Shown: positions 1 through 64,000 of the stretch, in pieces | Layout: every line of letters begins with the position of its first letter | Numbering within the stretch: the stretch's first letter is position 1 | Source: Spirosoma profusum | Lineage (GTDB): Bacteria; Bacteroidota; Bacteroidia; Cytophagales; Spirosomataceae | Direction of reading: 5' to 3' | Assembly: GCF_014699005.1 (NCBI RefSeq) | Contig: NZ_JACWZY010000005.1 | Location: forward strand, 186,001-250,000 | DNA: 64,000 bases | Position numbers and translations under genes: made by a program | The notes under the pieces: generated by a model | The model's input: the letters and a program-made list of their open reading frames with translations, nothing else | What the model was told of the DNA's origin: nothing | Database searches by the model: none

Positions 1-500
1 ACCAACGCAATACCCAGCAACCATTTTGGATTTAGTTTCCGGAACCAGAACAGAATTAGCGCGCAAACACCATAGCCGTAAAGAATGTCGCCAAGCCAGA
101 GCGTTACGTGTGCGTGAATCAGCCCGAATAGAATCAGCCAGCCCATGCGTCGGTAATATAAGCCTGTCACGGCCCATCGGCCTGCGCCAGCCTGTTCTTT
201 TCGTTCGGTGAAAATGAGTACGCCCGCTCCGAAAATCATCGAAAACAGAGCTCTCATTTTCCCCTCAAATACGATGGTGATAAAAAAACTGAACCAGTAA
301 TTAATATTGCCGGTGTCGTTCCGGAATGCATCGCTAAAGCGTTCGGGCATGGCGAAGTAAGGAATATTCATCAATAAGATGCCTAACAACGCTATGCCAC
401 GTAGCATGTCGATGGTTTTGATACGTTCGGCCTGAGCTACGGGTTTATATTGTAATGGAGGTTGGTTGCTGGTGAGGTCAATAGTAGGTGTGCTTTCCAT
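1..500 (-). CDS. DUF418/YeiB-like membrane protein, N-terminal part (runs off left edge)
   Basis: An open frame reads leftward from an ATG at 500-498 to the window edge without a stop, giving about 166 codons. The N-terminus has a hydrophilic lead of about 25 residues, then RIKTIDMLRGIALLGIL, the hallmark start of the DUF418 (YeiB) family, followed by LLMNIPYFAMPERF and later hydrophobic stretches such as GWLILFGLIHAHVTLW. Family members are multi-spanning inner-membrane proteins of roughly 400 residues with no firmly established function; a relationship to acyltransferase folds has been suggested. The C-terminal DUF418 domain lies outside the window. The gene is read away from the aldolase gene terminator. 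Confidence 0.85.
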   Translation of the reverse strand, partial: MESTPTIDLTSNQPPLQYKPVAQAERIKTIDMLRGIALLGILLMNIPYFAMPERFSDAFRNDTGNINYWFSFFITIVFEGKMRALFSMIFGAGVLIFTERKEQAGAGRWAVTGLYYRRMGWLILFGLIHAHVTLWLGDILYGYGVCALILFWFRKLNPKWLLGIAL

Positions 501-589
501 ACGATCAATTAAAGAGGTGTCGCCCAAAACAACTCATAGTCAGGCAATAATCATAGCGTAGAATTACGTAAATGTTAGATTTCAGGCAT

Positions 590-618
590 AAAAAATGCCG
601 GATTTTGTGAATCCGGCA
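590..618 (-). terminator. Intrinsic terminator of the aldolase gene
   Basis: A perfect 9-bp stem (TGCCGGATT at 596-604 with AATCCGGCA at 610-618) encloses a 5-base loop. On the minus strand it is followed by a run of T (590-595). It lies 24 bases downstream of the aldolase stop codon, so it fits a Rho-independent terminator for that gene. Confidence 0.85.
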
Positions 619-641
619 CTTCAATAAACTGAACACTAATA

Positions 642-1721
642 CTATGCCAATCGATTGATACAGTTCAGATCTTCGAATGCAATTTTCAGGCGTTGCACCA
701 TGCTTTCTTCGCCTTTACGCAGCCACACACGTGGATCGTAGTATTTTTTGTTTGGCGAATCCGCGCCCTCGGGATTGCCCAATTGTGATTGCAGATAGCC
801 CTCTTTCGATTTGTAATATTTCAGAATACCTTCCCACATAGCCCATTGCATATCGGTATCGATATTCATTTTGATAGCTCCGTAGCGGATGGCTTCGCGA
901 ATTTCCTCGCGACTTGAACCTGAACCACCGTGGAAAACGAAATTCACTGGGAGCGGTCCTGTGTTATATTTCTCCTGAATGTAATTCTGCGAATTATTCA
1001 GGATAATGGGCTGGAGCTTTACGTTGCCCGGCTTATAGACACCATGTACGTTCCCAAACGCAGCCGCAATAGTGAAATTCGGCGAAATCTTGCTCAGTTC
1101 TTCGTAGGCATACGCTACTTCCGACGGTTGTGTATACAGTTTTGAGTCGTCGACGTCTGAGTTATCAACGCCGTCTTCTTCACCACCGGTTACGCCTAAT
1201 TCAATTTCGAGCGTCATGCCGATTTTGGCCATTCGCTCAAAATATTTCGAACAGATCTCGATGTTTTCTTCAATCGGCTCTTCCGACAAATCGAGCATAT
1301 GTGACGAATACAGCGGCTTACCCGTCTGATCAAAATGCTTCTCGCCAGCAGCCAGCAGACCGTCGATCCAGGGCAGGAGTTTCTTGGCACAGTGGTCGGT
1401 ATGCAAAATGACCGGCACGCCATACAATTCTGCTACGTGATGAACGTGCATGGCCCCCGAAATAGAGCCCGCAATGGCAGCCTGTTGCTTATCGTTAGGA
1501 AGCGATTTACCAGCATAAAAAATGCCGCCCCCATTGGAGAACTGAATGATTACCGGCGAGTTTACGGCTTTTGCTGTTTCCAGAACGGCGTTTACCGAGT
1601 CCGTCCCTACTACGTTGACGGCAGGTAATGCGTAATCATTTTCATTAGCGTGCCGAAATAATTCGGTAACACCTTCGCCGGTTACAACGCCGGGGGAAAA
1701 TCGGGTGGCAGTTTCGCTCAT
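642..1721 (-). CDS. fbaA: Class II fructose-bisphosphate aldolase
   Basis: This 359-residue protein is a zinc-dependent class II aldolase that reversibly splits fructose 1,6-bisphosphate into DHAP and glyceraldehyde 3-phosphate in cytoplasmic glycolysis and gluconeogenesis. The length and residue numbering match the E. coli FbaA type: HTDH at 107-110 (catalytic Asp109, zinc ligand His110), GGEEDGVDN at 179-187 with the two glutamates, NVHGVY with His226, and FHGGSGS with zinc ligand His264, then the KMNIDTD phosphate-binding segment near 285. The ATG at 1721 is the natural start. The gene stands alone, with its own terminator and a divergent neighbour. Confidence 0.97.
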   Translation of the reverse strand: MSETATRFSPGVVTGEGVTELFRHANENDYALPAVNVVGTDSVNAVLETAKAVNSPVIIQFSNGGGIFYAGKSLPNDKQQAAIAGSISGAMHVHHVAELYGVPVILHTDHCAKKLLPWIDGLLAAGEKHFDQTGKPLYSSHMLDLSEEPIEENIEICSKYFERMAKIGMTLEIELGVTGGEEDGVDNSDVDDSKLYTQPSEVAYAYEELSKISPNFTIAAAFGNVHGVYKPGNVKLQPIILNNSQNYIQEKYNTGPLPVNFVFHGGSGSSREEIREAIRYGAIKMNIDTDMQWAMWEGILKYYKSKEGYLQSQLGNPEGADSPNKKYYDPRVWLRKGEESMVQRLKIAFEDLNCINRLA

Positions 1722-1826
1722 AAGTTAGAAGTTAATCTGTCTTTTTTCATTTTCCGTTTCACCCAAATGACGTCTGACAGATTACGTTTTGATTTTTTAA
1801 GGGAGTAAAATCAGGTATACTCGCCA

Positions 1827-1834
1827 CAAAAGTA
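1827..1834 (-). promoter_or_regulatory. Possible promoter -7 element for the aldolase gene
   Basis: Read on the minus strand this is TACTTTTG, a full match to the Bacteroidota -7 consensus TAnnTTTG, about 105 bases upstream of the aldolase ATG. No convincing TTTG -33 element is seen at the usual distance, so the call rests on one box only. Confidence 0.35.
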
Positions 1835-1865
1835 CCAAATTTTCCGCTAACGCTTTGAGGGAGCA

Positions 1866-1951
1866 GATTATTTAACCGCAGAGCTCACAAAGGAATCGCA
1901 AAGGATCGCGGAGCTTCTGCATTCTTTAGCAAGCTCTGCGGTTAAATAATC
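1866..1951. repeat. Palindromic intergenic repeat with perfect 20-bp arms
   Basis: The arms GATTATTTAACCGCAGAGCT (1866-1885) and its exact reverse complement (1932-1951) flank 46 bases that repeat related CGCAGAG / CGCGGAG / GCAAAG words. This element sits between two divergently read genes. Similar CGCAGAG-rich palindromes are scattered through many bacterial genomes, so it is probably one copy of a dispersed, non-coding repeat family. Only one copy is in this window. Confidence 0.7.
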
Positions 1952-2042
1952 CGTTTTGTAGGCTAGTCAAATCAGGAATGACGTTTTCTGATACGATTTT
2001 TTATCTACAATTTTGACCTTATAAACTAAACCACTTTTCCTG

Positions 2043-2849
2043 TTGAAAACTCTCTTCTACTGCCCAATGTGGGGCATGGAAAGCCTCTCCTACCCAGAAG
2101 CGGCCCGACGCGTGAAAGCTGCCGGATATGACGGTATGGAAATTGCAGCCGGGCCAGACAAACGTAAAGAAGCCGTGCAGGTCACCCGTGACAATAGTCT
2201 CGACCTGATTCTGATGGCATTTGGCGGTGGGTCAAATTTCGCGGAACACAAAAAGAAGTACCACGACGACCTGCTCGACGTTGCCTCGCACAAACCTTCA
2301 TTCATCAATGCCCACACCGGCCACGATTACTTTACGTTTGAACAGAACGCCGAGTTGATTCAGGTAGCTGCTGACGTACAGAAACAAACGAGCGTCCGAA
2401 TTTTACACGAAACGCATCGGGGGCGGTTCTCCTATAGTGCTCCAGCCATTCAGTATTATTTAATGAAGCTGCCCGAATTACGGCTAACCGCCGATTACTC
2501 GCATTGGGTCAACGTAGCAGAATCGTACCTGACTGATCAGGCCGAAAACGTAAATCGAGCCATTGCGGTCAGCGATCACATTCATTGTCGAGTTGGACAT
2601 CCTGAAGGGCCACAGGTCAATGATCCACGTGCGCCAGAATGGAAAGACGCCCTCGAAACTCATGCCAAATGGTGGGATGCCATTCGGGCAAGGCTGCAAA
2701 AAGCTAATGCCACTACCCTAACCGTTACCTGTGAATTTGGTCCGGCGGGTTACCTCCCTACCCTGCCCTACACACAGCAACCGGTTGCTAGTCAGTGGGA
2801 TGTGAACGTATTTATGAAAGATTACCTGAAAAAACGTTGGCAAGTGTAA
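2043..2849 (+). CDS. Sugar phosphate isomerase/epimerase-like TIM-barrel protein
   Basis: This 268-residue protein belongs to the xylose-isomerase-like/AP-endonuclease-2 TIM-barrel superfamily. It shows a metal-site pattern in the expected order: HETHRGR near residue 122, LTADYSHW near 149, HIHCRVGHPEGPQV near 180 and TCEFGP near 230. These provide Glu, Asp, His and Glu ligands. Such proteins isomerise or epimerise sugars, inosose or hydroxypyruvate, and the exact substrate cannot be read from sequence. The start is a TTG at 2043, because MKTLFYCPMWGM forms the first strand and the next ATG would remove it. No signal peptide is evident. It stands alone, divergent from the aldolase gene. Confidence 0.85.
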   Translation: MKTLFYCPMWGMESLSYPEAARRVKAAGYDGMEIAAGPDKRKEAVQVTRDNSLDLILMAFGGGSNFAEHKKKYHDDLLDVASHKPSFINAHTGHDYFTFEQNAELIQVAADVQKQTSVRILHETHRGRFSYSAPAIQYYLMKLPELRLTADYSHWVNVAESYLTDQAENVNRAIAVSDHIHCRVGHPEGPQVNDPRAPEWKDALETHAKWWDAIRARLQKANATTLTVTCEFGPAGYLPTLPYTQQPVASQWDVNVFMKDYLKKRWQV

Positions 2850-2981
2850 CGTGGACAAGATGTTCGCCCGGTAAACACAAAGAATATGTGGAAATCTTAT
2901 CCGCGTCACTTAGTATGATTTTTGCTACGTATCATAAAATGTGCGTATCAATCCTACGTAGTAATTCGTAAATTTGAGTAT

Positions 2982-4538
2982 ATGCTTCGAACCCTCTACA
3001 TAGTCTGGTTTTTGGTAGCAGTTGCTAGTTGCCCGACCTGGGCACAACTGGCCCATTCCCTACGGATTGAAATTCCGTCGGACCCAGACGAAGCTGAAGC
3101 CTTCGACGTAACGCCCCTTGGCGAACAAGGTGTTTTGGTATCCATCAGAACGGGCGGTTTTATGGATCACACACCGCCAAAATTCGACTTTCAGAAATAC
3201 GACATTAATCTTAAGCGCATCTGGCATGCTACGTTCGAACAGAATATAGCGTTCAGGTCGGTGATGACCTACAACACTGACCAGTTCGTCTACTACCTAT
3301 TTAGGGAGGACGACACCGACCGGTTCCAGTTTTTTCGCCTACATCTTGAAGACGGTACGTTCGAAACCACTGAAGGCAGGCTCATTGACCAGTTCGACGT
3401 GCAGCAGTTCAAAGTTATGGGTAGTCAGGCTTATGTAGGGGGTTATCGGCATGGGCGTCCGGTGGTCATGGCGTTTTCCTTCTTCGACAATTCGGCCAGA
3501 GTTTTGCCAGGGATGTATGTCAATCGCATGGAAATCAGCAGCTTAGAAGTTGATGAGAATCGTCAGGAAGTAAACGTACTGGTTCATTCGCTCCGGCGGC
3601 ACTGCAAGTTTTCACTCAGAACGTACAATTATGACTGTAAGCTGCTACGTACCACTGACTTCGATGGCGCTCAGAATAGCCTGATTTCAGGAAAACTCCT
3701 GCCGATCAACGAGCAGGAATCGTTGCTAGTGGGTAATTACTCGACCAGTTGCACTCCTTACTCGCAGGGCATATACGTAACACGACTGCGCCAGGGAGAA
3801 AATACAGACGAGTCGATCAATTCGATTCAGTACATTGAATTTTCACAATTAGAGAACTTCTTTAATTTCCTGAAACCGCAACGTCAGCAGAAACTGCTAG
3901 CAAAAGCCCATAAGAAAAAAGAAGAAGGTAAAGATTATAAGTTTCATTACCGACTTCTGGTACACGATCTTAAACCGACGCCCAATGGCCTGATTTTGGT
4001 AGCCGAAGTGTATTATCCACAATACCGGGGCAGCACGATTGCCTACGGAGGTTTTCTACGTAACGCCGACCGGTACGAAGGTTTTCGCTACACACACGCC
4101 TTCATCTGCGAATTCGACAAACAAGGGAAGTTGCTGTGGGACAACTGTTTCCCTATCAAGGAACTTGTCAGTACAGAGCTAACCGAAATGGTGCAGGTGT
4201 CGCAGCAGGGCGACCGTATAGTGCTGGCTTATCCTAACGACGGTGAGATTACAACCGAAGTAATTCAACGTAACAAAATCCTGAAAGAAACTGAAAAATT
4301 TAAGCTTCAGACAAACGCTGAAGAAGACAAAGTAACGTTTTCAGCCCAAGATAATCTCATGGCCTGGTACGGTCAACACTTCCTGGCCTGCGGATTTCAG
4401 AAAATTGCACCTTCGAAAAACATCGCTCGTCAACGGGAGGTGTTTTACCTCAACAAGTTAACGTATCAGGAGAACGCCGAACAACCGGCAAAATCGACCA
4501 GCGTTAAGGCCCGAAAAAGCGACGGATCAGAACGATAA
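2982..4538 (+). CDS. Secreted protein of unknown function
   Basis: I do not recognise this family. The frame is open from 2922, but the ATG at 2982 is the better start because it begins a clean signal peptide (MLRTLYIVWFLVAVASC, cleavage likely after TWAQ). That leaves about 500 mature residues. The rest is hydrophilic and rich in short hydrophobic beta-like strands, for example GSQAYVGGYRHGRPVVMAF and SLLVGNYSTSC. This suggests a periplasmic or surface beta-propeller-like fold, but that is inference. Several cysteines are present. The 3' end overlaps the convergent DUF2905 gene by 35 bases. A TAAATTTG -7-like box lies at 2969-2976, only 5 bases before the ATG. Confidence 0.8.
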   Translation: MLRTLYIVWFLVAVASCPTWAQLAHSLRIEIPSDPDEAEAFDVTPLGEQGVLVSIRTGGFMDHTPPKFDFQKYDINLKRIWHATFEQNIAFRSVMTYNTDQFVYYLFREDDTDRFQFFRLHLEDGTFETTEGRLIDQFDVQQFKVMGSQAYVGGYRHGRPVVMAFSFFDNSARVLPGMYVNRMEISSLEVDENRQEVNVLVHSLRRHCKFSLRTYNYDCKLLRTTDFDGAQNSLISGKLLPINEQESLLVGNYSTSCTPYSQGIYVTRLRQGENTDESINSIQYIEFSQLENFFNFLKPQRQQKLLAKAHKKKEEGKDYKFHYRLLVHDLKPTPNGLILVAEVYYPQYRGSTIAYGGFLRNADRYEGFRYTHAFICEFDKQGKLLWDNCFPIKELVSTELTEMVQVSQQGDRIVLAYPNDGEITTEVIQRNKILKETEKFKLQTNAEEDKVTFSAQDNLMAWYGQHFLACGFQKIAPSKNIARQREVFYLNKLTYQENAEQPAKSTSVKARKSDGSER

Positions 4539-4737
4539 TCAGGTTTAATAATAAGCTGACTACAAGGCACGTAACGATAGGAAAATAAAACCCGCCCCCA
4601 TTTTTGCCTTCAATACGTACATCGCCCGGCAATTGCCCCAGCCAGTTAAGTTTGTCGCCAAAAAAGTAAACCATCAGCCCCACAAGCACGAGTGCAACAC
4701 CAATCAGAATTATGTATTTGCCAACTGTAGACGTCAT
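4504..4737 (-). CDS. DUF2905 family small membrane protein
   Basis: This 77-residue protein carries the DUF2905 pattern: GKYIILIGVALVLVG as first membrane helix, LNWLGQLPGDVRIE in the loop, then FYFPIVTCLVVSLLLNLI as second helix and a basic C-terminus (RRFFGP). The LGxLPGDxxIE loop and FYFPI are the diagnostic parts. Two inner-membrane segments are predicted; the function is unknown. The frame is open further upstream to 4800, but the ATG at 4737 gives the normal family length. Its last 35 bases overlap the 3' end of the convergent secreted-protein gene. Confidence 0.9.
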   Translation of the reverse strand: MTSTVGKYIILIGVALVLVGLMVYFFGDKLNWLGQLPGDVRIEGKNGGGFYFPIVTCLVVSLLLNLIIVLIRRFFGP

Positions 4738-4868
4738 AAGAACAATGTATAAAGTATGAAATATGAAGCCGTTGCCCAACTGGTACGAATGTACATACAT
4801 TATATATCATTCTTCATACACGATTGAAAGAGACTTTCTCAAATAAATCCAATATTCATTAGCGCTCA

Positions 4869-4900
4869 TTTGCTTTTTCGGGGTTTTCTTCTTACTTTTG
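4869..4900 (+). promoter_or_regulatory. Bacteroidota-type sigma-A promoter of the helicase gene
   Basis: A TTTG -33 box (4869-4872) and a TACTTTTG -7 box (4893-4900) are separated by 20 bases, matching the Bacteroidota consensus TTTG-N19-20-TAnnTTTG. Transcription should begin near 4907, about 335 bases before the helicase ATG. Confidence 0.75.
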
Positions 4901-4906
4901 CACCAG

Positions 4907-5242
4907 ATTTTCTAAAGCGACATCCGTCGCGTCTCTGTTTCTCTCCTTTTTACACGCTGAGTTAGGTCTGACAGAGCCCAGTACGGATGTACAGATGGGT
5001 TTTCTGTGTGGACGCTCCCGGGTTGGAGCAATTGCGCGTGGGCTAATCGTCAATCGGTCGTAATCAGCACGTTGTGGGTCATCAAGCTGATACGTTGTCA
5101 TTTCTCCTTAAGGGCAGGAGAATAGGGCCTTGTTGGGTCGTTGGGCAGCTTCGTTCGTTGGGCAATTTTCGCATTATCGCGCCGTTCACAGGCATTTACT
5201 CGTCTTCGCTTGGAGGTTTATAACAACTTATTTTCCAAGTTA
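4907..5242 (+). promoter_or_regulatory. Long structured 5' leader of the DEAD-box helicase mRNA
   Basis: Between the predicted transcription start and the helicase ATG lie about 335 bases without a convincing gene. The stretch contains several GC-rich self-complementary segments, the clearest being a 7-bp stem at 5102-5108/5116-5122 (TTCTCCT with AGGAGAA, loop TAAGGGC). Cold-shock RNA helicase genes of the DeaD/CsdA type commonly have long leaders controlled by temperature or RNA folding, so a regulatory role is plausible but inferred. A 69-codon frame on the opposite strand here looks spurious. Confidence 0.5.
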
Positions 5243-7441
5243 ATGAAAACGAAAACCACTAAATCCGTTGATCAGAATAATCTGATCGATATTGAAAAAA
5301 TAGCGCAGGAAATGGCTGCCAGTGCGGGTATTCCTGTTGAAAAAACAGCCGATACCAAACCAAAGGCATCCCGCAAAAAAACTGAAAAAGCAGTTGTCGA
5401 TTCGGCATCAGAAATTACCCCTCTTGATTCAGCCAGCGAAACGGTTGCGGAAGGCATCGCCGATAAGGTTGTTATTGTAGCCGATGAACCGCTTTCTACT
5501 TCGGTAGATGCTACGGTTACTGAAACGGCTCCAGCTAAACCAGCCGATTCAAACCAGATTCTATTTGCCGACCTTCCAATTTCGGAGGAAATCCTGCGAG
5601 CCGTAACCGACATGGGTTTTGTAAGTCCTTCGCCTATTCAGGCTGAAGCGATTCCGCCTATCCTGGATGGCCGCGACGTGATTGGTCAGGCGCAAACCGG
5701 TACCGGAAAAACGGCAGCATTTGGCATTCCAGCACTTGAACTGGTTGATGTTCAGGACCGCTCGGTGCAAGCACTTATTCTTTGCCCTACTCGCGAACTC
5801 GCTTTGCAGGTTGCCGATGAAATTCGGAAACTGGCAAAGTACAAGCGCGGTGTAAAGATTGAAGCCATCTACGGTGGAGACTCCATCGAACGGCAGATTC
5901 GGTCGCTTAAGTCGGGGGTTCACATTGTTATTGGTACGCCGGGACGGGTGATGGACCACATGGAACGTAACACCCTGAAGCTCGACAATGTGAAAATGAT
6001 GATTCTCGACGAAGCTGACGAAATGCTCGATATGGGCTTCCGCGAAGACATCGAAAGCATTCTGGAAGACATGCCCCAAGAACGGCAAACGATTCTGTTC
6101 TCGGCCACCATGTCAAAACCCATCTTGCAGATTACCCAGAAATTCCAGCAGGACCCGGTACTGGTGAAGGTTGTCAAAAAAGAACTGACCAACACCAACA
6201 TCGAGCAGGTGTATTTTGAGGTTAAACCAAAGGCAAAAGTTGAAGTGATGTGTCGTCTGATCGATATGTATGATCTGAAACTGCTACTGGTTTTCTGCAA
6301 CACCAAACGTAAAGTCGATGAGATTGTCGAGGATTTACAGATTCGTGGCTACCAGGCTGAAGGGCTTCATGGCGATTTGCGTCAGGCGCAACGTAACAAC
6401 GTTATGGGCAAATTCCGCGCCGGTACTACCAGCATTCTGGTTGCTACCGACGTAGCAGCCCGTGGTATTGATGTAGACGACGTAGATGCCGTTATCAACT
6501 TTGATATTCCCCTTGACGAAGAGTACTATGTTCACCGCATTGGTCGGACGGGTCGTGCTGGTAAATCAGGGCGCGCATTCTCGATGGTTGGTCGTGACGA
6601 AAAATTCCGTTTCCGCGAAATCCAGAACTATACGAAAGTTCGGGTTGAAAAAGGCGTAATTCCATCGTTTGAGGATATTGTTGGTATTCGCAAAGCCCGT
6701 TTTATCGAGCAATTGCAGCTAACAATCGCCGAAAGTAAGGATTTGAATCTGTATGACGACCTGCTGACGCAACTACATCATGCTGGTTTCTCCACCGAAC
6801 AAATTGTTGCGGCTCTGGTGAAACGTAGCATGGGTATCGAGAAAAACGAATTTGCCGACCAGAATCTTGGTCTTGACGATGACCGTCGACGTGAAGATCG
6901 TCGTGATCGTTTTGGTGATCGGGGACGTAACGACGGACCGGGTCGTTTCGATGACCGCCGTAGTGGTGGCCGCTTCGGTGATCGTGACGAACGGGGACGT
7001 TTCGGCGACAGAGACCGTAATGATCGGGGACGTAACGACGGACCGGGCCGTTTTGGCGATCGCGACCGGGGTGGTTACGCTGACCGGCCACGTTTTGGAC
7101 GTAATGACGGACCAGACCGTGACCGTCAGTCCGGCCCACGCGATGGTGGGGGACGTAACGGTTATTTCGACCGCGACGAAAAGCGTGTTCCTCGCGAACG
7201 AGAAGCGAACATGACCCGCCTGATGGTAAGCATCGGTCGTCGTGACTACGTAAGACCCGGCGATATTGTCGGCGCGATTGCTGGCGAGGCTAATATTCCG
7301 GGTAACAGCATTGGCAGCATCGACATTTTCGACAAGTTCACGTACGTTGACGTACCGAAAGACGTAGCCAACCGGGTTGTTGAAGCCATGGAAGGCAACA
7401 CTATAAAAGGACGCCGAGTGAATATTGAGGTGGCACGATAA
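5243..7441 (+). CDS. deaD: DEAD-box ATP-dependent RNA helicase, DeaD/CsdA type
   Basis: This 732-residue protein unwinds RNA with ATP and would act in ribosome assembly and RNA decay, especially in the cold. After a low-complexity Ala/Glu/Lys-rich N-terminal extension of about 105 residues come the Q motif region (FADLPIS...PSPIQAEA, about 108-136), motif I AQTGTGKT (150-157), PTRELALQ (182-189), DEAD (256-259), SAT (287-289), ATDVAARGID (401-410) and HRIGRTGRAG (431-440). An Arg/Asp/Gly-rich repeat region follows (about 565-655), then a DbpA-type RNA-binding domain (MTRLMVSIGRRDYV to the end). The frame is open from 5141, but ATG 5243 begins the expected hydrophilic N-terminus. It has its own promoter and terminator. 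Confidence 0.95.
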   Translation: MKTKTTKSVDQNNLIDIEKIAQEMAASAGIPVEKTADTKPKASRKKTEKAVVDSASEITPLDSASETVAEGIADKVVIVADEPLSTSVDATVTETAPAKPADSNQILFADLPISEEILRAVTDMGFVSPSPIQAEAIPPILDGRDVIGQAQTGTGKTAAFGIPALELVDVQDRSVQALILCPTRELALQVADEIRKLAKYKRGVKIEAIYGGDSIERQIRSLKSGVHIVIGTPGRVMDHMERNTLKLDNVKMMILDEADEMLDMGFREDIESILEDMPQERQTILFSATMSKPILQITQKFQQDPVLVKVVKKELTNTNIEQVYFEVKPKAKVEVMCRLIDMYDLKLLLVFCNTKRKVDEIVEDLQIRGYQAEGLHGDLRQAQRNNVMGKFRAGTTSILVATDVAARGIDVDDVDAVINFDIPLDEEYYVHRIGRTGRAGKSGRAFSMVGRDEKFRFREIQNYTKVRVEKGVIPSFEDIVGIRKARFIEQLQLTIAESKDLNLYDDLLTQLHHAGFSTEQIVAALVKRSMGIEKNEFADQNLGLDDDRRREDRRDRFGDRGRNDGPGRFDDRRSGGRFGDRDERGRFGDRDRNDRGRNDGPGRFGDRDRGGYADRPRFGRNDGPDRDRQSGPRDGGGRNGYFDRDEKRVPREREANMTRLMVSIGRRDYVRPGDIVGAIAGEANIPGNSIGSIDIFDKFTYVDVPKDVANRVVEAMEGNTIKGRRVNIEVAR
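6880..7170 (+). repeat. Degenerate tandem repeats coding the helicase RGR/RDR tail
   Basis: The coding stretch repeats GGACGTAACGACGGACCGGG-like units starting near 6923, 7028 and 7097 (spacings 105 and 69 bases, both multiples of three), translating as GRNDGPGRFGDR-like blocks. The tail is likely an unstructured RNA-binding segment. Copy number may vary between strains. The frames open on the opposite strand here are a by-product of this composition. Confidence 0.75.
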
Positions 7442-7460
7442 TTGCCCAACCATTAGTAAC

Positions 7461-7497
7461 AAAAAAGCCGAGATTGTAAAATGATCTCGGCTTTTTT
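7461..7497 (+). terminator. Intrinsic terminator after the helicase gene
   Basis: An 8-bp GC-rich stem (GCCGAGAT at 7467-7474 with ATCTCGGC at 7484-7491) is extended by A6/T6 pairing and followed by TTTTTTG. It lies 20 bases after the helicase stop and closes the left housekeeping block. Confidence 0.93.
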
Positions 7498-7532
7498 GTT
7501 ACTTTTCTCAATTTTCTTTAACCAATTATTAT

Positions 7533-7540
7533 TATATTTG
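7533..7540 (+). promoter_or_regulatory. Possible promoter -7 element upstream of the polysaccharide locus
   Basis: TATATTTG matches TAnnTTTG. About 20 bases upstream there is only a T-rich stretch (TTTTC), not a perfect TTTG. It could drive the short frame at 7591 and, beyond it, the polysaccharide locus, but it lies about 600 bases ahead of the first certain gene. Confidence 0.35.
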
Positions 7541-7590
7541 CTATATTATCAACTAAAAACACGTAACTATCGACTTGTACAACTACTTTC

Positions 7591-7731
7591 ATGAAGACAC
7601 TTAAGATTGACTTAGTAAACAATACAATCAAACATCGCTATCGAGATAGTCATAAAGGCGATCAGCACTGGGTATTAAATACTTTTGACGTAAATCTATC
7701 AACCTTCAGATTCATACTAGCAAATCTATGA
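7591..7731 (+). CDS. Short open frame, 46 codons, doubtful
   Basis: An ATG-initiated frame follows the possible promoter box at 7533. It encodes a basic 46-residue peptide (begins MKTLKIDLVNNTIKHRYRD, ends FRFILANL) with no domain I recognise. It is AT-rich like the surrounding spacer, and no ribosome-binding signal is visible. It could be a small gene, a leader peptide or chance. Confidence 0.2.
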   Translation: MKTLKIDLVNNTIKHRYRDSHKGDQHWVLNTFDVNLSTFRFILANL

Positions 7732-8136
7732 AGTATATGAAAATATAATTCTTGACACTTTAACCAGAAAAAGATTATTTTTTAGATACCTTCCTTTTCA
7801 AATCTAATTTTCTGGTTCACTTATTGCATAAATATTAATTATAGTAGATTATCAAAGCCAGATCAGTACTATCGCCTACTATATGGTAAGAAGGCCAGTG
7901 AGCAATCATGGTATTTCTGGGTGTTTACTAGGAGTTACCCAGTTATCAAGTAGCGCACGAGGCCTATTGGCATAAATAATGGTTAGCAAATTAGGTAGTA
8001 AAAATAGCTGACCATCACCTCCCTAAACATTTACAGGGAAGAGATTTATAAGTAAGTCCAGAAACAAAAATGGGACTGAACGGGCGAAGCTGTAAACTAT
8101 AATACGTACTATATCTCATCATTTTACGCATAAAAC
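7732..8136 (+). promoter_or_regulatory. Gene-free spacer and probable leader of the polysaccharide operon
   Basis: About 400 AT-rich bases hold no convincing gene. Two inverted repeats stand out: a 9-bp arm pair at 7979-7987/8007-8015 (ATGGTTAGC with GCTGACCAT, one G-T pair) and a TCCCT/AGGGA pair near 8022-8040. This is where a long operon leader would be expected, and where a NusG-like antiterminator such as the one encoded at 59982 would be recruited. That link is inferred from position only. Confidence 0.4.
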
Positions 8137-8976
8137 ATGGCTATTAGAAAACTATCGGGGTTTTTAATTATTGAGTGCTTAATAGTGCTGCTTCTGGGTT
8201 CCTGCGCAGTCGTAAAACCCTTACCTCCCGAATTAGAATATTTTCAAACTAGCGATTCAATTTATCCAGCTCAGATAAAGACAATTCCTCCACCAGTATC
8301 ACGAATCCAGCTAAAGGATATTTTAGGAATAATGGTAAGCAGTTCGAGTAAAGAGTATAATGACCTTCTGAATTTGAACAATGGGAGTTCACTACCTCAG
8401 GCAACATTTGCGCCTGGCTCGGCAAGCTCAGGCGCCCAGGTAATCGGTTATCCCGTCGATTCGTTAGGGTATATTACTATGCCTTTAATTGGCAAACAGA
8501 AACTGGCAGGATTATCTATAAAAGAAGCAGAAGAAAAACTACAGATTGAACTCGAAAAATCAATAAAATTTCCGTCGGTTACGATTCGATATATGAATCA
8601 CAAGTTCACCATTTTAGGTGAAGCTAGTCGTGTAGGTACCTTCGGTTTATTAAATGATGAAACCACACTTATTGACGCTATAGCAGGCGCGGGTGATTTA
8701 TCAATGTATGCCAAACGCGACAGCATAAAAATTATCAGAACAGTTAATAATAGAAGAGAGGTAGGAATTGTAAGCTTGAGAGGTACAGATGTATTTTCTT
8801 CTCCTTATTACTACGTTCGCCATGACGATATTATTTACGTAGAACCCAAGAAAACGAAGACTGTTCCAGAGCCACCTACAGCTGGTAATATGCTGATTCA
8901 GCGTACTGTTCTTTATCTGGGCCTTATAAGTACGCTTGCCACTGTAGCCACTGTGCTAACAAGGTTTTTTTTATAA
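8137..8976 (+). CDS. Polysaccharide export outer-membrane lipoprotein (Wza/KpsD-like)
   Basis: This 279-residue protein has a lipoprotein signal ending in LLGSC (Cys about residue 23), so it should be lipid-anchored after export. A polysaccharide-export domain follows (LKDILGIMVSSSSKEYN, about residues 60-75, then YITMPLIGKQKLAGLSIKEAEEKL), then an SLBB-type domain (KFTILGEASRVGTFGL, about 150-185). The C-terminus ends in one hydrophobic helix (VLYLGLISTLATVATVL), as in Wza-type channels. It would form the outer-membrane channel for the glycan, working with the kinase encoded next. It is the first clear gene of the locus. Confidence 0.93.
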   Translation: MAIRKLSGFLIIECLIVLLLGSCAVVKPLPPELEYFQTSDSIYPAQIKTIPPPVSRIQLKDILGIMVSSSSKEYNDLLNLNNGSSLPQATFAPGSASSGAQVIGYPVDSLGYITMPLIGKQKLAGLSIKEAEEKLQIELEKSIKFPSVTIRYMNHKFTILGEASRVGTFGLLNDETTLIDAIAGAGDLSMYAKRDSIKIIRTVNNRREVGIVSLRGTDVFSSPYYYVRHDDIIYVEPKKTKTVPEPPTAGNMLIQRTVLYLGLISTLATVATVLTRFFL

Positions 8977-9124
8977 CAGACTGCGGTTACAGAAGCTAAC
9001 GTATAGCCTTTTCTGAATAAGTGAACAATGACAATTAATAAAATTTCAATTAAGTCCTAAGACCCAATTTTTCGTAAAAAGGTGTCAGGCAAACTGACGT
9101 GATATTATTAATGGCATTAAGAAA

Positions 9125-11482
9125 ATGAATAACGAGAATTTTGTTTTCGAGGAAGAAGAAGGCAGCACCGCTATCCTCGACTATCTGTATAAATTTCTTC
9201 GATATTGGTACTGGATCGTACTGTCGTTGATAATCAGCTTTGGGATTGCTTACGTTTATCTGAAAAAATTCACACCGGTTTATCAGGTAAGCGCTACGTT
9301 GCTTATAAAAGATGAGAAAAAAATGAATTCAGATGTAATTGAAAAATTAGATATGAATATCAGAAATAAACTCGTCGAAAATGAAATAGAAGTTCTGAAA
9401 TCAAGGGCCTTAATTGGTCGTGTTGTTGACAAACTCAATTTAGTTGTATCGTATTGGAAAGAAGGGAAATTTAGGAATAGCGAACTTCATACAGAAAGCC
9501 CTATTGTTATCAAAGCCGAAGAGTTAACTCCATTTGCTTTTAAGACGCCTTTATACGTTAAAGTTGGTCCAAGTAATATGTTCCAATTGCTGGATGAAGA
9601 AAAAAACGACCTGGGTACTTATGAATATGGCAAATTAATTAAAAATAAATTCGGTGATCTGACAGTAACCGCTAGAGACAGTATACATAATCAAGCTCCC
9701 GCTACTGTTAAAGTAATATTCCGTAGCCGCGATGGTTTAGTTAATTATTTAATTAAGGGGTTGCAAATTGAATTACTCAATCCACAGAGTTCACTAATTT
9801 CGCTGGGCCTCGAAAGTGCAGTTCCTAAACAGGGGAAAGACATATTAACGGAGTTACTTAATGTATACTCCACCGCTTCACTGGAGGATAAGAACAAGGA
9901 AGCTGCTAATACATTACGTTTCATCGAAGAGCGTTTAAAGCTAATTACAGCTGAACTGGGTGGTGTTGAACAGAACATCGAGCAGTACCGTAAGGCACAG
10001 GGAGTCAGCGGCTTAAGTAGCGAAGCTGCCACTTTTTTAAAGAAAGTGGAAGATAACGACTCAAAACTCAACGAAATAAATGTGCAGTCCCAGTTACTAG
10101 ACCGGGCTGAGGAATATTTAGCCAGCTCACAGGCGGGGGTTGTTGCGCCAGCTACCATGATGGGCGCTAGTGATGCTATACTAAGCGGTTATGTTAATCA
10201 GCTTTCACAACTTGAATCAGACCGCGCAAAACTGGCGCAGGCTGTTCAACCGGGCAATCCTTCTTTAGAAGCTTTAAATGCCCAGATTCGAACCGTCAAA
10301 CAATCCATTAAAGAAAGCCTGAATAAACAACGGGCTAGTCTGACGGTTGCTAAGCAAAATTTGATGGGCATAAACAGTACTCTGGAAAGTGCCATACTAA
10401 AGATTCCTACAAAAGAGCGAGAATTTGTGGGTATTAAGCGGCAGGCTAATATTAAAGAAGATTTATATCTACTACTGCTGAAAACCAGGGAGCAAACGTC
10501 GCTTTCCTATGCCTCTACGGTTACAGACAGCCGGGTTGTTGACGCTCCCTATTCATCAGAAGGGCCAATTCGCCCCGATCGTGGCAATATTTATCTGATG
10601 GCCTTGTTAATTGGGCTGATTTTACCAATTGCCCTGATTGCTGGCAAAGAAGCACTAACTAATACGATTCAATCGAAGAAAGAAATTGAGAAAAAAACTG
10701 GCCTCAAAGTTTTCGGAGAAGTAGGTCTCCAGCCTAAAGGCGAAAAAGGAGAAATTATCGATACCAGAAGCCGAAATTTTGTGAGCGAGCAGATAAGAAT
10801 GCTACGTTCCAATATGCGCTATCTATTTCTTGATACGCACGAAAGTATCGGCAAATCAATCCTCATTACGTCGTCAATCAGCGGTGAAGGAAAAAGCTTC
10901 ATGACGTTAAATTTGGCGGCTTCGCTATCCTTGTTGGGCAAAAAAGTTGTGATTATTGGTCTGGATTTAAGAAAGCCCAGAATTCACGAACATTTGCAGG
11001 TAAGCAACAAAGTAGGCATGTCGAATTATTTAATTGGCCAATTGAGTTTGGCAGATATTATACAATCGACCTCTATCGAAAATCTGTATATGATTCCGAG
11101 CGGCCCTGTCCCGCCAAATCCTTCCGAATTAATTAGTAGAGGACGTATCAAAGAACTCGTTACAACGTTACGTCAGCCATTCGATTACATTATCATCGAT
11201 ACTCCTCCCATAGGCTTGGTTACGGATGCGCTCCTTTTGGAGTCCTGCACAGATGTTTGTTTTTATTTAATACGTCACGAAAAAACACCGAAATCATATT
11301 TATCGGCTATAAAAGAACTAAACGAAAAGAAAGTTTTTAGATCAATTAATATCATTTTCAACGCGATAAACTATAAAAATTCTCCTTCATACAGCTATGG
11401 TTATGGCCAGAGAAAAACAGAATATTACGGAGAAGAACCAGATAAAAAAAGTTGGTTAAAGAACTTAGTCACTAAAGACTAA
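9125..11482 (+). CDS. Wzc-like polysaccharide co-polymerase / BY-kinase
   Basis: This 785-residue protein is a chain-length determinant fused to a bacterial tyrosine kinase. The first membrane segment is near residues 30-50 (YWIVLSLIISFGIAYVYL), then a Wzz-type periplasmic domain with coiled-coil stretches, then the second membrane segment near 490-510 (IYLMALLIGLILPIALIAG). The cytoplasmic kinase has Walker A ISGEGKS (about 583-590), Walker A' GLDLRKP, Walker B YIIIDTPP (about 688) and a C-terminal tyrosine cluster (SYSYGYG...TEYYGEEP). It should control polymer length and export through autophosphorylation, reversed by the PHP phosphatase encoded at 62764. The spacer to the export lipoprotein gene is 148 bases with no obvious terminator. 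Confidence 0.95.
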   Translation: MNNENFVFEEEEGSTAILDYLYKFLRYWYWIVLSLIISFGIAYVYLKKFTPVYQVSATLLIKDEKKMNSDVIEKLDMNIRNKLVENEIEVLKSRALIGRVVDKLNLVVSYWKEGKFRNSELHTESPIVIKAEELTPFAFKTPLYVKVGPSNMFQLLDEEKNDLGTYEYGKLIKNKFGDLTVTARDSIHNQAPATVKVIFRSRDGLVNYLIKGLQIELLNPQSSLISLGLESAVPKQGKDILTELLNVYSTASLEDKNKEAANTLRFIEERLKLITAELGGVEQNIEQYRKAQGVSGLSSEAATFLKKVEDNDSKLNEINVQSQLLDRAEEYLASSQAGVVAPATMMGASDAILSGYVNQLSQLESDRAKLAQAVQPGNPSLEALNAQIRTVKQSIKESLNKQRASLTVAKQNLMGINSTLESAILKIPTKEREFVGIKRQANIKEDLYLLLLKTREQTSLSYASTVTDSRVVDAPYSSEGPIRPDRGNIYLMALLIGLILPIALIAGKEALTNTIQSKKEIEKKTGLKVFGEVGLQPKGEKGEIIDTRSRNFVSEQIRMLRSNMRYLFLDTHESIGKSILITSSISGEGKSFMTLNLAASLSLLGKKVVIIGLDLRKPRIHEHLQVSNKVGMSNYLIGQLSLADIIQSTSIENLYMIPSGPVPPNPSELISRGRIKELVTTLRQPFDYIIIDTPPIGLVTDALLLESCTDVCFYLIRHEKTPKSYLSAIKELNEKKVFRSINIIFNAINYKNSPSYSYGYGQRKTEYYGEEPDKKSWLKNLVTKD

Positions 11483-11537
11483 AGGCCCATTTTTAGTTGA
11501 GCGCTTAGGTCAGGTTTACCTACAATCAGGCAATTTT

Positions 11538-12812
11538 ATGTCAGTTGAGCACGATAAAATATCCATAGGTGTAATAGGCCTTGGATACGTTGGCTTGCCG
11601 TTAGCGGTTGAATTTGGAAAAAAATACGTAGTGAAGGGATTCGATACGAATAAGAATCGTATAAAACAACTGACAGAAGGTTATGATTATACGCTAGAAA
11701 TTAGCGATACACAGATTGCCGAATCGCATTGTTTATCATTTACAAACGATATAGAACAGCTTAAAGCATGTAACGTATTCATTATTACGGTTCCTACACC
11801 AATTGATAATTTTAAAAAGCCAGATTTAAGTTTTCTAAATAAAGCTTCATTGTCGGTTGGAAAGCTTTTAAAAAAAGGAGATATTATCGTATATGAGTCT
11901 ACAGTTTACCCCGGTTGTACTGAAGAAGATTGTGTTCCTATACTAGAAAAAAGTAGCAAATTAATATATAATAAAGATTTCTTCTGTGGTTATTCGCCGG
12001 AACGTATCAATCCAGGTGATAAAGAAAGAACACTGACAAAAATTCTCAAAATAACGTCAGGATCTACGATCGAAGCGGCCAATTTTATTGATAAACTATA
12101 CGGCTCAATTATCGAAGCAGGAACGTACCGTGCCCCCTCGATTCGGGTAGCAGAAGCGGCTAAAGCCATAGAAAATGCGCAGCGGGATATTAATATTTCC
12201 TTTATCAACGAACTGGCGCTGATATTCGATCGCATGGGTATAGATACAAATGACGTACTCGAAGCCGCAAGCACCAAATGGAATTTCTTAAAATTTAAGC
12301 CGGGTCTGGTGGGTGGGCATTGTATTGGCGTCGACCCCTATTATCTAGTTCACAAAGCGCAAAGTCTTGGCTATCAGCCACAAGTAATTTCATCAGGGCG
12401 GCTCGTCAATGACCGAATGGGGATATTCGTTGCGAAAAAAATCTTAAAGCAACTCATTGCGAATGGAGTACAAATTCAGCAAAGTAATGTGCTCCTTTTG
12501 GGCTTTACCTTCAAAGAAAATTGTCCCGATACACGTAATACAAAGGTGATAGACATCTATCACGAACTGAAAGATTTTGGAATAACTGTTGATGTATATG
12601 ACCCTTGGGCTTCAGCCTGCGCAGTATACGAAGAATACGGAGTTGAGTTATTGAGTGAAATTGGCAAAAATCAATACGATGGTATAATTATAACTGTAGC
12701 GCATCAGCAATTTTTCGATTTACAGATAAGAAAATTAAAGAAGAATGGAAAATCTATTGTTTTTGATATAAAGGCAATTTTTGATAGAGATCTGGTGGAT
12801 ATAAGATTATAA
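11538..12812 (+). CDS. wbpA: UDP-N-acetylhexosamine 6-dehydrogenase (WbpA/TviB type)
   Basis: This 424-residue NAD-dependent enzyme oxidises C6 of UDP-GlcNAc or UDP-GalNAc to the uronic acid. The Rossmann start GVIGLGYVGLPLA (about 11-23), the SPERINPGD segment, EAAKAIENAQRDINI and the catalytic-cysteine motif GGHCIGVDPYY (Cys near 261) all fit the WbpA/WbpO/TviB family. Sequence alone does not settle GlcNAc against GalNAc. The nearby wbpE, wbpD and wbpB genes make the WbpA role (first step to UDP-2,3-diamino-uronic acids) the best reading. The ATG at 11538 follows a 55-base spacer. Confidence 0.9.
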   Translation: MSVEHDKISIGVIGLGYVGLPLAVEFGKKYVVKGFDTNKNRIKQLTEGYDYTLEISDTQIAESHCLSFTNDIEQLKACNVFIITVPTPIDNFKKPDLSFLNKASLSVGKLLKKGDIIVYESTVYPGCTEEDCVPILEKSSKLIYNKDFFCGYSPERINPGDKERTLTKILKITSGSTIEAANFIDKLYGSIIEAGTYRAPSIRVAEAAKAIENAQRDINISFINELALIFDRMGIDTNDVLEAASTKWNFLKFKPGLVGGHCIGVDPYYLVHKAQSLGYQPQVISSGRLVNDRMGIFVAKKILKQLIANGVQIQQSNVLLLGFTFKENCPDTRNTKVIDIYHELKDFGITVDVYDPWASACAVYEEYGVELLSEIGKNQYDGIIITVAHQQFFDLQIRKLKKNGKSIVFDIKAIFDRDLVDIRL

Positions 12813-12852
12813 ACACATTTCATTTGGCATATTTCTACTAACTCTTATACTA

Positions 12853-13959
12853 ATGTCTTATAATCAATACAGTTTATCCGACGAGGGCTCGTTAAGTCCA
12901 GCTTATCATGACGCTCAGTTAGATATAATCAACATTAATTCTAAAGTACCTGAAATATCATCAACTAAAATTCAGGAGTATCTAACAAAATTTAGTCCTC
13001 GAGATTCATGGAAATTTATTCAAGTAAATTCGATTAAAGAAGGCCGTACTAGTCATAATTCAAAAGACATTTTTATTGATGATATAGTAGTCAAAACTGA
13101 TGACCCTAATTTTATATTCAATTACATTCGAGAAACAATATCTACTGAGAATTACTTCGCCTTTAGAACAGCTACTGCAGAAAACCTAAAAACAAAACTT
13201 CAGGATACTTATTCTCCTTTTTTGTACTCTGTTTATTATCCGTTTTATTTTCTACTTAGAAGGCTGATTCCTAAACTAAAAGGGTTCAGGAAAATATGTA
13301 GGCTGCTCGAGTTTCCAGTCGATATGTCAAAGGCTGAAATAATAGGTAGACTTATTTATAAAGGTTTTAAAATTATTGACCTATTAGAAACTAATTACGA
13401 AACTATTCTGATTACACAGGTTAATCCAAGCGACAATCCGAGCGCATCAAAGCCCATAGCTTCTGAAGGATTCATTTTTACAATGAATCGGCTTGGGAAA
13501 AATGGGAAAAATATAGTCGTTTACAAATTACGGACGATGCACCCTTATGCCGAATACGTATTGGATTATCTGCATAAAGCACACGGACTCGATATTGGCG
13601 GGAAATTTAAAAACGATTTTAGAATCAGTACGACTGGCCGGACGCTACGTAAATATTGGATTGATGAAATCCCCATGTTGTATAATCTTCTAAAAGGAGA
13701 TATAAAACTGGTCGGTGTCAGGCCCATTAGCGCGTACTATTTTTGTCTATACCCAGCTGAGGCTCAGGCCATCAGACACAAGTTTAAGCCGGGTTTACTC
13801 CCACCCTTTTATGCAGACATGCCTGGTACGTTCGATGAGATTGTCCAGTCGGAGATGAATTACCTACATCAGTACGAAAAGGCGCCTTTTAAAACAGACG
13901 TCAAATACCTCCTAAAAATAGCGACCAATATTCTGTTCAAAAACGCACGTAGCAAATAG
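12853..13959 (+). CDS. Sugar transferase, WcaJ/PglC-like domain with unusual N-terminus
   Basis: This 368-residue protein probably starts glycan assembly by moving a sugar phosphate onto undecaprenyl phosphate. The C-terminal part (from about 205) has the polyprenyl sugar-phosphate transferase signatures YKLRTMHPYAE, GRTLRKYWIDEIPMLYNLLKGD and KLVGVRPIS. The N-terminal 200 residues are hydrophilic and of unknown type, and the usual KRxFDxxxS plus hydrophobic re-entrant helix just before the domain is not evident. Only YSVYYPFYFLLRRLIPKLKG near 130 could contact the membrane. It sits between wbpA and wbpE in one transcription unit. Confidence 0.85.
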   Translation: MSYNQYSLSDEGSLSPAYHDAQLDIININSKVPEISSTKIQEYLTKFSPRDSWKFIQVNSIKEGRTSHNSKDIFIDDIVVKTDDPNFIFNYIRETISTENYFAFRTATAENLKTKLQDTYSPFLYSVYYPFYFLLRRLIPKLKGFRKICRLLEFPVDMSKAEIIGRLIYKGFKIIDLLETNYETILITQVNPSDNPSASKPIASEGFIFTMNRLGKNGKNIVVYKLRTMHPYAEYVLDYLHKAHGLDIGGKFKNDFRISTTGRTLRKYWIDEIPMLYNLLKGDIKLVGVRPISAYYFCLYPAEAQAIRHKFKPGLLPPFYADMPGTFDEIVQSEMNYLHQYEKAPFKTDVKYLLKIATNILFKNARSK

Positions 13960-13971
13960 TTTATTCAGAAA

Positions 13972-15114
13972 ATGGTACAGAGTAACGTAGAGCAAATTCA
14001 GATGGTTGATTTAAAAAATCAATACCTAAAAATTAAACCATCTATCGATGCAGCAATCCAGGAATGCATCGATTCTACTACGTTTATTAAAGGTCCTCAG
14101 GTAGGTTATTTTGAAAAACAACTGAGCCAGTACCTGAATGTAAAGCACGTTATCAGCTGTGCCAATGGGACCGATGCCTTACAGCTTGCTATGATGGCAC
14201 TAGGCTTAGAACCAGGTGATGAAGTTATCGTCCCGGCGTTTACCTACGTTGCTACTGCTGAGGTTATTGCTCTGCTCGGACTGAAGCCCGTAATGATTGA
14301 CGTAGATGCCCAAACGTTTACTATTAGTCGTGAATTGGTTGAAGCAGCCATTACCAATAAAACGAAGCTGGTTGTTCCGGTTCATTTATTCGGCCAATGT
14401 GCTGATATGGAAGGGATTAAACAGCTCTGCAAGGCGCATAAAATTGCTATTGTCGAAGATACGGCTCAGGCTATTGGTGCTACGTATACGTTTAGCCAGG
14501 GTAGTATAATATCGGCTGGGACTATTGGTGATCTGGGTACTACGTCGTTTTTCCCTTCCAAAAATTTAGGTTGCTTTGGCGACGGTGGTGCTGTTTATAC
14601 TAATAGTGACGTATTGGCCCAAAAGGTCAATATGATAGGTAATCATGGCCAGATTCGAAAATATCAGCATGAGCTTATTGGCATAAATTCCAGATTAGAT
14701 ACAATTCAGGCAGCCATTTTGATTGAGAAGTTAAAACATCTGGATCACTACGTTCAGGCGCGTCGGCAAGTTGCCGATATGTATGACCAGGCTTTCTATC
14801 ATAATAGCGCTCTTGAAATACCTTTCCGGAATCCCCAATCAACGCATGTTTTTCATCAATATACCCTGAAAGTACCTGTTGCTGAACGTGATACGTTGAA
14901 AACGCATCTGGCTCTGAAAGGCATTCCCAGTATGGTTTATTACCCGATTCCGCTTCATCAGCAAAAGGCCTATCAAAACATTGGCAGGGTAGTCGGCGAT
15001 TTGAACGTAACACTGGATTTATGTAACCGCGTATTATCGCTGCCTATGCATACTGAGTTGTCGACCTCTCAGGTCGAATATATTGCAGACACCGTCAATG
15101 ACTATTTCTCCTAG
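13972..15114 (+). CDS. wbpE: UDP-3-keto-uronate 3-aminotransferase (DegT/DnrJ family, WbpE-like)
   Basis: This 380-residue PLP enzyme would aminate C3 of UDP-2-acetamido-3-keto-uronate using glutamate. It has SCANGTDALQLAMMALGL for PLP phosphate binding, GDEVIVPAFTYVATAE, VEDTAQAIGA with the PLP-stacking Asp, and FFPSKNLGCFGDGGA, whose lysine forms the internal aldimine. The close match of these motifs to P. aeruginosa WbpE, with wbpD and wbpB directly downstream, supports the assignment. The gene starts 12 bases after the sugar transferase stop and overlaps wbpD. Confidence 0.92.
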   Translation: MVQSNVEQIQMVDLKNQYLKIKPSIDAAIQECIDSTTFIKGPQVGYFEKQLSQYLNVKHVISCANGTDALQLAMMALGLEPGDEVIVPAFTYVATAEVIALLGLKPVMIDVDAQTFTISRELVEAAITNKTKLVVPVHLFGQCADMEGIKQLCKAHKIAIVEDTAQAIGATYTFSQGSIISAGTIGDLGTTSFFPSKNLGCFGDGGAVYTNSDVLAQKVNMIGNHGQIRKYQHELIGINSRLDTIQAAILIEKLKHLDHYVQARRQVADMYDQAFYHNSALEIPFRNPQSTHVFHQYTLKVPVAERDTLKTHLALKGIPSMVYYPIPLHQQKAYQNIGRVVGDLNVTLDLCNRVLSLPMHTELSTSQVEYIADTVNDYFS

Positions 15115-15694
15115 TTCCGAGGAATCCGTATTTATTCATCCAACCGCCGTTATCGACGAGGGATGCGTGATTGGAGAAGGCACCAAAATCTGGCATTTCT
15201 GCCACATCATGCCCGGCAGCACCATCGGAAAAGGCTGTAACATTGGTCAGAACGTAGTAATTTCTCCGCAAGTAGTATTGGGCAACAACGTAAAGGTCCA
15301 GAACAACGTATCGATTTACACAGGTGTTACGTGTGCAGACGATGTATTTCTGGGGCCCTCAATGGTGTTTACTAACGTATCGAATCCACGTAGCGCCGTA
15401 AATCGCCGGAGTCAGTACGAGCCTACCTACGTTGGCAAAGGAGCCAGTATCGGGGCAAATGCGACAATCGTCTGCGGAAATACCATTGGTGACTATGCGT
15501 TTATCGGTGCTGGTGCTGTAGTAACTAAAAATATACCGCCGTACGCCCTTTTTGTTGGCAATCCAGCCCGGCAAATAGGCTGGATCAGTGCGTATGGCCA
15601 TCGATTATCATTTGATGCGACCGGAAAAGCCACCTGTCCAGAGAGCGGGGGCATTTATGAACTGAAAAACGGTAGCGTTTCCGTCGTCGAGTAA
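15098..15694 (+). CDS. wbpD: UDP-3-amino-uronate N-acetyltransferase (WbpD-like, left-handed beta-helix)
   Basis: This roughly 198-residue protein acetylates the 3-amino group from acetyl-CoA. Hexapeptide repeats run through most of it (FIHPTAVIDEGCVIGEG, CNIGQNVVISPQVVLGNN, VGKGASIGANATIVCG), with FVGNPARQIGWI closing the helix and a short tail typical of WbpD/WlbB. The frame is open from a TTG at 15083, but the ATG at 15098 gives the natural start, overlapping the end of wbpE by 17 bases. Substrate is inferred from the neighbours. Confidence 0.9.
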   Translation: MTISPSSEESVFIHPTAVIDEGCVIGEGTKIWHFCHIMPGSTIGKGCNIGQNVVISPQVVLGNNVKVQNNVSIYTGVTCADDVFLGPSMVFTNVSNPRSAVNRRSQYEPTYVGKGASIGANATIVCGNTIGDYAFIGAGAVVTKNIPPYALFVGNPARQIGWISAYGHRLSFDATGKATCPESGGIYELKNGSVSVVE

Positions 15695-15714
15695 CTTCCA
15701 CTTCCTTCCTCTAT

Positions 15715-16674
15715 ATGAAAAAATTCGCTCTAATTGGTGCGGCTGGATTTATTGCTCCACGACATATGAAAGCCATCCGCGAAACGGGTAACGTACTGGT
15801 GACCGCTTTCGATAAATTCGATTCGGTTGGGGTCATGGACAGCTATTTTCCAGATGCTAATTTCTTTACGGAATTTGAGCGCTTCGACCGACATATCGAC
15901 AAGCTACGTCGCCAAGACAACCCTATCAACTACGTAACAATCTGTAGTCCAAACTACCTGCATGATGCGCATATCCGTTTCGGCTTACGTAGCGGAGCTG
16001 ATGTTATCTGCGAAAAGCCGCTGGTACTCAACCCCTGGAACATCGACGCACTCGCCGAGATGGAAAACGAAACGGGTCGACGTGTGTTTAATATCCTTCA
16101 GTTGCGGTTGCATCCAGCTATAGTTGCCTTAAAAAACCGGATTGATGAGGGACCAGCGGATAAAATTTATGATTTGGATCTAGCTTACATTACATCGAGA
16201 GGCAAATGGTACAATATCAGTTGGAAAGGCGACGTAGCAAAATCAGGGGGTATTGCGACGAATATTGGGGTTCATTTTTTTGATATGCTCTCCTGGATTT
16301 TCGGCGGTGTGAAAAAAAATCTTGTCCATATCCGCGAGAAGAATACAGCCTCGGGCTATCTTGAATTGGAAAAAGCACGTGTTCGCTGGTTTCTCAGTAC
16401 TGATTCTGAATCGTTGCCACAGGCGATTAAGATGAAGAACAAGCAGACGTATCGCTCCTTACAGATTGAAGGCGAAGAAATCGAATTTAGTGACGGCTTT
16501 ACGGATTTGCACACAAAAAGTTATGAACAAATTCTGGCGGGTAATGGATTCGGTCTACTCGAAGCCATCCCATCAATTGAAATTGTTCACGTTATCCGAA
16601 ATACCAGTCTGACGCAGCTTAACAGCGATTATCACCCGCTCGTTCAGCAGCTACGTTATCGCATTGCTGCCTGA
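15715..16674 (+). CDS. wbpB: UDP-N-acetyl-glucosaminuronate 3-dehydrogenase (WbpB-like)
   Basis: This 319-residue Gfo/Idh/MocA-family oxidoreductase would oxidise C3 of the UDP-sugar acid ahead of WbpE. It opens with FALIGAAGFIAPRHMKAI, then has TICSPNYLHDAHI, ICEKPLVLNPWN with the catalytic lysine of the EKP motif, YITSRGKWYN and GIATNIGVHFFDMLSW. These are nearly the same strings as in P. aeruginosa WbpB, a strong family-level match. In that system WbpB recycles its NADH by oxidising 2-oxoglutarate, coupling it to WbpE. It lies 20 bases after wbpD. Confidence 0.93.
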   Translation: MKKFALIGAAGFIAPRHMKAIRETGNVLVTAFDKFDSVGVMDSYFPDANFFTEFERFDRHIDKLRRQDNPINYVTICSPNYLHDAHIRFGLRSGADVICEKPLVLNPWNIDALAEMENETGRRVFNILQLRLHPAIVALKNRIDEGPADKIYDLDLAYITSRGKWYNISWKGDVAKSGGIATNIGVHFFDMLSWIFGGVKKNLVHIREKNTASGYLELEKARVRWFLSTDSESLPQAIKMKNKQTYRSLQIEGEEIEFSDGFTDLHTKSYEQILAGNGFGLLEAIPSIEIVHVIRNTSLTQLNSDYHPLVQQLRYRIAA

Positions 16675-16730
16675 TGCAACGTAACATCCAAACTAATTTG
16701 AACACTATCAGTTAATAACCCGGCCATTAC

Positions 16731-17582
16731 GTGACTTCTACTAACGATACGTATTCGCACTCAATAACGCCCCACAACAGCCTGTTCGATTTTCGGCTAG
16801 CCGAACTTTGGCAGTACCGCGATCTGGTTACATTATTTGTCAAGCGTGATTTTGTAGCAAAGTATAAACAGACCGTTTTGGGGCCAGTATGGTTTTTTAT
16901 TCAGCCTATTTTTCAATCACTTGTATTAACTGTTGCCTTTGGACGCATGGCCGGGCTACCTACCGATGGAATTCCTCCTATTCTCTTTTATTTAGCAGGA
17001 ATAACAGCCTGGAATTATTTTTCCAACTGCCTCCGCGCCACCTCGAATACTTTTGCGGCTAATGCCCATTTATTTGGTAAAGTCTATTTTCCGAGAGTAG
17101 TGACTCCTATCTCAGTTGTTCTCAGCAACCTGATTCAATTTGGAATTGGCCTACTATTATTCCTGATAATCTACCTCTATTACATGCTTACCGGAAGTCA
17201 CTTCCACCCGAATAACACTTTGTTTTTATTGCCAGTACTCATTTGTAGTATGGGAATTATGGGGCTCGGCTTAGGAATGCTTATTTCTTCGTTAACAACT
17301 CGTTATCGTGATTTACAATATTTGGTCGACTTTGGTATGCAACTACTTATGTATGCAACACCTGTAATAATTCCACTGTCGGCCATACCCGTAAAATATA
17401 CACCCATTATGTTGATCAATCCAATGACTGGCATTATCGAAACATTCAAATACAGTTTTTTTGGAGCGAGTATATTTTCATGGCAATTATTAAGTTATTC
17501 AATAGGGTTTTCTATTAGTATTTTTTTGATTGGATTTATCATATTTAATAATACAGAAAAGAATTTCATGGATACCGTATAA
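16731..17582 (+). CDS. wzm: ABC-2 type polysaccharide export permease (Wzm/TagG-like)
   Basis: This 283-residue inner-membrane protein has a short cytoplasmic N-terminus, then about six hydrophobic segments. Signature strings are LVTLFVKRDFVAKYKQTVLGPVWF at the N-terminal interface (from about residue 37), then GITAWNYFSNCLRATSNTFAANAHLFGKVYFPR and the C-terminal INPMTGIIETFKYSFFG. It would pair with the Wzt ATPase encoded at 19288 to move lipid-linked glycan across the inner membrane. The start is a GTG at 16731. Oddly, an unrelated membrane-protein gene separates it from its ATPase. Confidence 0.93.
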   Translation: MTSTNDTYSHSITPHNSLFDFRLAELWQYRDLVTLFVKRDFVAKYKQTVLGPVWFFIQPIFQSLVLTVAFGRMAGLPTDGIPPILFYLAGITAWNYFSNCLRATSNTFAANAHLFGKVYFPRVVTPISVVLSNLIQFGIGLLLFLIIYLYYMLTGSHFHPNNTLFLLPVLICSMGIMGLGLGMLISSLTTRYRDLQYLVDFGMQLLMYATPVIIPLSAIPVKYTPIMLINPMTGIIETFKYSFFGASIFSWQLLSYSIGFSISIFLIGFIIFNNTEKNFMDTV

Positions 17583-17630
17583 TTTATTAGTTAATCAAAT
17601 ATGTCAATAAAGAAAACTTACAAGCTTTAG

Positions 17631-19283
17631 ATGATTGCTCAGTTTTTTGTTTCACTATTATACATTTTCTGTTTCCTAACTGTCGGAGGGATACTAAAAA
17701 GGCTAATAAGCTGGTCAACTTCTTACTATTATGATTTCTTAATTGGTTTTGCCTGCACAAATGCCGTTTTTACATTCATTTCCATATTTTTACCTGTAAA
17801 TGAATCTATATTGTATATTTTTTTGATTATCTTGTTTTCATTAACCATCATTTATAAAAAATGGCTAATAACGTATATCTATCAATTAGTTAATCATTCA
17901 CTCACCAAAGCGAAGCAAAGCCCAGTCATTCTCATTATTATAGGGCTATTTATCATAATTACTTTTTTCCAATCATTATATACTCCTAACCTTCATTATG
18001 ATACAGCTTTATATCATGTCCCAGCCATCAAATGGATTAGAGAACATTCGACAATAGCAGGATTGGCTAATCTGAACATTGTATTAGGATATAATTTCAA
18101 TATCTTTCCATTATATGCAGCCTTTTCATTTGAAAATTTATTTGGACAAGCTATTTACGCAATTAATTTTACTACTGTTTGTGCCTTCAGTTTATGGCTA
18201 TTCTCAATGATTGTCAACTCTCTACATTCCAAACATCGTTTATTGGGAGCGGTTTTTGTTTTGATTATTTATAACTTAATCAATTATTACTGGCCGCACG
18301 TATCAACTACATCAAATGATATTATAGTATATATTCTAGTAGTTTCTATATTATTAATAGGTATTACGTATCAATCAAATAGAGATAATATCTTCCCAAT
18401 AGTTATTTTATCAGCATATGTCATTACAATAAAACTATCAGCAGGACCAGTTTTAGCAATAGCAATCTACATTTTCTTTTCTAAAAATTATTGGCAGCAC
18501 GGCAGAAAAGCCCTTACAACAATTTTCATTAGTGCATTTATTTTAGTCCCTTGGCTTATAAAAAATATACTCATCACGGGTTGGCTTGTATTTCCATTCC
18601 CATATATAGATCTCTTTTCATTTGACTGGAAAGTTCCTTTAAGTGACGTAATACTTCAAAAAAAAGTAATCGACACATATTATTTACCAGAAAAGGGAGG
18701 TTCAGGAATTCACCAAATTACAGTATGGTTTTTTGATCAATCCAGCATAGACATCATAACTATGGCGACGACTTTTATGTTGTTATGTATCGTATTCGCC
18801 AAACTGATTATAAAAAGAATAACAATTGTTCCGTTATATACGGCTTCGATTATTGTGTCAACATTAGGGATTCTATTCATGTTTTTGAGTTCGCCGAGCC
18901 TGAGATACTGTATATCATTTTTCCTATCAGCTATTGTATTATGTATCAAACTCTTAGATACACATCAGGCTTTCTATAGATATGCTTTCTTTGCAGCAGG
19001 GATTTTAGTTACTGTTACCTTTTTAAAAGGCAATTGGTATCATCCTTGGCACTTCGCTAAAAATATAAGCCACAGACTGTTGATACCATATCCTTTAGAA
19101 TCAGCCAATACACCAAAATACAGCTACTTTCTGATTGATAATAAAATTAAATGTTACTATCCCCTTGATACTGATCAGTGTTTTAATCATGCCTTACCAT
19201 GTACCTCTCATTTACTAAATAATATACATTTGAGAGGATTAACGATTGAAGAAGGATTCTACAAAGCAGAACTGAGTAAATAA
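17631..19283 (+). CDS. Large multi-spanning membrane protein, GT-C-like (LIC_10190-like)
   Basis: This 550-residue protein has about ten or more hydrophobic segments. After the third or fourth helix comes NLHYDTALYHVPAIKWIREH (about residues 122-141), an acidic loop like the first periplasmic loop of GT-C glycosyltransferases that use polyprenyl-linked sugars. It might transfer a side sugar outside the membrane or act as a polymerase, but no specific activity can be named. The gene is visibly AT-richer than wbpB and wzm before it. It sits between the ABC permease and ATPase genes and stops 4 bases before the latter. Confidence 0.7.
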   Translation: MIAQFFVSLLYIFCFLTVGGILKRLISWSTSYYYDFLIGFACTNAVFTFISIFLPVNESILYIFLIILFSLTIIYKKWLITYIYQLVNHSLTKAKQSPVILIIIGLFIIITFFQSLYTPNLHYDTALYHVPAIKWIREHSTIAGLANLNIVLGYNFNIFPLYAAFSFENLFGQAIYAINFTTVCAFSLWLFSMIVNSLHSKHRLLGAVFVLIIYNLINYYWPHVSTTSNDIIVYILVVSILLIGITYQSNRDNIFPIVILSAYVITIKLSAGPVLAIAIYIFFSKNYWQHGRKALTTIFISAFILVPWLIKNILITGWLVFPFPYIDLFSFDWKVPLSDVILQKKVIDTYYLPEKGGSGIHQITVWFFDQSSIDIITMATTFMLLCIVFAKLIIKRITIVPLYTASIIVSTLGILFMFLSSPSLRYCISFFLSAIVLCIKLLDTHQAFYRYAFFAAGILVTVTFLKGNWYHPWHFAKNISHRLLIPYPLESANTPKYSYFLIDNKIKCYYPLDTDQCFNHALPCTSHLLNNIHLRGLTIEEGFYKAELSK

Positions 19284-19287
19284 ACTC

Positions 19288-20580
19288 ATGAAGCCAATAA
19301 TTAAAGTAGAGAATATCTCGAAACAGTACCGCCTGGGTAACATTGGGTTAAATACAATTCGAGATGATTTCCAACGCTGGTTATATCGAATCCAAGGTAA
19401 AGAAGACCCTCTTCTAAAAATAGGTGAAGTAAATAATCGAAAGCTAAAAGGCTCAAGTGAATATGTCTGGGCACTAAAAGACATTACTTTCGAAGTAATG
19501 CCAGGTGATATACTCGGAATTATCGGTGAAAATGGAGCTGGGAAATCAACCCTGCTAAAAATACTCTCTAAAGTAACCGGACCAACAACAGGACGCATCG
19601 ATTTTAATGGCCGGATAAGCAGTTTACTTGAAGTTGGCACTGGTTTCCATCCTGACCTGACGGGACGAGAAAACATCTTTTTGAACGGGGCAATTTTGGG
19701 GCTCAATAAACGAGAAATACGTAGTAGACTCGACGAGATTATTGATTTTTCTGGTTGTGAACGTTATATAGATACGCCCGTAAAGCGCTACTCAAGTGGT
19801 ATGATTGTTCGTCTTGGATTTGCGGTTGCCGCTCATCTGGAGCCTGAAATATTAATAGTTGATGAAGTTCTGGCAGTGGGGGATGCTGAATTCCAGAAAA
19901 AAGCTGTTGGAAAAATGCAGGACGTAAACGTAAAAGAAGGGAGAACAGTCCTAGTGGTAAGTCATAATATGACAATAATGAACGAACTATGTAATAGAGG
20001 TATACTATTAGAAAACGGAATAATCAAGTGCGATACAACAATCAATAATGCCATATTCAACCATATAACCAGCAACAATGCAGTAACAGAAAAAAAATGG
20101 TTAAATGGTAATGCACCTGGTAATGACAAAATAAAATTAAGAAAGGCATATATAATTAATAAAGAAAATAAGCCCATTAATCACGCTTATATTAACGAAG
20201 AAATAGGGTTCTGTGCTGAATATGAACTGTTAAGTGAATTAAGTTTTTTTACGCATGGAATAAATGTCTTCAATAGCATGGATATTCATTTATTTTCGTC
20301 GCATGATAATGTAGAGATTGAAAAAGATAAAAAATTTAAGCCAGGTTATTACAAAACTACTGTTTGGATTCCAGCAAATTTACTTCAGAGTGATTATATT
20401 AAGATTAGTTTTGCATGCATGAAATATAATCCATTTGAGCAATTATTTCATGAAATTAATGTACTTAGACTCAATGTACTCGAACCAGAAGTATCATTAA
20501 CAAGAAATGAAAGCTACAAAGGGAAATTACCTGGGCTAATCAGGCCCTGTCTAAAATGGGAAGAACGGCAATTAATTTAA
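19288..20580 (+). CDS. wzt: Polysaccharide ABC transporter ATPase with C-terminal extension (Wzt-like)
   Basis: This 430-residue protein has a full nucleotide-binding domain: Walker A GENGAGKST (about 79-87), the signature region YSSGMIVRLGFAVAAH (about 168-183), Walker B ILIVDEVLAVGD and the switch histidine in VVSHNM. The usual NBD ends near 240. The extra 190 residues resemble the beta-rich Wzt C-terminal domain that recognises the polymer's non-reducing end before export. This suggests chain-end recognition of the finished glycan, perhaps a terminal modification by the following methyltransferase. It has an ATG start and works with the permease encoded at 16731. Confidence 0.92.
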   Translation: MKPIIKVENISKQYRLGNIGLNTIRDDFQRWLYRIQGKEDPLLKIGEVNNRKLKGSSEYVWALKDITFEVMPGDILGIIGENGAGKSTLLKILSKVTGPTTGRIDFNGRISSLLEVGTGFHPDLTGRENIFLNGAILGLNKREIRSRLDEIIDFSGCERYIDTPVKRYSSGMIVRLGFAVAAHLEPEILIVDEVLAVGDAEFQKKAVGKMQDVNVKEGRTVLVVSHNMTIMNELCNRGILLENGIIKCDTTINNAIFNHITSNNAVTEKKWLNGNAPGNDKIKLRKAYIINKENKPINHAYINEEIGFCAEYELLSELSFFTHGINVFNSMDIHLFSSHDNVEIEKDKKFKPGYYKTTVWIPANLLQSDYIKISFACMKYNPFEQLFHEINVLRLNVLEPEVSLTRNESYKGKLPGLIRPCLKWEERQLI

Positions 20581-20605
20581 CAAATTAAAAAGTTAAACGA
20601 GTAAC

Positions 20606-21496
20606 ATGGAATTCACAGGAGAAAGGTATTTACCAGAATTGTCAGGGGAGATTGCCTGCGAGCATTTGAATCGGTATTATTTCGTCATAAATCAGTTAAA
20701 TCTTAAGAACAAGACAGTATTAGATATAGCTTCAGGTGAGGGATATGGCTCTAATCTCATTGCTCAGTTCGCAGAGCATGTATACGGGGTAGATATCAGT
20801 ACTGAAGCTATTAATCATGCTCAAAAAAAATATAAAAGAAAAAATTTAGCTTTCATTGAGGGTGATGCCACCTTAATTCCATTAGAAGATAACTCAGTAG
20901 ACATCGTAATAAGTTTTGAAACAATTGAGCATATAGATAAACATCAGGAGATGATCGATGAAATAAAGCGTGTATTAAATAAAGATGGTTTATTAATCAT
21001 TTCATCACCGGACAAATTGCATTACAGCGACGAGATTATCCATGTAAATCATTTTCACGTAAAAGAGCTCTACGGTGACGAGTTCAAATCATTAATCAAT
21101 AAGAATTTTAAAAATTCATTATTTTTCAGTCAGAATATTTTTGTGGGATCTATAATAACATTAGATGAAGAGAAGAATGAGTATAAAAAGCCATTAGTGG
21201 TTAGCAAAAATGGAGAGAATAAATTATTAGAACCGAAATATAATCTTGCAATAAGTACAGACGGTGACGAAATTAGATTAAATTATACTACAGTTAACTA
21301 TGCAGAAACGAATAGAATTATGTCTCGTGATGAGTTCATGTATGATGAATTAATTAGCGAGAATATGAAAGGGCAACTAAAAGTATATGATTCATTGTCA
21401 TATAGATTAGGCAATTTAGTAATTAAACCGGTGAAGCAAATAAAGAATCTAATATCAACAATGTTTAGCGATTCCTCAAAAATACAGAGGCATTAA
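20606..21496 (+). CDS. SAM-dependent methyltransferase (class I)
   Basis: This 296-residue protein starts MEFTGERYLPELSGEIACEH, a start seen in many methyltransferases of O-antigen loci. It then has the SAM-binding motif VLDIASGEGYGS (about residues 37-48), VYGVDIST and a post-I region IVISFETIEHI. The last 100 residues are a separate hydrophilic extension. It probably methylates a sugar. Its place directly after a Wzt with a glycan-recognition domain would fit a chain-capping methylase, but that is inference. The gene is AT-rich. Confidence 0.85.
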   Translation: MEFTGERYLPELSGEIACEHLNRYYFVINQLNLKNKTVLDIASGEGYGSNLIAQFAEHVYGVDISTEAINHAQKKYKRKNLAFIEGDATLIPLEDNSVDIVISFETIEHIDKHQEMIDEIKRVLNKDGLLIISSPDKLHYSDEIIHVNHFHVKELYGDEFKSLINKNFKNSLFFSQNIFVGSIITLDEEKNEYKKPLVVSKNGENKLLEPKYNLAISTDGDEIRLNYTTVNYAETNRIMSRDEFMYDELISENMKGQLKVYDSLSYRLGNLVIKPVKQIKNLISTMFSDSSKIQRH

Positions 21497-21601
21497 GTTT
21501 AATATATAAGTAGGCAATTAGATTATTTTAAAAAATTGCAAATATGAATTGTAAGTTTAATTTAATTTAAATAGTCGATTCAATCATAGGCAAATTCATA
21601 T

Positions 21602-22462
21602 ATGTCAAAAAAGATTGTGGTTGTAATACCCTTGTATAAATCAAAAATCAGCTTTTTTGAAAAAAAATCCTTTATACAGTGTTTGATAGTATTAAAAAAT
21701 TATGATATATGCATAGTTTACCCAAATAGCTTAGATATAACTTTTTACAAATTTCATTTAAAAAATGCTAGTGTGAGTTATTCAGAGAAACATTTCGATG
21801 ATTATTATTTTAGGGATATAAACGGTTATAACAATTTAATGCTCTCGGTCAACTTCTATCAACAATTTATCGATTATAGTTTTTTATTATTATATCAGTT
21901 AGATGCTTATATTTTTAAGGATAATCTTAAAGAATGGTGTAATAAAAGTTATGCATTCATTGGCGCACCCATACATGATGATATTTTAACAATAATTGAA
22001 CAAAAGTATTTATCAGATTTTGAAACAGGGATAAAGAAATCGATATCATTTATGAATGGAGGTTTCTCACTCAGGCACATTCAAAACACTATTAATTTAC
22101 TGCAAATTAAAGAACAAAGGATTCAATTATTATTAAATAAGAATTGGCCGGAAGACATGATAATAACTTTACTGTTAGGCGAGGACAATAATAATTTACC
22201 AAGTAAATGTGAGGCTGCAAACTTTGCTTTTGAAGCACACCCTCGTGATGCATATAAAACTAACCTAAAGCAACTACCAACAGGATGCCACGGCTGGTAT
22301 AGAAATGATTTTGGTATTCACGATAACATGTTTTGGTTTAAACATATTATACCTGTCTATTATTACAAAATTCAATTTCTTAATCAATTCCAACATATTT
22401 TTATGAAATATGCGAAGCGTCTAAACCGATTTGTGAATTATTTAAGATTTTCAAATAACTGA
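21602..22462 (+). CDS. DUF5672 family protein, putative glycosyltransferase
   Basis: This 286-residue protein shows the DUF5672 pattern: an N-terminal strand (KIVVVIPLYKSKI), FLLLYQLDAYIFKDNLKEWC (about residues 99-118), SYAFIGAPI and FMNGGFSLRH. The LDAY acidic motif and GGFSLR fit a GT-A-like sugar transferase, although biochemical proof for the family is thin. The gene is strongly AT-rich, with a 105-base spacer before it that holds nothing recognisable. Confidence 0.8.
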   Translation: MSKKIVVVIPLYKSKISFFEKKSFIQCLIVLKNYDICIVYPNSLDITFYKFHLKNASVSYSEKHFDDYYFRDINGYNNLMLSVNFYQQFIDYSFLLLYQLDAYIFKDNLKEWCNKSYAFIGAPIHDDILTIIEQKYLSDFETGIKKSISFMNGGFSLRHIQNTINLLQIKEQRIQLLLNKNWPEDMIITLLLGEDNNNLPSKCEAANFAFEAHPRDAYKTNLKQLPTGCHGWYRNDFGIHDNMFWFKHIIPVYYYKIQFLNQFQHIFMKYAKRLNRFVNYLRFSNN

Positions 22463-22484
22463 TCCTGAATAATTACCGGCAAAA

Positions 22485-23363
22485 ATGATTTCACTGATTG
22501 TATCTTCACACAAAGAAGACTTGTTTCAAAAGTTCTCAAAATCAGTTGAAGAAACAATTGGCATTGATTATGAAATAATACAGATATTTAATCAGGGACA
22601 ACTTGGTCTATGTGAAGCATACAATTTAGGTTTAAAATTAGTGAGCCATCCGTACATCTGCTTTGTTCATGAAGATATTACATTCAATACAAATAATTGG
22701 GGAGAAGTATTAATACAAGACTTTGAAAGTGACTCCTCCATTGGTTTAATCGGTGTCGCTGGATCTGGTTATAAATCTTGGGTATTATCTGGCTGGCATA
22801 CGTCTCAACATGATCCCACAAGATTTATTGCCGTAAATATTATTCATACTGGCTCTGGAAAGCCAGTTCACTACAAAACAAATATTACTAATAATAATTT
22901 AGTTCAGGTTGTTTCAATTGATGGCTGCTTTATGTTCACGCATGAAAAAATTGTCAATGAAATTTCATTCGATCAAACATCGTTTACAAATTTCCATTGT
23001 TATGACATTGATTTTTCTCTTCAAGTAAATAAACGTTATAAAGTGATAGTTGACTTTAACATTCTATTATCACATGTATCAGCAGGCAGTTACGACAAGT
23101 TGTGGTTCTTCGAGACTATTAAATTGCATAATAAATGGAAGAAAGAACTTCCTTGCTCGGTAACAAGTACAAATAATTTAGAAAAGGCAAAAGAGGAAGA
23201 AGCTGCTTTTTATGGGATAGTGAATGCTATCTGCATTAACAAAATTAACTTTTACCAGATATTTAAAATATACTTTTCGTTAAATTATCTTAATTTAGTT
23301 GGTATAAAAAACTGGATGCGCACCCTACGTATTTCATATAGTATAATTAAAAATTACTATTAA
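22485..23363 (+). CDS. Family 2-like glycosyltransferase (Glyco_tranf_2_5 type)
   Basis: This 292-residue cytoplasmic GT-A protein begins MISLIVSSHKEDLFQ, then ICFVHEDITFNTNNWGE, where HED takes the place of DxD. IGVAGSGYK, SIDGCFMFTHEKI and FDQTSFTNFHCYDIDFSLQ follow. These are typical of the glycosyltransferase-like group that includes small capsule transferases. Donor and acceptor cannot be read from sequence. It is AT-rich and lies in tight order with its neighbours. Confidence 0.82.
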   Translation: MISLIVSSHKEDLFQKFSKSVEETIGIDYEIIQIFNQGQLGLCEAYNLGLKLVSHPYICFVHEDITFNTNNWGEVLIQDFESDSSIGLIGVAGSGYKSWVLSGWHTSQHDPTRFIAVNIIHTGSGKPVHYKTNITNNNLVQVVSIDGCFMFTHEKIVNEISFDQTSFTNFHCYDIDFSLQVNKRYKVIVDFNILLSHVSAGSYDKLWFFETIKLHNKWKKELPCSVTSTNNLEKAKEEEAAFYGIVNAICINKINFYQIFKIYFSLNYLNLVGIKNWMRTLRISYSIIKNYY

Positions 23364-23374
23364 AGGAATTATTA

Positions 23375-24211
23375 TTGTTACATATTTTGCTGAATTTCGT
23401 TACTTTTATGGGTGGTTTAGGTAATCAAATGTTTGCTTATGCCTTTTATCATTCTTTAAAAAAGAGGAAGCTTCGTTCTCTAGTAATCATTAATCCATTG
23501 TTAAGCGAAACTCAGCATAATGGGTATGAAATTCAAAAAATTTTCCCTGATACAGACAATGTAAAATATGAAGTCTATAATAATAGAAACTTTAACATCA
23601 TAAAAAAAATACTATTTAAAGAAATTGAACAAACTAATGTTGGCTATTTTGATTCATTTATTAACAATAATTATCCATTTCTAATTTACAAGGGTTTTTG
23701 GCAGTCTGAACTATATTTCGCACCATGTGAAAAGGAAATAAGGAAGATTTTCAAGTTCAATAATGCATTAGTTAGCGATATTACTAATACAACTCTGATA
23801 GAAATACAAAATACTAATTCTGTAAGTATCCATATACGTAGAGGGGATTATATTGGTAACTCTGAGCTTGGTGATGTTTGTTCAATTGAATACTATAAAG
23901 AATCTATAAAGTATATATCACAAAAAACTAATAACCCAGTCTTTTATATATTTTCTGATGATACTGAATGGGTTAGAAATAATTTTGAAGGTTTCAGCTA
24001 TACGTTAGTCGACTGGAACAAGGGAAATTCTAGTTGGCAGGATATGTATCAGATGAGTCATTGTAAGCATAATATTATTGCAAACAGTAGTTTTAGCTGG
24101 TGGGGCGCCTGGTTAAATAATAACCCTGATAAACTGGTGATTGCACCAAAAAAATGGTTCAATCACTTACCAGATAATGATATTGTTCCTCAATCTTGGA
24201 TTAGATTATAA
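23375..24211 (+). CDS. Alpha-1,2-fucosyltransferase family protein (GT11)
   Basis: This roughly 278-residue enzyme carries the GT11 motifs: GGLGNQMFAYAFYHSL near the N-terminus, SVHIRRGDYIGN (about residues 149-160, binding GDP-fucose) and IANSSFSWWGAWLN near 230. It should add fucose in alpha-1,2 (or alpha-1,3) linkage from GDP-fucose, implying GDP-fucose synthesis genes elsewhere. There is no ATG before the GGLGNQ motif except the methionine directly preceding it. A TTG at 23375 or 23387 is therefore the more likely start, as the first beta-strand is otherwise lost. It is AT-rich. Confidence 0.9.
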   Translation: MLHILLNFVTFMGGLGNQMFAYAFYHSLKKRKLRSLVIINPLLSETQHNGYEIQKIFPDTDNVKYEVYNNRNFNIIKKILFKEIEQTNVGYFDSFINNNYPFLIYKGFWQSELYFAPCEKEIRKIFKFNNALVSDITNTTLIEIQNTNSVSIHIRRGDYIGNSELGDVCSIEYYKESIKYISQKTNNPVFYIFSDDTEWVRNNFEGFSYTLVDWNKGNSSWQDMYQMSHCKHNIIANSSFSWWGAWLNNNPDKLVIAPKKWFNHLPDNDIVPQSWIRL

Positions 24212-24215
24212 CAAT

Positions 24216-25103
24216 ATGAGTCAGGAAAGCAGTTGTCTTGTAAGCGTTAATATAATAACCTATAATCACGGCAAATATATTGAAGAAGCTATTAATGGGG
24301 CTTTAATGCAAAAAACTACCTTTCCTTTTGAGCTAGTTATATGCGATGATTATAGTACAGATTCAACAAGAGCTATTCTAAATAAATATCAGCGAAAATA
24401 TCCAGATATGGTTAAACTTAGGTTTAGAAATAAAAACTTAGGTTTAAAATCTAACTATTTTGACAACATTAATGCTTGCAGTGGTAAATATATTGCGATA
24501 TGTGAGGGTGACGATTACTGGACAGATGAAAATAAATTGCAAAAGCAAATCAATTTTTTAGAAACTAATTCAGAATATAGTATGTGTTTTCACAGTGGCC
24601 TGGAAATGCACGAATATGAAAATCTTAAGTCAACATCTAATATTTTTAGCGTTGTATATGAACGCGAATATACTGGTGAAGAGATATTGTCAAATTGGTT
24701 AATTCCAACAGCATCAGTAGTTTTCAAGAAACCATCTTCGTTAGATTTCAAATATTTAGAAAAGTTTTTATTTTATGATATTATCTTATTCTTAAAACTT
24801 TATGAAAATGGGAAAATATTTTGCCTTAATGATGTAATGTGTGTATATAGAAGGCATCCTAATAGTGTCACCAATAGCAATTTGAGTTATTTATCTTATA
24901 TACAGCATTTAATATATTTAAATAAAGAGTTCCACGGAAAATATGCCGCTATTGTTAATAGGTGTATTGCTCTTGAGTATATGAAACGGTCTAAATATGC
25001 TTTCAATAGCCGGTCAATCTCGTTTATTAGTCATGCATTTAAATCCATTTGGCACGATAAAAATCCTCTGATATCATTACTTGCTGCAAAACTTAGTTTT
25101 TAA
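24216..25103 (+). CDS. Family 2 glycosyltransferase
   Basis: This 295-residue GT-A protein has LVSVNIITYNHGKYIEEAI at its N-terminus, LVICDDYSTDST and IAICEGDDYWTDENKLQKQ (about residues 88-106, with the DD metal site), then an HRRHP-like acceptor-side motif (VYRRHPNS). The frame stays open upstream to 24141 inside the fucosyltransferase gene. The ATG at 24216, 4 bases after that stop, is the natural start. Linkage and donor are unknown. It is AT-rich like its neighbours. Confidence 0.9.
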   Translation: MSQESSCLVSVNIITYNHGKYIEEAINGALMQKTTFPFELVICDDYSTDSTRAILNKYQRKYPDMVKLRFRNKNLGLKSNYFDNINACSGKYIAICEGDDYWTDENKLQKQINFLETNSEYSMCFHSGLEMHEYENLKSTSNIFSVVYEREYTGEEILSNWLIPTASVVFKKPSSLDFKYLEKFLFYDIILFLKLYENGKIFCLNDVMCVYRRHPNSVTNSNLSYLSYIQHLIYLNKEFHGKYAAIVNRCIALEYMKRSKYAFNSRSISFISHAFKSIWHDKNPLISLLAAKLSF

Positions 25104-25111
25104 AGGGTAAC

Positions 25112-26035
25112 ATGTGTACAGTACCAGTCCTATTTATTATTTTCAACAAAATAGAGGAAACAAAAAAAGTTTTTGAAACAATACGCTTATATAAACCCGA
25201 TCAATTGTTTATTGCAGCAGATGGGCCTCGACTAACAGTCGATGGTGAAAATCTTACTTGTAGTGCTATTAGATCCTGGATTATTGACAATATTGATTGG
25301 GCGTGCGATGTACATACACTGTTTCGGGAGCAGAACATTGGGTGCGGCAGAGGGCCATCAGAAGCTATCACTTGGTTTTTTAATCACGTAGAGGAAGGCA
25401 TTATTCTGGAAGATGATTGTTTACCTAATCAGTCATTTTTCACTTTCTGCCATGAATTATTAAGCAAATACCGTCATAATCAGGCAATATCGGCAATATC
25501 AGGTAATAATTTTCAGCCTGTTCAGCCAATGGATATTTCTTCGGATTATTATTTTTCTATCTTCCCCTCAAGCTGGGGATGGGCCACCTGGCGCCGAGCG
25601 TGGCAGGGTTTTGATTTTAATCTCAGTAGCTGGGATAAATTCAAAACCGCTAGTGCACTAAAATTTATCTTCAGTGAACAGAAATACTATTTATGGTGGA
25701 AGCATCGATTTGACTGGATGTACAAGGATCAGCCGCAGGATATGTGGGATTTTCAATTCCATTATCATAGTATGATGAATCGACAGTTAGCCATAATACC
25801 TAATGCAAATCTAGTCTCTAACATTGGACATGGCGCCAGCGGCACTCACTTTCAGGATCCGAATGCAGTTATCGCAAGTTTACCGACTTACGATCTAAGT
25901 TTTCCATTAAATCACCCCTCTAGGATTGCCAGAAATTATAATGCTGATGTATACATTCAGAAATTGCTTTTTGGCGAAGTTGAAGTAGTTAGCTTATATA
26001 AGCGATTTAAACGTATTGTGAAGCAAGTGATTTAG
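25112..26035 (+). CDS. HlpA-like GT-A glycosyltransferase, copy 1
   Basis: This 307-residue protein starts VPVLFIIFNKIEETKKVF, has LFIAADGPR (about residues 32-40), FREQNIGCGRGPSEAITWFF and GIILEDDCLPNQSFFTF (about 98-114, the EDD standing for DxD), then SSWGWATWRRAW. The group resembles GNT-I-like nucleotide-sugar transferases and Prevotella HlpA. The second copy at 31017 shares all these strings. The sugar transferred is unknown. The gene begins 8 bases after the preceding stop. Confidence 0.87.
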   Translation: MCTVPVLFIIFNKIEETKKVFETIRLYKPDQLFIAADGPRLTVDGENLTCSAIRSWIIDNIDWACDVHTLFREQNIGCGRGPSEAITWFFNHVEEGIILEDDCLPNQSFFTFCHELLSKYRHNQAISAISGNNFQPVQPMDISSDYYFSIFPSSWGWATWRRAWQGFDFNLSSWDKFKTASALKFIFSEQKYYLWWKHRFDWMYKDQPQDMWDFQFHYHSMMNRQLAIIPNANLVSNIGHGASGTHFQDPNAVIASLPTYDLSFPLNHPSRIARNYNADVYIQKLLFGEVEVVSLYKRFKRIVKQVI

Positions 26036-26055
26036 TAGACATTAGATATAGCATT

Positions 26056-26943
26056 ATGACTTTCTCACAAAAATTATATACTCTTCTTTGCTCTGGTAAT
26101 ATACTGAACGGTATACGAGTGATTTTTATAAAAAAGTTGATTAACAGCTTACTAAAATCTGATACTATTAATCAATCAATGGTGGGTAAAGTCAGCTATC
26201 AGGAATTGTTCGAGCGCCTTCATCGCCTGTCAATAATGGGTATGAACATTGGTAATGGTGCTTCGCCAGAGAATTCCGGTGAAGTGCTTGCGATAGCTTA
26301 CATTTTTAATAAACTACACAAACTGGAGCATATAACTATTTTCGATGTAGGAGCTAACGTAGGTGAATATGTAGTTTTGCTGGAGAGATATTTTAAAAAC
26401 GCATCTATTTATTGCTTTGAACCTTCCATAAATAATTACAGTAGATTATTATCTAATACTAAAGATTTTAATAATTTAAACTATTACAATTTTGGTTTTG
26501 GCAGTCATTCAGAGAAAGTTACTTTATTTAGCGAAAAGAGTGAATCAGCGTTAGCAAGTCTATATAATCGAAAACTAGATCATTTCAATATTGAAATGAG
26601 TCACTGCGAAGAAGTTGACCTTCGTACTGTAGATGAATTTTGCGAGGAAAATTTTGTCGATTATATTCATTTTATGAAAATAGATGTCGAAGGTCACGAA
26701 ATGCAGGTATTAAATGGGGCCAAGAAATTATTAGATTCAGGTAAAGTAGATTTTATTCAATTTGAATTTGGTGGGTGTAACATTGATTCAAAAACCTATT
26801 TCCAGGATTTTTTCTATCAGTTAAAAGATAGATATACTATTTATCGAATCGTTCAGGATGGTCTCTATAAGATTGACTTTTATAAAGAAGATTATGAATT
26901 ATTTTTAACGACTAATTTTTTAGCCGAACGAATAGCATTATAA
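26056..26943 (+). CDS. FkbM family methyltransferase, copy 1
   Basis: This 295-residue protein has an N-terminal region of about 90 residues, then the FkbM methyltransferase core: ITIFDVGANVGEYVVLLE (about residues 94-111), IYCFEPS, GFGSHSEKVTLF, and HFMKIDVEGHEMQVLNGAKKLL (about 208-229). FkbM-type enzymes O-methylate small molecules and sugars. It is the first of three FkbM genes in the locus. The substrate is presumably a hydroxyl of the glycan. Confidence 0.9.
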   Translation: MTFSQKLYTLLCSGNILNGIRVIFIKKLINSLLKSDTINQSMVGKVSYQELFERLHRLSIMGMNIGNGASPENSGEVLAIAYIFNKLHKLEHITIFDVGANVGEYVVLLERYFKNASIYCFEPSINNYSRLLSNTKDFNNLNYYNFGFGSHSEKVTLFSEKSESALASLYNRKLDHFNIEMSHCEEVDLRTVDEFCEENFVDYIHFMKIDVEGHEMQVLNGAKKLLDSGKVDFIQFEFGGCNIDSKTYFQDFFYQLKDRYTIYRIVQDGLYKIDFYKEDYELFLTTNFLAERIAL

Positions 26944-26953
26944 GTTACGTAGT

Positions 26954-27808
26954 ATGAGTGTAAATCTTTCAATCATTACGATTAACCTGAATAACGTAAC
27001 AGGTTTAAAAAAAACGATTGAGAGCGTAGTTAATCAAACCTATTCTTCTTTTGAATTTATCGTAATTGATGGTGGATCTTCAGACGGGAGCGTACAACTT
27101 CTTGAGCAATACGCAGAGCACATTCATCACCCAATTTCCGAATCCGACAATGGTATCTACCATGCCATGAATAAAGGAATTCAGTTGGCCACTGGTTCGT
27201 ATTGCTTGTTTCTTAATTCAGGAGATTGGCTAGCCGACGCTAACGTAGTAGAGAGCGTTTTTTCAGAAAATCCACAGGCCGACATTGTTTCGGGCGACAT
27301 TTATTTCTATGATAATCAACTCGGTCAGGTAAAATGGCTGGTTCCTTCACCCCACTACGTAACGGCCAGAACTTTTTTCTCCGGTATGCTGCCTCATCAG
27401 GCAACGTTCATCAAACGGTCTTTATTCAATAGCCTCGGTTTATATAACGAGCAGCTGAAAATTGCTTCAGACTGGCTCTTTTTTCTGGAAGCGCTTTTAG
27501 TGAAGCATCATACGTATCAGCATTACAAAGGCGTAGTGGCTTATTTTAATATGGATGGTATCAGTTGCAGCCCGGAAACAAACTCACTACCCCGACGCGA
27601 ACAACGTAGCATTCTGCAACAGAAGTACCCGCTATTTCTTGCTGACTACGAGTACTTCGATACGTTGGAGAAACAGTCAAATCAGTGGCTGGCGAGTCGG
27701 GAATACAGAGTCTATAATTTTCTAGAACGTACTGGTGTGATTCAATTTGGAGTCTTTTGTCGGCGGGTAAAACGTAGCGTCCAGCGAAACGTATTGCGCT
27801 TATTCTGA
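26954..27808 (+). CDS. Family 2 glycosyltransferase, WcaA-like paralogue A
   Basis: This 284-residue protein has LSIITINLNNVTGLKKTIESV, FIVIDGGSSDGS (about residues 32-43) and NGIYHAMNKGIQLATG, then CLFLNSGDWL, the DxD-like metal site. The MLPHQATFIKRSLF segment follows. This set of strings also marks the paralogues at 29321 and 35083, so the three arose by duplication. Donor sugar is unknown. Base composition is back to the host-like type, with many ACGTA words, unlike the genes just upstream. Confidence 0.9.
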   Translation: MSVNLSIITINLNNVTGLKKTIESVVNQTYSSFEFIVIDGGSSDGSVQLLEQYAEHIHHPISESDNGIYHAMNKGIQLATGSYCLFLNSGDWLADANVVESVFSENPQADIVSGDIYFYDNQLGQVKWLVPSPHYVTARTFFSGMLPHQATFIKRSLFNSLGLYNEQLKIASDWLFFLEALLVKHHTYQHYKGVVAYFNMDGISCSPETNSLPRREQRSILQQKYPLFLADYEYFDTLEKQSNQWLASREYRVYNFLERTGVIQFGVFCRRVKRSVQRNVLRLF

Positions 27809-27810
27809 CT

Positions 27811-28536
27811 ATGAGGAAACTATTAAAAAATATTGCGCAACAGTTTGGGTATGATATTCTGCATCTGCCTACCGACCCAATGCTACGTCAGCAACTCGAT
27901 TTGCTCAGGAAATACGATATCAATCTGGTTTTTGATGTAGGCGCCAATACCGGTCAGTTTGGTCAGCGACTCAGGAAGATGGGATTTACAGGTCAGATCG
28001 TTTCGTTTGAGCCACTCCCCGATGCATTCCAGCAGGCCAACTACACGGCCAATCACGATGCGGCCTGGACCGTTGTGCATACGGCTATCGGTAATTTTAT
28101 TGGCGAAACATCTATCAACGTATCGCAGAACTCGTACAGTAGTTCTATTCTGGACGTATTGCCTGTACACGTAGCAAGCGCTCCCGACTCCATTTCTCTT
28201 TACAAAATCAACGTACCGGTACAAACTATCGATTCGCTTATTGACCAGTATTATTCGGATGTTTCTCGTCTCTATGTGAAAATTGATACGCAGGGATATG
28301 AGAAGCAGGTTTTTGAAGGATGCCTCCGTTCGCTGGACAAGATCAGCGGTTTCCAGATGGAGTTATCATTGCAGCCCCTCTACGAAGGCGAAACCCTTAT
28401 GTTTGAGATGGTTAACCTGCTACGTGAATATGGATTCAAGCTCATGCTTTTGGAAGCCGGTCATCGGAATTATAACACAGGCGAGATACTTCAGGCAGAA
28501 GGCTACTTCTATCGGGATTCGCCTTATGAATGGTAG
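27811..28536 (+). CDS. FkbM family methyltransferase, copy 2
   Basis: This compact 241-residue FkbM enzyme has LVFDVGANTGQFGQRLRKMG (about residues 36-55), IVSFEPLPDAF and LYVKIDTQGYEKQVFEGC (about 153-170). This short form is common in capsule loci. It begins 3 bases after the preceding glycosyltransferase stop, suggesting coupled translation. It probably O-methylates a sugar of the same repeat unit. Confidence 0.9.
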   Translation: MRKLLKNIAQQFGYDILHLPTDPMLRQQLDLLRKYDINLVFDVGANTGQFGQRLRKMGFTGQIVSFEPLPDAFQQANYTANHDAAWTVVHTAIGNFIGETSINVSQNSYSSSILDVLPVHVASAPDSISLYKINVPVQTIDSLIDQYYSDVSRLYVKIDTQGYEKQVFEGCLRSLDKISGFQMELSLQPLYEGETLMFEMVNLLREYGFKLMLLEAGHRNYNTGEILQAEGYFYRDSPYEW

Positions 28537-28586
28537 CCAGAAGAGACAAGAAGAAGCCATATACAAGCAAAATTAGAAGCAAAATC

Positions 28587-29282
28587 ATGGTTAAATCGCT
28601 CAAACGAGGTTTGTATTCAGCCGTCAATGGATTGGGTTATGAGTTGAAGAAAATTCAACCAAATAAGTTCTCAAATCAGACAGACGCAGGATTCTATATC
28701 GATACAAAAGGATTGAGAAAGATTCAGTACGGCTGCGGCACAAAGCTGCTCAAGGATTGGGTCAATGTAGATTCCTTACCCGTAGAATTATTGGCGGCCT
28801 GGCGCAGTAATCAAATGCCCGACGCCGATCAAAACCCGGTTGGACAGTTTTTTTACCGACCATTGGATCTTACCTCGCGACAGCCTTTTGCCGACAACAG
28901 TTTTGAGTATGGTTTCTGCGAAGATTTCATCGAACATCTTACTCAGGCTGAGTCTATTACGTTTTTGAGCGAATGCTTTCGTGTATTAAAACCCGGCGGC
29001 ATACTCAGAATGAGTTTTCCGGGCCTGGAAGGCGTTTTGAAAAATCACTATTTCGGGCCAACGTCCTATCAATCGGCCAACGAAGCGAAGAAGGACTGCT
29101 ACGATCAGTGGGAGCATATTCATTTCTACAGCCGAGAAGAGCTGCGACTAGTAGCCACGCACCTGGGCTATTCACACGTAGCATTCACTACGTATGGCAA
29201 CTCGACACACGCTGAGCTGAAAGACTTGGAAACCCGCGCCAATCAGGATAAAGTCAATACGTACGTAGAGCTTCAGAAGTAA
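28587..29282 (+). CDS. SAM-dependent methyltransferase, predicted-SAM type, copy 1
   Basis: This roughly 231-residue class I methyltransferase shows LRKIQYGCGTKLLKDWVNVD (degenerate motif I, about residues 47-66), FEYGFCEDFIEHLTQAE and CFRVLKPGGILRMSFPGLE. The YGCG...WVNVD form is shared with the gene at 30157. The frame is open from 28530 within the end of the preceding gene. The ATG at 28587 gives an N-terminus (MVKSLKRGLYSAVNGLGYEL) like that of the FkbM neighbour and is preferred. Activity is inferred. Confidence 0.87.
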   Translation: MVKSLKRGLYSAVNGLGYELKKIQPNKFSNQTDAGFYIDTKGLRKIQYGCGTKLLKDWVNVDSLPVELLAAWRSNQMPDADQNPVGQFFYRPLDLTSRQPFADNSFEYGFCEDFIEHLTQAESITFLSECFRVLKPGGILRMSFPGLEGVLKNHYFGPTSYQSANEAKKDCYDQWEHIHFYSREELRLVATHLGYSHVAFTTYGNSTHAELKDLETRANQDKVNTYVELQK

Positions 29283-29320
29283 GATTATCACCCGAATTTG
29301 GTGCTGCTACGTTAGGCGGT

Positions 29321-30130
29321 ATGCCGAAAAAGCTTTCCATAATCACTATCAACTGGAACAATGCCGCGGGTTTGCGCCAGACGCTGGAAAGTGTTACGTC
29401 TCAACTCACCAGCGATTGCGAGTACGTAGTGATTGATGGAAACTCCGACGACGGTAGTCAGAACGTAATACGCGAATACGCTGACCGATTAACGTATTGG
29501 CAATCAGAGCCGAAGGCCGGTATTTACGCCGACATGAATAAAGGCATCGCCAAAGCCACCGGTGAATACTGCCTGTTTCTGAACGCCGGCGACTGGCTCG
29601 TAAACGATGTATTACCCAAAGCCGTCAACGAATGCACCGGTGAGGACGTCATCTATTTCAATACGTATCTGAGTTACGATAACACCCGAATCGAAGCGTT
29701 ACGTTACTCCCCTACCCTGACGATGCGTAATTTTTTCAAAAGCACCATTGGTCATCAGTCCACGCTTATTAAACGAGAATTGTTCAACCGCTACGGCATG
29801 TATGATGAAACGCTACGTCTGCACGGTGATTATGCATTCTGGCTGAAATCGATCATTCTCGAAAACGCTACGTGCAAGTACGTAAACAAGTTTCTCTCCT
29901 ACTACGACATGGGCGGGCAAACCGCTAACCCGAACGAATATACATTGCAGGAAGTCAGTACCGTACTGAGCCAAAGTCTTCCTAAACGCGTGTTGGACGA
30001 TTACGATTACTGGCACAAGCGCGAGCGGGAACTGGAAATTCTAGTATGGTATAAGAATCAGAAAATGCTTTATGGAGGGTTGGTATTCTTGTATAAAGTT
30101 GTAAAAAATCTCCACAGGTTAATGGCCTGA
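29321..30130 (+). CDS. Family 2 glycosyltransferase, WcaA-like paralogue B
   Basis: This 269-residue protein repeats the pattern of the 26954 paralogue: LSIITINWNNAAGLRQTLESV, YVVIDGNSDDGS, AGIYADMNKGIAKATGEYC and LFLNAGDWLVND, then GHQSTLIKRELF. The amino-acid differences around the acceptor half (after about residue 110) suggest a different acceptor. It lies between two methyltransferase genes that are also related to each other. Confidence 0.9.
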   Translation: MPKKLSIITINWNNAAGLRQTLESVTSQLTSDCEYVVIDGNSDDGSQNVIREYADRLTYWQSEPKAGIYADMNKGIAKATGEYCLFLNAGDWLVNDVLPKAVNECTGEDVIYFNTYLSYDNTRIEALRYSPTLTMRNFFKSTIGHQSTLIKRELFNRYGMYDETLRLHGDYAFWLKSIILENATCKYVNKFLSYYDMGGQTANPNEYTLQEVSTVLSQSLPKRVLDDYDYWHKRERELEILVWYKNQKMLYGGLVFLYKVVKNLHRLMA

Positions 30131-30156
30131 AATACATTGACGAGTTTGTTTCTGGC

Positions 30157-31008
30157 GTGAAAAAGATGCTGTTAAACGTAGGATGCGGTCATAAATTCCA
30201 CGAGGATTGGGTCAACATCGATATGGTTTCCTCCCACCCTGCTGTCATTGAATACAACATCCTGTGTGGCCTTCCTTTTCCGTCGAACCAGTTTGACGTA
30301 GTGTACCATTCGCAGGTGCTGGAACATATTCCGAAGGAAAAATCCGATAGTTTTCTGACAGAATGTTTTCGTGTGTTAAAGCCGGGCGGTATCATCCGGG
30401 TTGTTCTTCCCGACCTCGAAAACATTGTGAAGGAATATCAGAAATACATGAATTTGTGTGTTACGGAGAAAACCGACGTAGCAGAAGCAAATTACGACTG
30501 GATATTGCTCGAGATGTATGACCAGTCGGTACGTAACGCGCCGGGAGGTTTAATGGCCAAGTATTTTGCAGAGCCAGAATTATCGAACGAACCATATGTA
30601 TTGGAACGTAGCGGCTACATTGGTCGGGCGCTGCGAAAGCATTATCAGAATCAAAGCCAAATGAACGTAGCGCGTTCTGGTGTAAAAAATACCATTGAAA
30701 AAATTACCCGTAACCTCAACTACAAAAAGATACGTAGCAGACTTCTTTCGGCGGTTTTGACATCGGAAGAACGAGAATCGATACGTTTGGGTAAGTTCAG
30801 AAATGGGGGCGAAATTCATTACTGGATGTATGACCGCTTTTCGTTGTCCAGATTATTGTTAAAAACTGGATTCGAAAATCCTACCCAGAAAACGCCCTTC
30901 GAAAGCGAGATTCCTAACTGGGCAACGTATAACCTCGATGTTAAAGACGGTCAGGTTTTCGACCCGGCCGCTTTGTTTATCGAAGCCCGAAAACCAGCCG
31001 ACAAGTAG
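30157..31008 (+). CDS. SAM-dependent methyltransferase, predicted-SAM type, copy 2
   Basis: This 283-residue protein has LLNVGCGHKFHEDWVNIDM (about residues 5-23), FDVVYHSQVLEHIPKE, and FRVLKPGGIIRVVLPDLENIV. It carries a long insertion of about 90 residues before the C-terminal YWMYDRFSLSRLLL segment. It is related to the 28587 enzyme. The likely start is GTG 30157, with an ATG three codons later as alternative. It probably methylates a sugar; no substrate can be assigned. Confidence 0.87.
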   Translation: MKKMLLNVGCGHKFHEDWVNIDMVSSHPAVIEYNILCGLPFPSNQFDVVYHSQVLEHIPKEKSDSFLTECFRVLKPGGIIRVVLPDLENIVKEYQKYMNLCVTEKTDVAEANYDWILLEMYDQSVRNAPGGLMAKYFAEPELSNEPYVLERSGYIGRALRKHYQNQSQMNVARSGVKNTIEKITRNLNYKKIRSRLLSAVLTSEERESIRLGKFRNGGEIHYWMYDRFSLSRLLLKTGFENPTQKTPFESEIPNWATYNLDVKDGQVFDPAALFIEARKPADK

Positions 31009-31016
31009 TCTTTTTT

Positions 31017-31949
31017 ATGCTTGCTACGCCCGTATTGCTGATCATTTTCAATCGTCCGGAGGCTGCTCAGAAATCGTTCGCCCAAATCAGAAAGGTCAAA
31101 CCTCGTCAGTTATTCATCGCTGCCGACGGTCCACGACCCGATAACCCGGAAGACACCCGGACCTGCGCTGCCAGCCGCGAGATTATCAATCAGATTGACT
31201 GGCCGTGCGACGTAAAAACGCTTTTTCGCGACCAGAATAGAGGATGCGGACGTGGGCCCGCCGAAGCCATTACGTGGTTTTTCGAACACGTAGAACAGGG
31301 CATTATTCTGGAAGATGACTGCCTCGCTCACGAGAGTTTTTTCTCGTTCTGCGAAGAATTGCTCGACAGGTATAAATCCGATACCAGCGTTTCCATGATT
31401 TGCGGTACGAATCCAGTTGTCGACTGGAAGTTTTCCAAGTCCTCCTATCTATTTTCTGACATGGGATTCAGTTGGGGGTGGGCCACCTGGCGCCGGGCCT
31501 GGGAGCACTTCGACTACGTAGCAAGCGGATGGGCAACTGCCGCCGGAAAAGAAAGGGTAAGAAAACATGTAACGAACGACGCGCTGTTCAATCATCTATC
31601 CCGTGAGTTTGATTATTATTTTCAGGAAGTACGTAACGATGTGTGGGATTTTCAGTGGTTTTTCAGCCGATTGTACCACGGGAGTTATACCCTCGTTCCC
31701 ACCGTCAACCTGATCGCCAATATTGGTTTCGACGAGCATTCGACACACACCTTTGACGTCAATTCAAATTACGCCCGTTTACCGTTTTCGACGTTGAAAT
31801 GGCCCTTAAAACACCCTACGTCGAAAAAAGCCGATACGTATTTCGACTGGTACGTGTTTGAACGGTTTTTCAATCCGGGCAAACGGAGTTTTGCCAAGAA
31901 GGCTGTCCTGAAATTAGTAAAGTCGCTTACAACGAGTCAGTCAACGTAG
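31017..31949 (+). CDS. HlpA-like GT-A glycosyltransferase, copy 2
   Basis: This 310-residue paralogue of the 25112 product shares TPVLLIIFNRPEAAQKSF, LFIAADGPRPDN, FRDQNRGCGRGPAEAITWFF, GIILEDDCLAHESFFSF and SWGWATWRRAW. The nucleotide sequence here is GC-richer and dense in ACGTA words, while copy 1 is AT-rich. The two copies therefore either entered by different routes or have diverged for long. Donor sugar is unknown. Confidence 0.87.
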   Translation: MLATPVLLIIFNRPEAAQKSFAQIRKVKPRQLFIAADGPRPDNPEDTRTCAASREIINQIDWPCDVKTLFRDQNRGCGRGPAEAITWFFEHVEQGIILEDDCLAHESFFSFCEELLDRYKSDTSVSMICGTNPVVDWKFSKSSYLFSDMGFSWGWATWRRAWEHFDYVASGWATAAGKERVRKHVTNDALFNHLSREFDYYFQEVRNDVWDFQWFFSRLYHGSYTLVPTVNLIANIGFDEHSTHTFDVNSNYARLPFSTLKWPLKHPTSKKADTYFDWYVFERFFNPGKRSFAKKAVLKLVKSLTTSQST

Positions 31950-31970
31950 CATCTTAATTCTGAAACTGCT

Positions 31971-33203
31971 TTGACCATTTTAAATTTATCAGCGCTGGAT
32001 TACGGTGGAGCGGGAAAATTCGCGGTCGATTTCAATGACTTTCTTCGTCAGTCGGGATACGAATCCAATCTGGTGGTGATGGATAAGAAAACCGATTCGC
32101 CGAACGTAGTGCAATACGTCGGCAGTCGACTCAGTAAGCCTTTCTCGAAACTCGCCCGAAAAGCCGCCAAGTCGAAGTGGGAGTACGTTACGTTCGATTA
32201 CGATTACTACTTCTACAACATCTACGAACGGTATTCAACCATATCGGCGAAGAAAATTCTGGAAGCCATTCCGAAAAAGCCTGACGTCATTTTTATGCAT
32301 TGGGTGACTGATTTTATCAACGCCCAACTCATGAACGAACTACATCGGCTAACAGGAGCGAAAATGTACTGGCTGATGATTGATAACGCGCCTATAACGG
32401 GCGGCTGTCATTATCCATGGTCGTGCGAGGGTTATAAAACCGATTGTAGTACGTGCCTTGCAATTTCATCGCCCACCGATCAGTGGCTCGCCCGCGAGAA
32501 CCTGAAACTAAAAATTCAGTATTTACCGGCTACGTTAGGTGTCATGGCATTTTCCAACAGCGATTACGAACGAGCGCGTCAATCGAGACTCTTCAACGAT
32601 AAACCCATTGCCAAGTTGCTCGGGTATGTCAATGAGGATAAATTCGTACCGGGCGACAAAGTAGTTGCCAAGAAATTTTTCGGCCTTCCCACTGACCACA
32701 AAGTTATTTTTTTCGGAGCGACGTCTCTCAAGGAACGACGTAAAGGGATGCAGTTCCTGCTGAACGCACTCAACGCCTTGCAGTTTGACAACGTAACGCT
32801 GCTCGTTGCCGGGAATTCTCCAGTCAATTTTGAGGGAAAGAACATCAAACTCGCAGGGCACCTGAACGAAGCTGATCTGATAAAAGCGTACCAGGCGGCT
32901 GATTTGTTTGTTTGCCCATCCATCGAGGATTCAGGCCCAATTATGGTCAATCAATCTATCATGTGTGGCACGCCGGTTGCAGCATTTAATACTGGCGTAG
33001 CGCAGGATCTGGTCATAACCGGCAAAACGGGCTACCGCGCCGAAATTAGCGACTTCGATGATTTGGCAAAAGGAATCCATTACCTGATTCAGATGAATGA
33101 CGACTGTTACGTTAAAATGGCTCAGAACTGCCGCGACATGGCGGTTTCGCTCTATGGTCGGCGGTCGTTTCAGCAGCAGATTGAGCAATTGATAGTCGCT
33201 TAA
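31971..33203 (+). CDS. GT-B glycosyltransferase, family 4-like
   Basis: This 410-residue protein has an N-terminal GT-B domain opening LNLSALDYGGAGKFAVDF with a glycine-rich turn. A segment YWLMIDNAPITGGCHYPWSCEGYKTDCSTC (wherein WxCxGYxxxCxxC) is known from a subgroup of capsule transferases. The C-terminal domain has VIFFGATSLKERRKGM (about 243-258), LLVAGNSPVN, and VCPSIEDSGPIMVNQSIMCGTPVAAF (about 304-329), the donor-binding E-x7-E-like region. The start is a TTG at 31971; no ATG is available nearby. Confidence 0.88.
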   Translation: MTILNLSALDYGGAGKFAVDFNDFLRQSGYESNLVVMDKKTDSPNVVQYVGSRLSKPFSKLARKAAKSKWEYVTFDYDYYFYNIYERYSTISAKKILEAIPKKPDVIFMHWVTDFINAQLMNELHRLTGAKMYWLMIDNAPITGGCHYPWSCEGYKTDCSTCLAISSPTDQWLARENLKLKIQYLPATLGVMAFSNSDYERARQSRLFNDKPIAKLLGYVNEDKFVPGDKVVAKKFFGLPTDHKVIFFGATSLKERRKGMQFLLNALNALQFDNVTLLVAGNSPVNFEGKNIKLAGHLNEADLIKAYQAADLFVCPSIEDSGPIMVNQSIMCGTPVAAFNTGVAQDLVITGKTGYRAEISDFDDLAKGIHYLIQMNDDCYVKMAQNCRDMAVSLYGRRSFQQQIEQLIVA

Positions 33204-33225
33204 GTTCAGTTAGTACGTTCGTTAC

Positions 33226-33942
33226 ATGCCCTCGCTCGAATACCTGAAATGGGACAGTGATTTCTTCGGAAAGAAAATCGGCAGATGCGAGTTTTATACA
33301 CCCGACGACGTAGTAATCGCGGCTAACGTATTGGCAGAAGCACAAAGCAAGCAGTATGAGTTACTGTATCTGTTTACTCCTGAAAATCAGCCACTACCGA
33401 AATCGGTTAGTAACCAATTGAAAGCCAATCTGATCGACATTCGAGTAACTTATACGTACCAGATTGATCAGCCCTTCTCAAATGATAACCCGAATATTTA
33501 CACGGTTCACCCAGCAGAAGACAGAAGTCAGTTTTATAATCTGGCCTACCAGTGTGGTGAGTATTCCAGGTTCAAGGTCGACCCGCATTTTTCAGAAGAA
33601 GCCTTTCAGCAGTTATACCGGAGTTGGGTCGACAAATCGATTGATTCGGTGATCGCCGACAAGGTATTTGTCTATATGTGTGAAGGAAAAGCTGTAGGCA
33701 TGATTACTGTTAAAATTTCCGGTGGTATAGGCCAGCCCGGACTTGTGGCAACCGACTACACGCAACGAGGCAAAGGCGTTGGCAAGGCTTACTTTCATCA
33801 TATGCTCGCTTACCTGTACGCCAATAACGTAGCACAAATGAATGTAAGCACGCAGCAGGCGAACCAGACGGCTTGTCTATTTTATGAAAAACTGAACTGC
33901 CAACTCGTTTCGAAAACCAATATTTACCACGTTTGGCTATGA
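33226..33942 (+). CDS. wecD: WecD-like GNAT acetyltransferase (4-amino-4,6-dideoxyhexose N-acetylation)
   Basis: This 238-residue GNAT protein opens EYLKWDSDFFGKKIGRCEF, the typical WecD/RffC N-terminus, and has the acetyl-CoA loop TQRGKGVGKAYFHHML (about residues 182-197) followed by VSTQQANQTACLFYEKL. In the enterobacterial system this enzyme acetylates dTDP-4-amino-4,6-dideoxygalactose to make dTDP-Fuc4NAc. The next gene is the matching aminotransferase and overlaps by 4 bases (ATGA), which supports the role. dTDP-glucose synthesis genes are not in the window. Confidence 0.87.
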   Translation: MPSLEYLKWDSDFFGKKIGRCEFYTPDDVVIAANVLAEAQSKQYELLYLFTPENQPLPKSVSNQLKANLIDIRVTYTYQIDQPFSNDNPNIYTVHPAEDRSQFYNLAYQCGEYSRFKVDPHFSEEAFQQLYRSWVDKSIDSVIADKVFVYMCEGKAVGMITVKISGGIGQPGLVATDYTQRGKGVGKAYFHHMLAYLYANNVAQMNVSTQQANQTACLFYEKLNCQLVSKTNIYHVWL

Positions 33943-35111
33943 CCTCAATCGAGATTCCGTTTAACAAACCGTATCTGACCGGCAGGGAAACGCAATACAT
34001 CATTGAGGCCGTCAATTCGGGTAAGCTTTCCGGAAATGGGTTGTTTACGCAGAAATGCCAGCGTTTTCTGGAGAATCGGTACGGATTTCGCAAAGCCCTG
34101 CTAACCACTTCCTGTACCGACGCACTGGAAATGGCGGCTATGCTGGCCAACATTCAACCGGGTGACGAGGTCATTGTGCCGTCGTACACCTTTGTATCAA
34201 CGGCTCTACCCTTCATCCGCCAGGGGGCTACCGTTGTTTTTGCCGATAGCAGTGCAAGCCAGCCTCACCTCGATGTCCGGCTGCTTGAATCGCTGATTAC
34301 ACCACGTACCAAAGCCATCGTGCCCGTTCATTACGCCGGTATAGCCTGCGACATGGATAAACTGATGCGGCTGGCCGAGAAATATAATCTGCTCGTTATT
34401 GAAGACGCGGCTCAGGCTATTGAGTCATTTTACAAAGGAAGAGCATTGGGTTCTATCGGTCATTTAGCGACTTTCTCCTTCCACGAAACCAAAAACATTA
34501 TTGCGGGCGAAGGTGGTCTGCTGGCTATAAATGACGAACGGTTTCTGCATCGTTCCGAAATTATCTGGGAAAAAGGCACTAATCGAAGCGAATTTTTTCG
34601 AGGTGAAGTTAACAAGTATGGCTGGGTCGATGTAGGATCATCGTTTCTTCCGTCTGAAGTCATTTCTGCGTTTTTGTACGCTCAATTGGAAAACCTGGAG
34701 CAAATACAGAATCGCCGGATGGATTTGTGGAGCTATTACTACGAAGCGCTACGTCCGCTGGCCGAAAAAGGGCATTTTCAGCTTCCATTGATTCCTGATT
34801 ACGCCAGCAACAACGCCCACATGCTATACCTGGTGTGCAACTCACTGGACGATCGGAACCAGCTTATTGCTACGTTAAAAGAACAGGGCATACTGGCTGT
34901 TTTCCATTACCTGAGTCTCCATAAAAGCGACTATTATAATGAGAAACACGACGGCCGTACGCTACTCCACGCTGACCGCTATTCTAACTGTCTTGTGAGA
35001 TTACCCTTATTCTACGAGCTAACGTATCAGGCTATTGACCAGATAGTTAACGTACTGTATACGCTTTACGCTTACCCTCGCCATGCCAAAGCTATCTATT
35101 ATAACCATTAA
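33939..35111 (+). CDS. wecE: dTDP-4-keto-6-deoxyhexose aminotransferase (WecE/RffA-like)
   Basis: This 390-residue PLP enzyme of the DegT/DnrJ family matches WecE closely: EIPFNKPYLTGRE, NSGKLSGNGLFTQKCQRFLE, GDEVIVPSYTFVSTA, VPVHYAGIACDMDKLM, VIEDAAQAIES, and FSFHETKNIIAGEGG, whose lysine binds PLP. IWEKGTNRSEFFRGEV and YGWVDVGSSFLPSE follow. It would transaminate dTDP-4-keto-6-deoxyglucose to the 4-amino sugar. A TTG at 33933 is possible, but the ATG at 33939 overlapping the wecD stop (ATGA) is preferred. Confidence 0.92.
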   Translation: MTSIEIPFNKPYLTGRETQYIIEAVNSGKLSGNGLFTQKCQRFLENRYGFRKALLTTSCTDALEMAAMLANIQPGDEVIVPSYTFVSTALPFIRQGATVVFADSSASQPHLDVRLLESLITPRTKAIVPVHYAGIACDMDKLMRLAEKYNLLVIEDAAQAIESFYKGRALGSIGHLATFSFHETKNIIAGEGGLLAINDERFLHRSEIIWEKGTNRSEFFRGEVNKYGWVDVGSSFLPSEVISAFLYAQLENLEQIQNRRMDLWSYYYEALRPLAEKGHFQLPLIPDYASNNAHMLYLVCNSLDDRNQLIATLKEQGILAVFHYLSLHKSDYYNEKHDGRTLLHADRYSNCLVRLPLFYELTYQAIDQIVNVLYTLYAYPRHAKAIYYNH

Positions 35112-35886
35112 TTATAATAACGCCGAGGGGCTAAAAAAAACGATTGACAGCGTAGTGAACCAATCTTCGCCGGATTTCGAATACATCGTTATCGATGGCG
35201 GATCGACAGATGGGAGCGATGAGATTATCAGGACGTATCAGGACAAACTTGCCTATTGGATAAGCGAGCCCGACCGAGGCATTTATCATGCCATGAACAA
35301 AGGAATTCGTCAGGCAAACGGAGAATTCTGCCAGTTTTTAAATTCAGGCGATTACCTGGTTAGCCCAGATGTAACCGAGCAAATGCTACGTGGCTTACCC
35401 AATTGTAGTATTGCATACGGCAATGAAGTACGGCAAATAAACGGCAAACGACTCGTTGAACGTGGCTACAGCGGGCGTCAGATCACGTTGATGGATATGT
35501 ATCGATCAACAATTTCCCATTCATCAGCCTACATAAAACGCTCTCTTTTCGAACAATATGGCCTTTATGATGAATCCTTGAAGATTGTGTCAGACTGGAA
35601 GTTTTACCTGATAACAGTCGGTATACACAACGAAAAAGTGATTTATCGAGACGTCGACGTAGCATTCTTTGACCTGACCGGCATTAGCAACAGCAACAAA
35701 GAACTGGACAAGAAAGAACGTATTGAAGTATTAAACACTACGTTATCTCACAGTATTTTACCGAACTACCAGGAGTTTAACCTGGATGGCATAATCATAA
35801 GACGGTTAAAGCGAAATAGATTGGCTTGGTTTATGATACTGAATACCTACAGGCTGCTATTTCGACTAGATAAACTCCGAGCCTGA
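35083..35886 (+). CDS. Family 2 glycosyltransferase, WcaA-like paralogue C
   Basis: This 267-residue protein is the third member of the WcaA-like set: LSIITINYNNAEGLKKTIDSV, YIVIDGGSTDGSDEI, GIYHAMNKGIRQANGEF and QFLNSGDYLV, then SHSSAYIKRSLFEQYGLYDESL. It overlaps the end of wecE by 29 bases. Directly after the Fuc4NAc-type genes it is a candidate for adding that sugar, but this rests on position only. Confidence 0.9.
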   Translation: MPKLSIITINYNNAEGLKKTIDSVVNQSSPDFEYIVIDGGSTDGSDEIIRTYQDKLAYWISEPDRGIYHAMNKGIRQANGEFCQFLNSGDYLVSPDVTEQMLRGLPNCSIAYGNEVRQINGKRLVERGYSGRQITLMDMYRSTISHSSAYIKRSLFEQYGLYDESLKIVSDWKFYLITVGIHNEKVIYRDVDVAFFDLTGISNSNKELDKKERIEVLNTTLSHSILPNYQEFNLDGIIIRRLKRNRLAWFMILNTYRLLFRLDKLRA

Positions 35887-35894
35887 GGCTATAC

Positions 35895-36665
35895 ATGAAA
35901 CAAGGAGTTATCAACTTCCTGGACAGACTCGGATTTATTGTGTTCACCAAAAGGACAATACAATCCTACAAAACGTCACAACTGGAGAAATTCCATCCTT
36001 CGCTGGAGGGTAAAGGTTCATTTCTGAAAGCCTGCGAAAACGGCGGCTTACGCGCGAAACTTCTGGCTGAAAACAAAACAAAATGGCTGGAAATTGGCTG
36101 CGGTGGTACGTTCGATGATTATTTCACCTACGTCGATTTGTTTCCAGAAACGCTGGTCGATAAAAAAGGAAGTTACTATCGACTCGATATAGCAAATGCC
36201 TCCGAGTCGGCGCTGGAAAAACTCGGTAAGTTCGACTTGATACGTATGCAGCACGTTTTTGAACACTTCAGTCCCGAGGCCGGACTTACAGTCCTGAAAA
36301 ACTGCGCCAAACTACTGAACAACGACGGCTATATCCTTATTTCTACTCCCGATCTGAAAAAGTACGTCAACTTATACACTTCAGGCAAAATACGGGACAG
36401 TTTTGACTGGGCGCTGAATCGAATTTCAAGCGATAGTCCCAATAGTTTCTATTTTTCCATTTTCACACACAGCTTACCAAACGAAAAACATGAGTGGTGC
36501 TATGATGCCGAGGGCTTAATCTATCAGCTCGAGCGTGCGGAGATGTTCAAAAATATTCGTGAAATAACCCTCGACGACGAATTAGCCAATATACCATTTA
36601 CACACAACCGCCCTAATGAGGATGTTTGTGTGATTGGCCAGATGAAACGTGTTAATTTATATTGA
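35895..36665 (+). CDS. SAM-dependent methyltransferase (class I)
   Basis: This 256-residue protein has WLEIGCGGTFDDYFTYVDLF (about residues 62-81) as motif I, FDLIRMQHVFEHFSPEAG and LLNNDGYILISTPDLKKYV. It differs from the 28587/30157 pair in lacking the WVNID string. The first 35 residues include a segment TKRTIQSYKTSQLEKFHPS of unknown role. It probably modifies a sugar of the repeat unit. Confidence 0.85.
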   Translation: MKQGVINFLDRLGFIVFTKRTIQSYKTSQLEKFHPSLEGKGSFLKACENGGLRAKLLAENKTKWLEIGCGGTFDDYFTYVDLFPETLVDKKGSYYRLDIANASESALEKLGKFDLIRMQHVFEHFSPEAGLTVLKNCAKLLNNDGYILISTPDLKKYVNLYTSGKIRDSFDWALNRISSDSPNSFYFSIFTHSLPNEKHEWCYDAEGLIYQLERAEMFKNIREITLDDELANIPFTHNRPNEDVCVIGQMKRVNLY

Positions 36666-36666
36666 C

Positions 36667-37704
36667 GTGAAAGTATATATAGATCCGCATTCAAATATAG
36701 ATTACACAGCCTACTACATTAAAGGCTTGTATGATGTATTTGGTGAATCAAATGTTACCTTTTCAAATCGTCATTTTCGAAAATTAAAACCAAGCCATGC
36801 CATAAAATTTATCATTTATAGTCATAACACAATTCATAAATATGTTATCGACTGGAGCGACGATTCCAGCATTGAGCCATCCGACTATGCCTGGTGCGAC
36901 GTATATGGAAAAATAAACTTTAACCCAGAGCAAACGGCGGAACAATATCATCAAAAAATAGCCAGCTTAGCACCTAGTTTTGGTATTAAAATATGGAATA
37001 ATCTTGACACTAGTATTTACGGTTTTCAGAACCTGGTCCGAATACAGAGAAAAATAAGTAAGGTTAAAAGCTTTCTATCCAGTTATTATAAGCAAAGCAA
37101 ACAAGTAGCAATCAATAATTACAAACCAAGTAAAAGCGCAACCGATTATATATATTCTATTAATACACTATGGAGCAGCGATCAATGGATTAACAATGAT
37201 GAGACTGTAAATTTATATCGAGCAAATTTCATGAAAGTTTGTAAAAATTTACTAAATATAAATTTTGAAGGCGGATTTATATATAGTAAGATAAAAAATA
37301 TGAATCCTCATTTTCAAAAATTTATAATTAATGCAAAGTGGATTCCTAAAGAAACGTATATAAATAAAATTAAAGCGTCGGTCTTAGTTTTTAACACACC
37401 GGCATGGGCACTATGTCACGGATGGAAGTTAGGAGAATATTTAGCCTTAGGAAAAGCCATTATTTCAACACCAATCATTAATGAGTTACCTGAACCTTTA
37501 GTACATGGAAAGCACATTCATATAGTTTCTGGTAACGAAGATGATATACGTGATGCTATAGAGCTAATTATAAGCGATACAGAATACAGACAGTCGCTTG
37601 AAAGAAATGCGCATGATTACTATCTCAAGTATGTATCACCTTCGCAATCGATAAGGATTCTACTTCAAAAGTGTCAGGCAGAAGTGCTTCAAGGCGTCTA
37701 CTAA
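36667..37704 (+). CDS. Putative GT-B glycosyltransferase
   Basis: This roughly 345-residue protein is weakly recognisable. The C-terminal third looks like the donor half of a GT-B enzyme: VLVFNTPAWALCHGWKLGEYLALGKAIISTPI (key residues W, GW, GEYLALGK), ELPEPLVHGKHIHIV and a final helix region. The N-terminal half (VYIDPHSNIDYTAYYIKGLY) is unlike common families. Starts at GTG 36649 (inside the previous gene) or GTG 36667 are possible; the latter, just after the upstream stop, gives MKVYIDPHSN and is preferred. It is AT-rich and poor in ACGTA words. Confidence 0.75.
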   Translation: MKVYIDPHSNIDYTAYYIKGLYDVFGESNVTFSNRHFRKLKPSHAIKFIIYSHNTIHKYVIDWSDDSSIEPSDYAWCDVYGKINFNPEQTAEQYHQKIASLAPSFGIKIWNNLDTSIYGFQNLVRIQRKISKVKSFLSSYYKQSKQVAINNYKPSKSATDYIYSINTLWSSDQWINNDETVNLYRANFMKVCKNLLNINFEGGFIYSKIKNMNPHFQKFIINAKWIPKETYINKIKASVLVFNTPAWALCHGWKLGEYLALGKAIISTPIINELPEPLVHGKHIHIVSGNEDDIRDAIELIISDTEYRQSLERNAHDYYLKYVSPSQSIRILLQKCQAEVLQGVY

Positions 37705-37724
37705 CTACGTATTCGTTAAAATCT

Positions 37725-38681
37725 ATGATACGTTCATTATTAAAAAATATCATTAAAAAAACAGGTGGGTACATCAGTTCTCTGCTTGTTTATAAAAAAT
37801 TTTATCAGCTATACAATTTCATTTACGAACGAAGCCCATATTTCTTTACACACCTTGCCGGAAAATATATAGCACTACCCGACAGAAATAACGAATGGAA
37901 AATACTTTTAGAAAATGGAAAGCAGTTAAATACGAGTATTTTAGCAGGCAATGCTAAAACAAGACAGTTTGCGGTATCTTACCAATGGCATTCTCCTGAG
38001 TTGAATTTTACAGAATATCTATTAAATCAGTATTTTGATAAAAGAGTGCCCTGGATAGACGTTGGTGCCAATTTGGGTATGCGCTCATTATTATCGTTGT
38101 CTGAAGGTAGACCTGTTTTTTTTATAGAGCCTAATAAAGAGTTAAATGTCTTAAACAGAGAAAGATGCGAATTAAATAATTTTTTAAATTATACTTTTTT
38201 TGAAGTCGGTGCCTCTGACCGAGAAGGATACAGCAGTTTTTACATAGATAATAGCTCCTATAATAGTACGCTTACTACGAATCTTCTTCAGAATGAGGAA
38301 ATTCTTAAAGAAGAGACTATAGAGATTGCAACAATTGATAGCTTATTTCTCAATTTACTCGAACATGCTGAGACGGCCTGTATCAAGGTCGATGTGGAAG
38401 GTCATGAATTGCAGGTATTAGAAGGAGCTAAACTATTTATTAAATCGTTTAGCCCAACCATGATTATAGAAGTGAATGATAGCTCAAATCACTTCCAGGA
38501 GTTCAGAAAAATAGTTAAAAGTTACGACTACGAATTGTTCGCAATAGTTAGCAGAAAAGCAGGTAAGTATTTCGAAAAAATACATCATAATCAGCAGATT
38601 AAGGCATATCCTTATTCAAATGACTTTCTTACAACAAAAGATATAGGGCTAATTAAACAAATCGAAAAATATACTCTCTAA
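37725..38681 (+). CDS. FkbM family methyltransferase, copy 3
   Basis: This roughly 318-residue protein has VPWIDVGANLGMRSLLSLSE (about residues 106-125), VFFIEPNKELN, and ACIKVDVEGHELQVLEGAKLFI (about 222-243), the FkbM core. An N-terminal extension of about 100 residues carries hydrophobic helices. The frame is open from 37671 inside the previous gene, but the ATG at 37725 is the natural start, 20 bases after that stop. It is AT-rich. A sugar O-methyl group is the likely product. Confidence 0.88.
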   Translation: MIRSLLKNIIKKTGGYISSLLVYKKFYQLYNFIYERSPYFFTHLAGKYIALPDRNNEWKILLENGKQLNTSILAGNAKTRQFAVSYQWHSPELNFTEYLLNQYFDKRVPWIDVGANLGMRSLLSLSEGRPVFFIEPNKELNVLNRERCELNNFLNYTFFEVGASDREGYSSFYIDNSSYNSTLTTNLLQNEEILKEETIEIATIDSLFLNLLEHAETACIKVDVEGHELQVLEGAKLFIKSFSPTMIIEVNDSSNHFQEFRKIVKSYDYELFAIVSRKAGKYFEKIHHNQQIKAYPYSNDFLTTKDIGLIKQIEKYTL

Positions 38682-38704
38682 ACATAGCATAGTAGCAACG
38701 ATAC

Positions 38705-39673
38705 ATGTTTTCAATAGTTATACCCTTATATAATAAAGTTCCTTATATCGGTAAGGCTATTGAATCCGTTTTGGAGCAGACAGTTCAGGATTTTGAGTTA
38801 ATAATTGTTGAGGATGGCTCTACTGACGGTAGCCTTCAGGAAGTAAATAAATATCCTGATACTCGCCTAAGAGTTATTTGTCAGGAAAACGCAGGAGTTT
38901 CAGCAGCCAGAAATAAAGGTGTTCAGTACGCAAAATTTGATTTTATTGCTTTTCTGGATGCAGATGATTGGTGGGACAAACATTTTCTGGAAGAAATGGC
39001 TAGGCTGATTAATGATTTTCCAGAAGCCAAGCTATATGGGTCTAGTTACTATATTGTGAAGCATGGTATCAGTAAAACTGCTGAAATTGGATTGGAACCC
39101 CAATTTAAAGCAGGGTATATTGACTATTTTAAAGTATATAGCCGTACGTTTTGGGTGCCTTTTAATTGTTCTTTTGTAGTAATACAAAGATCTGCATTTG
39201 AACAAATTGGAGGCTTTAAAACGTCAATAAAGTTCGGAGAAGATTTTGATTTATGGGCACGGATTGCTGTAAAAGAAAAAGTTGCTTATGTAAACAAACC
39301 TCTGGCTTATTCAAATCAGGATGTAAATGCACAGTATAGAGCACTAGGCAGTCATAAATTCTGGTCAAAGGAAGAGCATATCACCTTCAATTTTAATTCT
39401 TTACAAGAGAATCAGCAAGAGAATAATACATTAATATATCTGCTGGATGGGTTGAAAGTGCGATCATTAGTTAATTACTATTTGAAAGGCGTACATCACG
39501 AAGAAGTCAGCTCTATTTTAGAAACTGTAAACTGGAATAATCAATCTTTTTTCTATAAATTTATTTATACTTGGCCGAAATGGTTTGTTCAACTTTTTTT
39601 TTCTATAAAGCTATATGGTTCAAAAATTAAAAACTTTTCGCTAACAGAATTTTATAAGTATAGCAGACAGTAA
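38705..39673 (+). CDS. Family 2 glycosyltransferase
   Basis: This 322-residue GT-A protein has FSIVIPLYNKVPYIGKAIESVL at the N-terminus, LIIVEDGSTDGS (about residues 33-44), AGVSAARNKGVQYAKF, IAFLDADDWWDKHFLEEM (DADD metal site, about 84-101) and GGFKTSIKFGEDFDLWAR. These are textbook inverting GT2 motifs. It is AT-rich and has a 52-base spacer before wecB in which ACGTA words reappear. Confidence 0.92.
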   Translation: MFSIVIPLYNKVPYIGKAIESVLEQTVQDFELIIVEDGSTDGSLQEVNKYPDTRLRVICQENAGVSAARNKGVQYAKFDFIAFLDADDWWDKHFLEEMARLINDFPEAKLYGSSYYIVKHGISKTAEIGLEPQFKAGYIDYFKVYSRTFWVPFNCSFVVIQRSAFEQIGGFKTSIKFGEDFDLWARIAVKEKVAYVNKPLAYSNQDVNAQYRALGSHKFWSKEEHITFNFNSLQENQQENNTLIYLLDGLKVRSLVNYYLKGVHHEEVSSILETVNWNNQSFFYKFIYTWPKWFVQLFFSIKLYGSKIKNFSLTEFYKYSRQ

Positions 39674-39725
39674 TCATTTAACAGGCAGGCAATTTACCAT
39701 TGGTTAAAAAGGGATACGTAACACA

Positions 39726-40904
39726 ATGAGCGTAAAGATATTAGTAACATTTGGTACGCGGCCCGAAGGTATAAAGCTTGCTCCTCTGATTAGGGAATTT
39801 CAGCGTCATCCTCATTTGTTCGACGTATTCGTATGTGTAACAGGTCAGCATCGCGAAATGCTGGATCAGGTTTTAAATCTCTTCGACATAGCTCCTGATT
39901 ACGATCTGAATATCATGAGAAAGGGCGAGGATTTACATGATCTCACAGCTCGTATTCTGCTGGCAATGAAACATGTTTTTACAACTTGTAAGCCAGATGT
40001 TGTTTTCGTTCACGGCGATACTACTACGTCGCTGGCAGTGTCTCTGGCTGCATTTTATCAAAATATTCCCGTTGCTCACGTTGAAGCCGGCCTTCGTACA
40101 CACAACCGATATAGCCCCTGGCCTGAAGAGGTAAATCGCCAGTTAACCAGTCGGTTGGCTACGTTTCATTTGGCACCCACATGCGAAGCCCGTCGGAATC
40201 TGTTGAACGAAAACATTACCAATACGTCAATCATCGTAACGGGTAATACAGTAATCGACTCGCTGAAGAGCGTAGTAGGTAAGATTACCAATAGCCCAGG
40301 CATGGAACTTGCTATCATAGCAGATATCCAACGTAACGGATATGATGTGCTAAGGCTAATCCACAAAAAGCGCCTTGTGCTGATAACTGGCCATAGAAGA
40401 GAAAATTTTGGAGAAGGTTTTTCTAATATTTGTCTGGCTATCAAAAGCCTCGCACTCAGCTATCCAGATGTCGATTTTGTGTATCCTGTTCACTTAAATC
40501 CAGGAGTTCAGGAGCCAGTAAATCGTTTACTATCCCCGGAAAATATCAACAACCTGTTCCTGATTACTCCGCTTGACTATCTATCGTTTGTGTATCTAAT
40601 GAAATCGGCTTACTTGATTTTAACGGATAGTGGTGGTATTCAGGAGGAAGCGCCCAGCCTGGGAAAACCGGTTTTAGTCATGCGCGATACCACCGAACGG
40701 CCAGAAGCAGTCGATGCCGGAATCGTTAAACTAGTTGGCACAAATATGGATAGCATAGTAAAAAATGTACGTCTATTGCTCGACGACTGGGAAGTATACA
40801 CAGAAATGGCGATGGCGCATAATCCCTACGGCGATGGCAAAGCCTGCGCCCGAATTGTCAATTATTTTATTGAGAAAAACCAGTCCTACGTACTAACAAC
40901 CTGA
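39726..40904 (+). CDS. wecB: UDP-N-acetylglucosamine 2-epimerase (non-hydrolysing)
   Basis: This 392-residue GT-B-fold enzyme converts UDP-GlcNAc to UDP-ManNAc. Motifs are VTFGTRPEGIKLAPLI (about 7-22), CVTGQHREMLDQVL, VFVHGDTTTSLA (about 92-103), HVEAGLRTHNRYSPWPEEVNR (key residues E, R, PEE), LITGHRRENFGEG and LTDSGGIQEEAPSLGKPVLVMR. This fits WecB/MnaA rather than WbpI, whose homologue lies at 51520. It supplies ManNAc for the glycan or its uronic acid. Confidence 0.94.
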   Translation: MSVKILVTFGTRPEGIKLAPLIREFQRHPHLFDVFVCVTGQHREMLDQVLNLFDIAPDYDLNIMRKGEDLHDLTARILLAMKHVFTTCKPDVVFVHGDTTTSLAVSLAAFYQNIPVAHVEAGLRTHNRYSPWPEEVNRQLTSRLATFHLAPTCEARRNLLNENITNTSIIVTGNTVIDSLKSVVGKITNSPGMELAIIADIQRNGYDVLRLIHKKRLVLITGHRRENFGEGFSNICLAIKSLALSYPDVDFVYPVHLNPGVQEPVNRLLSPENINNLFLITPLDYLSFVYLMKSAYLILTDSGGIQEEAPSLGKPVLVMRDTTERPEAVDAGIVKLVGTNMDSIVKNVRLLLDDWEVYTEMAMAHNPYGDGKACARIVNYFIEKNQSYVLTT

Positions 40905-41638
40905 TGATTCCGAAAGTAATTCATTACTGCTGGTTTGGCAGGGGCGCAATGCCGGCGATTGCCCATAGCTGTCTGGCATCCTGGAAGAAATTCCTGCCTG
41001 ATTATGAACTACGTCTCTGGAACGAAGATACATTCGACGTAAATAGTATCCCTTATATTAAAGAGGCTTACGAAGCTCGAAAATTCGCATTTGTTGCAGA
41101 CTATATCCGTCTGTATGCGCTGTATACCTACGGTGGTATCTATATGGACTCGGACGTTGAAGTAGTGAAAAATCTGGACGGCTTGCTCAATCTTCCTGGG
41201 TTTTCAGGCTTTGAAAGTGCAGTTGATGTTCCGACTGGTATTATAGCGACCCAACAATATAATGAATGGGCGAAAGAACAGCTGGCCTGTTATGAAGACA
41301 GGCATTTTAGGCTTCCAGACGGTACGTATGATACAACTACGAACGTAACGATCATTTCAACGCAAATGGCGGCTAATGGTTTTCAGCTTAATAATACGTA
41401 TCAGGTTTACAAAAACTCCATTCATATTTTTCCGCAGGATTATTTCTGTGCAAAATCCCGTACAGCAGTTATTACTATTACAGAAAATACGTATTGTATT
41501 CACCATTTTGCAGGTTCCTGGCAACCTGTAAGGATAAAGATAAAAAAGTTTATTTTCCATAAAATAGTAGGCCCAAAATTCACAGATGTTTTGGTAAAAT
41601 TCAAGCGAAAATATTACACTCCTTTATTTGCAAAATAA
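40904..41638 (+). CDS. Glycosyltransferase, family 32-like (DxD sugar-binding region)
   Basis: This 244-residue protein has IPKVIHYCWFGRG at the N-terminus, LASWKKFLPDYELRLWNEDTFD, FAFVADYIRLYALYTYGGIYMDSDVEVVKNLD (D-x-RLYALYxYGGIYxDxD, about residues 63-94) and IHHFAGSWQP at the end. This is the GT32/Gly_transf_sug pattern of retaining GT-A enzymes in capsule loci. It overlaps the last base of wecB, implying tight coupling. Donor unknown. Confidence 0.92.
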   Translation: MIPKVIHYCWFGRGAMPAIAHSCLASWKKFLPDYELRLWNEDTFDVNSIPYIKEAYEARKFAFVADYIRLYALYTYGGIYMDSDVEVVKNLDGLLNLPGFSGFESAVDVPTGIIATQQYNEWAKEQLACYEDRHFRLPDGTYDTTTNVTIISTQMAANGFQLNNTYQVYKNSIHIFPQDYFCAKSRTAVITITENTYCIHHFAGSWQPVRIKIKKFIFHKIVGPKFTDVLVKFKRKYYTPLFAK

Positions 41639-41652
41639 TTGATTAGCAACGA

Positions 41653-43068
41653 ATGGTCAGCCTGAATGTAATTCCTTTTTCCAAATTCTATACGAATAAA
41701 GCTATTGCTTTCTTCGCTATAGCTTTATGCATAGCTTTTGTAGTTTTTTTCAAAAAATTTTTAAGAGCTGAATGGATTGTGTTTGGGTTTATTGAAGTAG
41801 TAGGTTTTTTCTTTTTCACCTATTTATTATCAAACAAATGGGCAACGATTGTATTTCGATCTTTTGAAAAAAAATTACTCTGGACTTCGTTCTGGATACG
41901 TATAGTTTGGGTCTTTTTCAGTTATTTCTACTTCCTGAATACAACCGGCAAGCCCTTTGAGTATGAGACCGCTGACGCTTTAGGTTACCATAATGAAGCA
42001 TTCTGGTTAAGCTTTCTATTGAGGTTTCACAAATTTGAACGATATATAGAATACGTTGGCATAAATTACGCCGATATGGGCTACCCTTTTTACTTAGGAA
42101 TGCTCTATTACGCTATTGGCGACAGTGTTTTACCCCCCCGCATTATTAAAGCGTTTTTAGGTGCTTATACCTGCGTACTAGCCTATAAAATAGGAAGAAA
42201 TAATTTTGGCGAAGCAGTCGGTCGATTAGCAGGAATAATGACTATGCTAGTTCCCAATATGATTTATTATTGTGGCCTGCATGTTAAAGAAACAGAAATG
42301 GTATTTCTATCTATTTGTTTCACGTATCTGGCCGACAAAGTTATACGAGCAAACAAGGCTCGGCTATGGGACATATTTTTACTTATTCTTACTGTTACGT
42401 TATTATTCTTTTTTCGGACTGTCCTGGCGGGTTGCTTACTTGGATCTGTTGCAATAACAATTGTTTTTTCATCCAGCAGAATATCCACAATGAATAAGCG
42501 CGTACTGCTTGTTCTTTTATTAGCTATTGGTACGTATGTGATTGCTTTAACACCTTTGGCCGATAACATTACCGAACATCTGGAAGCGGGCACATCGAAT
42601 CTTACGTCGCAGATGAATAGTTACGCTACTCGAGGAGATGGTAACAATAAATTTGCCCGTTATGGGTCACGTAGCGTTTTTCTTCCGCTCATGATTATGG
42701 CCCCGTTCCCGACCTTTGTTGATACGTTACAGCCTAATGCCATGATGATGGCTGGTGCCTATTTTACCCGAAATGTATATGCCTTTTTTGTAATAATCAG
42801 CCTTTGGACACTTTACAAGCGAAAACAGGTAAGAAATCATCTTCTGTTACTCAGTAGTAATTTCTCCTACATATTCGTTTTAGCATCCAGCGGATTTGCC
42901 TTATCTGAACGGTTTCACCTGCCGCTTCTCCCCTATCTACTCATTTTTGCGGCCCATGGCATTTCACAGATGAACGCCAAAACCAGGAAATTATACCTTC
43001 CTTATTTGTTTTTCACATTGGCCGTTGTCATCGGCTGGAATTGGTTTAAACTCGCGGGTCGCTCCTAA
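41653..43068 (+). CDS. GT-C-like membrane glycosyltransferase
   Basis: This 471-residue protein has about ten hydrophobic segments. Loop 1 carries FEYETADALGYHNEAFWLS (about residues 101-119), an acidic motif typical of PMT/ArnT-like GT-C enzymes, followed by YADMGYPFYLGMLYYAIGDS, the family's second conserved loop. FRTVLAGCLLGSVAI marks a later helix. It likely transfers a sugar from a polyprenyl carrier on the periplasmic side, or could act as a polymerase. The substrate cannot be assigned. Confidence 0.75.
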   Translation: MVSLNVIPFSKFYTNKAIAFFAIALCIAFVVFFKKFLRAEWIVFGFIEVVGFFFFTYLLSNKWATIVFRSFEKKLLWTSFWIRIVWVFFSYFYFLNTTGKPFEYETADALGYHNEAFWLSFLLRFHKFERYIEYVGINYADMGYPFYLGMLYYAIGDSVLPPRIIKAFLGAYTCVLAYKIGRNNFGEAVGRLAGIMTMLVPNMIYYCGLHVKETEMVFLSICFTYLADKVIRANKARLWDIFLLILTVTLLFFFRTVLAGCLLGSVAITIVFSSSRISTMNKRVLLVLLLAIGTYVIALTPLADNITEHLEAGTSNLTSQMNSYATRGDGNNKFARYGSRSVFLPLMIMAPFPTFVDTLQPNAMMMAGAYFTRNVYAFFVIISLWTLYKRKQVRNHLLLLSSNFSYIFVLASSGFALSERFHLPLLPYLLIFAAHGISQMNAKTRKLYLPYLFFTLAVVIGWNWFKLAGRS

Positions 43069-43074
43069 AAGACT

Positions 43075-44052
43075 ATGCGGATTCTGATTGTGTGTAGTGG
43101 AAATGCTCCAACTTTTGATTTCAGAAAGCATCAGGCATTTATCTACGATCAGGTTGAAGCCCTGAAACAGCTTGATCTGACACTCACATTTGATTATTTT
43201 TTTATTAACGGGAAAGGTTTCACGGGCTATCTGTCTTGTCTGACAAAACTCACCGAAAAGCTTAAAAGTCAGGCGTATGACTGCATTCACGCACACGTAG
43301 CACTGTCGGGTATGCTTGCGAATCTGCAACGTCGAGTGCCGGTCATTACTACGTTCCATGGGTCCGATATTAATCTGCCAAAATCCAGAATTATAGCGGC
43401 TCTGGTCGATGCGCTTAGCCGGAAAACAGTCTATATCAGTTCCCAGCTCGCTCGAAAAGCGCTTTATGCCAATAAAGAAAAACAGGCTATAGTACCCTGT
43501 GGCATCGATTTTGATCTATTTATTCCACGAAATAAGGTTCAGAGCCGACAACAATTGGGCTTTAGTCTACATAAAAAATACGTACTGTTTTCGGCTGGAT
43601 TTAATGTTCCGATCAAGAATTATCCGTTGGCGAAATCAGCTATTGAACTCCTTGACGACGAATCGGTTGAGTTGCTCGAACTAACAAACTATACCCGCGA
43701 AGAAGTAGCGCTTATGTTTAGTGCCGTCGACGTAGCATTGATGACTTCTTTTTCGGAAGGTTCACCGCAGTTTGTCAAAGAAGCACTGGCTTGTAATTGC
43801 CCGGTCGTGTCAACAGATGTGGGTGATGTACAGGCGGTTATGGGCGAAGTGGCTGGGTGCTACGTTACGTCTTACGATCCAATCGACGTAGCGGCAAAAA
43901 TCCGTTGCGTATTGGCCAGCAAAAACCCGATTTCAGCAAGAGCGCATGTCCAACGTTTCGACAACCGGCTGATTGCGGAGCAGATACGTAGTATTTACTA
44001 TCAACTCAATTCGACCGCCCAACCCCTTCTAAAACAGGAGGGGCTTACTTAA
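43075..44052 (+). CDS. Family 4 glycosyltransferase
   Basis: This 325-residue GT-B protein starts MRILIVCSGNAPTFDFRKHQ, with IHAHVALSGMLA and VITTFHGSDINLPKS (about residues 90-105) in the acceptor half. It has KYVLFSAGFNVPIKNYPLAKSA and ALMTSFSEGSPQFVKEALACNCPVVSTDVGD (E-x7-E with SEGSP...KEALAC, about 221-251) in the donor half. It lies 6 bases after the membrane protein. Its last codons form the left arm of a palindromic repeat that continues past the stop, so the C-terminal tail may have been altered by repeat insertion. Confidence 0.92.
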   Translation: MRILIVCSGNAPTFDFRKHQAFIYDQVEALKQLDLTLTFDYFFINGKGFTGYLSCLTKLTEKLKSQAYDCIHAHVALSGMLANLQRRVPVITTFHGSDINLPKSRIIAALVDALSRKTVYISSQLARKALYANKEKQAIVPCGIDFDLFIPRNKVQSRQQLGFSLHKKYVLFSAGFNVPIKNYPLAKSAIELLDDESVELLELTNYTREEVALMFSAVDVALMTSFSEGSPQFVKEALACNCPVVSTDVGDVQAVMGEVAGCYVTSYDPIDVAAKIRCVLASKNPISARAHVQRFDNRLIAEQIRSIYYQLNSTAQPLLKQEGLT

Positions 44053-44136
44053 AAACAACCGTTGCAGTTAATTCAAATCTACCAGAAGGGTACAAGTAAG
44101 TCTCTACATTGCCCCCGCCTATTTTAGAAGGGGGTT
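44019..44136. repeat. Palindromic repeat spanning the end of the GT4 gene
   Basis: The left arm (44019-44043: CCAACCCC-TTCTAAAA-CAGGAGGGG) and right arm (44111-44136) are near-perfect inverted copies, differing at about three positions, with about 67 bases between. The left arm lies within the last codons of the glycosyltransferase gene, the right arm in the spacer before hisH. No T-tract follows either arm. It looks like a dispersed palindromic element, not a terminator. Confidence 0.7.
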
Positions 44137-44167
44137 GGGGTGATAAAACTAATTCAATCAACTCTGA

Positions 44168-44794
44168 ATGCGTTCACAGACCGACATAGTGATCATTGAT
44201 TACGGCATGGGAAATCTTCGCTCGGTGCAGAAGAAATTCGACCGTCTGAACGCTCTGGTATGTATCACATCCGATAGTCGGGACGTAGCACAGGCCCAGA
44301 AACTGGTTCTGCCGGGTGTTGGCCATTTTGCCACGGGTGTTAAGAATTTGAAAGAATCGGGTATCTGGGACGTATTGCAACACAAAATTTTAGTTGAGCA
44401 AATACCCATTTTTGGCATATGTCTTGGTATGCAATTAATGGCCCGCTCCAGCGAAGAAGGCAACGTAGCAGGGCTAGGCTGGTTCGATGCCGACGTAGTG
44501 CGATTTCAGGTGAGTGATACGTTGGCTTACAAGGTTCCGCACATGGGATGGAATACCAGCAACCGCACCAGAAATTCGCGCCTGTTGGCCAATGTACCGG
44601 ATGAAGCCCAATTTTATTTTGTGCATTCGTACCACATGGTTTGTCAGCAGCCCGAAGACGTACTGACGATGACGACGTATAACTATCCGTTCGTATCGGC
44701 CATCGAGAAAGGGAATATCTATGGTACGCAGTTTCACCCCGAAAAAAGCCACGACTGGGGAGAACAGATGATTGCCAATTTTATTGCTCTATAA
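44168..44794 (+). CDS. hisH: HisH-like glutamine amidotransferase for acetamidino-sugar synthesis
   Basis: This 208-residue class I glutaminase would release ammonia from glutamine for the HisF-like and WbpG partners. It has VIIDYGMGNLRSV, the oxyanion loop LVLPGVGHFATG, the nucleophile GICLGMQLMA (Cys near 89), VHSYHMV and GTQFHPEKSHDWG with His and Glu of the triad (about 191-203). It is a HisH paralogue. The next genes, hisF-like and a WbpG amidotransferase, show that it belongs to surface glycan synthesis and not to histidine synthesis. The ATG start follows the palindromic repeat. Confidence 0.93.
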   Translation: MRSQTDIVIIDYGMGNLRSVQKKFDRLNALVCITSDSRDVAQAQKLVLPGVGHFATGVKNLKESGIWDVLQHKILVEQIPIFGICLGMQLMARSSEEGNVAGLGWFDADVVRFQVSDTLAYKVPHMGWNTSNRTRNSRLLANVPDEAQFYFVHSYHMVCQQPEDVLTMTTYNYPFVSAIEKGNIYGTQFHPEKSHDWGEQMIANFIAL

Positions 44795-44834
44795 ACTTCT
44801 ACTATCTGAATAAACTATTACGTATCAGTAGTGT

Positions 44835-45602
44835 ATGTTCCGTCCTCGCGTTATTCCGGTTCTTCTCCTAAAAAATAAAGGTCTGGTCAAGTCCGTAAAA
44901 TTCAACGACTATACCTATATCGGTGACCCAATCAACGCCGTCAAAATTTTTAACGATTTGAAGGCCGATGAGTTGATGTTGCTGGACATTCTGGCAACAA
45001 AGGAAAATCGCTGCATCGACCTGGAATTGATACGTGCCATCGGCGACGAAGCCAATATGCCTTTCGCGGTTGGGGGCGGCATTCGCTCACTTCAGCAGAT
45101 TAAGGAACGTATCAACGCCGGTGCCGAAAAGGTAGTCATCAACTCGTTTGCAGTAAAGGACCCCAGTTTTATTAAGGCTGCGTCCGACGAATTTGGTAGT
45201 TCCACCATCGTCGTTTCCATCGATGTCAAAAAGAAATTTTGGGGTAAACAACAAGTTTATACGCTGGGCGGGAGCCAATCAACCGGCCTCAATCCGATAC
45301 GTTGGGCCCAGCAAATGGAAGCCTACGGAGCCGGTGAGTTGATAATCACCTCTATTGAGCACGACGGCATGATGCAGGGATACGATTTAGCCCTTATTCG
45401 AGCCATATCAGCCGCTGTCGATATTCCGGTAGTAGCCGCTGGCGGGGCCGGAAGTTTACCTGATTTAAAAGCAGCTATCCACACAGCCCATGCCTCTGCC
45501 GTAGCCGCCGGTTCTATGTTTGTGTACCACGGCCCTCGAAAAGCGGTTTTGGTCAATTATCCCCAACGTAATGAATTACTAACCTTATTCAGTCAGCCAT
45601 GA
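44835..45602 (+). CDS. hisF: HisF-like subunit for acetamidino-sugar synthesis, catalytic Asp11 replaced
   Basis: This 255-residue TIM-barrel protein aligns with HisF: RVIPVLLLKNKGLVKSVKF, GDPINAVKIFND, PFAVGGGIRS, INSFAVKDPSF, VVSIDVKKK, ELIITSIEHDG and VVAAGGAGSLPD, which binds phosphate in true HisF. The position of catalytic Asp11 of HisF (in ACLDVKDG) is occupied by Leu (PVLLLKNKG), while the second catalytic Asp (VVSID) is kept. This is what one expects of the O-antigen HisF2 group, which need not perform the cyclase reaction but passes ammonia on. It overlaps wbpG by 4 bases (ATGA). Confidence 0.93.
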   Translation: MFRPRVIPVLLLKNKGLVKSVKFNDYTYIGDPINAVKIFNDLKADELMLLDILATKENRCIDLELIRAIGDEANMPFAVGGGIRSLQQIKERINAGAEKVVINSFAVKDPSFIKAASDEFGSSTIVVSIDVKKKFWGKQQVYTLGGSQSTGLNPIRWAQQMEAYGAGELIITSIEHDGMMQGYDLALIRAISAAVDIPVVAAGGAGSLPDLKAAIHTAHASAVAAGSMFVYHGPRKAVLVNYPQRNELLTLFSQP

Positions 45603-46756
45603 AAATATGCGCAAAAGGCGTGTGGGATGAGAGTATTCCAGGCATTACGTTCGACGAGCATGGCGTTTCAAATTTCTGCAAGCTTCAGGAAACGATGATG
45701 GCCAACTACCCCAGGGGCGAAAAGGGATTGGCCGATTGGCAGAAACTTGTTGCGGCCATCAAGAAGATTGGTCAGCATAAGCCTTACGATTGCCTGATTG
45801 GCGTGAGTGGGGGTGTCGATAGCTCCTATTTGCTACATCTGGCGGTTCAGCATGGTTTGCGCCCACTGGCCGTTAACCTCGACAATGGCTTCAACAGTGA
45901 CATTGCCGTACAGAATATCTACAAGGTAACCTCAAAACTCAACATTGATCTGGAAACCTACGTAATCAATTACGAAGAGATTCAGGATCTGCTACGTGCC
46001 TACATGAAAGCCGGAATGCCCTGGATTGATACGCCTACTGATCTGGCCATCAAGGCAACGATGTATCACGTAGCACAGGCCGAAGGCATTTCCTTTATGC
46101 TACGTGGTAATGACTTTCGATCGGAGGGTAAGCAACCCAAAGAGTGGACGTATGCCGATGACCGTCAGTTGTTACATATCCACCAGACATTCGGTTCAGA
46201 TATTCCGCTGACAACGTACCCGTTGCTGACTCTGCCTAAAATGATTTTTTCGGGGTTGCTGAGAGGCATTAAAGATATCCGCCCCTACTACTATCTGGAT
46301 TATAATAAACAGGAAGCCAAACAGTTGATGACCGAGTTATATGGCTGGAAAGATTACGGCGGCCACCATCACGAAAACCTGTTCACTAAATTTTCAATGG
46401 CTTACTGGCTACCTAAAAAGTTTGGCATCGATAAACGAAAAATCAATCTATCGGCGCAGGTTCTGAGCAATGCAATCACCCGCGATGAAGCCCTGGAACA
46501 ATTAAGCCAGCCGTTTGCCCCCGAGAGCGAGCTGGAGTTGATGCGGGCTTATATTCAGAAAAAACTGGCTCTAACTGACGAGGAGTTTGGAAGAATCTGG
46601 GCAGCGCCTGCCAAAAATACCTTCGATTATCCATCTAACTATGAACTGACGCTCAAATTATCAAGCCGTTTCAAGCCTCTCTTAAAGCGGCTTTATGGAT
46701 TTACGCCCATGACAATCACGGCGAATCAGGTACTGGATACAAAAATCAAAAAATGA
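45599..46756 (+). CDS. wbpG: N-acetyl sugar amidotransferase (WbpG/PseA-like)
   Basis: This 385-residue PP-loop ATP pyrophosphatase enzyme would convert an N-acetyl group of a UDP-sugar to N-acetimidoyl (acetamidino) using ATP and ammonia from HisH/HisF. Its motifs are YDCLIGVSGGVDSSYLLHLA (PP-loop SGGVDSS, about residues 62-81), LAVNLDNGFNSDIAVQNI, and MLRGNDFRSEGKQPKEWTY (about 167-185). The N-terminal zinc-type cysteine pairs of the family appear reduced: C4-A-K-G7 and S24-N-F-C27 keep one Cys each. It starts at ATG 45599 overlapping hisF and ends overlapping the DUF354 gene by 4 bases. Confidence 0.94.
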   Translation: MKICAKGVWDESIPGITFDEHGVSNFCKLQETMMANYPRGEKGLADWQKLVAAIKKIGQHKPYDCLIGVSGGVDSSYLLHLAVQHGLRPLAVNLDNGFNSDIAVQNIYKVTSKLNIDLETYVINYEEIQDLLRAYMKAGMPWIDTPTDLAIKATMYHVAQAEGISFMLRGNDFRSEGKQPKEWTYADDRQLLHIHQTFGSDIPLTTYPLLTLPKMIFSGLLRGIKDIRPYYYLDYNKQEAKQLMTELYGWKDYGGHHHENLFTKFSMAYWLPKKFGIDKRKINLSAQVLSNAITRDEALEQLSQPFAPESELELMRAYIQKKLALTDEEFGRIWAAPAKNTFDYPSNYELTLKLSSRFKPLLKRLYGFTPMTITANQVLDTKIKK

Positions 46757-47826
46757 AATTTCTGTTTTATTTCGGTCATCCAGCCCAGTACCTGGCCCTG
46801 CGTGAAACAATGCTACGTCTTTCGGAGAAGCATGGAATAACCATACTGATCAAAACCAAAGACGTACTCGAGGATTTGCTGAAGAATGACGGCCTGCCCT
46901 ACACGAACGTATTGCCCAAAGAACGAGGAGCTTCCCGATTGGCGATACTGCTGAGTTTACTGAAGCGGATGGTCATTATTTTTCCCATCATCCTGAAAAA
47001 GAAACCAGATGTTCTGATTGGCACGGATGCTGCTTTAGCCCAATTGGGTAAATTAATGAACATTCACCGGATTACAATTCTGGAAGACGACTACGACGTT
47101 ATTAAAAACCTGGCAGATTTAACATTCCCGTTTACACAAACGATACTATGCCCGGATGTCTGTAACGTAGGAAGCTGGCAATCCAAGAAAGTTGGCTACA
47201 GAGGCTACATGAAACTCGGCTATCTGCATCCTACTATTTTTACACCCGATAAAACGGTTTTAGCTAAATACCGCATTCCTAAAGATTACCTACTAATCCG
47301 ACTGTCGCGGTTAGCGGCTCATCATGATATTGGTGTACGAGGTTTGGATGAAAACCTGCTCGATACGATTATTCAATCTGCCCAAAAAAGGGATTATGAC
47401 GTATTGATTACCGCCGAAGGCATCATTGCTGACAAATACAAATCGTATCAACTCCAAATCGCCCCAGCCGATATACACCATGTTTTAGCCAATGCCAAAC
47501 TGCTTATTTCAGATAGCCAGAGTATGAGTGTTGAAGCCTCTATGTTAGGTATTCCGTCTATCCGGTATAGCAGTTTAGTCAATAAAATATCTGTACTCAG
47601 CGAACTTGAAATAAAATACAGCCTGACGTTTGGCATACAAATTGGAGAAACAGAGCGACTGCTGTCAACAATTGATGAATTACTGTCAACTCCAGATTTA
47701 TATGATCGCTTTCAACGAAAACGACAGAAGATGCTAGACGACAAAATAGATGTCACTAGTTTCTGGGTCGATTTTTTTGAAAATTACCCTGTCAGTAGAC
47801 ATAATCGGGTTAACACAGCTGTATAG
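46753..47826 (+). CDS. DUF354 family protein, copy 1 (GT-B-like)
   Basis: This 357-residue protein has the DUF354 pattern: MKFLFYFGHPAQYLALRET, PDVLIGTDAALAQLGKL, ITILEDDYDVIKNLADL (about residues 113-129), GYLHPTIFTPDK, LLIRLSRLAAHHDIGVRG (about 180-197) and LLISDSQSMSVEASMLGIPSIR (about 251-272). The last string resembles the donor region of UDP-GlcNAc 2-epimerases and GT-B transferases. It may be the transferase for the acetamidino uronic acid, because it is translationally coupled to wbpG. That function is inference. Confidence 0.83.
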   Translation: MKFLFYFGHPAQYLALRETMLRLSEKHGITILIKTKDVLEDLLKNDGLPYTNVLPKERGASRLAILLSLLKRMVIIFPIILKKKPDVLIGTDAALAQLGKLMNIHRITILEDDYDVIKNLADLTFPFTQTILCPDVCNVGSWQSKKVGYRGYMKLGYLHPTIFTPDKTVLAKYRIPKDYLLIRLSRLAAHHDIGVRGLDENLLDTIIQSAQKRDYDVLITAEGIIADKYKSYQLQIAPADIHHVLANAKLLISDSQSMSVEASMLGIPSIRYSSLVNKISVLSELEIKYSLTFGIQIGETERLLSTIDELLSTPDLYDRFQRKRQKMLDDKIDVTSFWVDFFENYPVSRHNRVNTAV

Positions 47827-47847
47827 TACAATTAACGTAGTAATAAG

Positions 47848-48882
47848 ATGTACGACTATCAGGTATTAAGCCAACTAACTGATAAAGAAGAAAGAAAGAT
47901 TAATGAATTTTTAGAGTCATACGCTGAGTTTGCTTATTTTCAATCGCCTGCTTTTTTACACGTATGTCAAGCAACTAAAAATGTATTACCATTTTATATA
48001 ATCGCTATATGTCATGGAGATATTGTCGGGGTTTTATTATTCTATAGACAGATAATTATGAACGTAGCAGTTTTAAACGTAGTAACAAGTAGAGGTGTAA
48101 TTGCTGGGGGACCTGTCGCAAAAGATAATAACAAAGAGATTATTAATGGTTTATTGGCAAAGCATAAAGAAGTAAATGTAAAAACACTATACTCGCAGGT
48201 GCGAAATTTACATGATACGTTAGCGTACAAAGAAGCGTTTCAACGTAACAATTTTACGTATGAAGAGCATTTGAATTTTATTATCGATTTACGCAAAACT
48301 GAGGACGTATTGTGGAAGAAAATATATTCAAAACGACGTAACGAAATTCGGCGCGCCTTAAACGAAGGTTGTACCATCCATCTCGAAACGTCACTCGATT
48401 CACTAAAATCGGCTTATGCCATTTTAAAAGAAGTTTATCAGCGAGCTCGATTACCACTTCCCGGCTTCGAACATTTCAGCGCCCTGCATGAACAAACAAG
48501 CGAAACGGCTGGCCTTCGGCTGTTCACCGCAAAATGGGAGGGTAAAATAATCGGCTGCATGCTGTGCCTGGCTCATAACGGTACGTTATATGATTATTAT
48601 GCAGGCGCTTACAGTAAGTTTTACAACAAATATCCGAATGATTTACTGCCCTGGGAGATAATGAAATGGGCAAAAAATAATGGGTTTACTCAATTTGATT
48701 TCGGTGGTGCGGGCAAACCCGATGTTCACTATGGGGTGAGAGAGTATAAGAAAAAATTCGGGGGCCAGCTAGTGAATTATGGCCGATACGAACGTATTGA
48801 ACTCCCGGTTCTATACACGGTTGCGAGTGTTGGATTCAGGTTGATACGTGCCTTGGGGAACGTATCATTTACGGTTAACTGA
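47848..48882 (+). CDS. FemAB-like / GNAT-fold acyltransferase
   Basis: This 344-residue protein has a double GNAT-like fold as in FemAB/FemX: FLESYAEFAYFQSPAFLHV, then NFIIDLRKTEDVLWKKIYSKRRNEIRRALNEG (key KxRxxIRxAxxxG, about residues 147-171) and FTAKWEGKIIGCMLCLAHNGTLYDYYAGAY, ending FDFGGAGKPDVHYGVREYKKKFGG (about 278-301). Such proteins add amino acids from tRNA or acyl groups to a sugar amine. In this sugar-amine-rich pathway it could aminoacylate or acylate a diamino sugar. No direct evidence fixes the donor. Confidence 0.82.
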   Translation: MYDYQVLSQLTDKEERKINEFLESYAEFAYFQSPAFLHVCQATKNVLPFYIIAICHGDIVGVLLFYRQIIMNVAVLNVVTSRGVIAGGPVAKDNNKEIINGLLAKHKEVNVKTLYSQVRNLHDTLAYKEAFQRNNFTYEEHLNFIIDLRKTEDVLWKKIYSKRRNEIRRALNEGCTIHLETSLDSLKSAYAILKEVYQRARLPLPGFEHFSALHEQTSETAGLRLFTAKWEGKIIGCMLCLAHNGTLYDYYAGAYSKFYNKYPNDLLPWEIMKWAKNNGFTQFDFGGAGKPDVHYGVREYKKKFGGQLVNYGRYERIELPVLYTVASVGFRLIRALGNVSFTVN

Positions 48883-48888
48883 AAAATT

Positions 48889-49611
48889 ATGCAGGCTATT
48901 ACTATTGGGAACCAGTCGGATACGAGCTACAATTGGGATTATATATTCTCTAACGCTTATAATAACCGGACTGGACGCTATAAATCGAAAACACAATTAA
49001 ATTTCATCATAAAAAATCTAAATCGGAACGCACTACGTATTCTTGATGTAGCAGGTGGTTCAGGGCGTTTTGCTATTCCACTACTAGAGTATTCTAATGA
49101 TATTACAGTTATTGATATTAATCAGAGTGCAATCGATATTTTAAAATACAGAAATCAAAAAATATCAGCAATTTGTGGTGATTTCCTGGCGACCGAATTA
49201 AATAAAACGTATTCGACTATTGTTTGTATTGAAGCCTTATGCTATTTCTCCAATATTCAGGATGTTATTTCAAAGATGAACAAACTTCTTGATGATAGGG
49301 GAAATATCATTTTCACGTACACAAATACTGATAGCTGGCGTTACTGGCTTCGAAAATTAAAAGCGCTGGCCGGTGGTGAAAGTTCTTATTACGATGTAAA
49401 TCTGTCAGCATTAAAAAAAATACTCAACGACTGTCAATTTGAAATTGAAGCAGTGGAGGGTATGAACTGGATTCCTTTGCCGCTTACATCTAATACTATT
49501 CTGGTCGATTTTTTTGTCTTTCTTGAACAGAAACTTAATCTCAAAAACTGGCAGTCTCAAAGCCCCTGGTTATTAATTTCTGCCAGAAAAACGGGCGATA
49601 TACGGCGCTAA
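48889..49611 (+). CDS. SAM-dependent methyltransferase (class I)
   Basis: This 240-residue protein has LRILDVAGGSGRFAIPLLEY (about residues 52-71), VIDINQSAIDIL, ISAICGDFLA, TIVCIEALCYFSNIQDVI and GNIIFTYTNTDSW, a plain Methyltransf_11-like fold. It lies inside the acetamidino-sugar cassette and may methylate the amidine or a hydroxyl of the same sugar. It starts 6 bases after the FemAB-like gene. Confidence 0.85.
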   Translation: MQAITIGNQSDTSYNWDYIFSNAYNNRTGRYKSKTQLNFIIKNLNRNALRILDVAGGSGRFAIPLLEYSNDITVIDINQSAIDILKYRNQKISAICGDFLATELNKTYSTIVCIEALCYFSNIQDVISKMNKLLDDRGNIIFTYTNTDSWRYWLRKLKALAGGESSYYDVNLSALKKILNDCQFEIEAVEGMNWIPLPLTSNTILVDFFVFLEQKLNLKNWQSQSPWLLISARKTGDIRR

Positions 49612-49641
49612 ATAAACCCGCATTTCTTTCACACTTCACCT

Positions 49642-50733
49642 ATGAAAAGAATACTAGTCGATATTAACCATCCGGCGCATGTCCATCTCTTTAAATACTT
49701 CATTCAGGACGCACAAAGTGCTGGACATGAGGTCGTTGTGACTGCCAAAAATATCGACTCAGTTACGGATCTGCTACGTCTTTATCAGATAAAATTCATA
49801 AACATTGGTAACCGCAAAGACCATATTCTACTTAAATATATTTATGAGTTCGTTCATTTTATAAAGGTTCTTCTGCTGGTACGTAGCCGAAAAATAAACT
49901 ACGGTATTGGTGTTTCGCTGGTGTTACCGCTTGTCTCCAAATTAACACCAATGAAGTCGTTCGTACTCGATGATGATGATTTAACAGCTGCACCTATTTC
50001 GGGCAAATTCATTTCGTGGGCAGATGTTATCCTCAATCCTGACGCGTTGGCACATGAGAAACGAGGGCATCAGCAAGTATGCTATCCGAGCTACCATGAA
50101 CTGGCTTATTTACATCCAAACCGATTCGTACCTGACCCAACCGTGTTAAATGAGGCAGGAATTCAGGAAGGCGAGACTTTTTTTGTGTTACGTTTCAATG
50201 CGTTTAAGGCGCACCATGATGCAGGAATACGTGGTTTTTCACTCGCTCAAAAGCTTGAACTGGTGAAACTGCTCAGTGCCTTTGGACAAGTTTTCATTAC
50301 GTCTGAACGTAGCATCGAGTCGGAACTGGAACCGTACCAATTGCCCGTTTCTGCCGACAAAATACATTCGCTTTTGCATTTCGCTACGTTGTTTATTGGT
50401 GATAGTCAGACCATGACAACCGAAGCCGCTATACTGGGAACGCCCGCTCTAAAAATGAATTCGTTTGCTGGCAGGCTCTCTATTCCGAATGAGCTGGAAC
50501 ATCAATACCGGCTATGCTATTCGTTTTCTCCGGACGAATTCGATGGGATGATCGCAAAAATTAAAGAATTGCTGATAGGAAGTGACGTAAAGGAAAGATG
50601 GGCTCATCGTAAAGCAGTCATGTTAAACGAAAAAATTGATCTAACCTCTTTTTTGATCCAGTTGATTCTCCATTATCCGAAAAGTATAGCGAATCAGAAG
50701 CCTATTTTTTCGGCCAATGAATCATCGCTGTAG
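49642..50733 (+). CDS. DUF354 family protein, copy 2 (GT-B-like)
   Basis: This 363-residue paralogue of the 46753 product is closer to the classical DUF354 consensus: ILVDINHPAHVHLFKYFI, SAGHEVVVTAKN, SFVLDDDDLTAAPIS, YHELAYLHPNRFVPDP, VLRFNAFKAHHDAGIRG (about residues 183-199) and FIGDSQTMTTEAAILGTPALK (D-S-Q-T-M-x-x-E-A, about 250-270). Two DUF354 proteins in one cassette suggest two related transfer steps. Function remains unproven. Confidence 0.85.
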   Translation: MKRILVDINHPAHVHLFKYFIQDAQSAGHEVVVTAKNIDSVTDLLRLYQIKFINIGNRKDHILLKYIYEFVHFIKVLLLVRSRKINYGIGVSLVLPLVSKLTPMKSFVLDDDDLTAAPISGKFISWADVILNPDALAHEKRGHQQVCYPSYHELAYLHPNRFVPDPTVLNEAGIQEGETFFVLRFNAFKAHHDAGIRGFSLAQKLELVKLLSAFGQVFITSERSIESELEPYQLPVSADKIHSLLHFATLFIGDSQTMTTEAAILGTPALKMNSFAGRLSIPNELEHQYRLCYSFSPDEFDGMIAKIKELLIGSDVKERWAHRKAVMLNEKIDLTSFLIQLILHYPKSIANQKPIFSANESSL

Positions 50734-50744
50734 TAACAGCCGAT

Positions 50745-51503
50745 ATGAAAACGGATTTTACTATATCGATGTATATCAACCTGTTAAACAAGCTTGAAGA
50801 ATCAGGCTACAGTTTTTTTACGTTCGAAAAGTTCCTTTTTACCAATCCGCCCAGAAGTGTTATTCTGCGTCATGATGTTGACTCAAAACCTGAACATTCG
50901 CTGGAATTTGCCAGGATTCAGCATGAGCGTGGCATAGCAGGCGTATATTATTTCAGAGCTAATCAGTCAGGTTGGAGTGAGCGGGTAATTCGGGAAATTG
51001 CCGATATGGGTCACGAGATTGGCTATCATTATGAATGCCTGACGACCTGCAAAGGAGATCTTTCGCTGGCCATCAAAGACTTTAATCAAAACCTAACCGC
51101 ACTACGTCGGCTTGCGCCCGTCTCAACGATTTGTATGCATGGGAGTCCATTGTCGAAATATGACTCCAGAGACCTATGGCGCGTCTATTCGTATCGGGAA
51201 TTTGGGATTATTGGCGAGCCTTATTTTGATCTCGACTTCAGCAAAGTAGCTTACCTCACCGACACCGGTCGCCGTTGGAATGGCAGCAAAGTTAGCGTTA
51301 GGGATAAAGTGGAAACATCATTGCCCTACTCGTTCAAAAGCACCTGCAACATCATTGCTACGTTGGCTGAAAACGAACTTCCCGAGCAGATTATGTTCAC
51401 GTTCCATCCGCAGCGATGGCACTCTAATCCATTTTTCTGGGCAAGTGAATTCGCCCTGCAAAGTGTGAAGAACGTAGTAAAGCGGTACTTCTATGTTGAA
51501 TAA
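50745..51503 (+). CDS. Polysaccharide deacetylase-like (NodB-fold) protein
   Basis: This 252-residue protein has SVILRHDVDSKPEHSLEFA (RHDVD with metal-binding Asp, about residues 38-56), AGVYYFRANQSG, MGHEIGYHYECLTT (H-E-I-G-Y-H, about 95-108) and IMFTFHPQRWHS near the end. This is the NodB-like pattern found in O-antigen and capsule loci. It probably hydrolyses an N-acyl group of a precursor. No signal peptide is present, so a cytoplasmic nucleotide- or lipid-linked sugar is the likely substrate. Confidence 0.83.
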   Translation: MKTDFTISMYINLLNKLEESGYSFFTFEKFLFTNPPRSVILRHDVDSKPEHSLEFARIQHERGIAGVYYFRANQSGWSERVIREIADMGHEIGYHYECLTTCKGDLSLAIKDFNQNLTALRRLAPVSTICMHGSPLSKYDSRDLWRVYSYREFGIIGEPYFDLDFSKVAYLTDTGRRWNGSKVSVRDKVETSLPYSFKSTCNIIATLAENELPEQIMFTFHPQRWHSNPFFWASEFALQSVKNVVKRYFYVE

Positions 51504-51519
51504 TTTTTGAATCTGAATA

Positions 51520-52662
51520 ATGTTAAAACTTCTTACGTTGATTGGCGCCCGACCACAAATTATCAAGGCATCAGCACTAAGCAGAGCGATACGTTTGAAT
51601 TTTTCGGGGCAAATCTCGGAAGTCATTGTGCATACAGGCCAACATTACGATGAAAATATGTCGGCCGTATTTTTTGATGAGTTAGCTATTCCGGCTCCTG
51701 CCTATAATCTTAGGGTAGGCTCTGGAAAACATGGCGAGCAAACCGCCAAAATGATAGTCGAAGTAGAGTCGATTCTTGAATTGGAACAGCCAGATTATCT
51801 CATTCTATATGGCGACACCAACTCTACGCTGGCGGGTGCCATTGCGGCCTCTAAACAGCACGTACCCATTGTTCATATCGAGGCTGGTCTGCGCTCTTAC
51901 AACAAGAAAATGCCCGAAGAGGTCAATCGAATCTTAACGGATCACGTATCGACTTACTTGTTCCCACCTACGCAAACGGGCGTCGAAAACCTGCAAAAAG
52001 AAGGTTTTACGCTGAACAACCAGCCGCCTTACACAATGGATAATCCAGGCATATTTAATGTTGGCGACATTACGTATGATAACAGCCTGTATTTCTGCGA
52101 CGTAGCAGCTTCGAGAACGGATATTACAGAACGGCTCCAGCTTCAAGAGTCACCCTATGCGTTGGTTACCATTCACCGAAATGCAAATACTGACGATGCT
52201 ATGCGACTCAACGCCATCTTCGATACATTGCTAACCATCGCAACAACGTATTCGACTAAATTAATTATACCGCTGCATCCACGTACTGCTAAACAAATGA
52301 TTGCCTTGCTAAAGGAAAATTTGTATAAAGCTCTGTTTTCCAGTTCAAAAATCAGCTTCTTACCTCCGGTATCATTTTTGGAAATGATAACCCTCGAACA
52401 ACAGGCCAGTCTGATTATAACGGATTCAGGTGGCGTACAGAAGGAAGCTTATTACTATCAAAAACCTTGTATTGTACTACGTTCGGAAACAGAGTGGGTA
52501 GAAATCGTTGAGAACGGAGCAGCTTTTTTATGCGATGCAAATCCTGGCTTAATTCTTGACGCTTATAATTCGATTACAAAATCGAATGCTATTCAATTTA
52601 GAAAAATATACGGCGACGGAAAAACCGCCGAAAGTATTCTGAATATTTTATCAGGAAAGTAA
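51520..52662 (+). CDS. wbpI: UDP-2,3-diacetamido-2,3-dideoxyuronate 2-epimerase (WbpI-like)
   Basis: This 380-residue GT-B-fold epimerase has LTLIGARPQIIKASALSRAI, VIVHTGQHYDENMSAVFFDEL, LILYGDTNSTLAGAIAASK, HIEAGLRSYNKKMPEEVNR and IITDSGGVQKEAYYYQKPCIVLR. The GARPQ(F/I)IKA start and HYDxNMS string separate WbpI from WecB (FGTRPEGIK at 39726). It would turn UDP-GlcNAc(3NAc)A into UDP-ManNAc(3NAc)A, the last step of the pathway begun by wbpA, B, E and D about 35 kb upstream. Confidence 0.93.
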   Translation: MLKLLTLIGARPQIIKASALSRAIRLNFSGQISEVIVHTGQHYDENMSAVFFDELAIPAPAYNLRVGSGKHGEQTAKMIVEVESILELEQPDYLILYGDTNSTLAGAIAASKQHVPIVHIEAGLRSYNKKMPEEVNRILTDHVSTYLFPPTQTGVENLQKEGFTLNNQPPYTMDNPGIFNVGDITYDNSLYFCDVAASRTDITERLQLQESPYALVTIHRNANTDDAMRLNAIFDTLLTIATTYSTKLIIPLHPRTAKQMIALLKENLYKALFSSSKISFLPPVSFLEMITLEQQASLIITDSGGVQKEAYYYQKPCIVLRSETEWVEIVENGAAFLCDANPGLILDAYNSITKSNAIQFRKIYGDGKTAESILNILSGK

Positions 52663-52718
52663 TGCCAATTATTTCAATTCCTGTACCCTCGAAAAGTTCT
52701 AATACAATTTCTTAAAAC

Positions 52719-53855
52719 ATGGTTAAAAAATTAGAATACATCGACGCTCTAAGAGGCCTGGCTATGATTGGTGTTTTGCTGAATCACTTCAGACCATACG
52801 GAGAATTCAACCCTAATCCGACAACTTTAGAAACTATTGCTGTAAATAATGGTCAAGGTTGTATTCAGTTGTTATACATGATAAGTGCATTTACTTTATT
52901 CGTTTCCTATAATATAAGAAGAGAGTCGGAGCGTAATTATATAAGAAATTTTTTTATTAGACGATTTTTCAGGATTGCACCACTGTATTATTTTGCCTGT
53001 ATTTATTATCTCATTCAACATAATCTTACTTTAGCCGATACGGAGGCCATAAGCAATCAATCAATTGTTGCAAACTTTCTTTTACTTCACGGTTTTAATC
53101 CATATTGGATTCATGCTATTGTACCTGTAGGATGGTCTGTCGGCATCGAGGTGCAGTTTTATTTTATTTTACCCATATTAGTTAGGAGAATAAAGAATTT
53201 AAATCGGGCAGTCATATTTCTTTTTTGCGCAATACTATTAAATACCATTTTAAATATTATTCTAGCTAAAACGCAACTACTTGTAGGTGACCTCCCTCGC
53301 GAAACCTTTGCTCAATTCTGGCTACCAAACCAATTGCCCGCTTTTGCGTCTGGGATAGTTTTGTATTTTCTTATCACAACGCCTAAACCTGAATGGAACG
53401 TTAATCCATTAATTTTTGCAATTGCAGCCTTAGCCATATTCATAGATTTAGCATCAGAAAAAAAATTATTGTATTCTGAATTCACGATCTATTCACTCAG
53501 TCTTATTGCAATTGTCTATTTAATAGCGCAAAGGAATTACAAAATAGTAATCAATTCCGCTACGCAAATGATTGGAAAGATAAATTATGGAATTTATTTA
53601 TTTCATTATCCCGTACTAGGTTTAATGCTTAAATTCGATATAGTAAAGAAAATAGAATCTTTTTTTTATTATTCATCGGCCTTAGGGTATATATTTTCAT
53701 TTTCATTATTTTTAGTATTAAATATTATTTTTTCCTATGCGCTACATCATATCATTGAGATTCCATTCCAAAAATTAGGATCTCGTATTATTAAGAAATT
53801 ACAAAAAAACAAAGCTATTCCTGCTGTATTACATCCAGACGTACTAACTACTTGA
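52719..53855 (+). CDS. Acyltransferase family 3 (OafA-like), first of four
   Basis: This 378-residue integral membrane protein starts LEYIDALRGLAMIGVLLNHF, the acyltransferase-3 signature with the conserved His in the first helix, then FIRRFFRIAPLYYFACIY (RRxxRIxPxY, about residues 74-91) and VGWSVGIEVQFYFILP (about 144-159). About ten helices follow. It would O-acetylate or acylate the glycan from acyl-CoA across the membrane. The gene is AT-rich compared with wbpI before it. Confidence 0.92.
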   Translation: MVKKLEYIDALRGLAMIGVLLNHFRPYGEFNPNPTTLETIAVNNGQGCIQLLYMISAFTLFVSYNIRRESERNYIRNFFIRRFFRIAPLYYFACIYYLIQHNLTLADTEAISNQSIVANFLLLHGFNPYWIHAIVPVGWSVGIEVQFYFILPILVRRIKNLNRAVIFLFCAILLNTILNIILAKTQLLVGDLPRETFAQFWLPNQLPAFASGIVLYFLITTPKPEWNVNPLIFAIAALAIFIDLASEKKLLYSEFTIYSLSLIAIVYLIAQRNYKIVINSATQMIGKINYGIYLFHYPVLGLMLKFDIVKKIESFFYYSSALGYIFSFSLFLVLNIIFSYALHHIIEIPFQKLGSRIIKKLQKNKAIPAVLHPDVLTT

Positions 53856-53960
53856 TTCTATAGTTTTTCAAATGTCGAGTAACTTTTATCAGCCTGATAG
53901 AATTAAACACGTTGGCGAATAATTGTAAATAACTTAATTATAGGCTATTACTGTCTACAA

Positions 53961-54962
53961 ATGCGCATATTTCGTTGGAGCATTTTACTAATAACCATAG
54001 TTTTTTGGGCAAGTGGACTTTCGACTGGAATAGCCTACAGGCTTTCAGCTTTAGGAGTAATTACAGATCAGGTACGATTTGGAGATTTATATCAATTTTC
54101 GGCTCTGCCTCAGTTCAAGCAGCCATGGCCAGAATACGCACATCCAAATCGCTTCAGTGATACAGCCGCTACGCATCTGTACATTATTGGCGATAGTTTC
54201 ACGCTGCCGTTATTTTTGAATAAATCAGATTTTCGGGTAAGTCATTATGAGCGATGGGGAATGGGGCCATTAAATTTTGTTCTATCCGACTCCACCAAAC
54301 GCAACGTATTATTAATTGAATCGGTTGAACGTAACATTCGCCAGAATTTTGCGATGCCCCATCATCAAGATATTTCTTCAATCACTACGTATCAGGAGCC
54401 CAACTGGTTAGGGCAATTAAGCGAACGATTTGGAAAAGGCTTTCATCGAAATCGTGTCGAAACCAGGCTCGAAGCTGCCCTGTTTAACCATGACTGGGCA
54501 TTCTGGTTTAAAGAAATTAAAGCACAATTGACTCTCAACTGGTTCGGCCGGACAGATGCTCAGGTAAGTCTATCGAAAGACAAAAAGCATCTATTTTATT
54601 TCATGGAAGCTGACAATCGGTTACCACAGAATTCTTCTTTTTCTCCGCTCGAAGACGCCGAAGTGGATTCGTTGATACAAAATTTGAACAAGACCGCTGA
54701 TTATTACCGACATCAGGGATTCGATGAAATTTATCTGTCACTGATACCGAATAAAGCCAGTATTCTGGATACTAATCGAACTGACTATAACCATCTAATT
54801 GAACGTATTCAGAATAGCCCAAACTTAGCAATACCGATTGTAAACACTTATAATGTGTTCAAGCAATCTTCCAGATCACTCTACCTTAAAGGTGACACAC
54901 ATTGGAATTGTGAAGGTCATGCTACATGGCTCAAACTAGTGCAGCAGAAACTGCGCATTTAA
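53961..54962 (+). CDS. AlgX/AlgJ-like SGNH hydrolase-fold protein
   Basis: This 333-residue protein has one N-terminal membrane anchor (IFRWSILLITIVFWASGL) and a periplasmic SGNH-type domain. LYIIGDSFTLPLFL (about residues 73-86) supplies Ser in GDSF, and YLKGDTHWNCEGHATWL (about 311-327) supplies Asp and His in DxHW, as in AlgJ/AlgX and other polysaccharide O-acetyltransferases. It probably takes an acetyl group from a membrane acyltransferase to the glycan. Such proteins usually pair with MBOAT partners; here only acyltransferase-3 proteins are nearby. Confidence 0.82.
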   Translation: MRIFRWSILLITIVFWASGLSTGIAYRLSALGVITDQVRFGDLYQFSALPQFKQPWPEYAHPNRFSDTAATHLYIIGDSFTLPLFLNKSDFRVSHYERWGMGPLNFVLSDSTKRNVLLIESVERNIRQNFAMPHHQDISSITTYQEPNWLGQLSERFGKGFHRNRVETRLEAALFNHDWAFWFKEIKAQLTLNWFGRTDAQVSLSKDKKHLFYFMEADNRLPQNSSFSPLEDAEVDSLIQNLNKTADYYRHQGFDEIYLSLIPNKASILDTNRTDYNHLIERIQNSPNLAIPIVNTYNVFKQSSRSLYLKGDTHWNCEGHATWLKLVQQKLRI

Positions 54963-55072
54963 TTATTTCCAATATAATTCGGCAAAGTAATTGAAGGGAG
55001 TTTTATCATATCTGTTACGTATTTCCACAATCGTTTTCTAACTCATTTACAGTATTAGACAATCCCTGATTT

Positions 55073-55969
55073 ATGCTTCTCCAACGTATTAATCGCTTTC
55101 GTTACGTATATAACCTTCTCTATCATCAAACAGGTCTGGGCTTTCCCCCCGGCCACTACTATAGCCCCATTGTCAATAAAAGCGAATTACTTAATCGGGA
55201 TGAGCTATTTGAAAATTTTCCTCGGCAAATTCCAAATATTGACTTAAGGGAAGCCCAGCAAATGAAGTTGTTGGAGCAATTCAGCAAGCTTTATCCAACA
55301 ATTCCTTTTTCCAAAGCATATAATCCTGACCATCGGTATCACTACGATGCTCTTGGTAACCAGTATTGCTATTCCGACGCAATTATGCTCCACTGCATAA
55401 TGCGAACATTCAATCCTCAGCAAATAATTGAAGTAGGTTCGGGCTTTTCGTCGGCTGTAATGCTGGATACCAATCAACTGTTTTTCAACAATACTATTCA
55501 ATTCACCTTTATAGAGCCTTATCCAGAGCGACTCTACGGCTTGCTACGTGACGAGGATCACAAACGTACTGTTACGTATGAAAAAGGCTTACAGGAAATT
55601 GACTTAAAAGAATTCGATAAACTTGCCGAAAACGACATACTATTTATAGATTCTACGCATGTTTCTAAAACGGGGAGTGATGTTAACCAGGTTATTTTCA
55701 ACATTCTACCTCGATTACAGAAAGGTGTATTAATTCACTTCCATGATATTTTTTACCCATTCGAATACCCTAAAGACTGGGTGATAAATAGTACTGGATT
55801 TGGCTGGAACGAAGCCTATATTTTAAGAGCTTTCTTAATGAACAATTCTGATTACGAGATTGTATTATTCAATACATTTATGGAAAACTTTCATTTAAGA
55901 TGGTTTGAAGAATATATGCCCTTATGTCTGGAGAACAAAGGTGGAAGTATATGGCTACGTAAAAAGTAA
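55073..55969 (+). CDS. Class I SAM-dependent methyltransferase-like protein
   Basis: This 298-residue protein has YHYDALGNQYCYSDAIMLHCI, QIIEVGSGFSSAVMLDTNQ (motif I, about residues 121-139), FTFIEPYPERL, NDILFIDSTHVSKTGSDVN (about 194-212) and GVLIHFHDIFYPFEYPKDWV. This matches the Methyltransf_24-like group found in polysaccharide loci. Activity is presumed sugar O-methylation. It carries several ACGTA words, unlike the AT-rich acyltransferase genes around it. Confidence 0.8.
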   Translation: MLLQRINRFRYVYNLLYHQTGLGFPPGHYYSPIVNKSELLNRDELFENFPRQIPNIDLREAQQMKLLEQFSKLYPTIPFSKAYNPDHRYHYDALGNQYCYSDAIMLHCIMRTFNPQQIIEVGSGFSSAVMLDTNQLFFNNTIQFTFIEPYPERLYGLLRDEDHKRTVTYEKGLQEIDLKEFDKLAENDILFIDSTHVSKTGSDVNQVIFNILPRLQKGVLIHFHDIFYPFEYPKDWVINSTGFGWNEAYILRAFLMNNSDYEIVLFNTFMENFHLRWFEEYMPLCLENKGGSIWLRKK

Positions 55970-55998
55970 AAATTTATCTATATATAGTTTTAGCAAAT

Positions 55999-57237
55999 AT
56001 GAATCAATTTATTCAAAATACACTTTTGGGGCCAGTAGGCATTTTACCAGCCATATTCGTTTTAATAAGTGCCCTATTATCAATAACGGTACTTTATAAA
56101 AGTAATCGTATTATTTTACAGTCTGTAAAATATGAAAGTTTTGACGCGCTAAAAGGGTACTTATCAATCATAGTATTTATTTGCCATAGCATAACTTGGT
56201 ATTATTATTTACGCACAAGAAATTGGTTTCCTCCACCATCAAATGCATACCATCAAATTGGGCAAGCAAGTATTTCGATGTTTTTCATGATGACCAGTTT
56301 TTTATTTTGCAATAAACTACTAAAAGGGCAAACTAATTGGTTGAAACTGTATATTGGTCGTATATTTCGTCTATTTCCAGTTTATTTTTTATCAATATTT
56401 TGCTTATTCTTAATTATAGGCTATTTAAGTAATTTTTCATTAAATGAAAATGAATCCATATTAACTATAACTAGCCAATTTAAAAAATGGATATTATTTA
56501 CTATGAAGGACTGGCCCAACGTAAATGGTATTCAAAAAACCTGGATTATCATCGCCCACATTACTTGGACGTTACGGTATGAATGGCTTTTTTATTTAGC
56601 TTTACCTGTTATTAGTATTTTATTTTTCAATGAAAAACCTAATTTATTGATAATATCTATTTCATTATATATCTTATTTGTAGTATTGCCATATAAAGAT
56701 TACTCATACATAAACTTCATACATTTTGGTGGAGGCATATTAGCTTCATTATTAATTAGATTCGGCAAATTTTCACATTTTACATACAGCTGGCCGTTTT
56801 CTATAATAATTTTTCTTCTTATATTATTATTAGTAACTATCGAAGGTCAGCAGTTATTTCATATCGCTATTACAGCCGCTATATTTATCATAATTGCCTG
56901 TGGAAATACAATTTTCGGTGTACTATTAAATAAATACGCGCGAGCATTGGGCCAAGTTTCATATGGGATATATTTATTTCATGGTATAGTTTTTTTTATT
57001 TTTTTTAGATTTATACTGGGGTACGAGAAGGCAGCAACCTTGTCGAGTGCGCAACATTGGGTTTGTATAATATTACTAACTCCATTGATTATACTAATAG
57101 CATCCCTTATACATATTTACATTGAATTTCCAGCTATGCAGTTGACGCCTTTAATTTATCAGAAAATACATGAAATAACATCAGCAACAAAACATAAAGC
57201 CAGAATTTATTGGCATCAGGTGGTATCATTCAAATAA
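55999..57237 (+). CDS. Acyltransferase family 3, tandem copy A
   Basis: This 412-residue membrane protein has an N-terminal extra helix (LLGPVGILPAIFVLISALLS), then YESFDALKGYLSIIVFICHS (catalytic His in the first core helix, about residues 47-66), YIGRIFRLFPVYFLSIFC and WTLRYEWLFYLALPVIS. It is plainly the sister of the next gene (shared LLGPV, ALKGYL/GLKGYL, TLRYEW). AT-rich. Likely acylates the glycan. Confidence 0.92.
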   Translation: MNQFIQNTLLGPVGILPAIFVLISALLSITVLYKSNRIILQSVKYESFDALKGYLSIIVFICHSITWYYYLRTRNWFPPPSNAYHQIGQASISMFFMMTSFLFCNKLLKGQTNWLKLYIGRIFRLFPVYFLSIFCLFLIIGYLSNFSLNENESILTITSQFKKWILFTMKDWPNVNGIQKTWIIIAHITWTLRYEWLFYLALPVISILFFNEKPNLLIISISLYILFVVLPYKDYSYINFIHFGGGILASLLIRFGKFSHFTYSWPFSIIIFLLILLLVTIEGQQLFHIAITAAIFIIIACGNTIFGVLLNKYARALGQVSYGIYLFHGIVFFIFFRFILGYEKAATLSSAQHWVCIILLTPLIILIASLIHIYIEFPAMQLTPLIYQKIHEITSATKHKARIYWHQVVSFK

Positions 57238-57272
57238 AAGATAGTTTTAATAATCAAAATTACCCTAATAAT

Positions 57273-58541
57273 ATGAATTATATTATAAATAAAATATTAT
57301 TAGGGCCAGTAGCCTTACTTCCTGCAATTTGCGTAATTGCAGTCTCACTACTAACTACGACCGCAATCAGCAAAAGTAAATATTTAACCTTACAGCCAGT
57401 AAAATACGAAAATTTAGATGGATTAAAGGGGTATTTAGCGGTTATCGTATTTATCTCACATAGCGCTACTTGGTATTTTTATTTACGTACAGGCAACTGG
57501 TGGGCCCCACCGTCTAATTTATACATTCAAATGACAAATTTGAGTGTTTCAATGTTTTTTATGATGTCAGGTCTCTTATTCTTCAATAAAATGATAAAAG
57601 GCGAAATTAACTGGTTAAACTTATATATATCTCGAATATTACGTTTAGTTCCTATTTATGCGCTAGCTATAATTTTCTTATTTGTTATCATTGGCTTTTT
57701 AAGCAAATTTTCATTTAGTGATAAAGAGTCTTTTTTAACATTAATTAGCCAATTTAGCAAGTGGATATTATTTACCATAAAAGATGCGCCTAATATTAAT
57801 AATTTTCAAAATACAGGAGTTATTATCTGTTACGTCCCATGGACGTTGCGGTATGAATGGTTTTTTTATCTAACATTACCGGTATTAAGTTTTTTACTTT
57901 TCAGAAATAAGCCTAGTATTTCTGCAATACTAATTACTATATGTATTCTTTTTTTTATAATACCTTATAAAGATTATTTATACATGTACTTCACTTATTT
58001 TGTTGGTGGAATCATAGCCGCTTTACTAGTTAATTTTGGAAAATTCTCACAAAGAACCACGCACTGGGTATTTTCCGGTATCATTTTTATTTTGGCACTT
58101 ATAGTAGCAGTTATTAAACCTTACCAGCTATTGCCTCTTATTATATTTTCCGTAATATTTTGTATAATTACAGGTGGCAACACACTTTTCGGTTTTTTAT
58201 CAAACAAGGGAGCACGACTATTAGGTCAGCTTTCTTATGGAATCTATATGTTTCATGGTCTACTATTATTCTGTCTTTTTAGATTTGGATTAGGCTTTGA
58301 AAAAGCAGCTAAGCTAACGAGTCTAGAGCATTGGTCATTAGTAGTAATGATAACACCGATAATTGTACTGGTAGCTTTTATTTTGCATGTTAATATTGAA
58401 TTACCAGTTATTCAACTTACGCCAATAGTCTATAAAACAATACGTGATCTTCTAAATACCATTGAGCAAAAAATAACAATTGTCTGGCATAAAATTTTAA
58501 ATAGTAAATTCCTATCTGAGAAATGGAATCAAAATTATTGA
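57273..58541 (+). CDS. Acyltransferase family 3, tandem copy B
   Basis: This roughly 422-residue protein duplicates the preceding one in layout: LLGPVALLPAICVIAVSLLT, YENLDGLKGYLAVIVFISHSATW, YISRILRLVPIYALAIIF and WTLRYEWFFYLTLPVLS. The frame is open from 57210 inside copy A, but the ATG at 57273 matches the start of copy A (MNYIINKILLGPV against MNQFIQNTLLGPV) and is preferred. It overlaps the next acyltransferase gene by 19 bases. Divergence between copies suggests different acyl donors or positions. Confidence 0.92.
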   Translation: MNYIINKILLGPVALLPAICVIAVSLLTTTAISKSKYLTLQPVKYENLDGLKGYLAVIVFISHSATWYFYLRTGNWWAPPSNLYIQMTNLSVSMFFMMSGLLFFNKMIKGEINWLNLYISRILRLVPIYALAIIFLFVIIGFLSKFSFSDKESFLTLISQFSKWILFTIKDAPNINNFQNTGVIICYVPWTLRYEWFFYLTLPVLSFLLFRNKPSISAILITICILFFIIPYKDYLYMYFTYFVGGIIAALLVNFGKFSQRTTHWVFSGIIFILALIVAVIKPYQLLPLIIFSVIFCIITGGNTLFGFLSNKGARLLGQLSYGIYMFHGLLLFCLFRFGLGFEKAAKLTSLEHWSLVVMITPIIVLVAFILHVNIELPVIQLTPIVYKTIRDLLNTIEQKITIVWHKILNSKFLSEKWNQNY

Positions 58542-59605
58542 GTGAGGTCAATAGTAATCGTAATAACAATTTCAATTTATTACGACTTATAGCGGCATGT
58601 GCGGTTATATTTTGCCATGCTCAACCAGCAGCGGGCAAAAGTATAACAGCTATTAATTATTACTCTGGATTTGTGGCTGTAGATGTGTTTTTCATTACAA
58701 GTGGTTTCCTTGTAACTGGCAGCTTATTAAAGCGTAACAATATAAACTTTTTTATAGTATCTCGCTTTCTTAGGATATTTCCTGGGTTATTTGTTTGCCT
58801 ACTATTTAGTGTGTTTATTATAGGAGCATTATTCACTACACTACCTTTAAAAGCATATTTAACTAATCTACAAATTTCTACTTATTTGTATCATAATTTA
58901 AATTTATTCTCTACAACTGAGTGCTCCTTACCAGGTGTTTTCGAAAATAATCATTTTAAGTCATGTGTAAACGTATCCCTTTGGACATTACCATGGGAAA
59001 TTAAAATGTATATAGGATTATTAATTCTAGGGGCTTTTAGGCTGTTTATTAATGCTCTTTTTTCTCTTCGGATTATTAAAGTTATCATTATAACAATATT
59101 TATCTTTTCGGTATCTCTAACCATTTATAGGTATTTTAAGACAAATAACTTTGATAACCCGTCACGTTTTACAGCTATGTTCTCTTCAGGGGCTCTTTTT
59201 TACATTTATCGTGATCGAATTATTTTATCACAATCGTTATTTATATGTTTACTTTTACTTCTTATAGCTTTTTTATTCAAAAAAGATTGGCTATTAATTC
59301 CATACGCTCTATCAATATGTTATCTTGTTATTTACCTTGCGTTCATCCCAAAAGGATTTATACGCAAATTCAATAAATTACCCGATTATTCGTATGGTGT
59401 TTATATTTATGGGTTCCCTGTTCAGCAGTCGATAGCCGCACTTTACACAACTATCAGCCTGAAAGAGATGATTATTTATAGTTTTATCATCACTGTTTTG
59501 CTGGCTTCTTTGTCGTGGCATTTCATTGAGAAGCCAGCATTAAGCCTAAAGAAATATTTCCATTCTCCACGATTTATACAGAATTTAGAAACAAAGCCTG
59601 TCTGA
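58523..59605 (+). CDS. Acyltransferase family 3, fourth copy
   Basis: This 360-residue membrane protein has NFNLLRLIAACAVIFCHAQP (catalytic His, about residues 16-35), VAVDVFFITSGFLVTGSLL, FIVSRFLRIFPGLFVCLLFS (about 76-95), and SLWTLPWEIKMYIGLLILG. It is closer to plain OafA-type acyltransferases than to the tandem pair before it. It ends the long AT-rich acylation block. Confidence 0.92.
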   Translation: MESKLLSEVNSNRNNNFNLLRLIAACAVIFCHAQPAAGKSITAINYYSGFVAVDVFFITSGFLVTGSLLKRNNINFFIVSRFLRIFPGLFVCLLFSVFIIGALFTTLPLKAYLTNLQISTYLYHNLNLFSTTECSLPGVFENNHFKSCVNVSLWTLPWEIKMYIGLLILGAFRLFINALFSLRIIKVIIITIFIFSVSLTIYRYFKTNNFDNPSRFTAMFSSGALFYIYRDRIILSQSLFICLLLLLIAFLFKKDWLLIPYALSICYLVIYLAFIPKGFIRKFNKLPDYSYGVYIYGFPVQQSIAALYTTISLKEMIIYSFIITVLLASLSWHFIEKPALSLKKYFHSPRFIQNLETKPV

Positions 59606-59981
59606 TAGAAGCAGATAAGAGTCGTTCATGATTTGCAAGGTTTTGGCCAACCTTACCACTCTTCAATATGTTTACTGATATACCTGCTTCCCTGATTGTA
59701 TTGCCTTCATTTGCTACCATAAAGTTTTTTTTGACAACAAATTCCTAATAATCAGATACGTGTACCGAAAAGTAAATATATGAGGTGCATCGAAATCTGA
59801 GATTGGCTCAATTTTTGATTTTTTGAGTCATTGCAGCCTAGTAATCACCTACGTCAGGAATTTGATGTAAAACCTCTATTTTCTATAACATAGACGGATT
59901 CCCATATAAAGTACCTACAACTCGGTGGTGATAACTTCCAGGCGCATATGTCTATTGCCCAATGTTTATCAGCTATTGGCC
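59606..59981 (+). other. Gene-free spacer before the NusG-like gene
   Basis: About 375 bases hold no convincing gene. The only structure noticed is a small inverted repeat AAGGTT/AACCTT at 59637-59642 and 59649-59654 without a T-tract, so it is not called a terminator. No full Bacteroidota promoter was found. The NusG-like gene could be read from the upstream operon or from an unseen promoter here. Confidence 0.4.
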
Positions 59982-60488
59982 ATGCCTTGGTTTGTCCTCT
60001 ATACCAAATCCAGATCAGAAAAACTGGCGGCTGAAAAGCTACGCCAGAAAGGTATCGAAGTATACTGCCCGCTTCGAAAAGTTAAACGAAAATGGTCAGA
60101 CCGTATCAAGATGGTTGAAGAGCCCTTGTTCCGGTCATATTGTTTTGTCAACCTGGAAGAGCACCTACGTAGTACTGTTTTCGGTGTCCCCGGCGTAGTA
60201 GGATACCTTCACTGGTTGAAAAAACCAGCTATCGTAAAACAGCGCGAGATTGACCTGATCAAAACGATGCTAAATGATTTCGACCATGATTCCCTCGAAA
60301 TCATCGATTTTTCAGCCAGTGATCGGCTACGCATCACATCCGGGGCTTTTATGGATCAGGAGGGCGAAGTACTCGCTACACAGGGAAAAAAAATCTTTGT
60401 CCGGCTCGAATCACTAAACATCTGTGTATCAGTCGACATGAGTAAAAATAAAGTCGAGAAAGTGAAAAAACCGAAACGATATTATTAG
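59982..60488 (+). CDS. NusG-like transcription antitermination protein (UpxY/RfaH-like)
   Basis: This 168-residue NusG paralogue has the NGN domain (PWFVLYTKSRSEKLAAEKL at the start, IEVYCPLRKVKRKWSDR, EEPLFRSYCFVNLEE about residues 49-63, GVVGYLHWLKKPAIV) and a C-terminal KOW domain (RLRITSGAFMDQEGEV, about 120-135). Paralogues of this type bind RNA polymerase and prevent early termination in long capsule operons. The frame is open from 59925, but ATG 59982 gives the normal start MPWFVLYTKSR. Unusually it lies near the 3' end of the locus and not at its head. Confidence 0.92.
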   Translation: MPWFVLYTKSRSEKLAAEKLRQKGIEVYCPLRKVKRKWSDRIKMVEEPLFRSYCFVNLEEHLRSTVFGVPGVVGYLHWLKKPAIVKQREIDLIKTMLNDFDHDSLEIIDFSASDRLRITSGAFMDQEGEVLATQGKKIFVRLESLNICVSVDMSKNKVEKVKKPKRYY

Positions 60489-60525
60489 ATACATATCTGC
60501 TACGATTAGAACCTACCGTTATAAT

Positions 60526-62007
60526 ATGCCTAATTATTTACATAAAATTTATTCGGTGATACTGTGCGTTTTATGTTATACTGCTACGTATGCACAGACT
60601 ACTTCCAGAAAAATACGCTATGAAGTAGAAGCCGGTACGTATCTATCCTCTACGTCGACAAATCCATTCTGGATACGTTCCAATCAATACGGCGAAATTC
60701 CCCTGGAATCGCAGGGATTTACACTACGTGCGCAAATCCAGAAAGAATATGATCCGTACCTTTCTTCGAAAAAAGGCAAAGGAAAATTTTCGTATGGCTA
60801 TGGCGCACGAGCCGTACTAAATGCCGGTCGGATTAATCAGGTTCTCATTTCGGAACTGTACGGTAAGCTACGGTATGGGGCTGTGGAACTGTCGGCAGGG
60901 CGAAGACGCGGGATTATAGGTCTTGTCGATTCTACGTTAAGTTCGGGTTCTTACATCTGGTCGGGCAATGCTTTGCCCATGCCAAAAGTGGAGATTTCGA
61001 TACCAAATTATATGCCTTTATTTAAAAACGGCCTTATCGCCGTAAAAGGCAACTATGCACATGGTTGGTTTGGTCGAAACGATTCGCTTGATAATTCGTA
61101 TCTGCATCAGAAAAGCCTGTATATCCGTCTGGGAAAACCTTCCTGGCGGTTTAAAGTTTATGGCGGGTTCAATCACCAGGTACAATGGGGTGGTAGGTTA
61201 TTATACAACCGCGTCGATAATGGAGTTAAAATTACTCGCTACGGCACCGACTGGGAAACGTATCTATACGTAGTGAATGGAAAATCGCTGTACACGCTCG
61301 ATACGTTGGTGGTACAGAACGGCGCAGCGTCAGCCGAAGGGGGTAACCGGGTTGGGAACCACCTGGGCTCACTTGATCTGGGACTCGAATACGAGAGTGA
61401 GAATTCCAGATGGTTATTCTATCGTCAGTCGTTTTACGAGGCCGGTGCTTTATTCTATCTGAACAACGTAGCAGACGGCCTGAATGGCATATCTTTCGTT
61501 CGCAAAAACGCTCAATTTGGTATTATACGCGTTGTTTTTGAATACCTGCAAACGTCCAGTCAGGGTGGTTCTATTTCGTCGGGACGAACGAGTATTTCGC
61601 AGCTACGGGGCGCCGAAGACTACTTCAATAACGGGCGGTACATTGATGGCTGGGTATACAAAGGGCAAACCATCGGTACGCCCTATATCATGCCGTTACG
61701 TTACACAAGCGGTTTGCCGCAGAATTTGGACTCCAACCCGAACCGAATTGTCAACAACCGGGTAGAGGTTTATACACTGGGTATAATGAGCCGTATTGGG
61801 AACGTTGATCTGTTAACCCGATTTACGTCGAGCCAGAACTTCGGTAACTATTATTATCCGCCTTTCAGCATCTCCCAAAAATCGTTTCAGCAGCAGTTTA
61901 TCGTTCCCGTTAATAAATACACGTTCACGGTCAATCTTGCTTACGACAGCGAAGGCGTTTTACAGGAAAATTATGGGCTAAATTTCCTGATAAAGCGCAC
62001 ATTTTAA
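60526..62007 (+). CDS. Wzi-like capsule assembly outer-membrane beta-barrel
   Basis: This 493-residue protein has a signal peptide (IYSVILCVLCYTATYAQ, cleavage after YAQ) and then alternating strands typical of an 18-stranded barrel. Family strings include YEVEAGTYLSSTSTNPFWIRSNQYG (key PFWxRSNQYG), LSAGRRRGIIGLVDSTLSSGSY, and VEISIPNYMPLF. It ends in the phenylalanine (IKRTF) common to outer-membrane barrels. It matches the Bacteroidota Caps_assemb_Wzi family and likely helps anchor or assemble the polymer on the cell surface. Confidence 0.92.
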   Translation: MPNYLHKIYSVILCVLCYTATYAQTTSRKIRYEVEAGTYLSSTSTNPFWIRSNQYGEIPLESQGFTLRAQIQKEYDPYLSSKKGKGKFSYGYGARAVLNAGRINQVLISELYGKLRYGAVELSAGRRRGIIGLVDSTLSSGSYIWSGNALPMPKVEISIPNYMPLFKNGLIAVKGNYAHGWFGRNDSLDNSYLHQKSLYIRLGKPSWRFKVYGGFNHQVQWGGRLLYNRVDNGVKITRYGTDWETYLYVVNGKSLYTLDTLVVQNGAASAEGGNRVGNHLGSLDLGLEYESENSRWLFYRQSFYEAGALFYLNNVADGLNGISFVRKNAQFGIIRVVFEYLQTSSQGGSISSGRTSISQLRGAEDYFNNGRYIDGWVYKGQTIGTPYIMPLRYTSGLPQNLDSNPNRIVNNRVEVYTLGIMSRIGNVDLLTRFTSSQNFGNYYYPPFSISQKSFQQQFIVPVNKYTFTVNLAYDSEGVLQENYGLNFLIKRTF

Positions 62008-62075
62008 GCACATTCGGTTTAGCTACGTAACGGTTTAAATTATACATTTCTCAGCTTACATACCTCTGTAAACGT

Positions 62076-62759
62076 ATGAAATTAGCACTACTTAGTTGTT
62101 TTCTGCTTGTGCAACTGACACTGCTGGCACAGTCGCCGGAACCAGCCCAGATTGCTCAAATAGAACGTATTGATTTAACGAATTCGGTAGATCTACACAC
62201 GGCGCAAGTTGCTTCAACGCTGCCCATCGAATCGTTATTGACAGCTCCGGAAGCCCCGGCCGACTCTATAGCGTCTAAACGACATTTTTTAACGACAGGG
62301 CTTTATATGAATGGAAAGCGTTTGTCGACTTCGAGTGTACTGTATACGTATCAGAAGGCGCCAAAATCTATGCCTAAGTCGTTGAATTTGTACCAGTTGG
62401 GTAGCTTTTTAAAGCCAGTTGGGCCATTGATGGTCGTAACCGGCGTGTATATTGGCTATCTGGCTATCAAAGGCAAACCAGCAACGGCCATGGTTCGGGG
62501 AACGGGTGGTACGTATCTTAATCCGGTGGTCCCGGACGTACCGGCTGAGTATACAGTTCGTAATTTACCTCGGTTACTGGCCGGAATAGGCATGGTTATT
62601 GGGGGAATTGCCGTGATAGAGTTTTCCAACGAGTTGGTGGCGAAGTCAGCTAAAAATTACAATTCGAAACTTTCACGCCCCCGACGAGTTGCGATACTTA
62701 ATAATGCTAAATTTGGTATAACTCCCGATGGCAACATCGGTTTATACGCCCGTTTTTAA
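62076..62759 (+). CDS. Secreted/membrane protein of unknown function
   Basis: I do not recognise this 227-residue protein. It has a signal peptide (MKLALLSCFLLVQLTLLAQ), a proline-rich stretch, then KRHFLTTGLYMNGKRLSTSSV near residue 69. Two hydrophobic segments follow: PLMVVTGVYIGYLAI near 117 and LLAGIGMVIGGIAVIEF near 168. Its position between the Wzi-like barrel and the tyrosine phosphatase suggests a part in capsule export or anchoring, but nothing in the sequence proves that. Its last bases overlap the open frame of the next gene. Confidence 0.8.
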   Translation: MKLALLSCFLLVQLTLLAQSPEPAQIAQIERIDLTNSVDLHTAQVASTLPIESLLTAPEAPADSIASKRHFLTTGLYMNGKRLSTSSVLYTYQKAPKSMPKSLNLYQLGSFLKPVGPLMVVTGVYIGYLAIKGKPATAMVRGTGGTYLNPVVPDVPAEYTVRNLPRLLAGIGMVIGGIAVIEFSNELVAKSAKNYNSKLSRPRRVAILNNAKFGITPDGNIGLYARF

Positions 62760-62763
62760 TACT

Positions 62764-63540
62764 ATGTCATCCTGGCCTATGTCTTCATCTATTTGGGAAC
62801 GCTTTGTTTCTCCGTTCAAAGGAACCTCGCAACCCACCGATGGATCGTGCTTTTGGTCGGTCGATATTCACTCACATTTACTACCCGGACTCGATGATGG
62901 GGTTAAGGATACTGAGCAGGCTTTGGCTTGTTTAACGCAATTATCGGAGTGGGGTATCCAGAAAATTATTACCACACCACACGTCAGTGGCGACTGGTAT
63001 CCGAATTCGTCGGATAGCATCCGGCAGATGCGTGCTACGTTGCAATCGCTTATAGACGAGCATCAACTGCCCCTTAGTATCGACGTAGCAGCCGAATATC
63101 TAATTGACGATTTCTTTTTCGATCTGCTTCAGGCCGACGATTTACTCACGTTTGGCGATAAACGCTACCTGCTCATTGAAGCAGGCTGGGCCTGGGGACC
63201 GAATAATTTTCTTGATTTGATATTTCGGATTCAAACGCAGGGATATACACCCATTCTGGCTCACCCTGAACGGTACAAATACTACCATGACGACAAAAGA
63301 ATTCTACATCAACTGCACAAGAACGATTGCCTGTTTCAACTGAACTGGATGTCGCTTGTAGGGAGATACGGAGCCGATATTCAGAAACAGGCCCGTTACC
63401 TGCTACAGGAAGATCTTATCGATTTCATCGGTAGCGATTTACACCATCCCCGCGATCTCAAAGACATGGCCCGCCTATTTAGTAGCGACGATATAAAACT
63501 GCTTCAGCAACAAACGCTGCTAAACGATACGTTGCTGTAA
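62764..63540 (+). CDS. PHP-type tyrosine-protein phosphatase (CpsB/YwqE-like)
   Basis: This roughly 258-residue PHP-domain enzyme dephosphorylates BY-kinases. It has VDIHSHLLPGLDDGVKDTEQ (HxH metal site, about residues 33-52), IITTPHVSGDWYPN, AAEYLIDDFFFD, PILAHPERYKYY (about 163-174) and FIGSDLHHPRD (about 222-232), all metal-site motifs of the CpsB/YwqE group. The frame is open from 62728, overlapping the previous gene, but the ATG at 62764 just after that stop is preferred. It should act on the Wzc-like kinase encoded at 9125. Confidence 0.93.
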   Translation: MSSWPMSSSIWERFVSPFKGTSQPTDGSCFWSVDIHSHLLPGLDDGVKDTEQALACLTQLSEWGIQKIITTPHVSGDWYPNSSDSIRQMRATLQSLIDEHQLPLSIDVAAEYLIDDFFFDLLQADDLLTFGDKRYLLIEAGWAWGPNNFLDLIFRIQTQGYTPILAHPERYKYYHDDKRILHQLHKNDCLFQLNWMSLVGRYGADIQKQARYLLQEDLIDFIGSDLHHPRDLKDMARLFSSDDIKLLQQQTLLNDTLL

Positions 63541-63561
63541 CCATAGTTCAGGTTGTTCATT

Positions 63562-63592
63562 ACAAACGCCAGGCTCAGTCTGGCGTTTTTTG
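63562..63592 (+). terminator. Intrinsic terminator closing the polysaccharide locus
   Basis: A 9-bp stem (AAACGCCAG at 63564-63572 with CTGGCGTTT at 63580-63588) has a 7-base loop and is followed by TTTTGTTTT. It lies 23 bases after the phosphatase stop and is the first clear intrinsic terminator after the one at 7461. Confidence 0.92.
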
Positions 63593-63738
63593 TTTTCTGC
63601 CATTACGTTGCTACGTCCCTTGCGAGTTTATGAGACAACGTAGCAGATGGTATTCGCTTTAGTCTAAGTCGGGCCGCACAGTAGTGAATCCAGCGTCTAA
63701 CCTTTGGATTACAAAAAAGCCTTAAAAACGGAGGAGCC

Positions 63739-63855
63739 ATGTTCCCGAAACGTTACGTTGGATTTGGAGCAATTCTTCTACTCATTACGCCACTAATAAA
63801 TCGTCTGATTTGTAGTTATTTCAATTTACTAAAAATGAGCTTTTTGTCATTCTGA
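63739..63855 (+). CDS. Short open frame, 38 codons, doubtful
   Basis: An ATG at 63739 is preceded by GGAGGAG about 3 bases upstream, a rare Shine-Dalgarno-like match here. The 38-residue peptide has one hydrophobic segment (YVGFGAILLLITPLINRL). Its end and stop codon fall inside the palindromic repeat at 63841. It could be a small membrane peptide or chance. Confidence 0.22.
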   Translation: MFPKRYVGFGAILLLITPLINRLICSYFNLLKMSFLSF

Positions 63856-63875
63856 CGAAGGAAGAATGACAAAAA
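63841..63875. repeat. Short palindromic repeat (GTCATTCTGACGAAGGA type)
   Basis: A perfect 13-bp inverted repeat (63841-63853 with 63863-63875) surrounds the loop GACGAAGGA. The core TGTCATTCTGACGAAGGA resembles a short dispersed palindrome common in Bacteroidota intergenic regions. With its T and A tracts it could also act as a bidirectional terminator. Confidence 0.65.
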
Positions 63876-63897
63876 TGGCTTCACAGCGATACGTACC

Positions 63898-64000
63898 ATG
63901 TCAGATATAGTCGAGCGGTTGATTGATACGTTTGGAAAAAGTTGCGTGCTCACACCTGAAGAAGCCAGTACGCGGGTTGCCAGTCATTGGAAGCAGTCAG
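63898..64000 (+). CDS. N-terminal fragment running off the right edge, possibly FAD-linked oxidase
   Basis: An ATG at 63898 opens a frame of 34 codons to the window end (MSDIVERLIDTFGKSCVLT, then PEEASTRVASHWKQS). The pattern of a short helix followed by VLTPEE and an SxW-like segment resembles the start of FAD-binding oxidases of the GlcD/D-lactate dehydrogenase type, before the FAD domain. That identification is weak because the diagnostic part is outside the window. Existence of the gene is likelier than its name. Confidence 0.5.
   Translation, partial: MSDIVERLIDTFGKSCVLTPEEASTRVASHWKQS

Follow-up and report, generated by a model that had tools for sequence, protein, structure and literature searches.

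The sugars that link type IX secretion (T9SS) cargo differ among three oral species, being seryl-glucuronamide, glycyl-mannuronic acid and alanyl-deoxyhexose. In Tannerella forsythia the linking sugar is 2-N-glycyl-3-N-acetylmannuronic acid. The Wbp/Vim pathway of Porphyromonas gingivalis and T. forsythia combines Wbp enzymes, a WbpI-type epimerase (predicted in T. forsythia), a TIGR03019/FemAB protein and a CE4-fold protein; P. gingivalis VimA is the protein matching TIGR03019 (PMC7468200). Acetamidino sugars are also known from the Bacteroidota surface. The O-glycan of T. forsythia bears Pse5Am7Gra, in which the acetamidino group sits on pseudaminic acid and the candidate enzyme is an AnsB-domain protein (PMC6120980), and acetamidino is counted in a review among the rare O-glycan groups of Bacteroidota.

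The locus described here lies in a stretch of 64,000 nucleotides from Spirosoma profusum (the window). A preliminary description had reported eight Wbp and His families in two blocks about 28 kb apart, and all eight genes are indeed found where it placed them (Table 1). Block 1 spans 11538-16674, block 2 begins with HisH2 at 44168 and its WbpI ends at 52662, and 27.5 kb separate the end of WbpB from the start of HisH2. WbpB, WbpE, WbpD, WbpI, HisH2, HisF2 and WbpG families are shared with the wbp locus of Pseudomonas aeruginosa O5, and the order of block 1, then HisH-HisF-WbpG, then WbpI is reportedly the same there. Unlike that locus, the window has a TviB-type dehydrogenase, ABC-type export, some 28 kb of other genes between its blocks, and DUF354, FemAB and CE4-like genes that separate WbpG from WbpI. 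What stands of the earlier interpretation is that a single locus contains both the full Wbp-type route to UDP-ManNAc(3NAc)A and the genes of an acetamidino amidotransferase, and the product is most likely acetamidino ManNAc(3NAc)A; the rarity of such a sugar in Bacteroidota and a recent assembly from cassettes do not stand, as discussed below.

Table 1. Features of the locus, with positions in the window and the matches on which each assignment rests.
Feature	Position	Strand	Basis
Putative UDP-GlcNAc 6-dehydrogenase, TviB type (WbpA role)	11538..12812	+	NF011729 TviB 555 bits (cut-off 592); TIGR03026 368 bits
Phosphoglycosyl transferase (initiating sugar transferase)	12853..13959	+	PF02397 E 4.5e-23
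WbpE, 3-aminotransferase	13972..15114	+	top PDB match "Aminotransferase WbpE" 3nyu, E 4.5e-98
WbpD, N-acetyltransferase	15083..15694	+	top PDB match "lipopolysaccharides biosynthesis acetyltransferase" 3mqg, E 1e-68
WbpB, 3-dehydrogenase, Gfo/Idh/MocA family	15715..16674	+	top PDB match WbpB 3oa2, E 4.8e-114
Wzm, polysaccharide ABC transporter permease	16731..17582	+	PF01061 E 1.4e-18
Wzt, ABC transporter ATPase	19288..20580	+	PF00005 74.7 bits; Wzt C-terminal PF14524 weak, 28.9 bits (cut-off 30.4)
HisH2, glutaminase	44168..44794	+	TIGR01855 238 bits
HisF2, ammonia-channel subunit	44835..45602	+	NF038364 349 bits (cut-off 310)
WbpG, N-acetyl sugar amidotransferase	45599..46756	+	TIGR03573 220 bits (cut-off 203); PP-loop SGGVDSS
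DUF354 protein a	46753..47826	+	PF04007 21.4 bits (cut-off 22); GT-B / 2-epimerase-like fold
FemAB-family aminoacyl/acyl transferase, VimA-like	47848..48882	+	TIGR03019 74.7 bits, E 6.8e-21 (cut-off 260)
Methyltransferase	48889..49611	+	PF13489
DUF354 protein b	49642..50733	+	PF04007 E 8.2e-12
Divergent CE4-like deacetylase, VimE-like	50745..51503	+	motifs RHDVD, GHEIGYH, HPQRW (alignment)
WbpI, UDP-GlcNAc(3NAc)A 2-epimerase	51520..52662	+	8sxv, E 6.8e-101
UpxY-family transcription antiterminator of the locus	59925..60488	+	NF033644 131 bits (cut-off 100)

The surroundings are of the large capsule type, and genes for glycosyltransferases and methyltransferases number about 20 in the region. 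This count comes from a Pfam scan of 58 of the 68 listed open reading frames (at least 120 aa), the ten omitted frames overlapping other genes. Among the 58, no Polysacc_synt_2, Epimerase or NeuB-type match, no Wzx or Wzy match and no asparagine-synthase match apart from WbpG's own weak one was seen; some membrane proteins are Pfam-less, and a Wzy is easily missed. At gathering scores, Rfam gave zero matches in the window.

In block 1, the name WbpA holds as a role and not as a subfamily, because the best NCBIfam model of this nucleotide-sugar 6-dehydrogenase is TviB, a UDP-GlcNAc C-6 dehydrogenase, at a score below the cut-off. The phosphoglycosyl transferase gene is located within the block. 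For WbpD, whose top match we take to be a Bordetella WbpD homologue, an in-frame ATG at 15098 is a likelier start than 15083. WbpB also matches a second WbpB structure (3o9z), and the next PDB match reaches only E 1.6e-9.

In the amidotransferase set, HisH2 keeps, by eye, the residues of HisH-type glutaminases, namely the catalytic Cys (GICLGMQ) and the His-Glu pair (QFHPEKS). In HisF2, compared by eye with the ordinary HisF encoded elsewhere in this genome (40% identical), Leu (PVLLLKN) stands where HisF has its first catalytic Asp (PCLDIKD). Because of this separate HisF, and with HisF2 above the NF038364 cut-off, a role of HisH2 and HisF2 in histidine biosynthesis was ruled out.

The gene at 51520-52662 encodes, judged from its sequence, a UDP-GlcNAc(3NAc)A-type 2-epimerase. 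It could instead be a UDP-GlcNAc 2-epimerase, so that the product would be an amidino ManNAcA and no 2,3-diamino sugar would be made; TIGR00236 (wecB) does score 287 bits here, above its cut-off of 210, and 4neq, a UDP-GlcNAc 2-epimerase, is the next PDB match behind the 8sx/8sy set, at 295 bits. This alternative is very improbable, since a true WecB, unnamed in the preliminary description, is already present in the locus at 39726-40904 (464.7 bits against E. coli WecB), and the protein at 51520 shares 46% identity with 8sxv and 30% with E. coli WecB. The tree places it in a clade of 22 rows (support 100/99) that also contains 8sxv and six epimerases encoded in WbpB loci, and the WecB group lies outside.

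Across Bacteroidia, HisF2 scores above its cut-off in 53 of 247 genomes. Together with Pse5Am7Gra of T. forsythia and the review mentioned above, this count contradicts the view that an amidine sugar is unusual in the phylum. WbpB has 20 carriers, and both genes occur in 4 genomes, where about 4.3 are expected. Class-wide, the two genes thus coincide no more often than expected, and the HisF2-WbpB pairing is a property of the locus of this lineage, not a general rule. WbpE presence was also considered as proof of co-occurrence with WbpG, and it fails since WbpE (E <= 1e-100) is present in 216 of the 247 genomes. It is found in 209 of 224 T9SS-rich genomes (at least 20 tails, in a table compiled by hand) and in 7 of 23 poor ones, a comparison confounded by ancestry and by scoring at most 22 tails. 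Literature searches on amidino sugars with T9SS, Spirosoma polysaccharide and Flavobacterium acetamidino yielded nothing on the locus, subscription journals being mostly outside the search.

The lack of association between HisF2 and WbpB favors an alternative in which the substrate of WbpG, HisH2 and HisF2 is another sugar, such as L-FucNAc or a nonulosonic acid, and the ManNAc(3NAc)A or GlcNAc(3NAc)A provided by the Wbp set stays unmodified. So does the fact that block 2 is elsewhere mostly without a nearby WbpB, which lies within the fetched flank in only 3 of 45 loci with a close WbpG. However, no Fnl- or NeuB-type gene was seen among the 58 scanned frames of the window, WbpI shares a block with WbpG in related loci, and WbpB and WbpD lie less than 10 kb from a close WbpG in a Lokiarchaeota MAG and in Polaribacter loci. 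Two further carriers of block 2, G082 and G097, lack a WbpB of the window type and might have passed for block 2 without a Wbp route; this was ruled out, as both have WbpE (59%), WbpD (71-75%) and a Gfo/Idh oxidoreductase, 28-31% identical, which is presumably WlbA-like. On this evidence, amidination of a different sugar is rather improbable.

Between WbpG and WbpI lie two genes overlooked in the preliminary description, for FemAB and the divergent CE4-like protein. The FemAB gene is the sole match to TIGR03019 at E <= 0.001 in the 8.7 Mb genome, at a score far under the cut-off. The CE4-like protein has zero Pfam matches, and 3 of 19 relatives match Polysacc_deac_1, with a best E of 0.0073. 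It gives a profile match to the CE4 protein 2c1g (E 5.6e-5, profile positions 25-95), and its predicted model (pLDDT 90.5) finds in Foldseek only CE4 family members at E <= 0.001 (8 of 8, TM 0.38-0.58), in loose superpositions with rmsd of 8-12. The two are VimA-like and VimE-like, respectively, not established orthologues. Compared with the Wbp/Vim pathway, HisH2/HisF2/WbpG and the DUF354 proteins are additions in the window, and another difference is that the scanned frames gave no asparagine-synthase match beyond that of WbpG. DUF354 protein a is a probable glycosyltransferase; the top Foldseek matches of its model (pLDDT 91) are 2-epimerases (E 1.5e-14). The two genes occur together, FemAB being found in 21 of 36 pieces with a CE4-like gene and in 2 of 103 without, although these pieces are not independent and the profile was built from such pieces. 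Near the 45 close WbpG genes, FemAB occurs at 14 and the CE4-like gene at 22, and 9 of 17 Bacteroidia genomes with a CE4-like gene lack a WbpG match at E <= 1e-40. Amidation and amino-acylation can thus occur apart from each other and may target different sugars.

The layout is conserved among relatives. WbpE and WbpG lie on one contig, 11-31 kb apart, in eight related records of Spirosoma, Runella, Larkinella and Dyadobacter. In R. aurantiaca and on a plasmid of S. oryzicola both blocks keep their order, and seven further genomes have WbpE and WbpG on a single contig at this spacing. The conserved split rules out, for this group, the recent cassette assembly suggested earlier. The interval from WbpG to WbpI also contains FemAB and CE4-like genes in S. 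fluviale, S. validum, three Runella and S. oryzicola; in Runella and S. oryzicola a DegT aminotransferase stands between FemAB and DUF354 protein b, where the window has the methyltransferase. Neither gene is found in the stretches of D. alkalitolerans and L. soli, and that of L. punicea has the CE4-like gene without FemAB. This inconstancy of the pair within the group speaks against the explanation preferred below. The entire locus is plasmid-borne in S. oryzicola, a location more in keeping with an accessory capsule than with a core anchor, provided that the chromosome has no second set.

These comparisons bear on a plain reading of the O5 type, in which UDP-ManNAc(3NAm)A, produced by the Wbp enzymes together with WbpG, provides a repeat-unit sugar for capsule or LPS, and the FemAB and CE4-like proteins decorate another residue unrelated to cargo anchoring. 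The eight families are those of O5, the region is of the large capsule type with its many glycosyltransferases and methyltransferases, the CE4-like gene also occurs away from WbpG, the pair is absent from the D. alkalitolerans stretch despite its WbpG and WbpI, and one copy of the locus is carried on a plasmid. The conserved position of the pair in the WbpG-WbpI interval of the window and of the six relatives with both genes argues against it, as do the location in the locus of the genome's sole TIGR03019 match and of the only WbpE passing E 1e-100 (among 7 of 21 candidates scored). We regard this plain reading as quite possible, if somewhat doubtful.

The explanation we tentatively prefer as a whole is an amidinated, amino-acylated mannuronic acid, made by Wbp, amidotransferase and CE4-like/FemAB steps, which is possibly the anchor to which PorU joins cargo. 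From the gene content, family membership and conserved layout of the locus, we infer the enzyme activities, the order of the steps, the sites of the amidine and the amino acid, and a function in anchoring cargo. In this surface-polysaccharide locus, which is common to the Spirosoma-Runella-Larkinella-Dyadobacter group, UDP-GlcNAc would be converted to UDP-GlcNAc(3NAc)A by the TviB-type dehydrogenase, WbpB, WbpE and WbpD of block 1, and inverted at C-2 to the manno form by WbpI. Ammonia from HisH2 and HisF2 would then reach WbpG, by which one N-acetyl group would become an acetamidino group. In P. aeruginosa O5 the amidinated group is reportedly at position 3, and the site is assigned here by this analogy. 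The other (2-N) acetyl group would be removed by the CE4-like deacetylase and an amino acid added at the 2-N position by the FemAB enzyme, two steps modelled on the roles proposed for VimE and VimA in Porphyromonas and Tannerella. The finished sugar would be transferred by the DUF354 proteins, and the glycan exported by Wzm/Wzt, Wza- and Wzc-like proteins and Wzi.

A possible use of this sugar is as the residue to which PorU joins T9SS cargo. Indeed, the genome encodes PorU (NF033707, 1238 bits; cut-off 420) and at least 22 T9SS tails (TIGR04183, from 22 of 107 candidates scored), and its cargo may be anchored through an amidinated, amino-acylated mannuronic acid from this locus. Because two of its genes resemble those that add an amino acid to such a sugar elsewhere, an unusual protein anchor is suggested, not proven. 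In its most specific form, that PorU of the Spirosoma-Runella group joins T9SS cargo to a new 2-N-aminoacyl, 3-acetamidino mannuronic acid from a combined Wbp/Vim and amidotransferase locus, plasmid-borne in one species, the proposal is unlikely. If the anchor reading is true, it predicts a fourth chemistry of linking sugars, with a positively charged amidine beside the attached amino acid, in another branch of Bacteroidota. Even without an anchor role, an amidino 2,3-diamino-mannuronic acid would belong to a conserved Bacteroidota glycan, and DUF354 would be indicated as the usual partner of one clade of WbpG.

The eight Wbp/His2 enzymes of an acetamidino-mannuronic acid pathway are present in the window (contig 55, 186001-250000) as the preliminary description had claimed, within a polysaccharide locus of the 8.73-Mb Spirosoma profusum genome. 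The best PDB matches of WbpE and WbpB are the structures of those names and that of WbpD is an LPS acetyltransferase, HisF2 and WbpG exceed curated cut-offs, and the 2-epimerase (WbpI) is assigned by tree. This epimerase shares 46% identity with the Thermus UDP-2,3-diacetamido-glucuronic acid 2-epimerase 8sxv and 30% with WecB. A 40-row tree, which omits the rows from three duplicated loci, those no longer than 300 aa or with less than 70% coverage, and one long-branch L096 row, places it with 8sxv in a 22-row clade (support 100/99; weak, 81/66, at this node in an earlier 24-row tree). The same clade holds six epimerases from WbpB loci (L091, L092, L096, L103, L104 and L139). Outside it lie the L101 epimerase, also from a WbpB locus, and the WecB group, to which a second L092 epimerase and the window's own at 39726 belong. 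For the TviB-like dehydrogenase of block 1, a WbpA role is plausible, since six loci (L093, L097, L098, L099, L102 and L153) have, no more than 10 kb from a WbpB or WbpB-like gene, a dehydrogenase with 50% identity or more to it. L090 and L091 have only a dehydrogenase of a 26% identity type, and no such dehydrogenase was found in the remaining WbpB stretches (L035, L037, L092, L094-L096, L100, L101, L103-L105). Within the same polysaccharide locus, WecE, the WecD-like GNAT and a true WecB would, from sequence, constitute an enterobacterial-common-antigen-like sugar set.

Layout of the polysaccharide locus, in gene order where known
Feature	Position	Strand	Remark
Whole locus	about 8 to 63.5 kb	+	
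Wza-like; Wzc-like kinase		+	
Block 1 (dehydrogenase, phosphoglycosyl transferase, WbpE, WbpD, WbpB)	11538-16674	+	
Wzm		+	
LIC_10190-family membrane protein	17631-19283	+	232 bits, cut-off 100; between Wzm and Wzt
Wzt		+	
Glycosyltransferase/methyltransferase array		+	
WecE, adjoining WecD-like GNAT	33226-35111		WecE: TIGR02379, 515 bits, cut-off 435
WecB	39726-40904		
Block 2 (HisH2, HisF2, WbpG to WbpI)	44168-52662	+	
DUF354 a	46753-47826	+	block 2
DUF354 b	49642-50733	+	block 2
CE4-like protein	50745-51503	+	block 2; 252 aa
2-epimerase (WbpI)	at 51520	+	block 2
Four Acyl_transf_3 proteins	52719-53855, 55999-59605	+	downstream of block 2
333-aa protein	at 53961		no Pfam match in scan of window ORFs
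UpxY, Wzi, CpsB		+	

The pathway reading was mostly right, whereas its inferences of rarity and patchwork were not supported. An amidine sugar had been expected to be unusual in Bacteroidota. This is not upheld, because 53 of the 247 Bacteroidia genomes have a HisF2 that scores above the cut-off, Tannerella forsythia carries Pse5Am7Gra (excerpt of PMC6120980), and a review names acetamidino among the rare O-glycan groups of Bacteroidota (excerpt of PMC12871550). Amidination appears to be common in the class Bacteroidia and the window's WbpG clade less so: WbpG matches at E <= 1e-40 occur in 76 of the 247 genomes, and seven of those, S. profusum included, have a WbpG at least 50% identical to the window's.

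The separation of the two blocks had been taken as a sign of assembly from cassettes. Against this, Runella aurantiaca has both blocks in the order of the window, with WbpE and WbpG about 29 kb apart (30.5 kb in the window), and Spirosoma oryzicola has a collinear locus with a distance of about 23 kb. The latter locus lies as a whole on a 240-kb plasmid (unnamed2, NZ_CP089540.1; L197 and L201), typed non-mobilizable. For further relatives the comparison is of WbpE-WbpG distance alone, on the same contig: about 31 kb in S. fluviale, 24 in S. validum, 22 in Larkinella punicea, 27.5 in Runella sp. CRIBMP, 20 in Dyadobacter alkalitolerans, 23 in a Roseivirga and 11 in Larkinella soli, where the module differs. 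One WbpE of at least 57% identity, with no other listed match above 40%, is present in each of seven genomes from Spirosoma, Larkinella, Runella and Dyadobacter. In Polaribacter aquimarinus, WbpE and WbpG are on separate contigs, yet WbpB and WbpD are near WbpG. The split is an old layout. The closest WbpG relatives are from Rudanella, Spirosoma, Larkinella and Runella. NCBI taxonomy puts Runella in Spirosomataceae and Spirosoma in Cytophagaceae, so we speak of a Spirosoma-Runella group; the comparison tool classed R. aurantiaca in the family of S. profusum. Outside the group block 2 is mostly alone, with WbpB in reach in 3 (L134, L139 and L151, the last a 30% match) of 45 close-WbpG loci, many of the 45 being short.

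Five further proteins are encoded between WbpG and WbpI: two of DUF354, one of the FemAB family, a methyltransferase and one of 252 aa. Of the 45 WbpG proteins with at least 50% identity, 40 have a DUF354 gene no more than 3 kb away, against none of the 37 below 47% whose locus lacks a close WbpG. This contrast leaves out proteins of 47-50% identity and is inflated by a DUF354 profile derived from loci of this kind; 11 distant WbpG have a close one in their locus. DUF354 proteins are thus usual neighbours of one WbpG clade. Their predicted fold is GT-B, nearest to 2-epimerases, with glycosyltransferases lower in the list; as WbpI already covers epimerisation, a putative role as transferase for the amidino sugar is favoured. 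Two differing WbpG genes, one close to the window's and the other about 38-43% identical, lie close together in L122, L129, L130, L134, L136, L141, L143, L144, L146, L194 and L195. Close WbpG modules also occur in MAGs assigned outside Bacteroidota (L139, titled Lokiarchaeota; L133, titled Methanosarcina; L116, L119, L120 and L148), by either transfer or binning errors; among these, L139 alone carries WbpB and WbpD.

The 252-aa protein is a putative CE4-like deacetylase. RHD, GHE and GYHY are invariant in an alignment of 19 relatives, and a profile matches peptidoglycan deacetylase 2c1g (E 5.6e-5) over part of the profile's length. Its predicted structure (pLDDT 90.5) gave eight Foldseek matches at E <= 0.001, all of them CE4-family proteins, at TM-scores that are moderate (0.38-0.58) and rmsd of 8-12; three of these entries are one CE4 pseudoenzyme. 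Both FemAB and the CE4-like gene stand in the WbpG-WbpI interval of S. fluviale, S. validum, R. aurantiaca, S. oryzicola and two further Runella loci (L112 and L114). In L. punicea the CE4-like gene is present but FemAB is not, and neither was found in the stretches from D. alkalitolerans and L. soli, so the pair is frequent in the group, not fixed. In Runella (L033 11143-12327) and S. oryzicola (L197 23294-24475), a DegT aminotransferase stands between FemAB and DUF354 b in place of the window's methyltransferase. Among 139 DNA pieces (three duplicates removed, several per genome, all chosen for HisF2, WbpG, WbpB, WbpE or the CE4-like gene), FemAB shares the piece in 21 of 36 with the CE4-like gene vs 2 of 103 without, and DUF354 in 32 of 36 vs 24 of 103, contrasts inflated by FemAB, CE4 and DUF354 profiles derived from such loci.

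These two families recall VimA, which matches TIGR03019, and VimE, a CE4 protein, of Porphyromonas and Tannerella. In the excerpt of PMC7468200, VimA and VimE are proposed to replace the 2-N-acetyl of the Wbp product by serine or glycine, and T. forsythia has a predicted epimerase and a manno sugar in its linking-sugar route. Compared with the Wbp/Vim route outlined there, the window has a candidate for each step except WbpS, plus amidination. The A-LPS of P. gingivalis requires Wbp genes (excerpt of PMC4031482). Prevotella intermedia has a different sugar and is without WbpB, WbpD, VimA and VimE. WbpE is found in 216 of the 247 Bacteroidia genomes and T9SS tails in 243; S. profusum itself has PorU (1238 bits), which joins T9SS cargo to the linking sugar, and at least 22 such tails (22 of 107 candidates scored). 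The anchor reading is made less certain by the plasmid copy in S. oryzicola, by the missing pair in Dyadobacter, by FemAB lying within 8 kb of only 14 of the 45 close WbpG genes, and by a likeness of FemAB and the CE4-like protein to Vim proteins that is at the level of family and fold. Because the FemAB gene is the sole TIGR03019 match of the genome (E <= 0.001) and the window's WbpE the only one beyond E 1e-100 among the 7 scored of 21 candidates, the locus is the candidate for a Wbp/Vim-type anchor, if S. profusum uses one. The genes between WbpG and WbpI give a bolder, testable reading than the one first proposed.
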